DNA of 64,000 nucleotides from positions 62,001-126,000 of the forward strand of contig WACJ01000501.1 of NCBI GenBank assembly GCA_008973525.1, given 5' to 3'. Source of the stretch: Stenopsyche tienmushanensis (lineage: Eukaryota; Arthropoda; Insecta; Trichoptera; Stenopsychidae). Below are positions 1-64,000 of the stretch, piece after piece (position 1 is the first letter of the stretch; every line of letters starts with the position of its first letter). The translations under genes and the position numbers were made by a program. A model generated the notes under the pieces. The model was not told the origin of the DNA. It did no database searches and saw nothing but the letters and a program-made list of their open reading frames with translations.

Positions 1-748
1 TTAACACTTTATAGATCACGTGGAACTTTAAGTGAAATTCAATTTGGGCCTTTATCATTTGAATATTTGCAAATATCTTCCTTTTTAATCAGTGGTTTGA
101 CAGTTAAATTGATAACAGTTGGTCTGTTGGACTTTATTCCTTTAAGAACAAAGTTGATTAGATATCTGCGCTGATTTTGACTGCAAAAAATGTATTTTTT
201 TTTCATACAAATATCATTAGAGTGATATTAAGGATGTTTTTGGTCAGTGTGTATCGTGTTGAAATTAAAAAGAAAAAAAGAGAATGCGAAATGACATACC
301 CTTTGTATGAAATTGTATAAAGTCTGAGCGTCCCTTCGTTCGTCGGGAAGATCGTTATCCCTCCTCATTTTGGCAACCACTAAACATGCCCAATGTAAAA
401 ATGGCAAAGGAAGCTTTCTTTGGCCGTTCAGAAGCTGTCGGTGATTTGCAAAAACCGCATTAATATGCGAGACAAATTCGTAAATGCTTCTTTCATTGTG
501 TTACTATTCGTATCGAAATACCTTTCAATGAATGCGTTATTATTATTCTATAAAATCAGAGGAGCTGACCGTCTGCCAGGAACGGGTTTCGTCCTTTTCG
601 GTGCGAAACAGGATCCAAACTCATAATGTGCCCTTTGTAAATCAAACCTGTTTACTTTAGAATGAGCTATCGGTGGATACTTGAACTGAAAAATGAAAAC
701 TCTCTCTGCTCTGAAAGAACGCGGTCGTTATTTCTAAATTAACGACGA

Positions 749-1090
749 TCAAATAACTCCTTTTTGCGCGACCAATTTTGCACGCTCACATTGCTGAGAA
801 TCTAAACGTGCGGATCCAGAATCACCACAAGGCTCATAACAACAGACGGAATGAATTCTATAATATAACATTCTAACCACATCGAAAGAAATAATCAATT
901 TGTCAGACAACGTGGATATTAACATCGTACAGTCCGTGCCCGCGTTAATGCGCGATGAGACTGATTTAACTTTAGCTCTAAAAAAAGTCATACAAATATG
1001 ATATAGATTAAAGTTTATTTCTAAAGATGATAGCATACACATTTTTCAATATTTAAATCGTATAAAATATTAATAAATATGGGGGCGATA
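749..1090 (-). repeat. Dispersed repeat family A (copy 1, inverted)
   Basis: Contains ATTTAAATCGTATAAAAT, the AAAGATGATAGCATACACAT stretch and GCGTTAATGCGCGATGA. These match, in reverse orientation, sequence at 3838-3985 and partly at 14810-14900. No coding capacity is seen. Confidence 0.6.
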
Positions 1091-2429
1091 TTAAGCGCGG
1101 AACTCCCGGAATGTAGAGTGTTAACTTTTAAATTAAGGTTTGTGTGCGTTTATTAGATTAAGCCGATTGCGTGCATATTGTTCCCATAACGAGTTTCTCC
1201 TCTTATTTTTCCATTATTTTTTCATCTAGGAAGTAAAGCAGGTGATGGCTCCTAGCTTCTAGCGACATTATCATTTTTGGGCAACATTGTGATGCAAATT
1301 TCTTCCCCTCCGGACGCTTTTGTTTTCTTTCTGGATTCAGGAATGAAGATTTACGAGGAAGTCCACACGACGGCAAATTTACGACGCGGTCGTCCAATAT
1401 TCGATGGTGACGAGCCATTATGTCCAGTTGCGCACTAATTCTTCATTAGATCGCTTTCTTGGATGGAAAAGCAGAAGGGATGCGTCGGAGAACGATGACA
1501 ATTTCGAGGCATTTTATCTGGATATAAAAGGATCTGCACACCCTTGATGTAGCTGAAAATATTAGGGTGGGAAGCACATTGTTTCTGGCAGATAAGGGAC
1601 GACCCTTAATGTTTTGTTTACCACTCAAATATTTGACGTTGCAACTGAGAGTTGAAAGAAAGGAGGTTGGCTACAGAAATGTTTGCATTGAATGGAATTT
1701 TAATTTGAATTATGTCTATGCTTGCACTTGAGGATGGGTATAAGGAAGACGTGGAAATTGAGGGTTGCAACTTTTTTGTAACATTCAAGAGCACACAATT
1801 GTATATTAATCATGCACACCACAACTATTCACAAGCATAGACATAATACTTTTTGATAGTATTTTGTCTTTCAATACTATGGATCACAGAATTTCATCAA
1901 AAATTGATCACAGGTTGTCCTGCATTTCGAGTGTTGCTCCCAATCAACTTGACCTCCATCCTTGAGATGCGATCTTCTTCCGCATTAGGCGGCAACTCAA
2001 CTTGACACCGCTGAACCGCCAGGCAATAAATTTAATTTTCTTATTCAACCCCCTTTTGATGGCCGTTTATTCATTATTTATTGCGCACTAACTCGAAGAT
2101 ATAAAAATTTCACGCAAGAATGGGTACGAATCTCATTACCTTGTAGTTTATGCGCATTTATAACTTATCCAGGGTGAGGAAAGAAAAAAAAATGTCTCCC
2201 AAGCTGATCACACCCCAAGTTACAGTTTTTTTTTCAGTGGAAAAAAATGAACATGCCGACGTATTGAATTACTGGGAGAGTTTTTTAATCTTATTCGTAG
2301 CATCCCTTTCAATAAATTTGAAGCATGGAAGCATGATTCAAGGGATGCGTGATTACAAAAAAAAAAATGGGTATTGTCCGCAAGATTTAATTAAAACGAA
2401 AGTTTTGCAAAATGATCTTCTTCTTCTTA

Positions 2430-2535
2430 AATTCTTCTCTTCTTGTCACTCAAGAAAAAAGACGAAAAATAGCATCCTCTGTTGCGCAACGCGTAATTAA
2501 TCGTTTTCATTTAAGCAGTCTTAGCATAAAATTAT
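2430..2535 (+). repeat. Dispersed repeat family B (copy 1)
   Basis: Carries AAAAATAGCATCCTCTGTTG, GCGCAACGCGTAATTAAT and TTTTCATTTAAGCAGTCTTA. It matches 4840-4930 in inverse orientation and shares the GCGCAACGCGTAATTA core with 19360-19400 and 61610-61650. Confidence 0.6.
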
Positions 2536-3562
2536 GGATGATCTTTGGTGCAATTTTCATTCAAAAGATGCACACATTTTTTCATCAGAATCGAAGCATC
2601 CCTCTGAAGACAAGAAAATTAGATCGATTGTTTTGCAAAAAAAAAAAATAGATCACGCCATCGTGTTCAAGAGGGTAGAACGGAACTGTCGAAGGTAACC
2701 GCTCTGCTTTCGCTTTTAACAATAACTTGTATATTTTTTTCAACCCTAAGGAATGATAATAACGAATTGTGCAAGACTCGATCTAGATGTTATGGAACAT
2801 CTGCTTACCTGAAGTTCATAATGGAACCAAGGTTGTTGTGCTTTTTTGATTAACCGATTATATTCGGAAGAAGCATATTGTACAGTTATAATGAAATCTA
2901 TACTCATGGAAATCGTTTTGGGCCACCTTATAATTTAAAAAAACTGATCCATATCACTTTCTAAAGGCTCAATCGATCCACTCAAAGGTATACAGATTTT
3001 TTTTTATTTATTCTTATTAATCCAATATATTTCCAATTTAATTTTAAATCAAAAATTGGTCGATTTTATATAAAAAATAATCTTTCTGGCTGTAATTCCT
3101 GAAGGTGCTGATCCACTTTGACCTTATGGGGCCCTATCGTGCCCGTGGGAATTGGCACGGCGGGACCCTATCGCCACAAAACCCAACAATAACTAGTACA
3201 TAGGTACAAGTACTTAGAATGGAACCTGTGAGCCCCAAAACGATTCAATTATTTATCACTATTTTTTTTAGTTACATGATGACTTCCTAGTCGAGGGGGG
3301 TACTTACCTAGTCAGACAGCTTGGACGTCGATTTTGATTTCATTTTACAGAGATCCATTTATTCAGCTAAGATACTACAAAATTACTTGCATGAAAAAAT
3401 GTCAATCCCCTTTAATTTCTTGATTTTAACACTTTTTAGTCCGGGAGTTCCGTATTCAATTTCAATCAAAAATGATATAAATCTTAAACTAGCCAATAGA
3501 TTGAAACGAAATTTCAGTGATACATACAAAAGAGTTTAATGCATCAATATATTTAAACAAAA

Positions 3563-3588
3563 CAGTGGTTTTCAATCTGTGGTGCGTG
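3563..3588 (+). repeat. hAT-like terminal inverted repeat (left end)
   Basis: CAGTGGTTTTCAATCTGTGG resembles the CAGTGGTTCTCAACCTGxGG ends common to hAT transposons. No transposase frame is visible inward. Confidence 0.45.
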
Positions 3589-3829
3589 TATCAGCGTGAT
3601 AAAATGCAGATATTTTTTGAATTGCTTTATATGAACAAGCATTGATTAAATGACACATAATCACATGAACATAATGACAAAATTCAGTCAGTATATCGTT
3701 TTATATTAAAATCGCATTTGAATTGTGCATTTGAACAAATTTAAAGACGTATTTGTAAAAAAATCTGTGTCGCATTTGTATTTTTTTTTCGTCAATAAAA
3801 CTTGTTATACTTTTTTAACCAATGACATT

Positions 3830-3990
3830 TAAATATATTTTATACGATTAAAATATTGATAAATGTGTGTGCTATCATCCTTGGAAAAAAAATTAAATCT
3901 ATATCAAGTTCGTATGACATTAATTTCGAGTTAAAGTTGCATCATTTTCATCGCGCATTAATGCGGGCACGGATTGTGCATTGTTAAAAA
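3830..3990 (+). repeat. Dispersed repeat family A (copy 2)
   Basis: Shares TTTTATACGATTAAAATATT, TGTGTGCTATCATC, AAATCTATATCAAG and GCGCATTAATGCGGGCACGG with the inverted copy at 749-1090. Confidence 0.6.
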
Positions 3991-4734
3991 TTAGCAAAAT
4001 GTGGATTTAACCCAATATCATTTTGTTATTTAGCTTCTTCGACTCACACGAATCATTTGGACGCCATCCACACATAGAAGAATTGCATCTAAGTAAACAT
4101 ATAAATCTAGGAGGGCCTTCCCGGACCCCATCCGAAATCATACACCCCTCCGTTTCTACGAAAATATACTAACTTGCAACTTTGACCCGCGGGCTATAAA
4201 TTAATGCGGCTTTACTTTAAAGTCGCATTTTTTGCGGCTTAATGCAGTTAGCGTCGTTTCATAATTCTAAAGAACCGGTTTCCATTAGAAATCCATAAAT
4301 CGACTCATGCCACCGTGACTATTCACGCTTTCGTATAAAAATGTCATTTGAACGATGGATACTCGGTAAAAATCGATATTTGTTGCGATAAGATAGAGAT
4401 TCGATCCTTGTTTTCCATTTTTTATTGGCAATATTTTATAAAATACCCCATGAAAAAGCATTCAGAGACTTGTTAAGCATAGAAATAAAATATCATTGAA
4501 TGCCCAAAGTTATCTATTGTATTTTTTTTTTTGTAATATTTCTTCATTATCTTTGGATTGTATGTTATCAGATTTTTAGCTTTTAGCATACTTATCTAAT
4601 TTCAGTACTTTATCTTAGGAATGGATTGTTTTTTTTCGATAATTTTGTATACCTGCATTTCATACCTTTCTCTGATTGTTCTTAGATAATGGGTTCCACT
4701 GTTGGAATTTCGACTAAATCCTTTCTGAATAATT

Positions 4735-4930
4735 TGAAGAAGGCACGTACGAGGATGATTCAAATATAACCTGGAATTTTGCTGTATACATTTATTAATG
4801 ATGTACATATTAAAATACGAATGGAGTATCTTATTTTTTTGTACTAAGGCTGCTTAAATGAAAACGAATAATTTCACATTGCGCAACAGATGATGCTATT
4901 TTTCGCATTCTTTCTTCATTAACGGGATTA
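4735..4930 (-). repeat. Dispersed repeat family B (copy 2)
   Basis: The left part (GATTCAAATATAACCTGGAA, TTTTGCTGTATACATTTATT) matches 61488-61535. The right part (CATTGCGCAACAGATGATGC) is the inverse of copy 1. The rearranged order suggests nested or recombined fragments. Confidence 0.5.
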
Positions 4931-5028
4931 AGAAGCTTCCTATCTGACGGAATAAATATATTTATAATGAAGGGAATTATGCAGAAAGATAAGATACTTC
5001 ATTTGTATTTTTATATGTAACTAGCTGG

Positions 5029-5475
5029 TATCCGGCGCGTTGCTGCCTTGTTTATCTTGTTTAATTTGGAATGATAGAAATAATGAAAATTATTTTGTTT
5101 TGTTAGTTTTATTATAAATATGAACAAACATACAAACATTGATTTTTATATATAACATCTACTGTAAGTTAATTGTAATATATCTATATTATTTAAGAAA
5201 ATGCAAACAATAAATTGGCAAAGTTTTATTACAATCGAATGAACGGTATGGCAGCGCATTAAATACGGATAAACAAACATTGATTTTTATATATTAGACC
5301 ATGCTTATGTTACTCGCAAATTGTTTAGCAATAAATGGACGAAGTTTTATTGCAATCCGATGAACGGTATGACAGCGCATTTCGAACGAACAAAACCAAA
5401 AATTCATTTTTACATATTAGACTAATACATTTGTACATCAAAATTCCGGGCTATATTTGAATCCCCCTTGTTTAA
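5029..5475 (+). repeat. Dispersed repeat family C (longest copy)
   Basis: Starts near TAGCTGGTATCCGGCGCGTT, contains two internal copies of GAACGGTATGRCAGCGCATT, and ends near CAAAATTCCGGGCTATATTT. Related copies lie at 14640-14780, 20050-20420 (minus) and 62240-62640. No coding capacity is seen. Confidence 0.6.
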
Positions 5476-5604
5476 TGTGCGCAAGAAATAAAATATCAAT
5501 AAACTGGCTGCCAATCTTATATCGATTGTGATGATCCCTTATTTAACCATGTAAATTTGTATGGTGGTTCCGAACGTCCCGTTGCTTTGAAGTCCTTTGG
5601 GACT

Positions 5605-5630
5605 CGCAGCCCGCAGGTTGGGAACACACA
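5605..5630 (-). repeat. hAT-like terminal inverted repeat (right end)
   Basis: On the minus strand it reads TGTTCCCAACCTGCGGGCTG, a hAT-type end facing the one at 3563. Whether the two bounded one element is uncertain. Confidence 0.4.
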
Positions 5631-8600
5631 CTCGATGCTAATATATATAAATATTTAATTTATGATCTGGTCTAACCGGTAGTATATTAGGAAACTATAA
5701 AATGAAATATGTTACAGGTAATAAATTTATATTGTTGAAAAATATTAACGTCCCTCTCGATGGGGTGGTTTTTTCAATGGCTATTTTAGAGCGCTTTCGA
5801 GTGTTCGCCACATTAATTTTTTTCATCAGATAAATGCCAATTATTTCAGGTTTATAATTAAAATGTCATTTCTATGAAAGCCTTAAATTTTAGGCGATGT
5901 ATAAATTTTTTGGCATGGATTGTATAAATATTAGTTGCCTTATAATATCAGGTCGAATTCTATTAGAGTGTCATTTGTGAGATATTTCAAGGATCAACTT
6001 TATTTATATGGAAGGACAATCGGGCTTACATACAACAAATCATGCACAATATAAGAGCCGTTACGACAGCTTTCAAATTCGCTTTCATGCAATTCTTGCA
6101 TTCATTTTTTTTTTGCAAGACATTATTGTGCCCTCGTCAGGCTTTCGTTCAGGGTTCGCAGGGTTCCCCCTTTATGAGATAGAAATTCGCAAAGGCGAAA
6201 CTAGAGCAGCTGATCTAGAAGCGTTGGGCGATTAAATTATCGATTCTCAATTCAATAACTCCCGTTTAAATAGAGTATTTCAAGTCTAAGAAACTACAAG
6301 GGGCCATGAATATTGTCATATGTAGACTATTTTAAACCTTAAATAAAACGCCAGACTAAGTATTATCAATACAAAGTCGACTTGATCGACTTGAAACATC
6401 TTATTTCGATAAAAATTCATGGAAATGTGTTTCATCCCAAAAAAAAATTTTGCTCGAAAACAATAATGTAAATGCATTATTATAATATATACGTGTTCAT
6501 GATTAAGATTGTACTACCTTTAACTAAAACAAAATGGCTCTTATCATTTAAAAAAACGTCATGTGTATACATTATTTAATGTTAATATCTAGGCGTTACA
6601 TGTGGATTACCCTTTATAATTTAATTGTTTTATTTAATTTTTAATTAATTATTGTGATACTCTATCCATATCATACAAAACGAGATTTTTTGGCATTAAA
6701 TAAGTTGACGGTTGATCTTTCAACAAAAAAATGTCCTTCAATTGTTATGTCGTGCATTCTAAGCTTGGTTCCAACTGGATATAGAGCAATAAAAAATGAT
6801 ATTATTTGAAGAGTTGAAGGTCGGACGATACAGACATATGCTAAATACGATCGTCAGATAGGCCCAAACAAAAAAATATCAATATATGCGACCTTCGGCT
6901 GTAACAAACGTCTTGGGTTTTGTAACAATTTGTCGATTTATCGATTGGATAGTAAATATTTTCTTTGTCTACAATTGCGATGAATTGTGCCAAACAACAC
7001 ATTGTGTTACATTAATAATTCCTTTTGTTAAGCTCGTGAACCTTTATGCTACTAATGCCATAGCAACAATTCGATTATACAACATAGCAACGAGCCTTAT
7101 TAATTAAGAAAGGAGCGAATTAATTTCAAGGATTTATTACGTTTAATTCCATGAAAATATTCCTTTGTAATAAAACTTAATACGAATATAATTTCTAAAT
7201 ACTTGTCGATTAAATAAGAACAAGATATGAATCATGAGCGCTTAAATTCAATATATTTCATCGGGATTTGTGGCGAACTCATCAAGAATTCCACGACGGA
7301 GCCAGTCCCCTGTCACCCGAGCAGCAATTGTATCCGATATATATTTGATCAGGCATTACTCGAAGCCATGATTGTGTATACAAGGACCCCTCCGAGTCTT
7401 GAGCCTGGAACACATGTTCGCAGACAATAGACAATTGCCCGGTGTCCTGAGATTTATCGTCCAATATGGCCGGGAATGGAGGCTTCAATAATTCAGTTCG
7501 TCGAGGCGAAGGAGGCGCACTTCCAGGTCTCCGCATCAATTTTTAAGCGGACCAGGCGAAGAATTCCAGAAATTTCCAGACCTCAGCGAATTGCAGGCGA
7601 TATTTCTCGACGCGCATTTGAGCGATCGAACGAAACGTTTTCGTCCTTTTCGCCATCAAATATTAATCCCTATGAATACAAAGTATTCCACGACGACAGG
7701 ATTGACATTGGATGATAAATATTGTAAAGTGCTCGTAAATTTACCCCGTGTTCGAAACGTACAAGGCGGCCTTTATGTTTTTCAGGGTTCAATACGTTCA
7801 CCCAAGCAAATAGATTTTGATCTTTGGATGCAAATATTTCCTTCGAAGTTTTTCACGTAAATCTAGAAAACTTTAGCTCTTACTCGAACCATCCAAAGAA
7901 TAAAAATGATCTATTTTAAATGTAACATTTTGAAATAACAGCACTTTAATGCTTTGAACCATTTTTATAACATTTGTCTATAAATGAAACTCTGAGGTTA
8001 TGTATATTGACAATCAATGCATATCGAAGATACTGTAGTTCTGGAGAGGACTGTTTATGGCAAGACAAACAAAATAACGGATTTTTCTCAGTTTTTTTTT
8101 TGAGTTTTTAATGAGCTAGATTGATTCTCACGTCGTTCCTGTTTATTTTTCAATATATACAAAGTCAAAAACTGGATTTATAAGAGAACAATAGCTGCTA
8201 ATTCTTTATGGCTGGCGCTCTTTTGAGCGTTCTGCGGAATTTCACGAGTTGATAATTGGGCGTTGTCTGGCTGCGGATGAATGGGGAATCCCGAGGATTA
8301 TGAATGCGGAAGCGGTTCAACATTTTTACCTTCAGATTGCATAAGAATGAATACAATGGCGCGCGTCTGGCGAGGGAAACTGGGTCCGTTGGATCGCAGC
8401 TTGCTCTGGTTTCGTCTCCCACAGACAATAGTTTCTTAAAATTCAATAGTTCCAGGGAATTTAGCATTTCAATGGGGATAGAAAATCGTCTGTCGAATAC
8501 CGGGTGCTTGAAAATTGCGAAACGGATAAGATGTTTTTGAAACAGCTGGGGAATCCATAGGTCAGCTCTATTGTCGACGGATTATAAATCCACGGAAACA

Positions 8601-9319
8601 ATGTCTTATTCTAGAGCTTGACAGCTTTATGTAATATTAACGATATACTTTCCCAGACTATTGCAGATATACTTTAAATTTATAAACATATATATTAGGG
8701 CATATCACATGAACGTTCGTGGTAAGTAAATAAGAGATAAAACGCTTTATCTTGAATAAAACATAATTAAAGCTAATTGAATGTTAATTCAGTATTTAAA
8801 GATAGTTGAATCGGTCAATCTTTGATTAACAAAAATTCCGACTCTTGGTGTGGTATGACCTAATATCAATATTATGGGTCATGCGACATTTTAATATTAA
8901 AAATCTCATACAATACAAATTTCATTGCATCAACTGTAAAATCATCACCATTACAATGTATTTTGATTAAGATGATGATTTTTTTAAATAAAGTTATGAG
9001 ATAAAACAAATTTGGTAGAAATGGCATCTGAGATGATCCAAAATTCAGAGTAGAATTATCAATTTGTTACAGTATCACTACACACTAGTCTCACAAACTA
9101 ACAAGATTAAATTTCTTTTTATTTATATTTTTTATTAATTAAAAAGCATATTATGCGAAAGAATATTTATTAAATAAAATGAAACATCATCAAATAACAA
9201 AAAAACTTATTAATTGCATTCATTATAGCCATTGCCACAGGAGAGATAAGAGAATTTCGTCATTCTTCAATTCTGATAGGTACAAAATGCGCAAATTTGG
9301 GATTTATTTGACTGTACAT

Positions 9320-10190
9320 TCAAACTTTTTTTTGTGCGATTTTTTTTAGTGCGATTTCGAAGTTATGCGGTTTTTTTAAATTCATAAAGAGTACGTAACG
9401 AACTATTTTGTATAAAATAGGATATAAATCATCAATACAAAACGAAATTTGGAAAAAAATAATAATTTGGGACTGTGTAAATCATATTGCGTCTGCTATC
9501 GCTGAATTATTACCCTTTATTCTGGTTTAGATTTTTTTTAAAAAAATGATTTCGATTTTTTCAATGTTTCCACTTTTAAAAATACATTCTACAAAGGAAT
9601 TTCCAAAATTCCAACTAATAACAGAGTTATTACTATTTTAGTGAGGCGGCAACTTGGCTGGTACTACCATAATGAAATCTTTTAACGTGTTTTTCTCGAA
9701 ACTACTTTTTTCAATACTGTTGACTTCATATCTCAAGTTTTAATAAATTAATTTTCTTTAAACTGGGTACGAATCATTTCTATTTAACCCTTTATTATTC
9801 CTACCAGATTTATGTCAAAATGTATTTTTTAACTGTTTAAAAAAATATATAAAACAAAGTGACAAAATAAGTACCTTTTAAGACAAATTTTTTTTAAAAA
9901 GTTTTTGCATTATATTGTCGGTAAGAGAAAATCTACACGGAACAATGATGACATTGACACTGGGTATACTATAAATGTTACCAAAAATGTTATTTTTTAA
10001 TTGCTTTATTGTTTTCCTTTTTTTATCAATTTTTTTTGCGATTTTGGATATATTTTATATAGCTGTTTCAAAGTTATGCGGTTTTTAAAATCTATGGAAC
10101 GCATCTTCACTTTATTTATGCAAGTCATATCTTTTTTTTGTGCGATTTTCCGCGGAACTCATCTAACGCACAAAAAAAGGTTTAAGTGGA
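9320..10190 (+). repeat. Dispersed repeat family D, copy split by about 500 bp
   Basis: 9326-9500 and 9995-10186 match 12998-13165 and 13195-13352 in order. Shared blocks include TGTGCGATTTCGAAGTTATG, ATATAAATCATCAA, TTTATATAGC and the end ACGCACAAAAAAAGGTTTAA. The intervening bases are absent from the second copy. Confidence 0.65.
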
Positions 10191-10374
10191 CTTGAGAAGT
10201 ACCCGACGTACTGTCTTCAATTTTTAAAATATCTTTGATGCTTGCACTGATATCTCTTTTCAAAGTCACAATTGTGAATCGCTCACGCAGCTACGGCAGG
10301 CAAGAGCTTCAGCCAATCTTTCTACAAATTGTTATAAAATATTCATTATGGCCTTGGTACATTTTCATACGTAG

Positions 10375-10460
10375 TAACTAAACATTAGTCTGCGAGACTA
10401 ATATTTTGCGGAATCTTCGGCCTCCAGTTTCTGTTCTCCGTATGTAGTCTGTGAGACTTA
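10375..10460. repeat. Facing family T ends
   Basis: AACATTAGTCTGCGAGACT at about 10382-10400 and GTAGTCTGTGAGACTT at about 10445-10460. They face each other across some 45 bp, as in an internally deleted element. Confidence 0.45.
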
Positions 10461-12844
10461 AAAAGCATTACGAAAAATCTGGTTTTAATCAAACAATTGG
10501 AGTTATTTTTTAATGAAGACATTTCAATTGAAAAACTTAGTTCTATGCAATCAAATTTTACAAAGATATCTTAGCTAAAAAAGCAAGCATTTGGCAATAA
10601 GAGATTTGCATGTTCAGTTAATAGTTAATTTAATTTAAAGTCACTAATTATATGTACTGGATAATAAATCCCACGGGTCACAATGAAGTTTAGTTCACCG
10701 TGTAGTTGATTGCGCACCCCAGTTTCGCAAACGGCGTTTTCGGATAAAACAGGAATTATTTAGACAACAATAGAGTCTGCGCGAGATTTATTCCGCCACG
10801 CATTTCATCTGAGAAGAACCGATGAAGGATATTCCTCCATAATAACTCTCATTGTCGAGTCGGTTTTCGCACATGGAATAATAAAGCGGGAGCAAAAAGA
10901 AGAGGAAGTACGGTATTGTAAAAAGTCACGGTGTTCCAAAGCGGATAAATGACGTTAGATACGGTGGACATACGGAAAGATAGTAAAACCACAAAACAGT
11001 GGTAAGTGGCATCGATATCGCCATCTGTTCCTGGCGGTAGAATATATTTGCATAGACAAGGATCTTTACGGGACATTCCTGTTTGTTGGGGTGTTCTAAT
11101 AACAGCAGCCAGGCCGTGTTTGTATTCATATTTTACTGTTGAATTCATTATCGGCAACTGGCTGACACAATTCCGGGGATTGATTGAGACTTGTCAAAGA
11201 CATCATCGTGTGTTTATATAGCTGAAATCGTCTATGCTTCCCTTCGAAAAAACATCCTAGCTAAGGCAGTTGCGTCTTACTAACTTCTGTCTGTCGAGGA
11301 TAAGAACAATTTTTGGGGGTAATCTATCAGCTGGCATTCTAGCTAGCTAGCAAATGCAGCTGTCAGTTTTCGTCCTTATCATATTTCCAAATTTGTACCA
11401 TTCAAAAATTTAAGGATTGAATTACATTTATTGTAATGGTTTTTAGAGGAAAATTCTAAAATTACACGCATAAATTACACAAATGATCTACACATTAGGG
11501 TTTTGCTCAAATCAGGGATACACCATTGCGAGTATATGAGCGATTCTGCATATTATAATATTAAATAGATAGGGAGTGTGCAAAATTTAGTCCCCAAAAA
11601 CAAAAAAAAATAGCATTTATGAGATCGTAAGGAATGCTGACTAGAAGAGCATGTAATTCCGCGGCCAAGACTACCGGACGACTCTCAAACGATATTCACA
11701 ATACAACTGTATTGTGACCGTTTCACCTTGTTTCAATAATTCAAAATACTTCTTTTGTATCCCATCACATCAATAATTAGCATATGTTAAGACGTTTCGT
11801 CTTCGGATTCAAACACCCTGTCTGTCTTGTCTTTAATCTATTTTTTTCCAGGCATCTTTGAGTGCTGTACCAAGGTTTATTTATTAATTTAAAAGATTGA
11901 CTCACGCTGTGCGGTTCACATACAAATGAACACTAATCAAAAAGTTAGTATATTTGAAGTCGATCTGCAAAATTGGCATCAATGCGGCAACTTGAAAATA
12001 TGAATATCTGCCGTTGTTTGGCATTCAATTAGTGCTTTTGTAATACCTGACCACATTGTGGTCCATGAATTATTCATAATCGGGATATTTGACCCCGCAG
12101 TTTCGACGACGGGTGCAGACAGTGTGACCGAAAAGCACACGCACTCCTTATGTCATTTTTGAATAAGTAAAACGGAACTCTACCGGTCGAATATGATATT
12201 CCTTATCAGGACCTCAACCGACCGTGAAAAAATTCCCCATTGTCCTAACATCGGGAAGGAGTCATTCGGCTCGCTAATATGACACTCGGAAGACAAAAGG
12301 CGCGCAACCCCCAGCCGGCGAATTTGCAATTGTGCCCACCCCGTCACAACCACCGTATATTAAATTACACATATATATTTCAATTATTGTTATACTTCTC
12401 GCGTGTTTGAATGCACGTGCTTTTTATTACCCGAGTCGACTTGTGAAAGTTCAAGTACGCGCGATTTTATCGCCCAGAAAAATGCAATTCATCATGGGGG
12501 GTGATTAAAATCTGAAAGTTTAACAATCGCAAAATTAAAGGCACTTTCAAAACTATTCGTTTGTGCCGTTTTGGACTTGATTTTTTGATAATTTCGGGCG
12601 ATTCGTGCGTTTTTATGATAAATAACGCTCAGCTGGCACGTCATATTGTCGTCGAACAATTTGCGTGTGGCACCCGTTATTATCATGTCAGATTTTGAAA
12701 TAAGTCATTATTTTTTATTATAAGGAGTCGCTTTTCTGCATTGCTGAGGCTGCCATTCGAATGTAACACATTAAATGCGGGGGGTATTTAGCGCTCGTTT
12801 GCCCCTTGACGCAGGCAATCCTTTAACGTCGCGTTCATTATTTG

Positions 12845-12970
12845 GGCGTTTCTCGGTAAACTAGGCAAATCACTATAATAAAGTTATTCAGGCCACATTT
12901 TTGCTTAAATATTGATAAAATATTATTAAAGGAATAGATATCTACCTGCTTAATAAAATATCAATTACAG
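12845..12970 (+). repeat. Dispersed repeat family E (copy 1)
   Basis: CGTTTCTCGGTAAACTAGGC followed by a diverged match to 53213-53330, in the same order and orientation. Confidence 0.5.
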
Positions 12971-12994
12971 GTGAATCAAATTTGTAGAATACTT

Positions 12995-13355
12995 CCTCTT
13001 TTTGTGCGATTTCGAAGTTATGCGGTTTTTTTAAAGTATTTTTTTCTTTTTTTAATTCCATAAAAAGTACGTATTGAGATATTTTGGATAAAATAGATAT
13101 AAATCATCAACACTAACCGAAATTTGGAAAAAAATTATAATTTGGGATTGTGTAAATCATTGTATCTGCCATCGCTATGCATCGCATGATGCAAGACGTC
13201 TCGTTTTTTATTAACTTTTTTTATGCGATTTTGCATATATTTTATATAGCGGTTTTTAAAATCCATTTTACGCATCTTTACTTTTTCTATGAAATTCATA
13301 GCTTTTTTGTGCGATTTTCCGCAGAACGCATCTACCGCACAAAAAAAGTTTAAGT
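12995..13355 (+). repeat. Dispersed repeat family D, uninterrupted copy
   Basis: About 360 bp with the TGTGCGATTT motif at both ends. The ends read TTTTTGTGCGATTTC and CGCACAAAAAAAGTTTAAG, partly inverted, suggesting a non-autonomous DNA element. Confidence 0.6.
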
Positions 13356-14639
13356 GTATATTGCTTTGGTGGACTGTTTTTGGGCATTATAAAAACGTTT
13401 TTGTTATTTTAAATGGTGAAATCAGCAAATTTATTCAAACACATCTCAATCGTCATACGATATGGATTCTTAAACGACGTTCCTTATCATCCATCTTTAT
13501 ATATATTTCATGCAATCGCCCTTATTTATTGAGCGAATGAAGTCTGACGGTAATAAATTCCAGATGCCGAAACACCGGCGTGTAAGAATGCGTATTAAAA
13601 TTTGAATAAACGCACAATAAAATAAATATATGGGGTCCGACGATATTTGTATTTAATATATATGGCCTAATTTGAAATAAAACATTAAGGGTTGTCGAGT
13701 GCACCTGCGCCCTAAAAGGGTGCTAAATAATATGACACCTCCGCGAGAAGACGTTGCATTTTTTCAACAATCTCAATAACTCTTTCGAATTGCATGACGA
13801 TGTTCCATGTCTGACATTTATATGCCATTAAGTCTGTTTCAATGCGAGAATTGACTTGTACTTTGTTTTAAAAGTTGTACATACTACTACTTCCAACTTA
13901 TATGAGGTTAGCCTTTTTAGTTTTCTTACTGTCCATTGAAACTTCAGAACAAACTTTTATATAAGGATTCTCTCTAAAAGGATTTGTTCGGAGCTTTCAA
14001 ACTATCTAAGTTTGACTACTCAATTAAAATATCTTAGGTCTGCAATTTTTATCGCAAAATTATGCTTAAATTTGTGCCTCTATTCGATCTTTCGAACCTC
14101 CTGCGGGGCTCATGTTCACAGAATCATGTCTAGATAATTTTATAAAATTTATGGATTTTGGAATAAAATAGCATTTATTAAAAATTCATATTGATTTTTT
14201 GAAATTTCATCAGCGAACAAATGGGGGTCGTTTTGTCCGTTAGTAACATGTTCGTGACAAATCTGTACAGGTGCAGTCATCACCTTTGATATATGCCAAC
14301 TTTAAATGGGGTCGATATGAAATGGTACCGGATAGTACAATCAACCCCCGAGTGTTAATTAAGTGCTAATTTTATTACAAAAATGTCAATTTTGTTTGAC
14401 ATTATTATGATTAATGCGCCGCAACCCTTCATTATCCTCGATATTTGATCGTAACGATCAATTCTCATTGCCAGCTTTGGCGCAGCGAGGCTTTATTCAA
14501 TATTTTAACACTTTAGAGTCCGGGCGATTTTAACAAGACCTGCATTAAATTCTACGTAAAATCGATATAATTCTTAAACCAGCAAATTGATTGAAATGAA
14601 ATGAAGTTAATTGTGCTATACCTATATTATTTGATAAAC

Positions 14640-14780
14640 AAATATTATTTTTTTAATATAAAACTATGCCTATGTTACTCGCGAAATCTTTAGCAATAAG
14701 CGAACGAAGTTTTATCGCAATCCGATGAACGGTATGGCAGCGCATTTCACACGAACAAAATCCATTTTTTATAAAATTTG
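14640..14780 (+). repeat. Dispersed repeat family C (partial)
   Basis: Contains ATGTTACTCGCGAAATCTTT, GAAGTTTTATCGCAATCCGA and GAACGGTATGGCAGCGCATT. Family A copy 3 follows almost at once. Confidence 0.6.
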
Positions 14781-14804
14781 CTATATTTTACCGATTATTG
14801 ATAT

Positions 14805-14905
14805 TCACATATATTTTATACGATTTAAATATGTACAAATGTGTATATTATCATCGTTAGAAAGAAGTTTAAATCTATATCAAGTGGCACGGACTGTAAA
14901 GTTTT
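14805..14905 (+). repeat. Dispersed repeat family A (copy 3, partial)
   Basis: TATTTTATACGATTTAAATA, then TATTATCATCGTTAGAAA, then TAAATCTATATCAAGTGGCA. Same order as copy 2. Confidence 0.55.
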
Positions 14906-16448
14906 TGGATTTTCGTTCTTGCATCCAATTCTGATGTTAAAGCCATTTAAGTGCATTATAATGCAGGTGCATTTCTTAGCAGGGGTCCAAAAGGTCGTCA
15001 ATAAGCCCAACAGGAAGACGAGTGGCCTTTATTTAATTATGTACCTAAAAACAAACAGCACGGATGAAAGTCTCATTATCTTTTACTGCAAAGGAAGTCT
15101 TTAAATTGGCTTCCCAAATTGCGCACTGTCTCTTCGATGCATTAATTCGGGGGGGATGATTCGAAGAATTTGCCATGATTCTTTTTATTTCAATTTGGAA
15201 AAAGGGCATCTAATCTCTGACATGTGTTTAATGTGGCGTAAAGCAAAAACAACATTCGTCGTTAAGCACGCGCTTCTCCGCCTCATTGATCTAGTAAAGT
15301 CGATGGCACCTGACCGTGCCACAACACCTGTGCCCTTCTTCAGCAATTATTTTTGTCCCGACCTTTGTGAGGGCGTTGAAAAAATAACACACAATACACC
15401 TGACACCTGTAAGAAATAACATCTTACATTGTTAAGCCTTCACGGTAAACACATTGCCTATTCTTAATAGCACTTCTGTCTATTTAGTCGAGTAGTAATT
15501 GGACGATAACCATGGAAAAACATATTTGATCGATACAACAGCATTAAATTTAATTATGTTCGTAACACAAAAAAATGATTCAAAATTACAAGATTACTTA
15601 TTTAAGTTTTTGGGGCTCGTTTGTGATGATTACTTTTAGGGATTATATTAAAAAATACAAATACCAAAACATCAAAAATGTTAACTCTCTGTTTTGTACT
15701 CTATGAAACGCTTTTCGTTATGTTTGAGAATATGTAGGTGTGTGTAAGGGTAGCCGAGTCCGAGCGCATATATGCGTGATTACTAACCGACGGGTTGGAT
15801 TAAATTTTAATCCAATAAAATGAGGTTTTGAAGGCTCGTTGTTAAATTTTAATTCAATTTCATTTGGAAAGTCAGTTGTAGTTGTAGGTTACATGCAGTT
15901 GTGCACCGGACGTTGTCTGAATGCTGCTGTAAAAATATTCAAACCGTTAAATGCATTTCCAACACCTGTGCCAATGAAAATAAAATGTCGGAAATTGTGT
16001 GTTTTTTTGGGTGAATTTATTGCCAATTAAATTAGTTTTCAACCCCCCGCTTAAGCGCCCGATTCTTCTGACCCTGATGTCGCATGTCTAAAATTTAACG
16101 TGACAGTGTCGCTCCAAATATCGAATATACATTTAAACCTGTAGCATATTATTTGAATATATAAAAAAAATCATTTTGTCTATTATGGGGTAGATTTGGC
16201 TCGAGTTGGAGCGATCTTTGCGTGTTAATAACCCGTTATTTTAACACGGCGAAGGGCAAGTCCGGACGGTTACTGGGCTGACCTGCTTCCGGTCGTGAAC
16301 TCCAGCTCATCGTGAGAACAATCCTAATTAACTGTCACACTTTAATGGGAATTAGCAGGTCACATTAGAAAAGTCACGGAGATAGGGCTCGTATATGTGA
16401 TAGGGGATGCTTTCATTTTTCACTAGTAATTGTATCGTTTGTTTGCAG

Positions 16449-18765
16449 GAGGTCAACATGCTCAAATGGGCAGTCTCGTCCAAAAGAAATGGCGAACCGC
16501 AGCAACCGGGTCGTCTCTCATTGGATTCGAGTGGCATCACAAAATCGAAAGGACCCAAAAGGCGTTCCTTGGGGGGTCCTTCGTGTCGTCGCAAAAGTCA
16601 ACTTCATGCCCGTCGAATTTTGAACAACAAAGAAAATTTAAATTACATGGCGGGTTGCACCCCTTGTTTTCCACCGAAGGATTTGTTGACCGCAATCAGG
16701 AAGTTCGACATTAATTCGCCTCTCAAGGACGTGAGCAATTTGACGCCGGGGAAAGGACCCACTCCAGCGTCCCCCAGGATAAAAGCAATTTCGACACCAA
16801 AGGCATCTTCCTTCACGATATTTCAATCAGAACCATCGATATCACCGACCAGCGATGTGCACAACGAAGATTTAGACGATTTCAATTCAAATTTAGCCCC
16901 GACGTTTGGAACACCGAAGCAATCCCATCTAAGTCAACAGACGCTCAAGAAAAGAAGAATCATTCTCGAATCCCCCGGAGAGGATATTGAAGCTGTAAGA
17001 TCGATGGATTTTGAAAATATAAACAATTCTAGTCAAATAATAGAAGAAATTATTAACGATGTTCCTAAAATTTATTCACCACTCGATGCATCAATGAATA
17101 GCATCCCTAAAATATGCCTAGAAAAATCGTTCAGCTCCGAAACTAGAAGTGTCATCCATGGTGCTAGTCTACCGACATTTGAAATAGAATATTCTCCTTG
17201 CAAACCAAACGGACCAATTACAAAATTAGAAGCAAAAAGTGTACACCGAAATGATTCCATATCTTTAAGCACATTGCCGGTCATCGGATCGAGGGCCTTT
17301 ATTAAAAATCCTCTATATTTCACCAGCGAAGATCTGCAATCGAACGAATACGTCCTTCCCAGCAAGAAACCCAAAATAGATTTTGCTGATAACTTCAGCA
17401 TGTTGCTGAACAAGATGTCTCCGATGTCCGCATTGAGATTCAACGGCAATAAACAATATCGATCCAAGGTCTGCTCGGAAGTATCTCCTCTCGCTAAAAA
17501 ATTGGCTTCCCTCTGTTTCAACAAAATGAACGCATTATCACCCGAGCAAGTTAAAATATCGACAAACCGACGATTTATGGCATTTAAGGACGATGAAGTA
17601 TCAGCAGAGATGGAGACGAAAGTAATAAGCGAACAAAGTGTCCTCAGTAAGAATTCTTCCATATCGGATTCCAAAATGGGAGACGTGACATTAGAACAAA
17701 TGATAGATGACATCTTAAAGAGCACCAAGAAGGTCAAAAACGCAAGAAGAGTCAAATTAAAAACGCATTGCTTCAATGAAATGCAAGAAAATAAAGCTTC
17801 ACCGGTGAACATCAGCGTTGGTAAAAATTCTTGCAAGAGTCTGGTCGAGAAAGATTGTGATATTAAAATCCCAGAAGGAGATAAGACTTTCATAATATAC
17901 GATTCATTAAATTCCAGCGAGAGAGAAGTTAAAACGCCAGAAAATCGCTTGTTATCAATGTCTCTAGACGACGATCCCAAGGATAAGCCGACGATAACGA
18001 AGAGTCGAAAGCGTTGCTCGTCCGAATGCACCCCGGTCCACAACGTGTCTCTTCCCTGCGATTTCAATTTGAAGCGCCAGAGATGCGTAAGAAGAAAGCG
18101 GTCGCACGTAAGAGAAGAAGGCGAAGTCGTCAACAAATCCGCAGAGAGAGAATCGGGACTCACTCTCAAGACAGGAATACCCAGTCCATTCACGCCGGAC
18201 AATAAGAACTCATTCAAATGCTTCCTTCAAAGCAATTCTTTCAATTCCATCACAGGATATCCTTTCTATTCGGACGTCCATAACAACAGCAAGAACAGCG
18301 ACGCAACGAGTCGATCTTCCATCTATCCGACGCTGGGCATTCCGACAATGGATCGCGGAGTATCAAACAGCAGCGTTATGCTAGGGCAATATTCCAGCGA
18401 AAAGAAACACAAAAACATGTTCGGATTGACATTGGAGTGCGGAATTCCGAGTCCTTCTTCGTTATTCTGCAATAATTTGGCATTGGATTCAGGATTCAGC
18501 ATGAGCAGTCCGATATTGAACGACGATAGCGACGTACAGAAGATGGCCAACGATTCCATAGACGTTCTCAGCGAGCCCGTGACTCCGATTGCTGAATTTC
18601 GCTCATCGCGAAGATGTTTAACATACTCTCCCGACTATGGAAATTACAGCGACGACAGGAAGAGCCATTTCGGAAGGACGAAACGTGGATATCACCAAGC
18701 CGGGATCAGCCACGGGGAAGTGGAGCTGTCGATGCATTGCAAAAACGATCACATCAAAGTACATA
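16449..18765 (+). CDS. RhoGEF gene exon 1 (first coding exon, disordered N-terminus)
   Basis: An acceptor (TTTGCAG, ending 16448) precedes the exon, so an upstream noncoding exon is likely. I chose ATG 16458 because it is the first in-frame Met in the exon and has a good context (AACATG, A at -3). It encodes 769 residues rich in Ser, Asn and basic clusters (KRR, RRKRS) with many SP/TP sites, and no globular domain until the last 18 residues. Those (HGEVELSMHCKNDHIKVH) open a C2 domain. A short motif recurs: GLTLKTGIPSPF, YPTLGIPT and GLTLECGIPSP near residues 565, 624 and 655. The donor is CATA|GTGAGT. The N-terminal part is not assigned to a family. Confidence 0.85.
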
Positions 18766-21700
18766 GTGAGTATAATGTAAATGTCGAACTCGATCCACGA
18801 TCAATTCTTATTTCTATACGGACGACTGCTAAATGGTGGGATTTTCATAAATTTCAGTTGTACGATGTCGCAATCTTCAGAGGCACAGCGGGAGCACTTG
18901 TCACATCAACGCCTATGTTAAGGTATTTATATTTTTGTGTGAAAAATAGCGTGATGATTCGATTATTTTCGCTTTGCACTAAAATTGATTGAGCTCCGAT
19001 GTTATTTCTTCGCGAGGAATTAGATTAACAAATATCTTTGCTTTGGCTGAACTATGACGTCAAAACGATTTCTGACGTCACGAACACCCCTCAATATTTT
19101 AAGGGTGGCGCAACCTTTGTCCGTACGTATTCATGGAGATAAAAATACGATATTTTTAGGATGATGTACAATGTACACAATATTATAAATTATTTGCATG
19201 TTCATACGAATGGAATTCAAATATGGCTTGGAATTTTGCTCTTCAAATTTATTAATGATAAATAGAAATACAAATAGAATTGTACATACAGAAATACATT
19301 TATTGCATTGGATAGGAAGCTTTTTCTTCCCGCCAATAAAGAAAGAAGGCGAGAATCAGCATAATCTGTTGCGCAACGCGTAATTATTAATTTTCTCATA
19401 AACAAAGGCGTGAAACTTTGAGAAGATTTAAGACACAGTTTGGTGATCCTATTCTAAGTAAGACCCAAGCGTTTGATTGGGTCCAGTATTTTAATTCTGT
19501 GCTTGTCATGGTTCCCGAGTTGTTTGATCTGAATTTCCTTTTTGCTTCGGAGGTATTATCTCTAATTATCTCTTTTTTTATTATTTCTGCTGCCCTTTTT
19601 TCCTCCGTCATCCATTTCGGTGTTCTTCTTTCTAGATGGTTCTTGGGCTATTAATTTATCGTACCACAGAAAGGCATCTATCACTTTTTTTTAGTTGTTC
19701 CATTAGTATTCTCCTTTGATCCAAAAATTTAAGTGGGAAGTCTTCTTTAAGATATAGATTTTCCTTGTATTTACCCATTCTTCTAACCATTTCTAATTCT
19801 GTCCCAGCACAAACAAAATTTAGCACATCTTTTATTATTTGTAAAATTTTATTCTGCAATTCATCATAGCCTCTCTGTTCTTCTTTTACTCCGAAGAATA
19901 TAATATTTATTTGGGAAAATCATATTAATCATATTTTCTTGCTCAGAGCTGCTTTCCTTTATTTTTTCATTAATTTTTTTTGTGATTTTGTCTTCAGATT
20001 TTTTAGTGCTTCTTCCGAGTCTTTTTTAATGTCTGCTCTCAATAATTATACTTTAATTTAATTTCTGTTTGTTCGTATGTAATGCGCTGCCATACTGTTG
20101 ATTGAATTGCAATAATACTTCGTCCAATTATTGCTAAAAACTATGCGAGTAACATGGCATAGTTTAATATATAAAAACTAATGTTTGTTTGTCCGTATTT
20201 AATACGCTGTCATAATGTTCATCCGATTGCGATAAAATTTTGTCAACTTATTGTTTACACTTGTAGAAATAATATAAGTATAATAAAAATATTGTTTGTG
20301 TACGTAATTTGTTATGGGAGACGTGACATTGCAACGTATGCCGGGTAATCACTAGTAACTAATACACGTTTACAGCAAAAATCAGAGTTATATTTGAATC
20401 GCCTGCCGTGATCTAAATTATGACCTTAAAAGGTCTTGGATTTTATAGCTACTCACTGCTTCAGATTATTGTTGTATTTTCCATTGATCATGTTTGTACA
20501 TGACTATTAAATCTTTACAAATTTATTGTAAATTATTCAGCAGTATATGGAAAATTACGACTAATTGAAGTTTGGTGGCCAAATTTGAATCAATTAATTC
20601 GATAAATAATCAGCCAATACCCATATGCAAGAGCCGCTCAAAACATCGCTGCTGTGCGTGAGTGTGTACGGGAAACCACAAGGCAGTCAATTTTGAGTCG
20701 TTCTTAGTACTTGGTCTAAATTTTGGCGAAACAATTAAATGTGGTTCTAACAGGACGGTGCAACGTGCCACATACCGTATGCCATGATGGACATTCTGCA
20801 CTAACGATTTGAGATAGTGCGATTTAACGCCTTTGGACTTCTTCCTTTGGAGCTAACTTAAATCGTAGATCTATGCGTATAAATCGCAAATAATTGATAC
20901 AATTAAACCTATAACCCTATACATACAATTGAATTTATAAAGATGTGCGCTTTATGGGCTTATTGCCACTGGTTTGATGTCCCTGAAAAAATCAGGTCAT
21001 GCTGTTTCGATGCCAAAAGGTTACACATGAAGAGGCTTTAATCCCTTTGATGCCCATTAGCTTTCACTTACTATTCACTTTTGTATCAACAGTATTTAGT
21101 ACTGACATTTTCTTTCCAGCATAAAGCCCATGGCAATTCCCATGGGTTGTTTAAACATTAATCGGAATATTGATTTTGTTTAATGAACATGCCGCAAAAC
21201 GTTTCACCGACCTTTTATGCTAATTCCAAATGGAAAAATTAGAGCATTTTATTAACGACATAATACACAACATACTGATTTTCGTATTCAATTAAGGAGT
21301 TCATTAGTGGGTCAACGGAAAGCACGCAAAGCTATTTTCCAACTTTTCTAGGGCACAGTGTTCAGCTTGAACGTGCCATCGTATTCGGATGATAACCAAT
21401 TAATATCAAGTATTTTTGCATTAATAATTAATACATTTTATTTGTTTATTTGAAGGTTTGCGTCGATGGAGTTGGAATATATCAAAGAACACCAGTTCGC
21501 AGGAACAGCAATGAGCCACAATTTGAGCATACGATGTCGTTCCCGTTGACCGACATTTCTGAGAAAAAGTTACAAATATCTGTTTGGCATCGCGATAGAC
21601 AAAAAAGGTGAGTCCTTGTCGAAATGTCGTCTTAAGGATGCGCAATGGGAATAAACAATTTATTATCGGCAGTGTTACAAATTTCTTATGGGAAAACATC

Positions 21701-24700
21701 ACTATTTTGTCATGCGTGTATTCTTATGACATGTTTTTTGTGGAATTTCATGGTCAAAAAGCATGACAAACGTTTGCTTCCAAATATACTTCCTTTCTTA
21801 TCTGTCATATATCGTGGACGACATTATCAACGGCCACTCTTGAGAGTTTTGAGCGTCGTTAAAGATGGTCGAGGGTAGGAGGGCAATCGGAACCCCCCCC
21901 GTGGAAACCGTCCCTGTGGAAATTGATGTCATCTTTTGATTAATGGCGTTTGAATCCCCTAATTGAATTCCATGGATGGGTCGTTGCTCGATTTTATACT
22001 CGGCCCACGGAGCCCAGAAAATGCCATAAAAACTTGGAAGAAACAAATCTTCAAGTACCCGAAGCTATTGGTGGGAAGTTGATATTTATGATGTATTATT
22101 ATTATTTTCTGCTTTATTTTTTTATAGATATTTTGGACTTTTTGTGTGTCTCAATAAATTAGGAAAATTCTTTAGGAAATATTGAGCATTTTCTGAAAAA
22201 TTGATACAAGGGACTGTTGTCTATATCAGCCAACTTATGGACTGTTTTGAATTATTGATCTCTTAATTAAAGACAATAGTTTATAATAAAGCTGCTTATC
22301 ATAAATATTATACGTACTCTATAATGTAATGCTTTAAAAGTTGCAACACTTTAATCAATCGCGCTACAACTTCAACCACATCTATTGAAACCCTAACCAC
22401 CTTGTATCGAAAATTAACGACGTTTATTAAACAGTAATTAACATAAACTACTTGTGTATTAAAAAGCAGATTTGTATATTTTAATTTAATGCCCGTATGT
22501 ACAATTATTTAGACAGATTTTCGTTAAAAGTCTGATTTGGTTCAACTTCTTCTCTTCAACTTGAGATTCAAGATAAAGGACATCAACGCAATAATCGATT
22601 TTGTCAACATATTTTTGTTAATGACAAATTTGTCCGATCCTAATCTCTAATAAGGTTACATTGCATTTTGATATTTACCATTTGTTCCATAGAGTCACGC
22701 ATTTTTGGACACACATGGCATTAGAATCGCCGTTAGATGAGGTAATGGATAAAGGCCTATTTGTAACTGTTCCGAAGTGTATAATTAAAGAAATAGATAA
22801 GATTTTCAGATATTAGGGATATTTTATCTGATGGCCGAAACCATAAAGTCTATGTCATCAGTGCATGATACTAATTGCGAGCAATGGTTTCGCCCTTATG
22901 GCGCTACACACCCTCGATATCTTTAGAGGGCATATGGAATACATAGTTTTCGTGATCGTAAATCCATTTTGGACACACGTGGGAGGTTTCCAATAGCTTA
23001 CAAATCATCGGCATCGAGCAATTTTCCAATTTTTTGGCCATTTATTATGTCATATGATCGGCGGCCGAGGGTGTTGAGCTCCGGCTCCGATGTCCGATTT
23101 GAATTTTTGGAATCGAATAGAGTTTCACACGGACGGTCATCACGCAAATGTGTCTCTAGGTCACGAAGTCTCATAATTACATTAATAGCATCGCCGTGAT
23201 AAACTTAAATATTTACGGTCTGATGCTTACACGCTAAAGGTGAGGTTCGAGCACATCTCGGTGGGGGATGAACCCCTGGACTTAATGGACGGCCTAAAAG
23301 CCTTCTCGCTTGACGATTGTATAGAAGCCTTTTAAGACAGACGACCCACACAAAATTATTTGAAGCCACATCACTAAAGACTGACGACTTGGGTACTGCG
23401 ATATCTATTTTATAGTATGTGAAGCGCTGTAAGGCGTTATGTAGTCGGGCGGATGGGACGGCGATAGACGAAAGTCGAATAGAAAGTCTCTCCTCTTAGA
23501 TGATTTATTTATTCATCACGAGAGAGAGATTTGGCCATGGGAAGGACGTCTTCCCGCAGCCAAGGCTAATCGACAACTCCTCACGACTCCCACATCCTAC
23601 GCGTCACTGCCGAATCGATTACGGTGCACACACAAGAAGCGATCGATGTCGTTTCTTCAAACGCAATATGTCCGGTTTTTAACCCTGCTAAAAACACACA
23701 AATTGCAGATTTTTTCGGTCGTGATGAATCCTGAATATCCTTGGACGATTATGTTCATCAGCAGAAATATTAACCGCAAACAGCAGGTGTGTTAAATGAC
23801 CGCCATCAATTTTGATTTCTGCTTCGTATCAGATAGAGCACTCGTATCTGACGTCTGCGATATTTTCAGGAGAAAAATTCGCTTTGCACATTTTCCACGA
23901 ATAATATTTCTTCATTTTCATTCGCTGCGAGAAGACAGCTTTATATGCCTTATGTATTGCTGTAATATTTCATTACCACTTATTTACTTATTTAGACTTG
24001 TGCAACGAAAAACTACAGAAAACGTTGTGGTCATCATAAAAAAATGCTTTTTTTAAAAGGCTGCTTTAATAAATAAATTTAAAAAAATATTAAGAAATCT
24101 GATGCTAATATTTAAATATAATTTTTAAGCTAAGCGAAGCTAGCTTAAGGCGTGTTAGGGGAAATTGGCATAAACGTCACGAAAAATAAAACTCTTAGCG
24201 GTAGTTAGACGGAAAGAGAGATATAATTGCTTATAGTTTCTCTGTATTTATCGTATACATCATATAGACGCTATGCGCATGCGCCGTTGCATAGAACAAC
24301 CATTACACCATTAGAATCCCATGTTATTATATATTACACAAAAACACAGCTTTATCTTCTAGCTAACAATTTTCGTTAACAAATGGATAAAAAGCAATGC
24401 AAGCATTCAAATTTTATTTTTTCGGAATTTTTATTACGTTTTTGTATAAATTGTCAGAAATTTAAAAAAAAGGATACAGTGTAGGTATGATGAAAAAGCC
24501 AATGAACTCAACTAATGAAGAGCTGCAAGAAGAGTCGTTTATGGAAAGGCTGGGCAATGAACACTTGATAAATTGCAGCAGATCCCACTTCTGACACCAA
24601 TGTATTGTTATGATTCTTCACTAAAAGTAGTCATCACAAATATATTTACTGTTCCAAGAGGAAACCTATGAACTCACGATGATGCCGTGCATCCGTGAGC

Positions 24701-27700
24701 ATGGACACAGCGACATGTCCGACATATCCGAAATATAGTTTTTGATCAATTTGTGTATCTTTTTGACTGTAATTATTGATTTTTAATGGGGTCTCACTTT
24801 TACAAGGAGATTGGATTTTAGATCGGTTGGCAGTTTGTCTGCATTTATGTTATCAATTTTAATGTTGATGGCAAACAAAGAAGATACCGCGTGTCGTTTG
24901 TAAGATTGCCGGAGGAGTGCGTATGCATGCAAATCGGGGCGCAGGATTTTCCAGGGATCCTGGAGGATAGCGGGGTGTAGAAATGCAAGTGTGCGGTATT
25001 GCGATGAATTAACGTGCCACCAAGCAAAAGAGGGGAGAGCGAGCAGCAAAGTCGATAGTGAGGAGTGAGGAGTGAGGAGTGAGACCTGCGCAGAGCCGGA
25101 TCGATGTCCCGGGCGCCCGCACTCGCGCTCGCACTCGCGCCCCGAGCGCCGCCCGATTCGCGCGCCCGCGCCCCCGCGCACTCGCGCACACGCGTACGAG
25201 CACGACCACGAACACGACCATCGTAACTCCGCGAGGCCCGAGCCGCCCGCCGCCCGCCGCCCACGACCCGCAACGTCCCGCACAAAGGTATCAAGGACCC
25301 GCCTTCGCGCATCCTCATTTTCACCCGGGAACGGAGCGATCCGCGATCCTGTCCAACAGGTATCAAATTGCTCCGACGCATCGCATCGTCCGACGCACGA
25401 TCCCACCGAAATCCGCGGAAAACACCTCGAAACGAATGCTCCAGAGCTCTCCCGAGTGCGGCTTCTCCCGATGCGAGGACCGTTACGCAAGTGTGCAAGC
25501 GGAATTCATCCCGAGGGAGCATCGAGCCTTCATAATCGATGTGCCGTTTTAAAAGCCACCCTCCACCTGGGAAATCATAAAACACACCGACACGATCCAA
25601 TGCCGCATAGGATTCGTTCGAATTGCATTCAAATCCAACCCTTCAGACCCTCAACAGCGTTCAAGTCATCGTGAAAAGAGTGACGTTTACCGGGATAATA
25701 TATGGGTCAAGGTCACTTTATTGCTGAATTTTTTAAACGTCGAATTTGCGAAGATCCAAGCCGATTATTTTAACATAAAATTTGGTGTCGTGTAGTTTTT
25801 TTTGTGGCGTGTTTGATGTGTTCTGTGGCCGACACAAATAGCTCAATAGTTGAAATGGGATCGTTCATTAATTAAACATACGAGCGTGTCAGCCATGTGC
25901 AAATAGTTCAGGGGCAGAATTGAAATCGACTTAAATTTTCTATCTAAAAGTTCGGCGATGCCAGTGCATTGGACAGATTGATGTTTTTTTTTGCGCGTTT
26001 GTCAAGATGAGTCGATTGCGCCCGGCCTTTTGTCTCATTGTGCCCGAGAAAAAATGCTTAATGACCTTCATTGTTCCCGAGATTAATCCCGGAGCTCAAA
26101 TTGGAGAGCGTCACTCGGCGCTAATTGTTATTGCAGCCAGTCTTTCATACGGTTCTTCACCACTTCTTCCACTAATAATATCGTTCAAATCCTATTTATC
26201 CACAACGTATGATCCATCATGTCTAGCCGCTGAAAAAATAATAAGCAATTTGACACCCTCGGGGGTGAAACATTATGTAAACGGATATGTTTGCATTATT
26301 AATCGCTTTCGTTGATTGACTTTTTTGAGCTCACCCTTCAATCGAAGCCAGATTTCTCGCTAATATTCAGAAATATTATGTAACGGATGCAAAAATTCCC
26401 GAATCGAGAGCACCCAATTATTCAGCTAAGTGGACGCAGATGTGGAGATAACGACCTTCACCTCCTGAACTCTTGGCAGAGTTCCATCGCATCATCATGT
26501 GTCTCTGACAGCTCCATATTTTTCAGCGCGAGACGTACTTCATTCTAAAGAATCAAATTTATCCAACGAACAATCGACCAGAGATAGATAGCGTGTATAC
26601 TTTGATCATTTTTTAAAAAGAAAAACAGCGATGACATAACTGAGTTCTTGAATATGCATGAACGGCATCAGCGAGCGATTTGCTTCCTCGCATTGCATAA
26701 TTAAACCTGCGAAATGGAGCTTCTTCCTTTGAATATTCAATCGGTCGATCCTTGAATTCTTCGCATCTTACTGGGTCAAGGAAAACGACCCGCTCTGATC
26801 TTCCAGGCGCTGCTGAATATCTGGGGTTTGTTTTTCATCCCTTCAGAGGAGCCTTACGCAATGCGACATCCACGGCCACGTGTGTCGAAGGGCAATTGGG
26901 TATTTAGCATGCAAAACAATTACAAAATTGGCTTGAGGAATGTTTCACTTTCTTTTACGGTTGCATGAATTAGCATTTGATTGCACGCAATCTTCGCGCA
27001 TGCGCAGAGCGCAAATCGAAACCGTGATAAAACCGCCCCTAAATATTTTTAATTCGAATTTAAATGCGCATTTTGGCGCCCGTTTATAAACCAACAGGTT
27101 TAAATATAATTTCATATTTTTGCGAAGCAACAGTTGATTCATTTAGCGAAATTGGATAATTTTATGCTTGGTATGGTTTATAATGCAATTTGGACAATTC
27201 AATAAGGACGCTCAATCTTCAAATGTAAATTAAACAAGCTGCATGTAAGATATGTATTAATTTTTTTTAATATTTAAAAGAAAATTTTATGGCATTAAAT
27301 ATAAAATATAATATTGTTCAAATATCTGCTGAAATTTTGCTTGGTAGCAAGTATTCGGGAGGTAAAATTTTCGATGAATTTGTCATATAAATCTGCCTGA
27401 ATTTTCTGTATCGCATTTATTATGTCGACTTTGAGGGCATCAATTTTTTGCGATTTTTACGCAAAAAAAAAATAAATTTAAGATAACCCCAAAGAAACAA
27501 GCGTTAAGGCGGTAAATCACATGATCTAAAATCGCTCGCGCAGAATATGCATCATGGCATGCGCTGTGTGACACGTACCACCATCTTATTGGGTCTCAGT
27601 CGTTCAGCATCCATTGGCATTGGTTAGCATCGTAGGGATCATGCTGCTGGGAGTGAGTGAATTGACTTCAAGTTCTTTCCGCAGTGTGTTCCTCTCTGTA

Positions 27701-30700
27701 TTCCAAGCCGGACAGTCGAATAGCATATGTGCGGCATCGTCCATCTCCGCTCCGCAGTGGCGACATTCCAGACCGGCCTCCTTTTGAATCTTATGCAGGC
27801 TTGTGCACCAAAGCAGTCGTGCCCAGCGAGTGCCTGGGTAAGATGGTAGCACAGCTGACCGTGTTTCCTGGCTGTCCAGGGCTTTAGGTGCGGAATGAGC
27901 CAATGGGTCCATCGACTTTTGGCGGAGCTGTCCCATCGGGATTGCCATTCCACCATGGTGGACTGCCTAGCTCTTGGCTTGGTTTCCTCGGTGCGTATGA
28001 CTTTCCTTTGCGAGTAGGTCGATTGGCGGAATGGCAGTCAGTGCCAGGACTGCGTCATCTGACACCATTTTAACATGGTTTTTCATGGCGTATATATGTT
28101 TTTAAAAATGTGGTCGCCAGCCACATCTCCTGTAGGATTCGAACCCAAAATGACTGAGTTACGAGTCCAACCGTTTAACGCGGGACTACCTTTAGGTACA
28201 ATACATACAGGTACAAATTTATACACATTTTTTGATTCTAAAATAATTTGCCATATATTAATAAATAATTCGCAATAAATTTAATAAATTATGCTTTAAT
28301 AAAATGGCCGTTATAACTTAACAAACTTTGAGCGTCCCTATTTAAAGACCCAATACATTCTGCTTAAAGTTGAAATTTGTGAGCACAAATTTACTAAATG
28401 GAATGTAATAAATGTCGAAATGCTGCATTAATTTTGTGGTCGATGATTGAAAATAAGTCTGGAAAATTCCCATTCACTGGACTGGAATAATCGGACGGGC
28501 GCGTGTCGTCTTAATCGATAACCCATTGTGGATGTTTTGCCATCGTGTCGACCTGCGGTCTGAAACTCGCCATCAAAAGCCACGGATGAATTAATTGATG
28601 AGTCCCAGCGTTGTGGATGAGTCCGAAAGTGTGTCAAGGAATCGATAGGTCATCGGGCCGCGGTTGGACTGCATAATTCATACTAAATCGTCGCCGGAGT
28701 GAAAATCAATTTCCGGCCTTCGGCTAAAAAGGCTCGCCATGCAATTCCACATGAAATATTTTAGGGGATATTTGTGTGCCGGGATGTGCGAAAATACAAG
28801 CAAAGGGAGCGAAAGAAGAAAACACGCTTTGGGGAAAAAATATCAAAATGTTCCGGTTATCGCAAAAAAGCTCGTAGAATTCTGCCATTTCCCTGGCGCC
28901 TGTTTTCTTCCTCCTTCTGCCGCAATGTGTACCAACTTTCGAACTATCATTTGTATTATGATTCATTCTTCTCTATCAACACGTCTCACTTGTTATATGC
29001 GAGCTGGAGATTTATTATTACCAAATTGGACGACAGCTACTCCTTTGTGATTTCGGAACAAAGCATCGAGTGGGTGATGTGACCTACGACAGAAATCTGA
29101 GATTTTGAACGTTTTATGCTTTTTCTTGGAGTAAGCGACCTTACGGGACATTCGTGGGGTAATTGACGTCCCCATGGAATCGAGCATGATGTAATTGAAT
29201 CACGCTAACTTGGTAAACTATCGTACACTGCGTACTGGAACGTATGAAGACGATTTTATATATTTGAAATTGAAAATTTTAACCGTAAAAAGTATGTACA
29301 TATTACTTATGGTATTTTAATTCCCATCTACAAACTCCGAACGTTAATGTGATACGTTCTAATATATTTGATTTGATTTATGAGGCTCCTGATGTTGGGG
29401 ATTTTTTTTTGTGTTTATCGGCCATTTATTTCAGTCACAGTAAATTCTTTCGATGCATAGATCGTCGCGTGCTCCTACCACCTACCGCCCGTGTGAGATC
29501 CATTTTTTTACTCTGTAGAACAATACCACCGGGAATATCCATTGGAAGCTCGTGGAAGTTTATGACATACTTTCTGGATGATCCTCATACACAAAAATGT
29601 TTGTTTTTTGTTTTCTCATCGTTTGATTTCGCGCACGTTATTCGTAGTAGGGCCATTGCGATTTCCTGTTTTATTCATGAGTTCGCATTTGGTAACGCTT
29701 AGTCTGGCGCACCTCGTATAACATTGTACGAGATCGAGATAAAAATGGTTAAATACTAACGATTTCGAGGCGGAAGCGTGTAGTAAAAGCGCGTGTAGGG
29801 TCGACACATTTACGCAACCGAGATGTAACATTTCACGAGGCCCTTGTAATTTACATAACATTTTACGAGCCCCTTTCGTTTCTATTATTGGAAGTCTTCC
29901 CAGTTTATCGGAGCGATGAATCATTTTATTTTGCGGCTTTCGATATGTGAGCATCGCACATGCGATTATGCCACGGGAACGATGGCGACATCCATCAGAG
30001 CAACAAGCCAATAACGTTAACAATTCGGGAGTAAATACTGCTTATAAATAATTGTTTATCTCTTTCGTGGCTGATAATGTTGCTCTTCTTGCGGTTTTAT
30101 CATCTGCGTGTAAATGGCGAAACTCATCGAGTTTCGCCATTCATCGAGCACAAAAATAGGTGGTGAAGTTACTCATTAACGCTTTAAGTGGATATGACGT
30201 ATATATCCGTCATGATCAAAGTCCATGCAAAATGGGTATGACGGATATATCCGCACTGTGAAAGTTAAGAACCTCAAACCTCAATAGAAAATGACGGATA
30301 TGTCCGATTGAATGATTCATCTCGGGAGCTGACTTGTTCGAACTTGATGATATACTATTTTCGTATACTGAATATGACGCTTCATTACGGATGACACTTT
30401 TAACAGTGAAACAAAACGCTGAAGGGGTTAAAGAGCAATTAATGTGGTCGATATTGATTGTCTTTTAAAATCTATCTATGGATTTGAAATGACAAATCAA
30501 TCCGATTTAATGCGAGTCATCCTGTTCGATGTTTGAATTTATGATTTGGTTGCAGGCGCAGCGAGTTCTTAGGATGCATATCACTTCCTCTGAGTCATGC
30601 AGCTAAAAAGGAGGTCAGCGGATCCTGGAGCCTATTCACGCAGGCTGGGTCCACGCGACCCCATCGAGAGGCGGGGACTGCGCCCCCGCGCGGCAGGAAG

Positions 30701-33700
30701 GGCTCCCCTGCCGCCTTCACGTTGAACGCCGCAGCCATGGCCGCCGAGAGCCTCACCAAAGATGGCGAGGATTGCCCGAGAGATTCCAACGAAATTGGTA
30801 AATATAATTCGGAACTCTTACTATTTTCCATAAAACTTTCGCTGACTACTTTAGCACGGTTTTAAATCAATCAATCTGGGTTCCACAGAAAGTTATTAGA
30901 TGTAGTGCTTCTATATTGCATTACTTCTGACACCAATGTAGCGTGGTGGAGCGTGGGAGTTCACAAAGCAGAGTGCCTGGTTTGTGCCCCGCTCTCATGT
31001 ATTCATCGAGATGGTCGTCGTTATTTAGCTGAGCAGAGGGATGGAAGTGATCGGTTGTCAAATAGAAACACTTTCGTTTTAGCTGATTTATTTATTGATG
31101 CTGAGAGAGATCTGGCCGCGGGAAGAACGCCCTCCCGCAACCAAGGCTATCCGATGACAACGATTCCCATCTCCTCCGCGTCACCGAAAACATGGGGATG
31201 ACATTTCGCCTACGCTACATAGGCATACGTCGAGCAAAAGTATCATTTCAACCAAAGCATATTTTCGAATAAAATTATGAATGCTCCCGTTGAATATTGC
31301 TGGAAAAAGAATAAAGCTGAGTTTTAAATGCACTTAAGTGAATTTAAAAGTTTCTCCGTACAAAGCTGCGGCCATTGAAACTCCACTCGTGGCACCCGTT
31401 TAATTAACAAGCATCAACGTTTCGCTCTAGCATAATACTCTTTTGCAATTATTTACACATGCATTAACAGTTTATAACGAGGCAACGGCACGTCTAGAAA
31501 GTTTCAGAATAAAACGCTTACTGCGCGTCCAACGGACCATTTTCCAAATATACAAGAGCTTATCCATTAGCACGCCGCCGAATAAAGTTTGCGAATCACC
31601 ACTTCCGGCGGGCTTTATCCGTCCTCTGTGATTTGAATAATAAAACGATGTTTACCGGGCAATTTTTGATACTTTATGTCCGTTTTTTCACGAGCTCCTC
31701 ATATGGGAGCCGATGAATTAGTAATGGCAGCTGCGAGCCCAGCGCGGGGAAGTACCGCGCGGCGGCCCTCTTCCTCGCGCTCCTGGAAGCGTTCCAGGAA
31801 ACATGCGGACTCTACTTCGTCTCATAATTTAATTTCAACTTTCCGCAAAAGCCGAGCAAAAGTTCGGACACGACCCTGCGTACTCGTTGCGGACAGATAC
31901 GCCGGAAATAACTTTTCAAATGACATTTTTATCGTCGACATTATTGAAGCGTATAATAAACGAAAACATTTCATGTCCAACGACATTGTGTATTGTCCGA
32001 TCGTTACGCTATTTCTGCTTTCACAAGTTAATCAATTTATTCAGAAGTTCATTCGACCAGTTGGCCTGATGTCGTATTTGGCGAGAACAAGAGAATTTTG
32101 AGAAAACAATTAAGATTGATTAATCTCATTTTTTGTTTTTGTTTGTTTAAGGTGGAAGACTTGCGACACAGCAGAGAGAAGCAGACGAACATTTATTTCT
32201 GAGATATTTAGAGTTAGACCCAATCGAAGGCCCTGACGCTGCTCCTGCTGCTGTCCAAAGAAAAGCCTCCGGAAACAAAGCCGGAAGAACGCCGTTCACG
32301 ACCAGCAGAAGGTATAATTCATTTTTAATTAAAGCATCTAAATGATTGTGGAATAAACAAACGATAATATAATGTTATAATCGGCATCCATAGTATATTT
32401 TGGGCGGTCCGGTCTTTTTCTGTACTTAAAAGTCATAAAAAAAAATCACTAATAGCGGTCTTTACAAAGATCATTGAAGACATATCAAGCTATAAATATT
32501 TGCTGAAATCTGGTCCATTAGTGAACTATCTAAACCGCCAAGTTGTGGCAAGTTTGAATATAAATTTTTGTTTGTGTGTGACATAATTCATTTTCGAAAA
32601 AGGAATTCAGTTACTTGTTGAATGCAATTACTTGTGGCTAAATTATATTTAAAAAATAGTGTAATAAAGCAATGTTGACGTTCTTTTTCAGACTAGTACG
32701 GACGTCAGATCAGGGATTTGGATTTTCCGTGGTGTGGACAAGGCCCCCGAGGGTGGAACGAGTCGAGGCAGGACGAGCTGCCGAACGAGCTGGACTCTTG
32801 CCAGGAGATTATATCGTTTTTGTGGACAGACACAACGTGGTCACAATGCCGGAGTCGCAAGTGCTCACCCTCATTAAGTAAGTGATTCCTACCTTTTTGG
32901 CGACAATTAAATTCAATCATTCAGCATGTCGGATATCATGTGCCAGACTATTTGGCGAGTGTTGCCAAAAACCCGAAAACTGTGCCGAATTATAGAAAGA
33001 CATTGTATTTTTCATCGTCGCTTAAAAGTTGAAGATTGCGCTCATTTGAAGCTATCGAGGGTTACAAGGGTTTTTTTTATGTTTGCATTAAGGGTGGCGT
33101 GGATTATTTGTTTGTTCCCTGATATTAATACTATGTTGGCTGAGTAAACTTCCATTTCCTCTCTTTTAAGAAGACTACCTGCCAATTCATATACTTAATT
33201 CATCGAGTTTACAGGGTTTACATCTCCAAATATAGAGGCCAAAACCTTATTAGCTGAAATTTGCGTTATTAGTCGCTTTGGGTAGCTTTCGCCGGTTGTC
33301 TACTCAGCTCAGCATAGTGACGGATAAATATTTCATCCACTGTCACATCGTATAAAAATTCTTTTTATTGCGTTGAAATAGCTCTAAACAACGCTCTGAA
33401 TTGTGGACGCGTTGTTTTTTTGATTGAATGTGAACAAACACGGTACACACTTTGAACAGAGCTTCCTTATGGACAAATATTGATGCAAAATGATGAATAT
33501 ACTACCTTCTGATATCTTTAAGTTGTCAGTTATCTCATTTAACGCAAATACAAGTGATTCTTTGATCACTTGTTCGGAAATTTAAATTTGATGATATTTA
33601 GACGTGTAGGGGTATCTTTACAGCATGATTTTGCAATCGATGTATGAGCGTATGGTAAGACGCAAGACATTATCCGTCTCTGTTTCCGATTCACAATCTC

Positions 33701-36700
33701 CTCACTCAACGTTCGAGAATGTTCTTTCTGTATAATTTAATCATAACGGGTTAAGATCCCTACAATTCTAATGTTCTTTTTATCCCTAATAAAATTACTA
33801 ATAATTAAATTATTTTTTCCAGAACTAGCGGACCTCAACTGTTGCTGGAGACGTTCCGAAGAAGTGCCCACACAGGAGTGCACGTCCCAAGCCACGCGCG
33901 TGGTTCCATCGCCTCGCACGTGACAATTTCAGAGGCTCCCTGTTCGCCCCGAACTGCGCCCCCGGGGCGTGCACCGTCCGCTCGCTCGCTGGCGGAGCCC
34001 CCGGTGCCGCGCCGCCGCCCAGTTGCCCTCCCACACTTGGCCTTCACCAGGGAGGTGGGTGACGGACTCATCGTATAAACCACAAATATTTGGCACCACC
34101 CATATTCATTTGATTGTATATAATATTTATTTTAGTCGATGTACATGACTTATTGAAATGACGTCGATGGACACACCGTCCGTCATCTTGGGGCATTTGA
34201 CGCTTATTTGGTTTAAATCACATTTGTAAATTTGCACAAAATTTTGAAACAATTGCATTTAATTGAATATGCGCCTGAAATATGGCATTTTTATAAGCAC
34301 ATAGTTATGAATATTAGAACAATTCTTAGGACAAATTTATATTGCTTGCGGTTAAATTATTCGAGTTGATCAACAGCGCCGAAGAACCTTCATCTAATGA
34401 TCGAATCGATGAGATTCGCACTGAAAAAATATTTGAAAATTTCAAAACATTTGGAAGAAAATCATGAAATTTCATACTAGTCGTTTAGGTCAATTTAGTT
34501 AAATTTTTCCCGATACATGTTGGTCTTCTTCGATGAGCTGTTTGGCCACTCATTCAAATTTATATTTTGCTCATATTTTAGTTGTCGGTGGACTTACAGT
34601 CGGGGCTTCGAACCGTTATTTTTTCATTTCGGTTTTGGTTTCGGTTACGTTCCTAATATTTATATCGGTTCCGGCAAAAATAACGGTTTTTCCGATTATC
34701 GGTTTCGTTTCGGTACGAAGCCCTGCTTACAGTGCCATCGTTGTTTTAGATTTTCGAATAAAATCGAAAGAATTATTTGATTTTGAAAATGTTAGTTTAT
34801 AAAAGTCTAGTCTAAGCAAAAGATATCTATTTTAAATTAGAACAATTTTGGCCAGTCTCTTTGTGTTTCTTTTTTATTTTAGCGAATTAACGTTTTTTAA
34901 TTTTATTTATGTAATTTCAATTGTATGTTATTTTAATTTTACTTCATGTTATTTTAAATATCTATTATTTTTCCGTTACAATAATATGTTTTAAGAGCCA
35001 AACTCCATTCCTATTATAAGTAACATCATCACTCCATTCCATACTTTAATTATATGTATTTGTCGAGAATTCTGTGAAATTTATATTTTATCTTAAAGAT
35101 ATTCATTCCTATTAAGTTCAAAATAATGTTTTTTTTTGTGTATTAAGACATTAACTAGTTTTAGTGACTGTTTTTGTTAATTAGTATTTATTATTTATTC
35201 TGTTGTGTTATTTGTTTATTATAATTATTTTTATCATGTTTCTGTTTTTTTTTAATGTAAATACATCTGTAACAATATATTTTTTTAATTATTTTCCTTT
35301 TTGTTGTACATTATTATCATTTAAAAAAACACAGACACACACATACACACAAGTACTCCATCATTGATCATTATTAACCTATTAAGTTCCATAAGCGTTT
35401 ATGGACGAGACTGAAGATCAATCCCCATAGGCCATACGCGTCTATAGCCGCAACTCTCATATTTTAATTATGGTTGCTATATTTTTAAATTTTATTCGTT
35501 AGTAATACCTCTGGATACGTCCAGGGATAATCTGTCAAAAGTGACAGGCCTGGCAAATTTAAAACTGATTCTTCTGAAAAAATTACAATTGAAAATGTTC
35601 TAAAACACCTCAATTGTAAGTAATATATATTTTTTTACACTATTAATCGTAAATTATTCTTTAAAATTATATTCAAAACGTCATGGCCTGTGAGGACATT
35701 TGACTGAGATATGATAAATATGCTTTTCCACCCTAAAAATTGTTATTTAAGTCATTCCATCTTTATTTGAAACTTATCCACTCTAAAAAAAAAATGTTTA
35801 ATCACATGAAAGGATATTTTGAGTTTCATTCTTATTGGCTTGCATTGAGATTTAATCATTAGGCTTGCTAAGTGTAAGTATTATCTAGTATATAGTAAGA
35901 GAGTTTTTGACAATAAACACTAAAAAAATGATCAAATATCATAAAATTTGGCTGTCATTGAACACATGACTTATTTAGCTTAAAGGGACTCATATAGCTC
36001 TATAAGAAAGCTCCGACAATGCTTTTCGATGTTTCCGTCTGTCTTGAGCCTCTTCCTTCCAATTGTCGAGATCCAGACATGTGGCGTCTTTCGTTACTTG
36101 ATCCTCCCAACGCAGGCGAGGTCTTCTGACGGGTCCAATGCGATTCGGTCCCTAATTTATTATGGCTCAAGAGAGTCTATGAGTCGGTATCCGTGCCACG
36201 TGGTCTGTCTAGCGGAAACGGCGGACTGGCACGAAGCTTGTAATTGACGCTCAGCCTTACATGTCCATGACCTCTCGATTCGACCTTATTACTTCGAAGC
36301 TTGAGGTCTCATCCGAATTTTTTTTTAATACATACTCGCCAATATTCACATTATCTGTTACTATGTGCTCTTTTTTGTCCATTGTTTCTCGAACGCATTT
36401 GTTCTCCTTTTTTAAAAAAAATCTTGTAATTCAATGGACTGGCCTATTAACGTCAGCTTGAATTTGATAGTTGATTATATTCTATGACAACGATCCTATC
36501 ATCCTTAAAACAGGATGATATTAAATATCACATTTCAAAAATTGTAGAGCGTTACTGGCGGCGGTAGTGCAATTGGGGTCGTCACCAGCAGTGGTGGTGG
36601 CGAACACATCAGAGCACTTCATGCAGTTGTTCTAAGAGAGCAACAATATGCAGCATGGATGCAATTTGGCATGGAAAGATATGTGGTCCCTTTGGCATCC

Positions 36701-39700
36701 AGAAGTGATCTCATAACGCCTGCGGAACATAAATTACTTTTCCAAAATTGCGAGGAGGTATTGTACCCCTTATTTTTATATTTATACCGACAAATATCTT
36801 CCCCTGTGTTTTGTTTTAATTGAATTCATAATTTCAGCTGTTGAGGTTATCAGAAGACATCCTCGAGCAACTGATCGCCGAAGAAGAAGTTCAATTGCAT
36901 TTAATAGCAAGCGTATATTTAGCAAGATTGCCTACAATAATATCTCTTTATAAGACTTATTGCAATGGTCTCAAAAGAGCAGACTGTGTACTGGTAAGAG
37001 TTAGACTGAAAACATGATTATGACTAGGGAGGTCTTTAATATTACAAACATTAAGTTTGATTTTGGCACTTTTAGGTCCAAAGATCTAGACAAGCAGGTG
37101 GTAACTTCGTAAAAATGTGCACTGAACCTCCAATTCCACGCAGAAGACCAGATGTGACACAATTTGTCCACAAACCGCTAGAACAGTTCAGGGAATTATT
37201 GCGATTACTTAGAGCAGCAAGAGCTGTTGTCCCAACGACGCATCCCGATCATGCAGCCTTGGCAAGATTAGTAAATGACTTACAGGTAATATTGTCAACG
37301 AAACGTTCTTCTAGTATTATTTTAATACTTAATAAATTACAATTTGAATAATATTGCAGACTGCTTATCACGAGATAACAGCAGGCGCCGGGTTGATGGG
37401 TCCATTGGGAGAAGGGAGACCATTACTTTCAGTTGCTGATTTGGAAAGTCGATTAGTCTTTACTAGGTGTAAGGTTAGTAAAAATCGATGACACTTTAAA
37501 AAATAAAATAATTTGGAAAAGTTCATACATTTAAAAACTCTTACAGCCCTTCATCCTATCGAAACCTGGTCGACAATGGATCTTTGGTGGAGATTTAGCA
37601 AGAGTCGAAGGACGAACAGTAAGGCCTTATTGGGCCCTACTATTTAGCGATTTATTGCTCTTTGCCACGGTCTCTAGGGATAGAGTACTTTTCATAACAG
37701 AAGAGCCACTACCAATTGCCAATATAACAGAGACTTGTTTCAACGTTAGGAAAAAAGGTAAGCAAATTAAAAATACTAAGGTGAAATGACTTGCAATTTA
37801 TCACTTATAATGATAGCAATTGATGTGTTTTTCAGCTAATGAATTTCGGTTAGCGGTGGGTCCAGGAAGAGCAAATAGCCCGACGGCGCGATGTGGTCCT
37901 CCAGTCAGAGCAAGGGCACGCACTTTAATATTAAGAGCACCTTCACCAGATCTCAAAGCAGTTTGGCAGAGTCTTCTATTGAGGCAAATGTAAGAAAACA
38001 GTTAAAATTTGATACATACTTAAGATAAAGAAGATAAACCACAAAGTCTCAATACTACGGCAGAATACCCTGTGTGTGTGATAGTGTTGTCATGATTATA
38101 TTGTCTGCCTTTTATGTTATCCTGGCATAAGATCGATATTTTTTTGTTTTGATTTTACTGGATGAGTGAAGAAAAAATGGTGTCAGATCTTGCGTTGAAA
38201 AATCTGCTTTCTTGTATTTTGGGTACAATTGCAGTATTAGTACAGTCAGGGATTATGATTAGTTGGGATTAGAATATTCGTTGGTTCAATTGTATGTTTG
38301 TGACTTTCACTACATGTTAAAAATTATATTTTTCAGATGCAGAGTTAACTCTTCGACTGGAACACCTCTCAGTTCACCGATGGAGTCACCGGCACCCCTC
38401 GGTTGCTACTCCGAAGTGACGTTGGACTCCCAACAGCGGCAGGTATCGTTCGCATCCCTCACTCCGCGTGCTCGTCCTGCACCTCCTTCCGTGAGTCATG
38501 CGGACGCACGACACCATTCTGTCAGCTTCGCCTCCACCGGGGCGGGCTACGACTCAGTCTCCAAGCTTTCCAACCTCACTGCACCCTGTACCAACAGATC
38601 TGTCATAGACGAAGAATACTCCAACCAGTACACCCTCACCTCCCTAGAGCTACTTTCCAACAGAATCAACGACGAACCCCCAGAATCGAATCACAACAAC
38701 AACGAATACTACCAAGACGAACAGAAATTTTTAGCTCCGAACAATATGCAGAACGCTGCCAAGACTCCGGATACGCCGCCGCCGAACGTGTCTCCCGGGG
38801 AGTCCTCTAAAAATTCCCAAACGTTTTCGTCCCATTTCGTATCCATGACTAGCTTAGAGAAGGGAACGTCCGACGACAACTGTTCGCTGCAGAAGCGATT
38901 CATCGGCAACTCGGAGACGCCGTCGTCTCCCAGCGCGATCTTGACCCCGTCGACGACCGATTTCGTATCGGGGCCTTACAGGCACGACTTCGGCGAGGAA
39001 TGTAACGTCGACGATCCTGAACTGTGGGACTCTGACGGTCTGTGCAGATGGGAGTCTTTCGAAGCCGATTTGGCATTAGCTGACATAAACATCGACCTCT
39101 GTTTCAAAACGGACGTCGAAGAAAATATTTACTTTCGAGACGACTATTACATAGCTCGTCGTATGAGCAAACTTCAAGGGAGGTGTCATCCATCCCATTC
39201 GCTAGATCTCTGATCGTCGCGATGTCCATGAAGAACGATGGACTCAGAGGTGCCATTACTAAAGAATAAATTTGCATTTGACTGTTTGATTAAACTAAAA
39301 TTTAATTTATTTGAAAATCATCCCCTTAAGACAATTTAAATTCAGTATAAAACAAAGCCTCAATGTTTGTCTTACATCTCAAATGATTCGTAAAAATAGA
39401 GGAATTATTGAGTTTTTAATGTGATTTTGGAAATTTAAAAATAAAAAGCAACATTAGGGAGTTTAAACTACCTCTTCCATCTTTGACATGCCAAAATTTT
39501 TCAATCGTTTAAAACAAATTTAGGGAAAGAAAGTGAGCATTTTACACACTCGAGCATAATTCTTTTGAATTTCTTAGTGAAGGTATTTTTTTACAAATCT
39601 TTGACGATGATGATTTTTGATGAATACTATTTAAGTCCGGTGGAACTTCAATTTGGCGAAGAAAGGACGCGCTGTCTGTATCGGTCCTGTTGAAAATCCA

Positions 39701-42700
39701 TCTGCATTAACCCTAGATCACTAATCATATTTTAGAGTTGCACTGTCATTACATATATTTGGGGAGGGTGCTTCATTATACGGTCCCTGAAGTCAAATCC
39801 CAGAGGGGGGTGGAGGGCCCACGCCCAAGGGTAACAGTTGAGCCTCTGGGGTAGCCCAGCTACCATGAGTTGGATACCTTACCCTGTGCTGCGTTCCTGT
39901 AAAGTGGAATGTGAAACTGTTTTATACAGAAAGAACTTGATGATTTTATGCAAAAGGCGACACCACTAACTTCAATCTCCTAATGCATACAGGGGACAAC
40001 GGTTAAGGATGCTCGAACGGCACAATATCATCTCCGCGGTTAAGTACTACGAATCACCGAAACCAATATGAGTACCATAGGGAAGGGGGAGCCCCTGCCA
40101 TCCGCCGTCTGCTGCAGCCTTCTTCAAGCTGAAGTTGGACTTGTGGTGGCAGTTCCTTTGATCTTTAGTTTAACAAATTATTTCCTTTTCTTCATCGCAG
40201 TATGAAGATGGTCTTCCTCGCGGAGCCTCTTTGGCTCTGAAAGGCGCGGAGGAAAGAAGTGGTCGCGTGCGTAGTGCTCCTGGGAATTGAAAGACTGATG
40301 ATAAACACTTTGTATGGCTAGTCCAGGAGCACTCAGGTTAGATCACACAGCAGCGCGGGGCATGGTAAGTCGCTGTCTGTCCGATCTCACGTTGTCACTA
40401 CGTATTACGTGACAACGATTGAAATGCACACGCAATGAGTACACCTGGGTCACTACTTTGCTTATTTAGTAAGGTTAGTTACTGAGCTGGTCGGGGAAGC
40501 ATTCCGGATCTGTAGTCTGTGAGATTAATGATTAGTGATCTAGGGCCAAATCGGGGATTTCTTCTTTACCTTAATCGTTCAATTTTGCGACTTACTATAG
40601 TTAAAATTAATTTTAAATTAACACTTCCGAGTGGATAAAAGGCGCAAAAAGGGTTATATCTATTAAATTACTCCTAAATTTTTTTAACGAAAAATAGTCT
40701 GTGTGTATTTTTTGTATGACTTTATTATATAGAAAATCTTATGAAAAGTGTAAATGTGAGTTTTTGAAAAAAAAAAATCTACAATGTATAAGAATTTTGA
40801 TCTCTTTTGGAGTATTTGATTTCTTCCCATCAAAATCCGTAATTGGATTTTCATCGACTTCGCAATGTGTCCCGATTGTTATTTTTAAAATCGAATTAAT
40901 GTCATACATTTAGATGTTGGATGTTAGATGATGCCTGATATTGAAATCAATTCGTGTCGCAATTGTGAGATTCATTTTGCATTAGATTTAAAGATAAGAG
41001 CGAACTTTAGATAATCGAACGAATCTTTTTTAGAAAGAACTAAAATACAGTATTTCATACTTAACACGTTGTTGTCAATTTTTGAGCGATTTAATATCGA
41101 AAGCTTAACTTAGAAGATGTCCTTATTTCAGATTTAAACAGCAATATTAATTAGATCGAATTGTTTGGATCGCATTATCAATTTTTGGCGCGAATTTCTT
41201 GTAAATACCGAATTGATCCCGATCTTGCTTGAATTGTTTGGGCTTTTTTTGAACTTATGTCTCTTTAAAATAACCAGGGTATATGTAAGTTTTGAACTGT
41301 TAAAATTACTTCGGTATGTTTAATAGTCGTAATGCTAAAATATTGTTACGCTCCGCAATCGACTGACGACTTTATTTTTGTATACTTTCATGGCGACCAT
41401 CGCTAGCTGCCAAATATATTTTTAAAGCGACCTTAATGTGTTAAAATTTTTGGTATTCAATCCCAAATCAAATTGATAGAACTTTTATTGGATCAGGGTA
41501 ACGAGAAGTATTATTTATTTTAAGGGAAAACTTCAAAATTAAGAAGATCTTGGCTTAGTTTGAAGACTCGAATCTGTGAATAATTTTAAACCTTTCATTT
41601 AAGATGTTCCATGTACATACGCTGCAAAAGTTTGATGCGCCTATTCTGTAAATTTGGATATTTAATCACTCAATTGTTCATTCTGAACGGATCCGAACGA
41701 AATCATCAAACTTTTGAACGGCCACATTGTGATATTTTGAGTTAGAAAACGATCATCAAATGCGAGGGCCTTCACAAAAATGTAACTACCGATATAAAGA
41801 TGAATTTAAACTATATTAGCTCACGTACTTTATATAGAAATCGAAATAAAAGGTCATCCAAATGTGACTCCTAGACGTAATGTTTTCTCGATACGATAAT
41901 TCTGCTTTTGCTGCATCCCACTTCTGACACCAATGTTATTTGGCTAAGCGGGGGTGCTCTTGAGGCAGTCTATGTGTCGTGCCTCGTTCCCATGTATTCG
42001 CCGAGAGCCTGCTTGATACAGCCATGGGTATCCGAAGATTTTCTCGACTCCCACTTCCTTACGCGGGAGTCTCATTCTGCGGTACCCACATATAAAACCC
42101 CAGAGGAGGGCGACCCTAAGTTCGTGGGTAACATTCAAATCCCTGGGGCAATACTGTGGAGTAGAGTACTCATAAAGTAGAATGTGGAACTGCCGATTAC
42201 AGAAGGAGCAAAGCTCAAAAGCCTAGTGCATACAGGAAACGGCTACAGTTGCTCAAACAGTGATTCCGTGGCTAGGTACTACGAATGACCGAACCAATAA
42301 GAGTATCATGGGGAAGGGGGAGTCCCTGCAGTCCGTAATCTGCTGCAGCCCCCTTCAGACTGAGGTTGGACTCGTAATAGCAGTGACCTTGCGTAGTAGC
42401 TTCTTTGTTTGTGGCATAATCTCTTCCTTCTTCCTTCAACGCACCTTCGAGTGCACATAATCTGAAACTAATTTACATCAGGAACCTCACTTTCTTTTGG
42501 AGAATGAGGAGTGGATCGGGGATCAAAGAGAGGTGGTGGACATTCTCGTGTAGCTAGTCTGAGGGCACTCAGAATAGACCACACAGCAGCGCGGGACATA
42601 GACTAGGAATTTAAAAAAAGTCATATGTAAACATTGTATAGTGCTGACATCTAGGCAACAAATTTGGATGAGCCTTTATTATAATTTTACAACGTTAGCC

Positions 42701-45700
42701 ATTTTATTTCCGATAAAAGTCAATCAGAGGATAATTCAAGAGTAGGAAATATAAAATAGTTGTCTTTTCGTGAGTAGTTCTTAGAAATAAAAAGATAGGT
42801 AGCAGCGAGTTGTTATTCTTAAATAGAAAGCTATTCATCCCATTTCTCCCAAACAGATTTAAACCTCATTCGACGAAAATGTTAAGAGCTTATGTTGTTT
42901 TATGTATGCTATTGTACCTGATGAAAAGAAATCATTTCAACACTCGAATAAAAAACATATGGACTTGAGATATTTTCATAAAGTTTTGATTTTAATACTA
43001 TTTTTATATTTTTTTAAATTAACTGGTCATCGTGAGAAGTCTGTTTTTCTACACGTTTCGTTAAATAAAAGTATGCATCACAGATTAAACGATATGATCA
43101 TCTTAGTCGAGCGTTCGTTTTGGAAGAGTTGTTCTTGTGCTAAAATGGGCTTGTCACCGCAGATAGGCGAGACCGCAGACTATGAGGGCTGAGAATGTAT
43201 TTGATATTAATTTCGAAATAAATCTTATATAGTAAATACGGTAAGTTGTTATAGAATAAGTGGATAATTGCGACGCTGATGTCGATCTAATTTTCTTGAA
43301 AAAAAAAAAATCGAATTTGCTTTCTAAGAAAATTGCTTTCTACTTTTTTATAATGATGTGTATCTTCTGTATACTTTTTTTAAAAACTATACCACTTTTC
43401 TTTAATTTCCGTAACGACATTAGTTTTAGAAAAAATCTTACTTTATACGTACACAAAATTTCATGAATACACTTTTTTTTAAACAATTTTTAAAAATGAT
43501 TTCATGTTGGAATCCATCGTTAGCATCGCAAATATTCACAAATTCTACAAATTAAAAAAAGAACACAAATTTCTTGTGTTTTTTAACGACTTTGTCATAA
43601 TTCTTGTAAACACATGTTGCTAAATAACTGTATTGTGTGTAATTAACTGTTTTGAAAAAAATATTTTTAAAAGAGGAAAATAAATCTATTTCTTTTTACA
43701 AACAATGTGTTTCATTTTTACCTTCTTCAACAAAATACATCACAATAACTATAGTTTGGAGACCATTATATTTGCGATACTAGCGATAAATTCACACATG
43801 ATGATAAATCAATTAGAGTGATTAACAAATTAAAAAAAAATCTTATAAAGAACCAATTTTATTTTTATATGAACAAAAATCACGGCGCTAATAAGACTAC
43901 ACAGTTACGGAGCCCCGTTAAATAAACAAAATCAATTATATTTTTATTATTACTTAACATCATGACGATTCAATTCAATCTTCTATCTAAGAGATCAGTG
44001 CGTTACCTACAGATTTACAAACGAACAAACACTGTAAATATTTTAAATATGCGCTAAGAAAAATATTTGATTCAAATATACATTTATTTATCGAAACAAG
44101 GTTATCAATCTTCCCGAAGTCATCACCGAAGAAGGTACAAGATCTTCAAGACTGGTTTGCAAAGGAGCCGCTCTTCATTTGGCAAGATGGATGAAAACTC
44201 ATCCGGGGAGTGGATCCATTCCGCCAGAACCGGAACCCGAGGTATGTTAATATACATTTTATTTATTTACACTTCTGACACCAATGTAACGTGGGGGAGC
44301 GATACACACGCAAAAAGCGATATGTGCCGTTCTTTCAGACGCGTTCGCAACTCCACAGCATATGACGACACATTGCGTCTAAAGAGAGACGGAAGATATC
44401 TCTGTTAATCTGTATAGATTAACAGCGCTATTACGTGGAGGTGACATTTCGCCCACGCTACACTGGAATTGTTTTTTTCATCAAACGCTTGAGTAATTTG
44501 ACTGTCCTTCTAGATTTGGAGCACAGAGCAATTGCGAAAGAGATCAAAAGAGCTTAGGTTGCTGGATGTAGAACAGCTCGTCCCCAAGACATCGACAGCA
44601 ACTCAAATAACATTGGAGAAGTCTCCATCGGAAAATGATCATAGTCCGTCCCGTAGCACTAATTCAGATAGTCAAGTAAGTTTGAATTGTGATCAAGCCC
44701 TCTGTTTATAGGTAAATCCGTCACTGTAAATAGGTACTATATGTGTGGAGATGAATTTGTAAAATTTGTAGGGAGCTAACATTTTAGTGACGACCTGTCT
44801 AAATGGGAACTACTCTCGTGGACTCCCATTTATATTTCAAGCACCGCCCATTGTTTTTTCACTGACATGGACCCCTTGCAGATCAGAATTGACTCCTGGG
44901 GATTGATTTGAGAATGACTGATATAGACGGATGAAACCCTTTGGTATGAATGTATATTGAAGAGGCCCTAGTCTGTCTGTTCTCTAAGCCATCTTTGATT
45001 GATATAACCTAAATATTACATATAATCAAACTTTCTAAAAGATGTTCGAATGGTCGGAGGGTGGAATGTTTGCATGTCAATCAAGGTCTTTGTAGAACTT
45101 TAGCTTATATGATTAACGAGTAGGAATATTTTTGTTGTAGATCACAGTCAGATCCAGTCCAGTAGTACCCGAGACAGTATCCGTATGTCGACAGTGCCAC
45201 AAACGTTGCTTTTCCAAACCCAGCAGTCCTCTAGTGACTTCGTCGACCAAATCGACAGGATTAGCTGAAAAGCTGAGTAATTCGTATGCGTCGGATAACG
45301 ATACTCCACAAAAGAACCACATTTCCTGCCAAAAGAAAGAAGAGGAAGTGAAAACCTGCACCGAAAAGTGTTCAAGTCCAATTTTCGACACAGAGAGTAA
45401 ATCGAGCAAGTCGCCTGAAAAGAAGAATGCATTACAGACGATGTCCGAAATCAGATCCGCAATAATTAGAAGTAGGGAATCATTTTTTAAAAGCTCCGAA
45501 TCTAAGGAGGGGGGTTCGAGTCCTCTGAACAGGGCGTCGCCGAGAAGTCCCTGCTCTCAAAAGAGCGACAGTTCGCATTCCACCTTGTACAGCACTAACA
45601 GCCCTCTGTCTTACGCCCACACCACTTGCAGCTCCATAGCCTTGAGCAATTCCACCGGGAAGAAGTCTCTGAGTCCCGGAAGAGACTCGATCGCTTCGGG

Positions 45701-48700
45701 CGGCAGCAACGAAGAGACCGTCCAGTGCGTCATCGCCCAAGAAAAGTACCTAAACGAAGTGAAGTGCGTCGAGAACATCGTCCTGTCCAAGGGGAGTCCC
45801 TTTCGTTCTAGATTAAGAGAACCCAATAAAATATACATGGGAAAAACAATAGTGGAAAGAAATTCTAGTGCCTCAAAGAATCTAAATAAATCGATAGCTA
45901 GTGAATCGTCCTCTTATAGTATTGATAAAGTGATAAACTCTACGACTTCGATAAACGCCGACTTTTTCCCTAGTGCCATAAAAACGTCCATCAACGGCGA
46001 TCTCAGAAAGGACAACCCGTCCATAGATTGCGGGAGATCGGATTTCTCATGGGGACCATTGATGCTAATGGGTGAGCATCGTCGGTCGAGGACCTACGCT
46101 CGACAGACGAGCAATCTCCGACTGACTGCGTTTCAATTCCAGGGTTATCGGCCATCAACCCGGCAGCTCACCTGATGCAGCTGGACTCTCAGAGCCGCCA
46201 GCCGTCTCCGAGAACAGTACCGCGAAGCTCTCCACAAAAAATGGTGCCAAATATTTCTGTGGTTCCTCCAACGCCAGATTTCAAAAGCGAAACTAAAAAT
46301 TTACTACCTGTATGCCCCCACATATTTTTATTAAAAGATAATCTCAGCCTCTGGGTTTTACTACGTTTATTATTTCTTTTTCGAAATCTTCATATTTCAA
46401 GCCTTATAAATATATACAAATGACTTTAGCATCGCATTAACGATTAAATATATGAAAATTTCAGCAACACACATTAGAAGACTCTCCAGACGATTCGCCC
46501 ATAGCTGAAGAGCCGCCATATTTAGCATTAAAAAGGTACTGGACATACACATGAGATTTTTTTTTTTTGTTAGAGACTTTTTGAAAAATCTTTTGCGTTT
46601 TGACAGATATGGTACAATGTCCAGCTTAGAACGACTTCCTTCAGACGAAATGGACGATGCTCAGCTAAATTCAATTATTGAGCCGCAAGAAAAAGGTGAG
46701 CTACCAGATTTCATCCGATCATCTAATGGTTAAATAATATTCTGATTACATTTTTTTTCATGCAGAGACTGAAATATCCCAGGGAATTTTGGGCTGGACG
46801 ACACGGGCTGGGAATTATGTTGCCGAAAAAATGGCAATGCTAAATAGTTTAGCCGAATCAGGCGCAGCGTCTACGGGTGCATCGTTCCTAGAAAGGTAGT
46901 TTTCTTTTATTATTAAAATGGAAATAATTTTGTGACTGTGTACTACAATTCTTGTTACTTCAAGTGGCAGTTTGTCGAAAGAGAGGGAGAATCGTTTGTA
47001 CTCTCTCTGTCTCTTTCGCACACGCATGTGCATAGACAAGTTACGAACATGCGCTGCGCTGCCTCTACTGTCACTGAACGTAGCATTGAGCATACACTTT
47101 TTGCCAACTATCCAAAGCCAATAAGTACCTTGGAAAGAAATAGAATGTATCAAGTCAGGCAAATTACAAAAAATGTTAACAAATGAAAAAAAAAACAATG
47201 CATAAAGTCAACTTTTCCTAGGAGCTAAGAAATTTTACTTCTTTAGTACTCACATGATTTTTTTTTATAGATACCTTGGTGCCGGGGAATGGAGAACAGT
47301 TCGAGGAGTTACCGGAATCGAAAACGAAGGCGGGGAAGGTTCCGGAGCATCGGGGGAAGAAGCATGGGGTACTCCTTCATCTGGAGATCTGAGCGACCAT
47401 GCTTTTCCCGATTCAGATCACGCCACATTATCAGTAATTCAAAAATATATAAACTTATAGATTCAAAAGTAAAATGCAATGATAACTTATAATACGCGTA
47501 TTCCAGTCACCTACTAAGTCATCATCGTCTTGTCCCGGCGACGAAGACACCGAATTGATGATGGACGAACTGTTGATGACTCCGCCCATAGCGGGACCGT
47601 CGTTGCGGCCTTTGCTTCCCAGACTACTGACGTAATTTCATTATGTTGTATTTTTTTGAATTACATGCAATATTAAACAGCAATATAACCGAAGGACGAC
47701 GACGGTTTCCAGGAGACGATTGGAGCCGTTGATGGAGGAAGAAGGTTCGGACGCTTCGTCCACGAGCAGCGCGGAGGCGGCTTCGGAGGTCACGCCCAGT
47801 CCGACCGATCAGGTAATCTTGAGTCTGATGACAATCAATTTTGAATTGAATTACTTACTTGTCCGAAAACTAACGTTAGCGATTTTAAAAGAAGGTCTTT
47901 GTTTGTGTAGGCTCACACGAGAGCCGACAAGCAAAGATTTTCAAATAAATTATTTTTAATATATTTAAGTAATTATTGTTAGACATATGAACGTATTGTA
48001 TAGAGCTGGGGTCGACAAACGAGCATAAAAAGTTGCCAAGTCAGCAAATTAGAAACATAGACGTAATGTCGTTGGAAGCGGGAGGGATATGTAATTCACA
48101 ATCGAAGGTGTGCATTCACTCTCTCATATATTCCCTTAGCCATTGTTATAAACCTGTCTTGCAACAAAAACACTCACTAAAAATATGATAGGCTCGCTTA
48201 GGGACGACGACTGTCGACCGAAACCCCATCGTCGTTGACGCGGGAGAAGCGTTGTAGTCTTCGTTAGACGGTGTCAGAAGTAGGCGCAGAGCCTCCCCGC
48301 CTGCTTTCCTTCGTCTCCCGAGCCGAAGCGGGCTTTGAGAAAAATCGTGAAGTGTGTCGACTCCGGCTGTACGGTGGAGGGCCTTGCATTATTTTGATCG
48401 ATCAAGTATCGAGTAAAGAGATCGACAGTACCGCTCTTTTCGAAACGGGCGAGCGCGCTAGAGAAAAGAGCGGTAGGACAACGGTAGGGTTTAGTAACAT
48501 AGCGGCATGCCGTGTCGGTGTGCGTCGGTGTCGCCGGCAGGGCAGCGGCGCGGCTGGCGGTGTTGCTGACCCGCGGCCCCCCGAGGCTCTTCCCGGCCCC
48601 CCGCCCAGCCCCGACCGCACGCCCACCAACCCCCGACCGCCCCCAGGCCTTCCCGGACCCGTCTCGCTGCTGCGTGAGTATTCCCTCGCGTCCGTTTCGC

Positions 48701-51275
48701 TCAGTGACAGCTTTGCACTTTTATTCAATAACAATGAAACCATTTTATTATTTTGTAGTACACGTTGGCAGTAGATTTTGAATCGTCACGTCGACTTCGG
48801 CGTTCTATTTGCGATCTTTGGGAGAAAATAAAGCCTCGGCGTTCAGTATCGTAGGTTAAACGTTCGGAAGTAGTGACGTAAATGGAACGCGCAGGTAGAC
48901 GTGTATCCCGCGATTGCTTGTATTTGAGTAGATGTGCAGATCGGTGTTGTTCGGAAAGGTCGCTCGCAGGTAGACCCTCTCGAGAGCGCCGATCGCATGA
49001 TGCCGACGCACACTCACACTGCAACGGATGCCTTTGTTGTTGATCTTTTATTTTTGCTGGTATTCGCGCGAGGACGCAACGAGGCCAGCGTCGAATGTAG
49101 TCTTACGTGTGCGCAGTATTAAGAGGCTCGCCGGAGCGAGGGTCGGACGGCAGAAGCGCGTCGAGCTCGACGCTGGAGGGGTGCCGTTCCGCGCCGGACG
49201 GCAGCGAAGACTCGGAGTCCTGCGGGAGCGGAGCCGCTGGGGGAGAGCCTGCTGGCGACGTCTCTGTCGCTGGAGCCGGTGCAGCCGCGGGGGGCAGACT
49301 CAGCCCGCGCATGGAGATGCGCCTGGCCCTTCAGGAGGGTACGGACATATTGGCGGAGCACGAGCAGCGCTGGGTAACGACCTCTCCGCCCGGGAGTCTG
49401 TCCGATTCCGCGGTGTCAGATCGCATTCGGACGATAGATTCCGGGGCGTCTCTCATTCCGTAGTCTCTCACTCAATTCCATAAACTTACGTTCGTGTCGA
49501 TGCAGGATCAAGTGAGCGCCCGCTGCGGGTGGGTGCGCCGTCCTCTGTGCCCGCCTCCGCGAACCCGCCTTCCCGCAGGGCTCCCAAGTACTACTTTGAG
49601 CAATTCTGCGTCTGCACCAGCAGGTACGTTCGATCGGATGCGATCGCCTGACACTTTTATCGAACGACTCTAACGATTTTTTTCTGACGGTCAGGCCAGG
49701 TCAAGGTGTCGGCGATGGAGCGGCTCGCCCTCTTGGAGGCCAGGGGCGCACGTCGAGGGACGCGCCGTCCGCGTCCGACGGCTAGGCTGTAAGTTACCGT
49801 CATCCACCAGCCATCCACCAGCCACCCACCCAGACTATCCCGGGACCGTGTCAGTTGTCCCTCCATTTGTCCATTCGTAGTGTTAGATCAAAATTGAGTA
49901 TTTATTTAACATTTAGATAAAATCCGAATTTATCCACGGTGATAAAATCGACGAACGTCATATGCTTGCTGAACTACTGTTGTTACGAGGGTCATCTAGA
50001 ATATGTAAGGTTAAAAGTCCTCCTGAGGTCGGATGATTTTTTGTTTGTTTCGAAGTTGACGCTCCTGTCGTGTAGGTGGAATCCTAAGGTCAGTTTGTTT
50101 GGCCCTGTGTGTTTGTCGGCCATTTTGTTCAGTCACAGTAAATTCTTACGACATAGGTCATCACGCATTCCCACCACTTCCAAAATCGCATAGCTGCCGC
50201 GCGTGAATTTTTGGATCGTTTTACACAGGAAGGATAAGCTTATCTTGACTATCGTAATGGGGGATGGGGCGCGAGTGTGTCATTACACTCCAGAATCTAC
50301 AAAAGATAGTGCCCTGACTACAGAAATGACTCGATCTTATTTCTGAGCTTTTAGTCACATAAAATGTGCAAACGAATGAGAGATATCAACTTTTAAATCC
50401 TTTAAACAAAAAACTAACAACTATTTTGAACTTAGTTTAGTTTTAAAAAGTGCGCGGGACGTGCCCTATTTCGTGGCTCACACGGTTACCAGACCTGATA
50501 CCACTGGATTTCTTTGCTTGGGGACATTCTCCACTCTGTGGCTCGCATGGTTTTTGGACCTGACACCACTGGATTTCTTTGTCTGAGGATGTGCAAAATA
50601 ATTCATTTGCAAAAATTAAAGTGTTTATATTGAATATTACCCGTTGGGTGAGCGTTCGAAATAAAACTCGGTGGTAATGCTACCTTCAATATCGAGCGAA
50701 TGAGGAGGTGAATGTATGACACAAGCGAAATGGATGTAACCCATTGAATGGATATTGAAGAGGCCCATAGTTCTGTAGTGGACTTTCAGTGGCTGCACTA
50801 TGATGATGATATTGAATATGAAATTCACAGGATACTTCACAAATATTTGTGAATTTTTAAAAAAACCAGCATTTTTTGATCCTACATAAATGTTGTAACT
50901 TTACTTTCTGGATGACTCTTGTACCAACCATTTGTTACCAATGTATAAGTTCTCATTGTTGGATATGTTTAAAATAGTCATATGTTTATTTTTCTTCATA
51001 TCATAACATTTCAATTAAATAGCATAGTCAGTATATGATTAAGAAAATAAAATATTTTATTAAAAAGTCAGTGGTTAAAATCAAAATGATTCATTTGCTT
51101 ATTCGGATTTCATATATAAGAGTATACAAGTGTTTTCCTCCGCAGGATGGGTCTGGTGAGACGGCGAGCGTCTTCCGACAGCCCCGAGAGACGACCGTAC
51201 TCTCCCCGTCGACAGCAGCAGCATGTGAGCAGTCACGGATATTACAAGATTTGCTTTGTCAATGGCTTTGTATAA
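16458..51275 (+). CDS. Large C2-PDZ-RhoGEF(DH)-PH protein, 29 coding exons, 2671 aa
   Basis: Predicted Dbl-family guanine-nucleotide exchange factor for Rho-type GTPases. Exons: 16449-18765, 18858-18922, 21456-21607, 30556-30797, 32152-32311, 32692-32877, 33823-34054, 36548-36757, 36838-36993, 37076-37285, 37360-37473, 37547-37757, 37836-37989, 38337-39182, 44142-44241, 44514-44675, 45141-46071, 46143-46309, 46465-46535, 46607-46695, 46766-46895, 47271-47433, 47507-47631, 47713-47812, 48541-48673, 49117-49373, 49506-49623, 49695-49788, 51146-51275. Every junction is GT-AG, phases agree throughout, and the sum is 8016 nt. Approximate residues: disordered 1-750, C2 752-868, PDZ 976-1050, DH 1125-1330, PH 1346-1467, Ser/Pro-rich tail to 2671. 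The C2 and PDZ suggest membrane or junction targeting (inference). Weakest junctions are exon 14 to 15 and exon 23 to 24. I do not recognise the exact orthologue, so no symbol is given. Any upstream untranslated exon was not found. Confidence 0.85.
18858..18922 (+). CDS. RhoGEF exon 2 (C2 domain, strands 2-3)
   Basis: The acceptor is ATTTCAG and the donor AAG|GTATTT. The exon encodes VRCRNLQRHSGSTCHINAYV, matching the C2 pattern in which an R-A-R-x-L strand precedes an x-Y-V-K strand. At the usual DPYVK position the Asp-Pro is replaced by His-Ile-Asn-Ala, so calcium coordination by this loop is doubtful. Confidence 0.85.
19195..19420 (+). repeat. Dispersed repeat family B (copy 3)
   Basis: Contains GGAATTTTGCTCTTCAAATT, CTGTTGCGCAACGCGTAATT and TTTTCTCATAAACAAAGGCG, matching 61500-61650. 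It abuts the retrotransposon ORF1 remnant on its right. Confidence 0.6.
19380..20040 (-). mobile_element. Non-LTR retrotransposon ORF1-like remnant
   Basis: The minus-strand frame from about 19908 to 19660 reads INIIFFGVKEEQRGYDELQN, then MVRRMGKYKENLYLKEDFPL, then DQRRILMEQLKK. The pattern N-x-I-I-F-x-G-V, V-R-R-x-G, Y-x-K-E-D-F-P is typical of proteins encoded upstream of the RT in many insect non-LTR elements. Stops break the frame on both sides, so it is decayed. It lies in the intron between exons 2 and 3 of the RhoGEF gene, antisense to it. Confidence 0.7.
20050..20420 (-). repeat. Dispersed repeat family C (inverted copy)
   Basis: Minus-strand equivalents of the GGTATGACAGCGTATT segment appear twice (near 20085 and 20205). 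The 5' motif (ACTAGTGATTACCCGGCATA on the minus strand) sits near 20342-20361. Same internal duplication as the 5029 copy. Confidence 0.55.
21456..21607 (+). CDS. RhoGEF exon 3 (C2 domain, central strands)
   Basis: The exon is in phase 0 after a TTTGAAG acceptor and ends AAAAAG|GTGAGT in phase 2. It encodes the C2 core: YQRTPVRRNSNEPQFEHTMS, then FPLTDISEKKLQISVWHRDR. The N-x-P-x-F and L-x-I-S-V-W-x-x-D patterns are typical of C2 domains. The exon is isolated in a long intronic stretch; it was found because its phase and domain content fill the gap between exons 2 and 4. Confidence 0.85.
23480..23620 (-). repeat. LTR fragment (family L)
   Basis: GATTTATTTATTCATCACGA, then GGAAGGACGTCTTCCCGCAG, then CTCCCACATCCTACGCGTCA. 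It matches the central part of the LTR at 30937-31219 base by base with substitutions. Confidence 0.6.
24583..24620 (-). repeat. LTR primer-binding site and LTR edge (family L)
   Basis: TCCCACTTCTGACACCA equals the 3' end of tRNA-Leu including CCA, that is, the PBS read on the minus strand. It is followed by TGTA. The adjoining LTR is not recognisable for more than a few bases. Confidence 0.5.
25000..25680. promoter_or_regulatory. CpG-rich island, possible alternative promoter
   Basis: Very GC- and CpG-rich against an AT-rich background, preceded by a 7-bp tandem repeat (GAGGAGT, about four units, 25052-25082). Long frames on both strands are low-complexity Arg/Pro/His products of base composition. 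It lies in intron 3, upstream of the PDZ-DH-PH exons. A short-isoform promoter with an untranslated first exon (donors such as CACAAAG|GTATCA) would fit, but this is inference. Confidence 0.45.
27600..28065 (-). mobile_element. R1-like LINE, 3' end of ORF2 (decayed)
   Basis: Minus-strand pieces in order: IPPIDLLAKESHTHRG, EWQSRWDSSAKSRWTHWLIP and LTQALAGHDCFGAQ. After a frame change comes CRHCGAEMDDAAHMLFDCPAW. The W-Q-x-x-W-D ... R-W-T-x-x-L-I-P ... CxxC-x-H-x-F-x-C-P pattern is the C-terminal region of R1-clade elements. One stop and at least one frameshift show it is dead. Confidence 0.8.
28115..28195 (-). repeat. tRNA-derived SINE-like sequence
   Basis: The minus strand has a Pol III B box (GGGTTCGAATCC, 28135-28146). 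Upstream is an anticodon-arm-like GACTCGTAACTCAGTC and an A-box-like TAGTCCCGCGTTAAACGG. The cloverleaf is not good enough for a functional tRNA. Confidence 0.5.
29375..29515 (+). repeat. Dispersed repeat family F (copy 1)
   Basis: TCGGCCATTTATTTCAGTCA followed by CAGTAAATTCTTTCGATGCA and CTCCTACCACCT. It matches 50095-50180. Confidence 0.6.
30113..30141. repeat. Perfect 12-bp hairpin
   Basis: AATGGCGAAACT, a 5-nt loop, then AGTTTCGCCATT. It lies about 440 bp before exon 4. Confidence 0.85.
30194..30306. repeat. Three palindromic TGACGGATATATCCG motifs
   Basis: Copies at 30194-30213 (ATGACGTATATATCCGTCAT), 30238-30253 and 30291-30306. Spacing is about 44 and 53 bp. Each is a near-palindrome centred on GATATATC. 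Confidence 0.8.
30556..30797 (+). CDS. RhoGEF exon 4 (C2 end and linker)
   Basis: The acceptor is TGGTTGCAG. The exon encodes RSEFLGCISLPLSHAAKKEV then SGSWSLF, the last two C2 strands (the FLG and G-x-W motifs). A Pro/Arg/Ala-rich linker follows. It is noticeably more GC-rich than the flanking introns and ends GAAATTG|GTAAAT, phase 1. Confidence 0.85.
30923..31219 (-). repeat. Family L LTR with primer-binding site
   Basis: ACTTCTGACACCAA (PBS complement, 30923-30936) is followed by a TG...CA-type LTR from TGTAGCGTGG (30937) to CCTACGCTACA (31219), 283 bp. No internal retroviral-type coding sequence adjoins. It sits in the intron between exons 4 and 5. Confidence 0.65.
32152..32311 (+). CDS. 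RhoGEF exon 5 (linker between C2 and PDZ)
   Basis: The acceptor is TTTGTTTAAG and the donor AGAAG|GTATAA. The exon encodes a polar segment (QQREADEHLFLRYLELDP) and then a basic Ala/Gly stretch leading straight into the PDZ domain. No known domain is seen here. Confidence 0.8.
32692..32877 (+). CDS. RhoGEF exon 6 (PDZ domain)
   Basis: The acceptor is TTTTTCAG and the donor ATTAA|GTAAGT. The exon encodes most of a PDZ domain. The carboxylate-binding loop is GFGF (in SDQGFGFSVVW), followed by the conserved GRAAERAGLLPGDYIVFVD core and the final helix (SQVLTLIK). PDZ domains usually bind C-terminal peptides of membrane or scaffold partners. Confidence 0.93.
   Translation, partial: TSTDVRSGIWIFRGVDKAPEGGTSRGRTSCRTSWTLARRLYRFCGQTQRGHNAGVASAHPH
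33823..34054 (+). CDS. RhoGEF exon 7 (PDZ end and linker)
   Basis: The acceptor is TTTTTTCCAG and the donor GGGAG|GTGGGT. The first residues (TSGPQLLLETF) form the last PDZ strand. A GC-rich Pro/Arg/Ser linker with possible SH3-type PxxP stretches (PPVPRRRP) follows. The exon ends in phase 0. Confidence 0.85.
34593..34733. mobile_element. Non-autonomous hAT element (MITE) with 8-bp target duplication
   Basis: CTTACAGT occurs at 34593-34600 and again at 34726-34733. The 125-bp insert begins CGGGGCTTCGAACCG and ends CGGTACGAAGCCCTG, inverted repeats matching at 13 of 15 positions. An 8-bp duplication with CAGGG-type ends is the hAT signature. The inside is CGGTTT-rich. It lies in the intron between exons 7 and 8. 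Confidence 0.85.
36548..36757 (+). CDS. RhoGEF exon 8 (start of DH domain)
   Basis: The exon encodes a Gly/Ser-rich lead-in and then the first DH helix region: HAVVLREQQYAAWMQFGMER. It continues through LITPAEHKLLFQNCEE, equivalent to the conserved I-F-x-N-x-E-E segment of DH domains. It is phase 0 at both ends (AATTGTAG acceptor, GAGGAG|GTATTG donor). Confidence 0.9.
36838..36993 (+). CDS. RhoGEF exon 9 (DH domain)
   Basis: The exon is phase 0 at both ends. It encodes helical DH sequence: LLRLSEDILEQLIAEEEVQL, then the conserved SLYKTYCNGLKRA stretch (compare the family's x-Y-x-x-Y-C pattern). Confidence 0.92.
37076..37285 (+). CDS. RhoGEF exon 10 (DH domain, atypical catalytic helix)
   Basis: The exon is phase 0 at both ends. 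It includes FVHKPLEQFRELLRLLRA at the place where Dbl proteins usually have KPVQRLPRYxLLL. K and P are kept, but the Arg-Leu-x-Arg-Tyr part is not. TTHPDHAALARLVNDLQ corresponds to the family's T-P-x-x-H-P-D-x-x-x-L helix. Confidence 0.9.
37360..37473 (+). CDS. RhoGEF exon 11 (DH-PH junction)
   Basis: The exon is phase 0 at both ends. It encodes the end of the last DH helix (TAYHEITAGAG) and the linker to the PH domain (ADLESRLVFTRCK). Confidence 0.88.
37547..37757 (+). CDS. RhoGEF exon 12 (PH domain, N-terminal half)
   Basis: The exon encodes the first PH strands: PGRQWIFGGDLARVEG, then RPYWALLFSDLLLFATVSRD. The L-F-S-D-L-L-L-F core is typical of the PH domain that follows DH domains. It ends AAAAAAG|GTAAGC, phase 1. 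Confidence 0.93.
37836..37989 (+). CDS. RhoGEF exon 13 (PH domain, C-terminal half)
   Basis: The exon encodes the last PH strands and the closing helix (PDLKAVWQSLLLRQM), with the Trp conserved in nearly all PH domains. The donor is CAAAT|GTAAGA; the exon 14 junction completes an Ile codon. Confidence 0.9.
38337..39213 (+). CDS. RhoGEF exon 14 (tail; stop inside or spliced on at 39182)
   Basis: Long Ser/Pro/Asn-rich exon after an ATTTTTCAG acceptor, ending with an acidic block (DPELWDSDGLCRWESFEADL). Two endings are possible. The frame reaches its own TGA at 39211-39213 (last residues CHPSHSLDL), giving a roughly 1758-residue isoform. Or a donor at 39182|39183 (GGGAG|GTGTCA, phase 2) joins exon 15 at 44142. 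I favour both occurring, because the downstream exons form a long phase-consistent series. Confidence 0.8.
39711..40545. mobile_element. 835-bp element with perfect 18-bp terminal inverted repeats
   Basis: CCCTAGATCACTAATCAT at 39711-39728 is exactly inverted at 40528-40545. No clear target duplication and no transposase frame. The inner right end (AGTCTGTGAGATTAATGATT) recurs as dispersed ends near 10380, 10440, 56040 and 57953. Confidence 0.7.
41918..42060 (-). repeat. Family L LTR edge with primer-binding site
   Basis: TCCCACTTCTGACACCAA precedes TGTTATTTGGCTAAGCGGGG. Further right, CAGCCATGGGTATCCGAAGA and CTCGACTCCCACTTCCTTAC resemble the 31140-31185 part of the 283-bp LTR. The far end is replaced by another repeat. 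Confidence 0.5.
42090..42610 (+). repeat. Copy of the interior of the 39711-40545 element
   Basis: Shares, in order, CATACAGGAAACGGCTACAG, GGTACTACGAATGACCGA, AGTATCATGGGGAAGGGGGA and ACACAGCAGCGCGGGACATA with 39990-40365. The TIRs are missing here. Confidence 0.65.
44142..44241 (+). CDS. RhoGEF exon 15 (tail)
   Basis: The frame is fixed by phase 0 joining to exon 16: SSRLVCKGAALHLARWMKTH, then a Pro/Glu stretch, donor CCCGAG|GTATGT. The acceptor is uncertain. A site after GGTACAAG (exon from 44142) matches the phase of the 39182 donor. Another site at 44100/44101 keeps the frame open but would need a phase 0 partner that I did not find. Confidence 0.65.
44270..44462 (-). repeat. Family L LTR with primer-binding site inside a 272-nt intron
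   Basis: CACTTCTGACACCAA, then TGTAACGTGGGGGAGCG to CGCCCACGCTACA (178-bp LTR, 44285-44462). It includes a hairpin, CTGTTAATC-TGTATA-GATTAACAG. It fills most of the intron between exons 15 and 16. Confidence 0.7.
44514..44675 (+). CDS. RhoGEF exon 16 (tail)
   Basis: The exon is phase 0 at both ends, from a CCTTCTAG acceptor to a GTCAA|GTAAGT donor. It begins IWSTEQLRKRSKELRLLDVE, a charged, probably helical segment, and then becomes Ser/Thr-rich. The 272-nt intron before it is mostly an LTR insertion (44285-44462). Confidence 0.82.
45141..46071 (+). CDS. RhoGEF exon 17 (tail, CxxC segment)
   Basis: The exon is 931 nt, from a TTGTTGTAG acceptor to an AATGG|GTGAGC donor. Near the start is CRQCHKRCF, a small Cys cluster (CxxCxxxC) that could bind a metal, although no full zinc-finger pattern is visible. 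The rest is Ser-rich and disordered with many SP sites (SPRSPC, SLSPGRDS), and a possible short helix (EKYLNEVKCVENIVL). Confidence 0.85.
46143..46695 (+). CDS. RhoGEF exons 18-20 (tail)
   Basis: Three exons (46143-46309, 46465-46535, 46607-46695) with matching phases 2, 0 and 1. They encode INPAAHLMQLDSQSRQPSPR, an acidic EDSPDDSPIAEEPPYLALK stretch, and RYGTMSSLERLPSDEMDDAQ. The acidic SP-rich segments look like kinase target regions (inference). Confidence 0.82.
46766..47433 (+). CDS. RhoGEF exons 21-22 (tail, conserved-looking helix)
   Basis: Two exons (46766-46895, 47271-47433). The first encodes ISQGILGWTTRAGNYVAEKM with a short hydrophobic continuation (AMLNSLAESG). This is the most ordered-looking segment of the tail and may be an amphipathic helix. 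The second encodes YLGAGEWRTVRGV and then a Gly/Glu-rich acidic stretch. Confidence 0.82.
47507..47812 (+). CDS. RhoGEF exons 23-24 (tail)
   Basis: Exon 23 (47507-47631) is Ser-rich, then acidic (DEDTELMMDELLMTPP). Its reading frame would stop one codon after the proposed donor (CTGAC|GTAATT), so an isoform ending here is possible. Exon 24 (47713-47812) encodes RRLEPLMEEEGSDASSTSSA and ends CAG|GTAATC in phase 0. The exon 24 acceptor (TTTCCAG, ending 47712) was chosen over one at 47679 because only it restores phase. Confidence 0.72.
48541..48673 (+). CDS. RhoGEF exon 25 (Pro/Gly-rich tail)
   Basis: GC-rich exon between a GCCGGCAG acceptor and a strong CTGC|GTGAGT donor. It encodes a Gly/Ala segment and a Pro-rich run (PGPPPSPDRTP), possibly an SH3 or WW ligand. 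It is phase 0 at the start and phase 1 at the end, fitting both neighbours. Confidence 0.75.
49117..49373 (+). CDS. RhoGEF exon 26 (tail, helical end)
   Basis: The acceptor is GTGCGCAG and the donor GCGCTGG|GTAACG. The exon encodes Ser/Gly/Ala-rich sequence ending in a likely helix, RMEMRLALQEGTDILAEHEQ. If intron 26 were retained, the frame would run to a stop at 49461-49463. Confidence 0.78.
49506..49788 (+). CDS. RhoGEF exons 27-28 (tail)
   Basis: Two small exons (49506-49623, 49695-49788). The phase-consistent frame gives DQVSARCGWVRRPL ... SASAPAG and then QVKVSAMERLALLEARGARR. Exon 28 has a strong donor (GGCT|GTAAGT) whose own T-A-A would be an in-frame stop if unspliced, so a slightly shorter form is possible. 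Another frame of exon 27 is also open but breaks phase with both neighbours. Confidence 0.7.
50060..50190 (+). repeat. Dispersed repeat family F (copy 2)
   Basis: TCGGCCATTTTGTTCAGTCA followed by CAGTAAATTCTTACGACATA and ATTCCCACCACTT, in the same order as copy 1. Lies in the last RhoGEF intron. Confidence 0.6.
50470..50600 (+). mobile_element. Mariner-type transposase fragment, tandemly duplicated and decayed
   Basis: 50472-50530 translates as WLTRLPDLIPLDFFAWGH, matching the W-P-P-x-S-P-D-L-x-P-x-D-x-F-L-W-G motif around the third catalytic acidic residue of mariner/Tc1 transposases. 50541-50590 repeats it as WLAWFLDLTPLDFFV followed by a stop. Only this short motif is preserved. Lies in the last RhoGEF intron. 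Confidence 0.7.
51146..51275 (+). CDS. RhoGEF exon 29 (terminal coding exon)
   Basis: The acceptor is TCCTCCGCAG. The first base completes a Leu codon left by exon 28, giving MGLVRRRASSDSPERRPYSP, a Gln/His stretch, and the end YYKICFVNGFV before TAA at 51273-51275. An RRRASSDSP site resembles a basophilic-kinase or 14-3-3 target. A longer open frame (to 51403) covers the same bases but is out of phase with exon 28. Confidence 0.7.
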
Positions 51276-53209
51276 CACTAACGAACGATCCTGAAAGTTA
51301 TTTTGTCAAAGTATGCGACGAACGCACGAGATGCGGTCGAATTGCACCCCTATGTGAAAAGCGTAAACTGCTTTTTTACATACGCCAAAGAGTCAATTCG
51401 TAGTGAGAAAGAATTCGGTGGCGAGAACAACTCGCGGAGTCGTTCGAGCGAATGTCACCGTGTAACGCTTTCGTATGCCTGAAATGCATGAATCCTACAC
51501 CACTTGTGTTCTTATGAATATATGCAATTGAGTAATGAGTAAAACGGTATATTTATATATTTTGATTGGTAACTGTGATTGAATAACTTTCATAATTTAA
51601 AATTCAGGATCTTATTTTTCTCCAGGGGGCTCGTTGTAAGTGCAATGTTTTGATATTGTTTTCTTGGCGACGCATCAGATTCGATGTGCCGCATAAGAAA
51701 TTGTAATAATTTATGGCCAAACATGGAAAGTATAGTATTAAAATGATGAATTTATAGAGCGAGCATGCATATAGGGGGGTACAAGCTTTTAATTCATATA
51801 TCAAATATCTGAAATATCGCTCACGTTGATATTGAAAAATTATATAAATACAATACGGAATGCTCTATGTGATTTATTTATAAAAATATTATCAGCAATT
51901 CAATATAATATTTATATATATTTTCAATGAGCGTATTAAATCAGAATTATTAAAATGAAAAGGCTTGTACACCTTTACCGTGTGTTCAAACTGAGCAACG
52001 TGAGAGATATGAAAGGACTATGCTGGTGAATTTATTGTGTTTTGTTTGTATCTTTTCCCATGTGATAAAGCAATGTTTTAACGATGGTGATGTTGTTCTT
52101 TTGAAGGAAAAATCTTGATAGACTCGTCTTTGGTTTGACGCCTTATTTGCCACAGCGTTCTCAATTTGCCCGTCGTAACGTTGAAGGGTCACTTCTCTGG
52201 TGTGTTATTCGTAACTATTTATTTTTATAAATTTGTGTTGTCTCAATAAACATGTAGAATTTACATACGTCGAACGAAATCAAACTTGCACGAGCGTGAA
52301 ACAAAAATACGATACAACGATTCATCCCGCTTATCGTTGTTCATCCCGTCGATGCATCGTACATTCTTATGATATACTCGACGATCACAAGCACGCTGTT
52401 CAAAACGACCTCAAGAAAATTATCATATATAGAATCCGACGCTTTTACCATTGAGATGTTTTATTTTGCCGTAAATTATAGTCGTCCGTTAACATCATGC
52501 TATGCAATGGGCACACAAAAAGGAAGGAAATTATATTATGCTCTTGGAAGAAATCTTATTTAGAAAATTGGATCAATCAAAGAGGAAATTTAATACGCGT
52601 TAAACGAAAATATAAATACGCACACGACATAATGTAATTCAAAATATGATCCTGAATTTTATAATTTTTTCTAAGATATTTATTTACCGCTTAAATTTCC
52701 ATGTCTATGCCTTATTTTTACACGTCGAGAGCTATTTCATTTCATTTAACATCCATGATTTGATCGACGTTCGATACTTGTGAGCTTGATGCATTTGATT
52801 CGATATTTTTTTGATCAGAGATTAAAGAATATATTTTTTTATCTATCGTAACGACTGTCGATTATTTTCTTCCGTCGCTTTTGATACTTTGCATTGATCG
52901 TTTTGTTTCTCTAAAATTTTAGCATTACACCTCAGCTGACCTGTTTCCACAAATCGCCTGCCAGTTGTCCTGACTTTTATATTTTGAAGTTCTTCATTTG
53001 TGAATCATTTTGAAAACATCTCAGTATTGCTTATAATGGCTTCATTTTTCTTCAGTGTTTTTTGAATGTTTTTATTTATCTATGATTTGAAAAAATATTC
53101 TATATACAATGCAAGTAAAATCCATACTTCGGCACCTTAAAGCGATGCTAATTTTTCAATCTTAATGTATTTACTTATCCAGTAGTATGATATTCATATG
53201 CACAGTAAC

Positions 53210-53395
53210 AGACGTTTCTCGGTAAACTGGGCAAGTCATCTTTAAAGAAAGTTGTCCAGGTTATATATCGATCAAATCTTATTAAAAGAATAGACATTTA
53301 AACCACAGATTAATAAAAAACCGTAGATTAAACATTAATTTAGGAAATATTTAGCATTTTCTATAAAATTGATACAGGGAACTGTGTATTTAAAT
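53210..53395 (+). repeat. Dispersed repeat family E (copy 2)
   Basis: CGTTTCTCGGTAAACTGGGC matches 12848. The right end (TTTAGGAAATATTTAGCATT, AAAATTGATACAGGGAACTG) matches 22171-22217. Confidence 0.5.
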
Positions 53396-55071
53396 GAAAA
53401 ATACGGTTTTAATAACGAAATTATGTTTTTAAATTCATTTTTATAAAATCTGGAGTTTAAGAATTATGAAACCGAACAATATAATAACAAAAATCAAATT
53501 TTTTCAAATAATATACTACTTATATTCTGAAATCTTATAGTAATATCACAATTAAAATAAAACAAAAAATGCTTAAATTAAAAATAATAATTTATTGCTA
53601 TGTCGCTGTAAATTATTAAGTTATCTCACTTCGGTGATACATCGGGGAAATGTTTTTTTATGTAATAAAATAAATTTAAATGAAGACAACGAGTTGCCCA
53701 GCTTACTTAGAAACGTTCCAATATAGATATTATACCACAATGCAAAATTAAAAAAATTCCATTAATATAAATGGAATTACACCCAAAAAAAAACAAGATT
53801 TATTTTTTTAAATTTGTTTAAATAGATTATTTTGCACTTTTAAATATTGAATGTTAACTGTAAGACTTGTCCATGAATCAGATGATAGATTTGCATTTAT
53901 TAAACTGTTATTTATACAGCGCAGACTTTCCAAATGTTTTAAAATCGATACGACGTTGAAATAACCGCAGCGATTTTAAGACATAAATAAAATAGCATTT
54001 ATTCACTGCGTTAAATCATTATTTGAACAAAGATAAGCAACAAATTGAATGATCCGAAGAGGGATTAAGATCTGATTAAACACGTCTTACAAAATAGACG
54101 CTGACAAATCAGTTTTTATTTCGTTTTAATCCGATTAACAGATTGCATAACATAAGATTTATTGAGGTTTTAATTTAATAGCCGATAATACGCATCGCAA
54201 TAAATGTTTGTTTTAACCGTTAGTTTCTGTTGGTTGCGGCATTTCAGGAAAAGCAACTGGACAGGCGATTTTGGAAGCAGCTGAGAAGAAGATCCAGTGG
54301 AAATATACCGAATATACCCGCATAAGTATTGAAATATCAAATTTATCATATATTTAGCCGTGACAAAAGATTTGTTTTGAAATCATCGTCGGTATAAATA
54401 CACGCGGTAAAGACTCGACTGACTATATATTTTTAATAATTAGAATTTGTGAAGCGATCACAATGTAAAGATGTAATAAATGTACGGCGAGGATGTAATG
54501 TTTGTTATAGCGTTTCCGCTTTATTTTAAAACGGCGAGAAATCAATTCAATATAAATTAGTAACGATGATTAGACGAATCGACGAAATAATTTGGATAGT
54601 CGCGGATGAAATGTTTTTTTTTAATAATATAAGATCTCGTTAATTTCATGCCAAAAGATATCCATTATAATAAAATTAGGTATTAACGACGATACCATTT
54701 TTTAAAAATTGGCACAACAAGTTTCACTTTTTTGAGGCCAATTTTAATCTAAATTATTCGATAATTATGAACTATTTTAAATGTCTCAATGTGATGTTTG
54801 AATATTTGAACGGTCTACCACTATTAAAGCCGTCCTAAGCGATATTTCAAAGATGCTAAAAGCTCTATTAATCAATTACTCTCTTTAGTTTTAATCTAAA
54901 TATTTAAATCAAAGTGGTGCTGCTAACTCTGTAAATAATAAGATTAAAAATATAAACGTTTGCCAATTTACAAACGGCCGTAATATTTTGACAACGTATT
55001 TTAGACGTATTTCAGCCGCAGGTAAAAGAGTGTCATTTCAGTTCTTATTCAATCTATATAGCGGAAATTAC

Positions 55072-55159
55072 AGATCATTCAGAAGAAAACCTTAATAAAA
55101 AGTTTAGTAGTCGACGACTTCAAAATTCAACGCTCTGTGATCATTCTTCTGAATGATCT
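55072..55159. repeat. Perfect 16-bp inverted repeat with 56-nt loop
   Basis: AGATCATTCAGAAGAA at 55072-55087 and its exact reverse complement at 55144-55159. Confidence 0.85.
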
Positions 55160-56034
55160 TTAATCGATACAAAAACAATAATAGCGATTAGTTTGATTTA
55201 TAGAATTAAATATTAATCCATGTTAGTCGATTATATTTTACCGCTGGAATTTGTGACAAAACACTTGACTGGTTGTAAATTAGATTACTTAATACACTTT
55301 AAAAGTGTTTTAAATCGTTTTTATCTCGTTTTCAAAGCTATAAACATATTAAATAGTTTTTTTAAATTATAATAGATTGACGTTATAGTCAACAATTCTT
55401 ATAAATACGCTGATCTGTAGTGATATTGTGAGTGAAAATGTTGTTTTTAGTCGAAATGTGTGATCAATCTAAAACGCCACCCAGTGGTTCTAGTTTCATT
55501 TTTTTGTGTATAATAATTAAGCCTTAATTAATTAGCCGTATTTTTCAATACTAAATGTTTTTATTATCCTAATAGTTATATTTTTAACGAATTTTACGTA
55601 GATATATTGCTCACGTCAATATATATTTGGTCCGTTACCATATAATTCTAAGCTTTAATTTTGTTTTTCTTATATAAATATAAACATCTGGATGCGTTGT
55701 GATTGAGAATTGCGACCATAGGTTTCAATCCTAGAATAGGTTGAATTAGAATTAAGATAGGATCGTAAATAAATTATACTAATGCCTGCCAACTATTTAA
55801 ACGAAATTGTACATTGAATTTGGTTTTAAACTATTTTATTATTAGACGATAGTGAAATTTCGTTTTGTTACTTTTTTAGAATATAAAATGTAGTCGATAT
55901 AAACATAGAATGAGGTGAGTTCTTCCATAGGCGAGAAGCGGTATTCAAACAATATTTATTTTATAACGCGTAGTCTTTAAAAATGGCTTGTATCAATAAA
56001 CAAATTAAATTTCTTGCCGTTTACGAACGATCAT

Positions 56035-56066
56035 AGATTACTAATCATTAGTCTCACAGACTACCA
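56035..56066 (+). repeat. Dispersed transposon end (family T)
   Basis: ATTACTAATCATTAGTCTCA followed by CAGACTACC. It matches the inverted right end of the 39711-40545 element. Confidence 0.55.
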
Positions 56067-57733
56067 AATATGAACGCATTCGATAAAATATTATTAATGA
56101 TCGAGAATTAATATCAATTTTTGTGTAATATTGCAAATTTATTTAAAATAATAGTCTTCCATAGCATAGGTGAAAATTTTTCATATTAAATGCAATATTA
56201 AAAATATAATTTATATTCGATGTTTATTGGCCTAAAATGCAAACCGCACTCGTTGAGTCGCATGAAAGAGCTCATCTCGTTATAGTCAATTTGACTTCAA
56301 AGTCAGGGCGTTGAAAATTTAGACATTTTTTTATGTGTATGCATGAGTTAACAGAGTGAGAATATTTTATCATTTTATTTCAATCAAAAAAATATAATAA
56401 AAACGAAAAATAAATATAACGAGGTTGCAAAAATTGTTTCATTTATAATCCATTTAGTCGCCTTTCAACATGATGCTCCACCGAAATTGAAAACTTATCC
56501 TTTAGAAACGCAGATTATTCCTTTAATGAGTATGCACTCACACGTTCCGTATTCTAACGACGTGTTCTGAACATAATGTTGCACAGAAGCTAAAACACAA
56601 TCAATACTATGGCCACATTCCGTTGTAACGATTAAACTGTTTGATGCTCATATTTGAATATATTTTTATTATTTTTCAATTATACAACATTTTTAATACA
56701 GATATTTAATTTATAATAATAGAAATTGCAATAATAATAATAATAATATGTATATATTTCACAACATCTTTACAATAATGGAACAAATACAATAATAATC
56801 ATCCGAGTCCTGCGGCTATTCAATAGACAATAATGAGAGTCGATAAGAATTAATATCAATTAAATCAACTCGTAGAAATGTTGATTGGTTACATAGCGAT
56901 GAAATTTCATAGACAAAAGTAGAAATCAACATTTTCTCTACTGGGACTATTTAGAAGATTAAAATTTACATAAAAATTCTAGCAACATAAAAAAATAAAT
57001 TGCACAAAATAACTCAAACACCATTATTTATTAATTATATATAATTATACACCATTCCTCCTAATATTTCATTACGTATGCTTAAGAGCATGTATAAAAC
57101 ATTTAATGCGAAACTATTAGCATCTCGGCATTCTGCACGCTACACGTTCACGATGTATCAAGTTTTGAAAACGTAAAAAACTCTAAACCTTATATACAAA
57201 CGGTAGTCATTTGAACGCATAAAGGAAATTAGCCTTTACGAGTTTTCAAACACGTCGTACAATTAAAGTGTAATAGCGATGTTAAGGCGATTTGCAATAT
57301 TCTATATTCCAAGGCGTATTTTCAAAAGAATTAGAAATCAGCATCGTTTATACACATATGTATTTATAAACATGCAAATATTTGTTTTAATAATCTACTA
57401 AATATAACACAGACTATCACAATTGGTTTCAAAAACAACCTCAAAATACCACAAAAATAAACAAAATTTTTCCTAAATTCGTATAAATATATGCGTACAT
57501 ATCAAAATGTCCTCTAAAAGTTGTATTCTCTTCTATTTAAATAGGAAACAAATATGAGAAAGAAGCCCTTCCAGGTGCTAAGATTCTTAATAGGCAATAA
57601 ATAATATCATATTGACCGTCACAATTGTTTATGTTGAATTTATTCTCGATAGCATCGTGAAAATAAAGTAAAACCTATCTCGTTTATTGTTTAAAAGTTG
57701 AGCTGGTCGACTCAATGCATAAGCGTTATTTAT

Positions 57734-60059
57734 TTATCCAGATGAATAGTCAGAAGGGTTGTAGAAGGAGGGCGCCGTCTAAAAAAATAAAACATGGTCT
57801 TAATTGTGTATGTTAATATTTCACAATAAAGTCAAATTAACGTCACATAAAAACATCGTTATCAAGCTACAAACGTATGGAAATCACACTTTTTATAAAG
57901 TTAATTTTGACATTTGGATGATGGATCAAAAGGAAATAAATTAAGGCCTCGATCACTAATCATTTGTCTCACAGACTACGTATTGGAAATGTGTAACCGA
58001 ATCTACCTCGCCTCGCTCAGTACATTTTTAAATAAGCGAATTAGTGGGCCACGCGTATTCACTGCGTGTGTGACCCTATCGAGGTCGTAGAAGGTCCCGG
58101 GAAGAAGGGAGTGGCCAAAAGATTTCCGTGTCCAACCGGTCCAAACTCTGGACCGCTGACACAATGAAATAGCGCCTCGCGATCGGACACCATGCCCGTA
58201 CATGTCCATAGAACATCTGTGGACATGTCTTTGAGATCTTTGAGAAGACAATCAACTTTGAGTTTGAGAAGGCAGTTCGACAAAGCATCGTTTACTTTTC
58301 ACTGGTACTATTAATGTGCGATGCGACTACGCGTGCGAATAACACGACCTTCATGTCGCAACGATGAAGATAACGATATTCCAAAAAACCTGCAATAATA
58401 CATTTCTATAACCAAAGGTGCTTTTGACGTAATCGAAGACCACAATGTATATTTTATAAGATCCTAAACATGCGCACGATCAATATGTATGTAATATAGT
58501 GATAGCATAACTCGAAAAAATGATTAGCGATTCGAGGTTTAAATTAAGGATAACATGGAGATAATCACACATTTTTAGTCGTCATAAAACTGTAACATAT
58601 ATTTTTATAAATAACATTTCAATTTAATGTCGCAAACAATGTACACCGAGTTTCAAACACCTGTACACATATTTACATGAAACATTCCCGACGATATTAT
58701 TTCAAAATCTACACAATAAATTTAAGGAATGTTACCGTTGTTAATCGCAATCGATGGTTCCTCCGGGCGTTAGCTATATTGTTAATATGGATAAAATCAA
58801 ATTAAAATTCAACGATGAAAATAGTACATATTAATAATTTGAAATTAAATCACTCTATTACCTGATTAAGGTGACCAGCACCGTCGGCCGACGACTGAGG
58901 TACGAAATACGACGTAGGCGTAGTCATTGATTGCGGAGCGCCCAAAACTTCAGACGCCGGAGGTAGCGGCCTTATGGGCGCACCGCTCGGATTGAATACA
59001 TCGACGTATGATTTTTTTATGTCTAAAAATATCGCAATAAATCAATTGGAATTCTTATGAAATTAATGAATTTCATACATAATTTATATAATTCGACTTA
59101 CGTCTCCCTTTCTGTAATTTAAATATGTTTGGCGTGTTGCCAGGCGGCACTGGTGATGGGGCCCCGAGTTCTGTAGGTGGGACGAATGCCGGTTGATTCA
59201 TAGTTGCCATTTGATTTTGATTAGGTAATCTGTTTTAAAACATTTTTAATATTAATGAGGTCAATAGCGAAATTGAGCGAATCGGAAGCTATGGCGACAA
59301 ATATGCTTATTGACAGAGCGGCTCTTAAATTCAGAATGTCCATAAATTATAAGAAAACTAAATATATGATGGTATCGAGGGTGAATGCTGGAGTGTTTAT
59401 AATAAAAATATTTATTGGGTTCAGGATTTTAAAGAGTTATAGATCCATCTTTACGGAGAAGAACCTAATGAGCGATGATACATAACCTCTTGGATTTAAC
59501 ATGGCATCATGCAATTGGAGGGAGGTTTAGGATAGACGGACCTCTCGTATAGGGCTGTATGAGCCACATATGTATTTAAATAAGCGTAACATACCCAGCT
59601 GCGGGTCGCATAATATCGGGCATTTTAGGCGGTGGAGCCAATTTACTTTCTTGCTCGGCTTCATCGGCGTCTAAATTCATCCATTTTTTCTTTTCCGGAT
59701 CCCAAACAATCTGTAATGCAGATCACGCGACGATCGAAGTATTAAAAATACATAAACGATTTAAAACAAAATGGATCGAAACTCACTGATGGATTTTTAT
59801 CGTCGGGTAATATCATTTGATTTTTGGGTTTCAACGATAACTTATTAAAAATGCCTCCGAACCATCCAGTACTGGCTTGCGATTTATCGTCCTTTTTGGG
59901 TTTATCTTTAGGTTTCGCCGCCGGTTGCGCATTGTGTGACGCATTTCCCATATTTTCTTGATCGTCTTCGTACATTGATCTATTTTTTTGGGCATTGATA
60001 GTATTTGGCATTGAAATTTGCGGCCTAGACTGTTCCATAATCTCTCCTGGGCCATTGTC
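57734..60059 (-). CDS. Sec16: Sec16, C-terminal 240 residues (five exons)
   Basis: Sec16 is the peripheral ER-membrane scaffold that organises COPII vesicle budding at ER exit sites. Minus-strand exons in order: 60059-59787, 59710-59595, 59229-59102, 59022-58862, 57778-57734 (723 nt, phases consistent, stop at 57734-57736). Diagnostic sequence: WFGGIFNKLSLKPKNQMILP, DDKNPSIVWDPEKKKWMNLD, KKSYVDVFNPSG and the final APSFYNPSDYSSG. These match the conserved Sec16 C-terminal pattern (LPDDKN-x-x-IVWD, YVDV-x-NPSG, FYNP). The 5' end here is an internal exon in phase 0; the central conserved domain that binds Sec13 is not seen. The gene converges on the RhoGEF gene. A TTTATT at 57683-57688 (AATAAA on the minus strand) lies about 46 nt past the stop. 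Confidence 0.93.
57949..57981 (+). repeat. Dispersed transposon end (family T) in a Sec16 intron
   Basis: CGATCACTAATCATTTGTCT followed by CACAGACTACG, the same end as at 56035 and in the same orientation. Adjacent to the LINE fragment at 58018-58290. Confidence 0.55.
58018..58290 (-). mobile_element. LINE ORF2 C-terminal fragment (Sec16 intron)
   Basis: The minus-strand frame reads DVLWTCTGMVSDREALFHCV, then FGPVGHGNLLATPFFPG. It is clearly homologous to the plus-strand fragment at 61780-61960 (DHVLWICSM, CVSDPTFGPVGHENLVATLF). The DHVLW-x-C pattern is typical of the Cys/His end of non-LTR retrotransposon ORF2. Confidence 0.6.
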
Positions 60060-61479
60060 CTAGAATATAGAAGTGATAAAGAATACAAAAAGTATATGCT
60101 TCAAGTTTTGTAATATAGCAGCACATAAATAGAATAAATAGTCGACAACGACACAATGGAATGATGGGGGATCGATTTGTTAAAATAGTCGACGGTATTT
60201 CAAATAACTTTATTGATATTGAAAATCTTTACAAAAAGCATGTTATAATGTGTACGAGAATTACTGCAAAATATTTCTAGAAGTAACATTTTTATCACAT
60301 ATGTATCGAATATCATTATATTTTTATAAAAACTCATACAATTTTGTGACTAGAAAACGCGTGAATAAAAACATGTATTCAAACAGTAGCAGAAAACATG
60401 TTTTAAATACACGATAATACTGAAATATTTAACGAGGCACTGATTAAAGAATTCATGTTAACGCAGTTAATCATTTAAAATATGACAGAGAGAAAATCTT
60501 TTCGATCTAAGAGAGTTCAAAGTTGATTAAGAAAATTCTATATACTACGCTAAATCTAACATCACACCATATTCAATGATAATGTGCATAAACCGATAAA
60601 AACTAACAGTGTTTCTTTCATATATGAAAGCTTTATTAAGGCCTTTGATCCTAGCGATCTCATATTAATACAATATTTGTGATTATGTTAACATTATAAT
60701 TACAATGAAGAACATTTAATATTCAAATTACAATAATATATAGGCGAACTTATCACATTTTTCAAATACAATAAAGTCAAATCTCAGCTTATATACAGCT
60801 AAGGTGTCGTCATATTAAATTTTATATAAAACTATTTAGCAAATTTAAATGCATAATAATATACAAAGTACATTAAATATGCAAATCACAACAAAGGGGC
60901 AATTTGAGCACATACGGTTTTTAATAACCAAATCTACGGGATAAATAAATTCAATCAACCCTCACGGAATCAATCGAATAAAGACTCGACACGCGAGTCG
61001 TCAAAGGGTGTTTATATTATATTATTGAATCGAAATAAAAACATACTTCTAAAGACTAAACATTGCATTTTTATTTAAATCTACGCTATTCAAAATATGT
61101 TGTAAAATTTAAAAAAATACACAAATCTATCATGTTCTCGTATTGTGATATATCTGAGGGATTCAATGAAACGATAATTACATGTTAATTTGTACTAAAT
61201 TTGGCATATTATTTTATTGTTGAAATATGAGATTTTATAAAAAATATTTATGTAGAGAAGATATTGCAGTAAAAAAGGTATAAATAAATCTGAACACATT
61301 TTTGCTCTGCAGTCTCATATAGAAATATGTATGTATTTTTCTCTTTTGTATTGTCATCAATTATTCTTTAGAATAATATTAAAAATTCACAAACAATGTA
61401 AAAACAAAGCTATTTATATATATATAGACACGTTTTTGATTTTTTCGTATTAATAAATCTTGTATAAATGGCTACATAT

Positions 61480-61660
61480 ACGACGAGGACGATTCGAATA
61501 TAACCAGGAATTTTGCTGTACAAATTTATCAGTGATATATAAAACTACAAATGGAATATCTTATTTTTCTACATAGTTCCTCGTAATTAATTTTATCGGA
61601 TGTTTTGGTTGCTGTTGTCCAACGCGTAATTATTCGTTTTCTCATAAACGAAGGCGCGAA
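61480..61660 (+). repeat. Dispersed repeat family B (copy 4)
   Basis: Contains ATATAACCAGGAATTTTGCT, CAACGCGTAATTATTCG and TTTTCTCATAAACGAAGGCG. Like copy 3, it is directly joined to a LINE fragment (61660-62010). Confidence 0.6.
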
Positions 61661-62010
61661 ATCGGACTCCAATACCAGAGTGTTTTTCGAATTTTCCGAA
61701 GAAAACCGATTTAAGCTGACCTCCTTTAAGTTCCTCATGGGACACAGGCGGTTTAGGGCTTCTCTTCATAGATTAAGGATTTCCCAATCCTCAGAGTGTC
61801 CATACATGGACGCTGACCATGTTCTGTGGATATGTTCGATGCTATTTCAATGTGTCAGCGATCCAACTTTTGGACCGGTTGGACACGAAAACCTTGTGGC
61901 CACTCTCTTCAACTTCAGGGCTTTCTTGGGACCTTTTATGACCTCGATGGGGTTGTAGAGGCCCCCCCTTCCCCAGCAACAGGTAGACACAGCGGGCTCA
62001 TACCCTCCCG
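61660..62010 (+). mobile_element. LINE ORF2 C-terminal fragment
   Basis: MGHRRFRASLHRLRISQSSE, then CPYMDADHVLWICSM: the G-H-x-x-F-x-x-x-L-x-x-x-x-I-x-x-S-x-x-C-x-x-x-D-H-V-L-W-x-C end of a LINE RT protein. The frame shifts near 61840 and after, and no RT domain is present, so it is a dead 5'-truncated copy in intergenic or intronic DNA between Sec16 and the 62960 exon. Confidence 0.65.
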
Positions 62011-62239
62011 GGGTCGCAAGCGAAGTTCTAACACCACAAGTAGTGGAGAAATAGCGGGTTCTCACAGGACGTGAATTTAAATTTTTCGGTTTTGTGCGGG
62101 CTGGCATGGCCCCGAATAGCGGGGTCAATAAACAGCTTGGGTCAGTGGAGGGTGTCATGTCCTTCTGCATGACAGCAACCGTAACTCGTAATAAATTCAC
62201 CCAATTATACTGGGAATACCCACTTTACATTATATTTTT

Positions 62240-62640
62240 TAACAAAATCAAAATCAATAACAAACATTGGTTTTTATACATAAGACTATGCATTTGTTAC
62301 TGGCGGAATCTTTAACAATAAGTGGATGAAGTTTTATCGCAATCCAATGAACGGTATGGTAGCACATTTCGAACGAACAAAGCCTAATTCATTTTTATAT
62401 ATAAGATTAGGTAGGCAACGATTTCAAGACAACGCTGCGATCGAACAATACATGTCCAACTGCTTTTCAGAGCAGCCACCTTATTTTTTTAGTCGTGGGA
62501 TCAAGAATATAATATAATATCCGGAAGGGAAATTACGTCGAAAAATATGATAATCCGTTTGTATTCTATATATAACCAATTAATTTGTACAGCAAAATTC
62601 CGGCTTACATTTCAATCGCCCTCGCGCATTTTAGAGGAAT
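62240..62640 (+). repeat. Dispersed repeat family C
   Basis: Contains GAAGTTTTATCGCAATCCAA, GAACGGTATGGTAGCACATT and AGCAAAATTCCGGCTTACAT in the same order as the 5029 copy. It follows a LINE fragment. Confidence 0.6.
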
Positions 62641-62959
62641 TTTATTAAATAAAGATTTAGAAATATATATGATTATGTATTTTTGTTTCTGCCATCATCG
62701 ATACGAGTCTTAAAAGATTACGAATTTGTAACATTTCAATCAAAAGTTTAATCTACATGCTATGATATAATTATGGGACAATCTGTACAGCTTTGAATAA
62801 ACGCGGAGAAAAATTCGATGTTAAGTTAACGTGACTTCAATTAACAGTTCGACAACTGACGAATTCTATAGATTTCGCTTTCGTTTTAGACAAAAATAAA
62901 AACTACGTATAATTAATCAGTGTAAATAAATGTGCTTCAAGAAATCAATATTATAAGTA

Positions 62960-64000
62960 TTAAAATGGCTCATCTATATCAAACGTTTTGGGCGACGGTG
63001 TACTTTTGTAAGATTTAGGTACACTTTTATTATCCATCGTATCGTGGCAAATATCATCGTATGTAACAGGTTCATCTATGCTGAAAGTCTTTAATGTGTT
63101 TTTATTGTCGGAACTCTTCTTTTTGGAATCGAAATCCCTCTGTTTTTTGGCGAGCATTCTTTCAAAGCTATCCAAACTCTTCTCGATTGTCTCTCGCAAG
63201 AGTTTCTTTTGATTCGTCGAATCAGCCGAAGACGATACAGATCCATCGTCGTTTGACGTAGTCTCTTCTCTGTTGAAATCTTTCACATTGTTTAAATTTT
63301 CTGGAGGCGAAGCGGGCGCGTCTATAGGAAATGTTCCGCCGAATATTAACGGTTTATACGAGCCTTCTGCCAAGCTTCGGTTCAAATCGGAACTCTCGTC
63401 GAGGCTAGACTGCCTAGCCCACATATCGACGGTACTACTTATTAGATCTTTTCTTCCTCGCCGTTTAGCATAGTGATTGAATCGTTTTGAGCTGTTTTGT
63501 TCGCCCGGAGTTTGTAGATCAAATCCGGACGGGTCTGTATTAGCCAACTGTATATCTAAATCGCTCATAGGTTGTCTGAATTTTCCGGGCGACGGCGGTA
63601 GAGAATTAAGCGATGAATTATTAGACGACAGATTATTTTCTATGGAATCATAGTTTCTATCGTAGCTCAGCTGTTTTCGAAATATGGGTCTAATTCTTTC
63701 TTGTTCGTTTTGCGGCGTTTGTAAATTGTTCAGATTGGGTCGTTCTATAAATGCAGTTGCGACGGTTCTTCCTTTAGCCGGATGTACGGTGGCCGATATG
63801 CGCTTACGCAAAATCATGTTCGGTTTCTCGTTATCCTTATTAGAGAACGATATGAGAGACGTTCCTTCGGCAGAATTCAAATGATGATTTCTTGAGGTCG
63901 ACGCGGCGAGATTCTGCAAAGCAGACATTTTTTTAGAGACATTTTCATCAGAATTTTTCAGATTAGCCAAGTCCCCAAGCGAAGCATTATTAGATACGTT
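62960..64000 (-). CDS. 3' coding exon of an unrecognised low-complexity protein (partial)
   Basis: Open frame from the right window edge to TAA at 62960-62962, 346 residues, in frame at the edge with no start needed inside the window. I do not recognise the family. It is polar and mostly disordered (SSNNSSLNSLPPSPGKFRQ), with basic patches (KRRGRKDLIS), a possible helix (LLRETIEKSLDSFERMLAKK) and a motif repeated near the end (TFSIDEPV, TFDIDEPF). Density of stop-free codons and codon bias support a real exon. It is not Sec16-like, although it lies immediately upstream of the Sec16 exons on the same strand. It could be a separate gene or an alternative last exon of a gene continuing beyond the window. 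Confidence 0.75.
   Translation of the reverse strand, partial: NVSNNASLGDLANLKNSDENVSKKMSALQNLAASTSRNHHLNSAEGTSLISFSNKDNEKPNMILRKRISATVHPAKGRTVATAFIERPNLNNLQTPQNEQERIRPIFRKQLSYDRNYDSIENNLSSNNSSLNSLPPSPGKFRQPMSDLDIQLANTDPSGFDLQTPGEQNSSKRFNHYAKRRGRKDLISSTVDMWARQSSLDESSDLNRSLAEGSYKPLIFGGTFPIDAPASPPENLNNVKDFNREETTSNDDGSVSSSADSTNQKKLLRETIEKSLDSFERMLAKKQRDFDSKKKSSDNKNTLKTFSIDEPVTYDDICHDTMDNKSVPKSYKSTPSPKTFDIDEPF

What the first reader, a model, noticed from the sequence alone, without database searches (positions are those of the whole stretch)
16458..51275. Unusual C2-PDZ-DH-PH architecture with about 2000 disordered residues
Seen: the three C2 exons, the PDZ core, DH helices and PH core join in one phase-consistent series of 29 exons. 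Known: C2 plus PDZ occurs in some signalling scaffolds (for example RGS3-type proteins), and PDZ plus DH-PH occurs in PDZ-RhoGEFs, where an RGS-like domain lies between them. Here C2 takes the place of RGS. I do not recall a well-described protein with this order, so it may be an under-described RhoGEF class.
Basis: partly seen in the sequence, partly recalled or inferred. Interest (0 to 1): 0.75.

Follow-up and report, generated by a model that had tools for sequence, protein, structure and literature searches.

The report
Known insect Rac activator gene, PsGEF
This is the insect version of an already described signalling gene (PsGEF, needed for correct wiring of a fly memory centre), so the domain order that looked new was published in 2009, although the gene's far end was read wrongly and a few of its features may be unreported.

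Summary
The exon chain is real. Fourteen phase-consistent exons joined at GT-AG introns (16458-39182) encode 1746 residues with Pfam C2, PDZ and RhoGEF domains in that order. Pfam misses the PH domain, but an AlphaFold2 model of an orthologue shows it and matches solved DH/PH tandems. The class is not under-described: it is PsGEF, protostome-specific GEF, reported in 2009 for Drosophila, Tribolium, Apis, Pediculus and limpet, with a sequenced long fly cDNA (PMC2684095). Searches returned orthologues from many insect orders, some bearing that name. My long model has 30 exons and 2549 residues. Small leads: the C2 lacks canonical calcium-binding aspartates, against the published calcium proposal, and a krill fragment keeps a PsGEF-type DH domain thought lost in crustaceans.

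The parts
16458..18765 (+). exon 1: start codon, long N-terminal region with DUF4799, first strand of C2
   Evidence: tblastn of P0001 residues 1-790 onto 16458-18764
18858..18922 (+). exon 2: C2
21456..21607 (+). exon 3: C2
30556..30797 (+). exon 4: end of C2 and linker
32152..32311 (+). exon 5: conserved linker before PDZ
32692..32877 (+). exon 6: PDZ core
33823..34054 (+). exon 7: end of PDZ and linker; no tblastn hit of its own
   Evidence: splice phase; Pfam PDZ_6 match runs to residue 1051, into this exon
36548..36757 (+). exon 8: DH
36838..36993 (+). exon 9: DH
37076..37285 (+). exon 10: DH
37360..37473 (+). exon 11: DH-PH junction
37547..37757 (+). exon 12: PH
   Evidence: orthologue fold
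37836..37989 (+). exon 13: end of PH with C-terminal helix
38343..38442 (+). exon 14, short form, spliced onward in long isoforms (SQQRQ|gtatcg)
38343..39213 (+). exon 14, long form: alternative last exon with its own stop (1756-aa isoform); AATAAA at 39265
   Evidence: part after 38460 matches 14 of 120 orthologues at E<1e-3
44101..44241 (+). exon 15: HLxxWM motif exon (5' end uncertain)
   Evidence: 38 of 120 orthologues at E<1e-3
44514..44675 (+). exon 16
45141..46071 (+). exon 17: serine-rich tail
46143..46309 (+). exon 18
46465..46535 (+). exon 19
   Evidence: tblastn of P0117
46607..46695 (+). exon 20 (GTMSSLER motif)
46766..46895 (+). exon 21
47271..47433 (+). exon 22
47507..47631 (+). 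exon 23 (DTELMMDELLM motif)
47713..47812 (+). exon 24 (RRLEPL motif)
48268..48673 (+). exon 25, uncertain: no tblastn hit; only SPDRTPTN resembles SPERTPTN of P0001 by eye
   Evidence: gene-finding script
49117..49412 (+). exon 26 (LSPRxEMRLAL motif), boundaries uncertain
49506..49623 (+). exon 27, frame uncertain, no tblastn hit
   Evidence: script only
49695..49788 (+). exon 28, no tblastn hit
   Evidence: script with a motif anchor chosen by eye
51146..51224 (+). exon 29 (RRRASSDSP motif)
   Evidence: the exon read to 51272 matches 30 of 120 orthologues at E<1e-3
   Evidence: 13 of 16 residues identical to the end of P0065, the only one of 165 proteins scanned with this ending
54248..54325 (+). 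exon 30: conserved basic C-terminus EKQLDRRFWKQLRRR...IPA and stop
   Evidence: 56 of 120 orthologues at E<1e-3; tblastn of P0030 and P0076

Best explanation
The gene is the orthologue of PsGEF (Drosophila CG14045), a Dbl-family exchange factor. Shown here: C2-PDZ-DH-PH order, orthology, and several homology-supported ends. Shown in the fly by others: the gene interacts genetically with Rac1 and not with the other Rho members tested, its RhoGEF domain drives membrane ruffling in HeLa cells, and loss disturbs alpha/beta axon branching in mushroom bodies. Inferred: the DH-PH tandem loads Rac with GTP at the membrane; C2 and PDZ place the protein at membrane or partner sites; the long tails are regulatory and differ by alternative last exons or splicing. 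The C2 probably acts without calcium.
For: Pfam domains. Closest proteins are insect PsGEFs, including Drosophila melanogaster 'Protostome-specific GEF, isoform F' (P0117) and others so named. P0117 aligns at 38% identity over 1131 columns. Anchor motifs occur in the order C2-PDZ-DH-PH in 79 of 210 fetched proteins; 120 others carry only some of the motifs, none in another order; 11 carry none. DH-PH fold of an orthologue. Fly genetics, ruffling assay and sequenced long cDNA (abstract, passages and section 14 read).
Against: No transcript from this organism was available, so isoforms rest on homology and splice signals. Exons 25, 27 and 28 and the 5' end of exon 15 are weak. Rac specificity is known for the fly only, by genetics and cell shape; no purified exchange assay was seen in the parts read. 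[quoted passage not shown]
Confidence: 0.97

Rival explanations
1. An under-described or new RhoGEF class in which C2 replaces the RGS-like domain.
For: The order differs from PDZ-RhoGEF and from RGS3 (recalled); no RGS-type family found by Pfam.
Against: The same order, in the same orthologous gene, was described as PsGEF in 2009 and is present in the insect orthologues found.
Confidence: 0.02
2. Two neighbouring genes, a C2-PDZ gene and a DH-PH gene, wrongly joined.
For: The fly does make a short C2-PDZ mRNA. Daphnia was reported to have only C2-PDZ, with a separate neighbouring gene for a PH-like protein.
Against: Phase-consistent junction 34054/36548. Single predicted proteins with all four parts are found in many insects. 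A long fly cDNA was isolated and sequenced.
Confidence: 0.02
3. The C2 is a calcium switch that brings the GEF to the membrane when calcium rises, as proposed by Higuchi and colleagues.
For: C2 domains of the PKC and synaptotagmin type often work this way (recalled). One acidic loop-3 position is kept: D in 90 of the 95 sequences below.
Against: In 95 of 95 PsGEF C2 sequences caught by a pattern (of 210 fetched), the position of the aspartate in SDPYVK is N and the first aspartate of WDxD is H; the window protein reads the same, INAYVK and WHRDR. The ligand motifs are recalled from PKC and synaptotagmin, not taken from a call.
Confidence: 0.15

Closest known systems
PsGEF (protostome-specific GEF, Drosophila CG14045; PMC2684095)
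   Same: C2, PDZ and RhoGEF in that order, orthologous sequence in the domains and in parts of both tails, several isoforms. The fly database protein P0117 (2738 aa) is of similar length to the long model here.
   Different: The paper describes proteins of 786 and 1493 aa. The phrase 'PH domain' has 0 occurrences in it; PH is mentioned for Sif and as PH-like for a Daphnia neighbour gene. The C-terminal alternatives are not described in the parts that I read.
RGS3, long form with C2 and PDZ
   Same: Nearest solved relative of the C2 (3fbk); its PDZ (1whd, 2f5y) is matched by the PsGEF profile.
   Different: Has an RGS domain and no DH-PH (recalled; the lack of RGS in PsGEF is stated). With the window sequence alone, the PDZ hits listed are ARHGEF11 and Shank1, not RGS3.
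PDZ-RhoGEF / ARHGEF11
   Same: PDZ before DH-PH; close structural match of the DH-PH tandem (1xcg, 5jhg) and a weak sequence match of the PDZ (5tyt).
   Different: An RGS-like domain lies between PDZ and DH (recalled) and RhoA complexes were solved; the window has C2 before PDZ and no RGS hit.
Intersectin DH-PH
   Same: Best sequence match of the DH-PH among solved structures (3qbv, 1ki1).
   Different: Different accessory domains (recalled); Cdc42 complexes were solved (titles).

Membership tests
PsGEF | C2, PDZ, RhoGEF in this order | tested here: met
PsGEF | sequence orthology to insect PsGEF in and outside the domains | tested here: met
   PDZ, DH and PH match 120 of 120, C2 114 of 120, C-tail 102 of 120, N-terminal part 62 of 120 at E<1e-3; no tree was built
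PsGEF | short C2-PDZ isoform by early polyadenylation | tested here: inconclusive
   read-through of exon 7 stops soon after (ORF to 34075), but no AATAAA or ATTAAA within 400 bases
PsGEF | shared intron position inside C2 | not tested
   not aligned to the published positions
PsGEF | Rac-selective exchange, mushroom-body role | not testable with these tools
   known in the fly only
Dbl-family RhoGEF | DH domain followed by a PH fold | tested here: met
PDZ-RhoGEF (ARHGEF11 type) | RGS-like domain between PDZ and DH | tested here: not met
   no RGS-type family at E up to 1 in the 1746-aa product; about 75 residues between PDZ and DH (boundaries set)
RGS3 | RGS domain | tested here: not met
   for the first 1746 residues; the later tail was not scanned
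RGS3 | C2 followed by PDZ of RGS3 type | tested here: met
   C2; PDZ (profile); the window PDZ alone did not list RGS3

The most novel reading that the evidence does not exclude
PsGEF is a calcium-blind C2-PDZ-DH-PH scaffold whose output is set by a conserved choice of ends: an early tail ending in LDL or LEL, a long tail with a basic RFWKQ C-terminus, and a read-through C-terminus (KICFVNGFV). Its DH domain survives in malacostracan crustaceans, so the published tie between the RhoGEF exons and mushroom bodies, and the published calcium mechanism, would both need revision.
Probability: 0.45. Interest if true: 0.35.

Novelty: already known. Interest (0 to 1): 0.15.

Why it matters
It settles that the apparent new RhoGEF class is a published, widely conserved insect gene, and it corrects the gene's end and isoforms. 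The side results make two published ideas about PsGEF testable: calcium control through C2, and loss of the RhoGEF exons in crustaceans in step with mushroom bodies.

Tried and rejected
CG43658 was searched first from recall as a possible fly match. The passages call it a Rho GEF but do not give its domains, and the homology search led to PsGEF instead, so it was dropped.

A first automatic gene model with strict splice thresholds skipped most domain exons and was discarded. A second, looser one added exons that none of five orthologues matched by tblastn (20614, 23765, 25094, 26847, 27685, 28609, 29461, 40327, 41969, 42261); these were left out. A third put 38566-39182 and 41949-42127 into the long form; these were also left out of the models.

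Pfam did not find PH in the window protein; PH_13 appears for 1 of 5 DH-PH segments at E 0.016. PH was then tested by structure.

FoldIndex did not separate domains from tails (C2 -0.03, C-tail 0.03) and is not used as evidence for disorder.

Papers: PMC2684095 read as abstract, found passages and section 14; PMC3484668, PMC4682101, PMC7128011, PMC11722539 and PMC11356449 as found passages; others only as search listings. Whether the alternative ends, the calcium point and the krill DH are in print was not searched for directly. I only did not see them in those passages; the PsGEF searches were for PsGEF, protostome-specific GEF, CG14045 and C2-PDZ with RhoGEF in an open-access library.

The species was not identified. 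The best identities over C2 to PH are to Lepidoptera (about 49-53%) against 49% for Tribolium, so a lineage near but outside the moths listed is only a guess.

Full report
What was claimed.

Is it there? Yes in substance. Reading the frames and splice sites gave 14 exons from 16458 to 39182. All 13 introns between them have GT-AG ends, the phases agree, and the 1746-residue product has no internal stop. Pfam finds DUF4799 (residues 198-562), C2 (766-866), PDZ (979-1046) and RhoGEF (1145-1312), each above its curated cut-off. No PH family was reported. Against solved structures, the C2 is nearest RGS3 and the DH part nearest intersectin.

What is it? The protein search over C2 to PH returned 233 proteins at E<=0.001. 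The 120 listed are, by their names, insect proteins, several named 'protostome-specific GEF' or PsGEF, including the Drosophila melanogaster protein P0117; the other 113 were not shown. A second search from a stick insect (198 hits, 120 listed) added Orthoptera, thrips, lice, mayflies, a damselfly and more Hemiptera. Among 210 fetched proteins, 79 show motif anchors of all four domains in the order C2-PDZ-DH-PH. Another 120 show only some of the anchors, none out of order, and 11 show none. The architecture was published in 2009 as PsGEF (PMC2684095). The fly gene makes a 786-aa C2-PDZ protein and a 1493-aa C2-PDZ-RhoGEF protein. [quoted passage not shown] The gene interacts with Rac1 and not with the other Rho members tested, its RhoGEF domain causes ruffling in HeLa cells, and loss disturbs mushroom-body axons. 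Later papers use it as a known gene, and one finds it dispensable for border cell migration.

Where does it end? Tblastn of Tribolium (P0030) and Periplaneta (P0076) proteins places the C-terminus at about 54242-54322. The exon 54248-54325 encodes EKQLDRRFWKQLRRRSSGNIPNIPA and matches 56 of 120 orthologues at E<1e-3. It joins in phase to exon 51146-51224. The read-through ends in KICFVNGFV, and 13 of 16 residues equal the end of one moth model, P0065, the only one of 165 proteins scanned with that ending. P0065 is a model fused to a retrotransposon peptidase, so its end may itself be a gene-finder read-through. Still, such identity in an intron is unexpected. A third end lies at 39211-39213. 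The sequence before it matches the ends of Ostrinia, Brenthis and Anopheles proteins (14 of 120 at E<1e-3) and an AATAAA follows at 39265. My long model has 30 exons and 2549 residues, the read-through form 2540, the early form 1756. Exons 25, 27 and 28 had no homology support and are uncertain, as is the 5' end of exon 15.

How does it work? The catalytic step, Rac loading by DH-PH, is inferred for this species from the fly. Targeting by C2 and PDZ is inferred. The published idea that calcium recruits the protein through C2 looks doubtful. In 95 of 95 C2 sequences caught by a pattern among 210 fetched, the SDPYVK aspartate position is N and the first aspartate of WDxD is H; the second is D in 90 of 95. 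The window protein reads INAYVK and WHRDR. In the printed alignment, RGS3 keeps the D of its DPYVK, where the window has HINAYVK. The pattern required E or D before the FLG motif, so nothing is claimed for that site. The ligand motifs are recalled.

A second published idea is that the RhoGEF exons were lost in crustaceans, judged from Daphnia. A profile search with five DH-PH segments returned 45 proteins. One, P0205, is a 210-aa partial protein from the krill Meganyctiphanes norvegica at E 3.4e-41. It aligns with the fly PsGEF DH at 33% over 212 columns. It was not compared with other krill RhoGEFs, and no C2 or PDZ is seen on the fragment. If it is PsGEF, loss in Daphnia does not stand for all crustaceans. 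A spider study found no clear PsGEF homologue (PMC7128011).

Verdict. The claim of a new class is not supported: this is PsGEF, already known. Interest is low, with minor leads.

Noticed in passing
window 59742-60059, - strand: An ORF contains TGWFGGIFNKLSLKPKNQMILPDDKNPSVSFDP, which resembles the C-terminal region of Sec16 (recalled motif; ORF), so a Sec16 gene may lie next door on the other strand.
   Followed up: no
window 27604-28037, - strand: ORFs that look like the end of a non-LTR retrotransposon reverse transcriptase (recalled resemblance), inside the large intron between exons 3 and 4.
   Followed up: no
P0205 (210 aa, Meganyctiphanes norvegica): A krill DH fragment of PsGEF type, against the published view that crustaceans lost the RhoGEF exons.
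   Followed up: partly
window exons 1-4 (C2, 18713-30797) and 95 orthologues: Two calcium-ligand positions of the C2 are N and H instead of D in all 95 orthologues matched by the pattern and in the window.
   Followed up: partly
window 37547-37989: The PH stretch, unnamed by Pfam, is more conserved than the catalytic DH (median 68% against 50%).
   Followed up: yes
window 5147-5395, 14633-14760, 62255-62382: A dispersed 128-base repeat, four copies, the other three at 62-85% identity to the reference copy, with inverted copies near 20055-20155.
   Followed up: no
window 51225-51275: In-frame read-through of a 5' splice site with a C-terminus shared with the moth Phthorimaea (P0065).
   Followed up: partly
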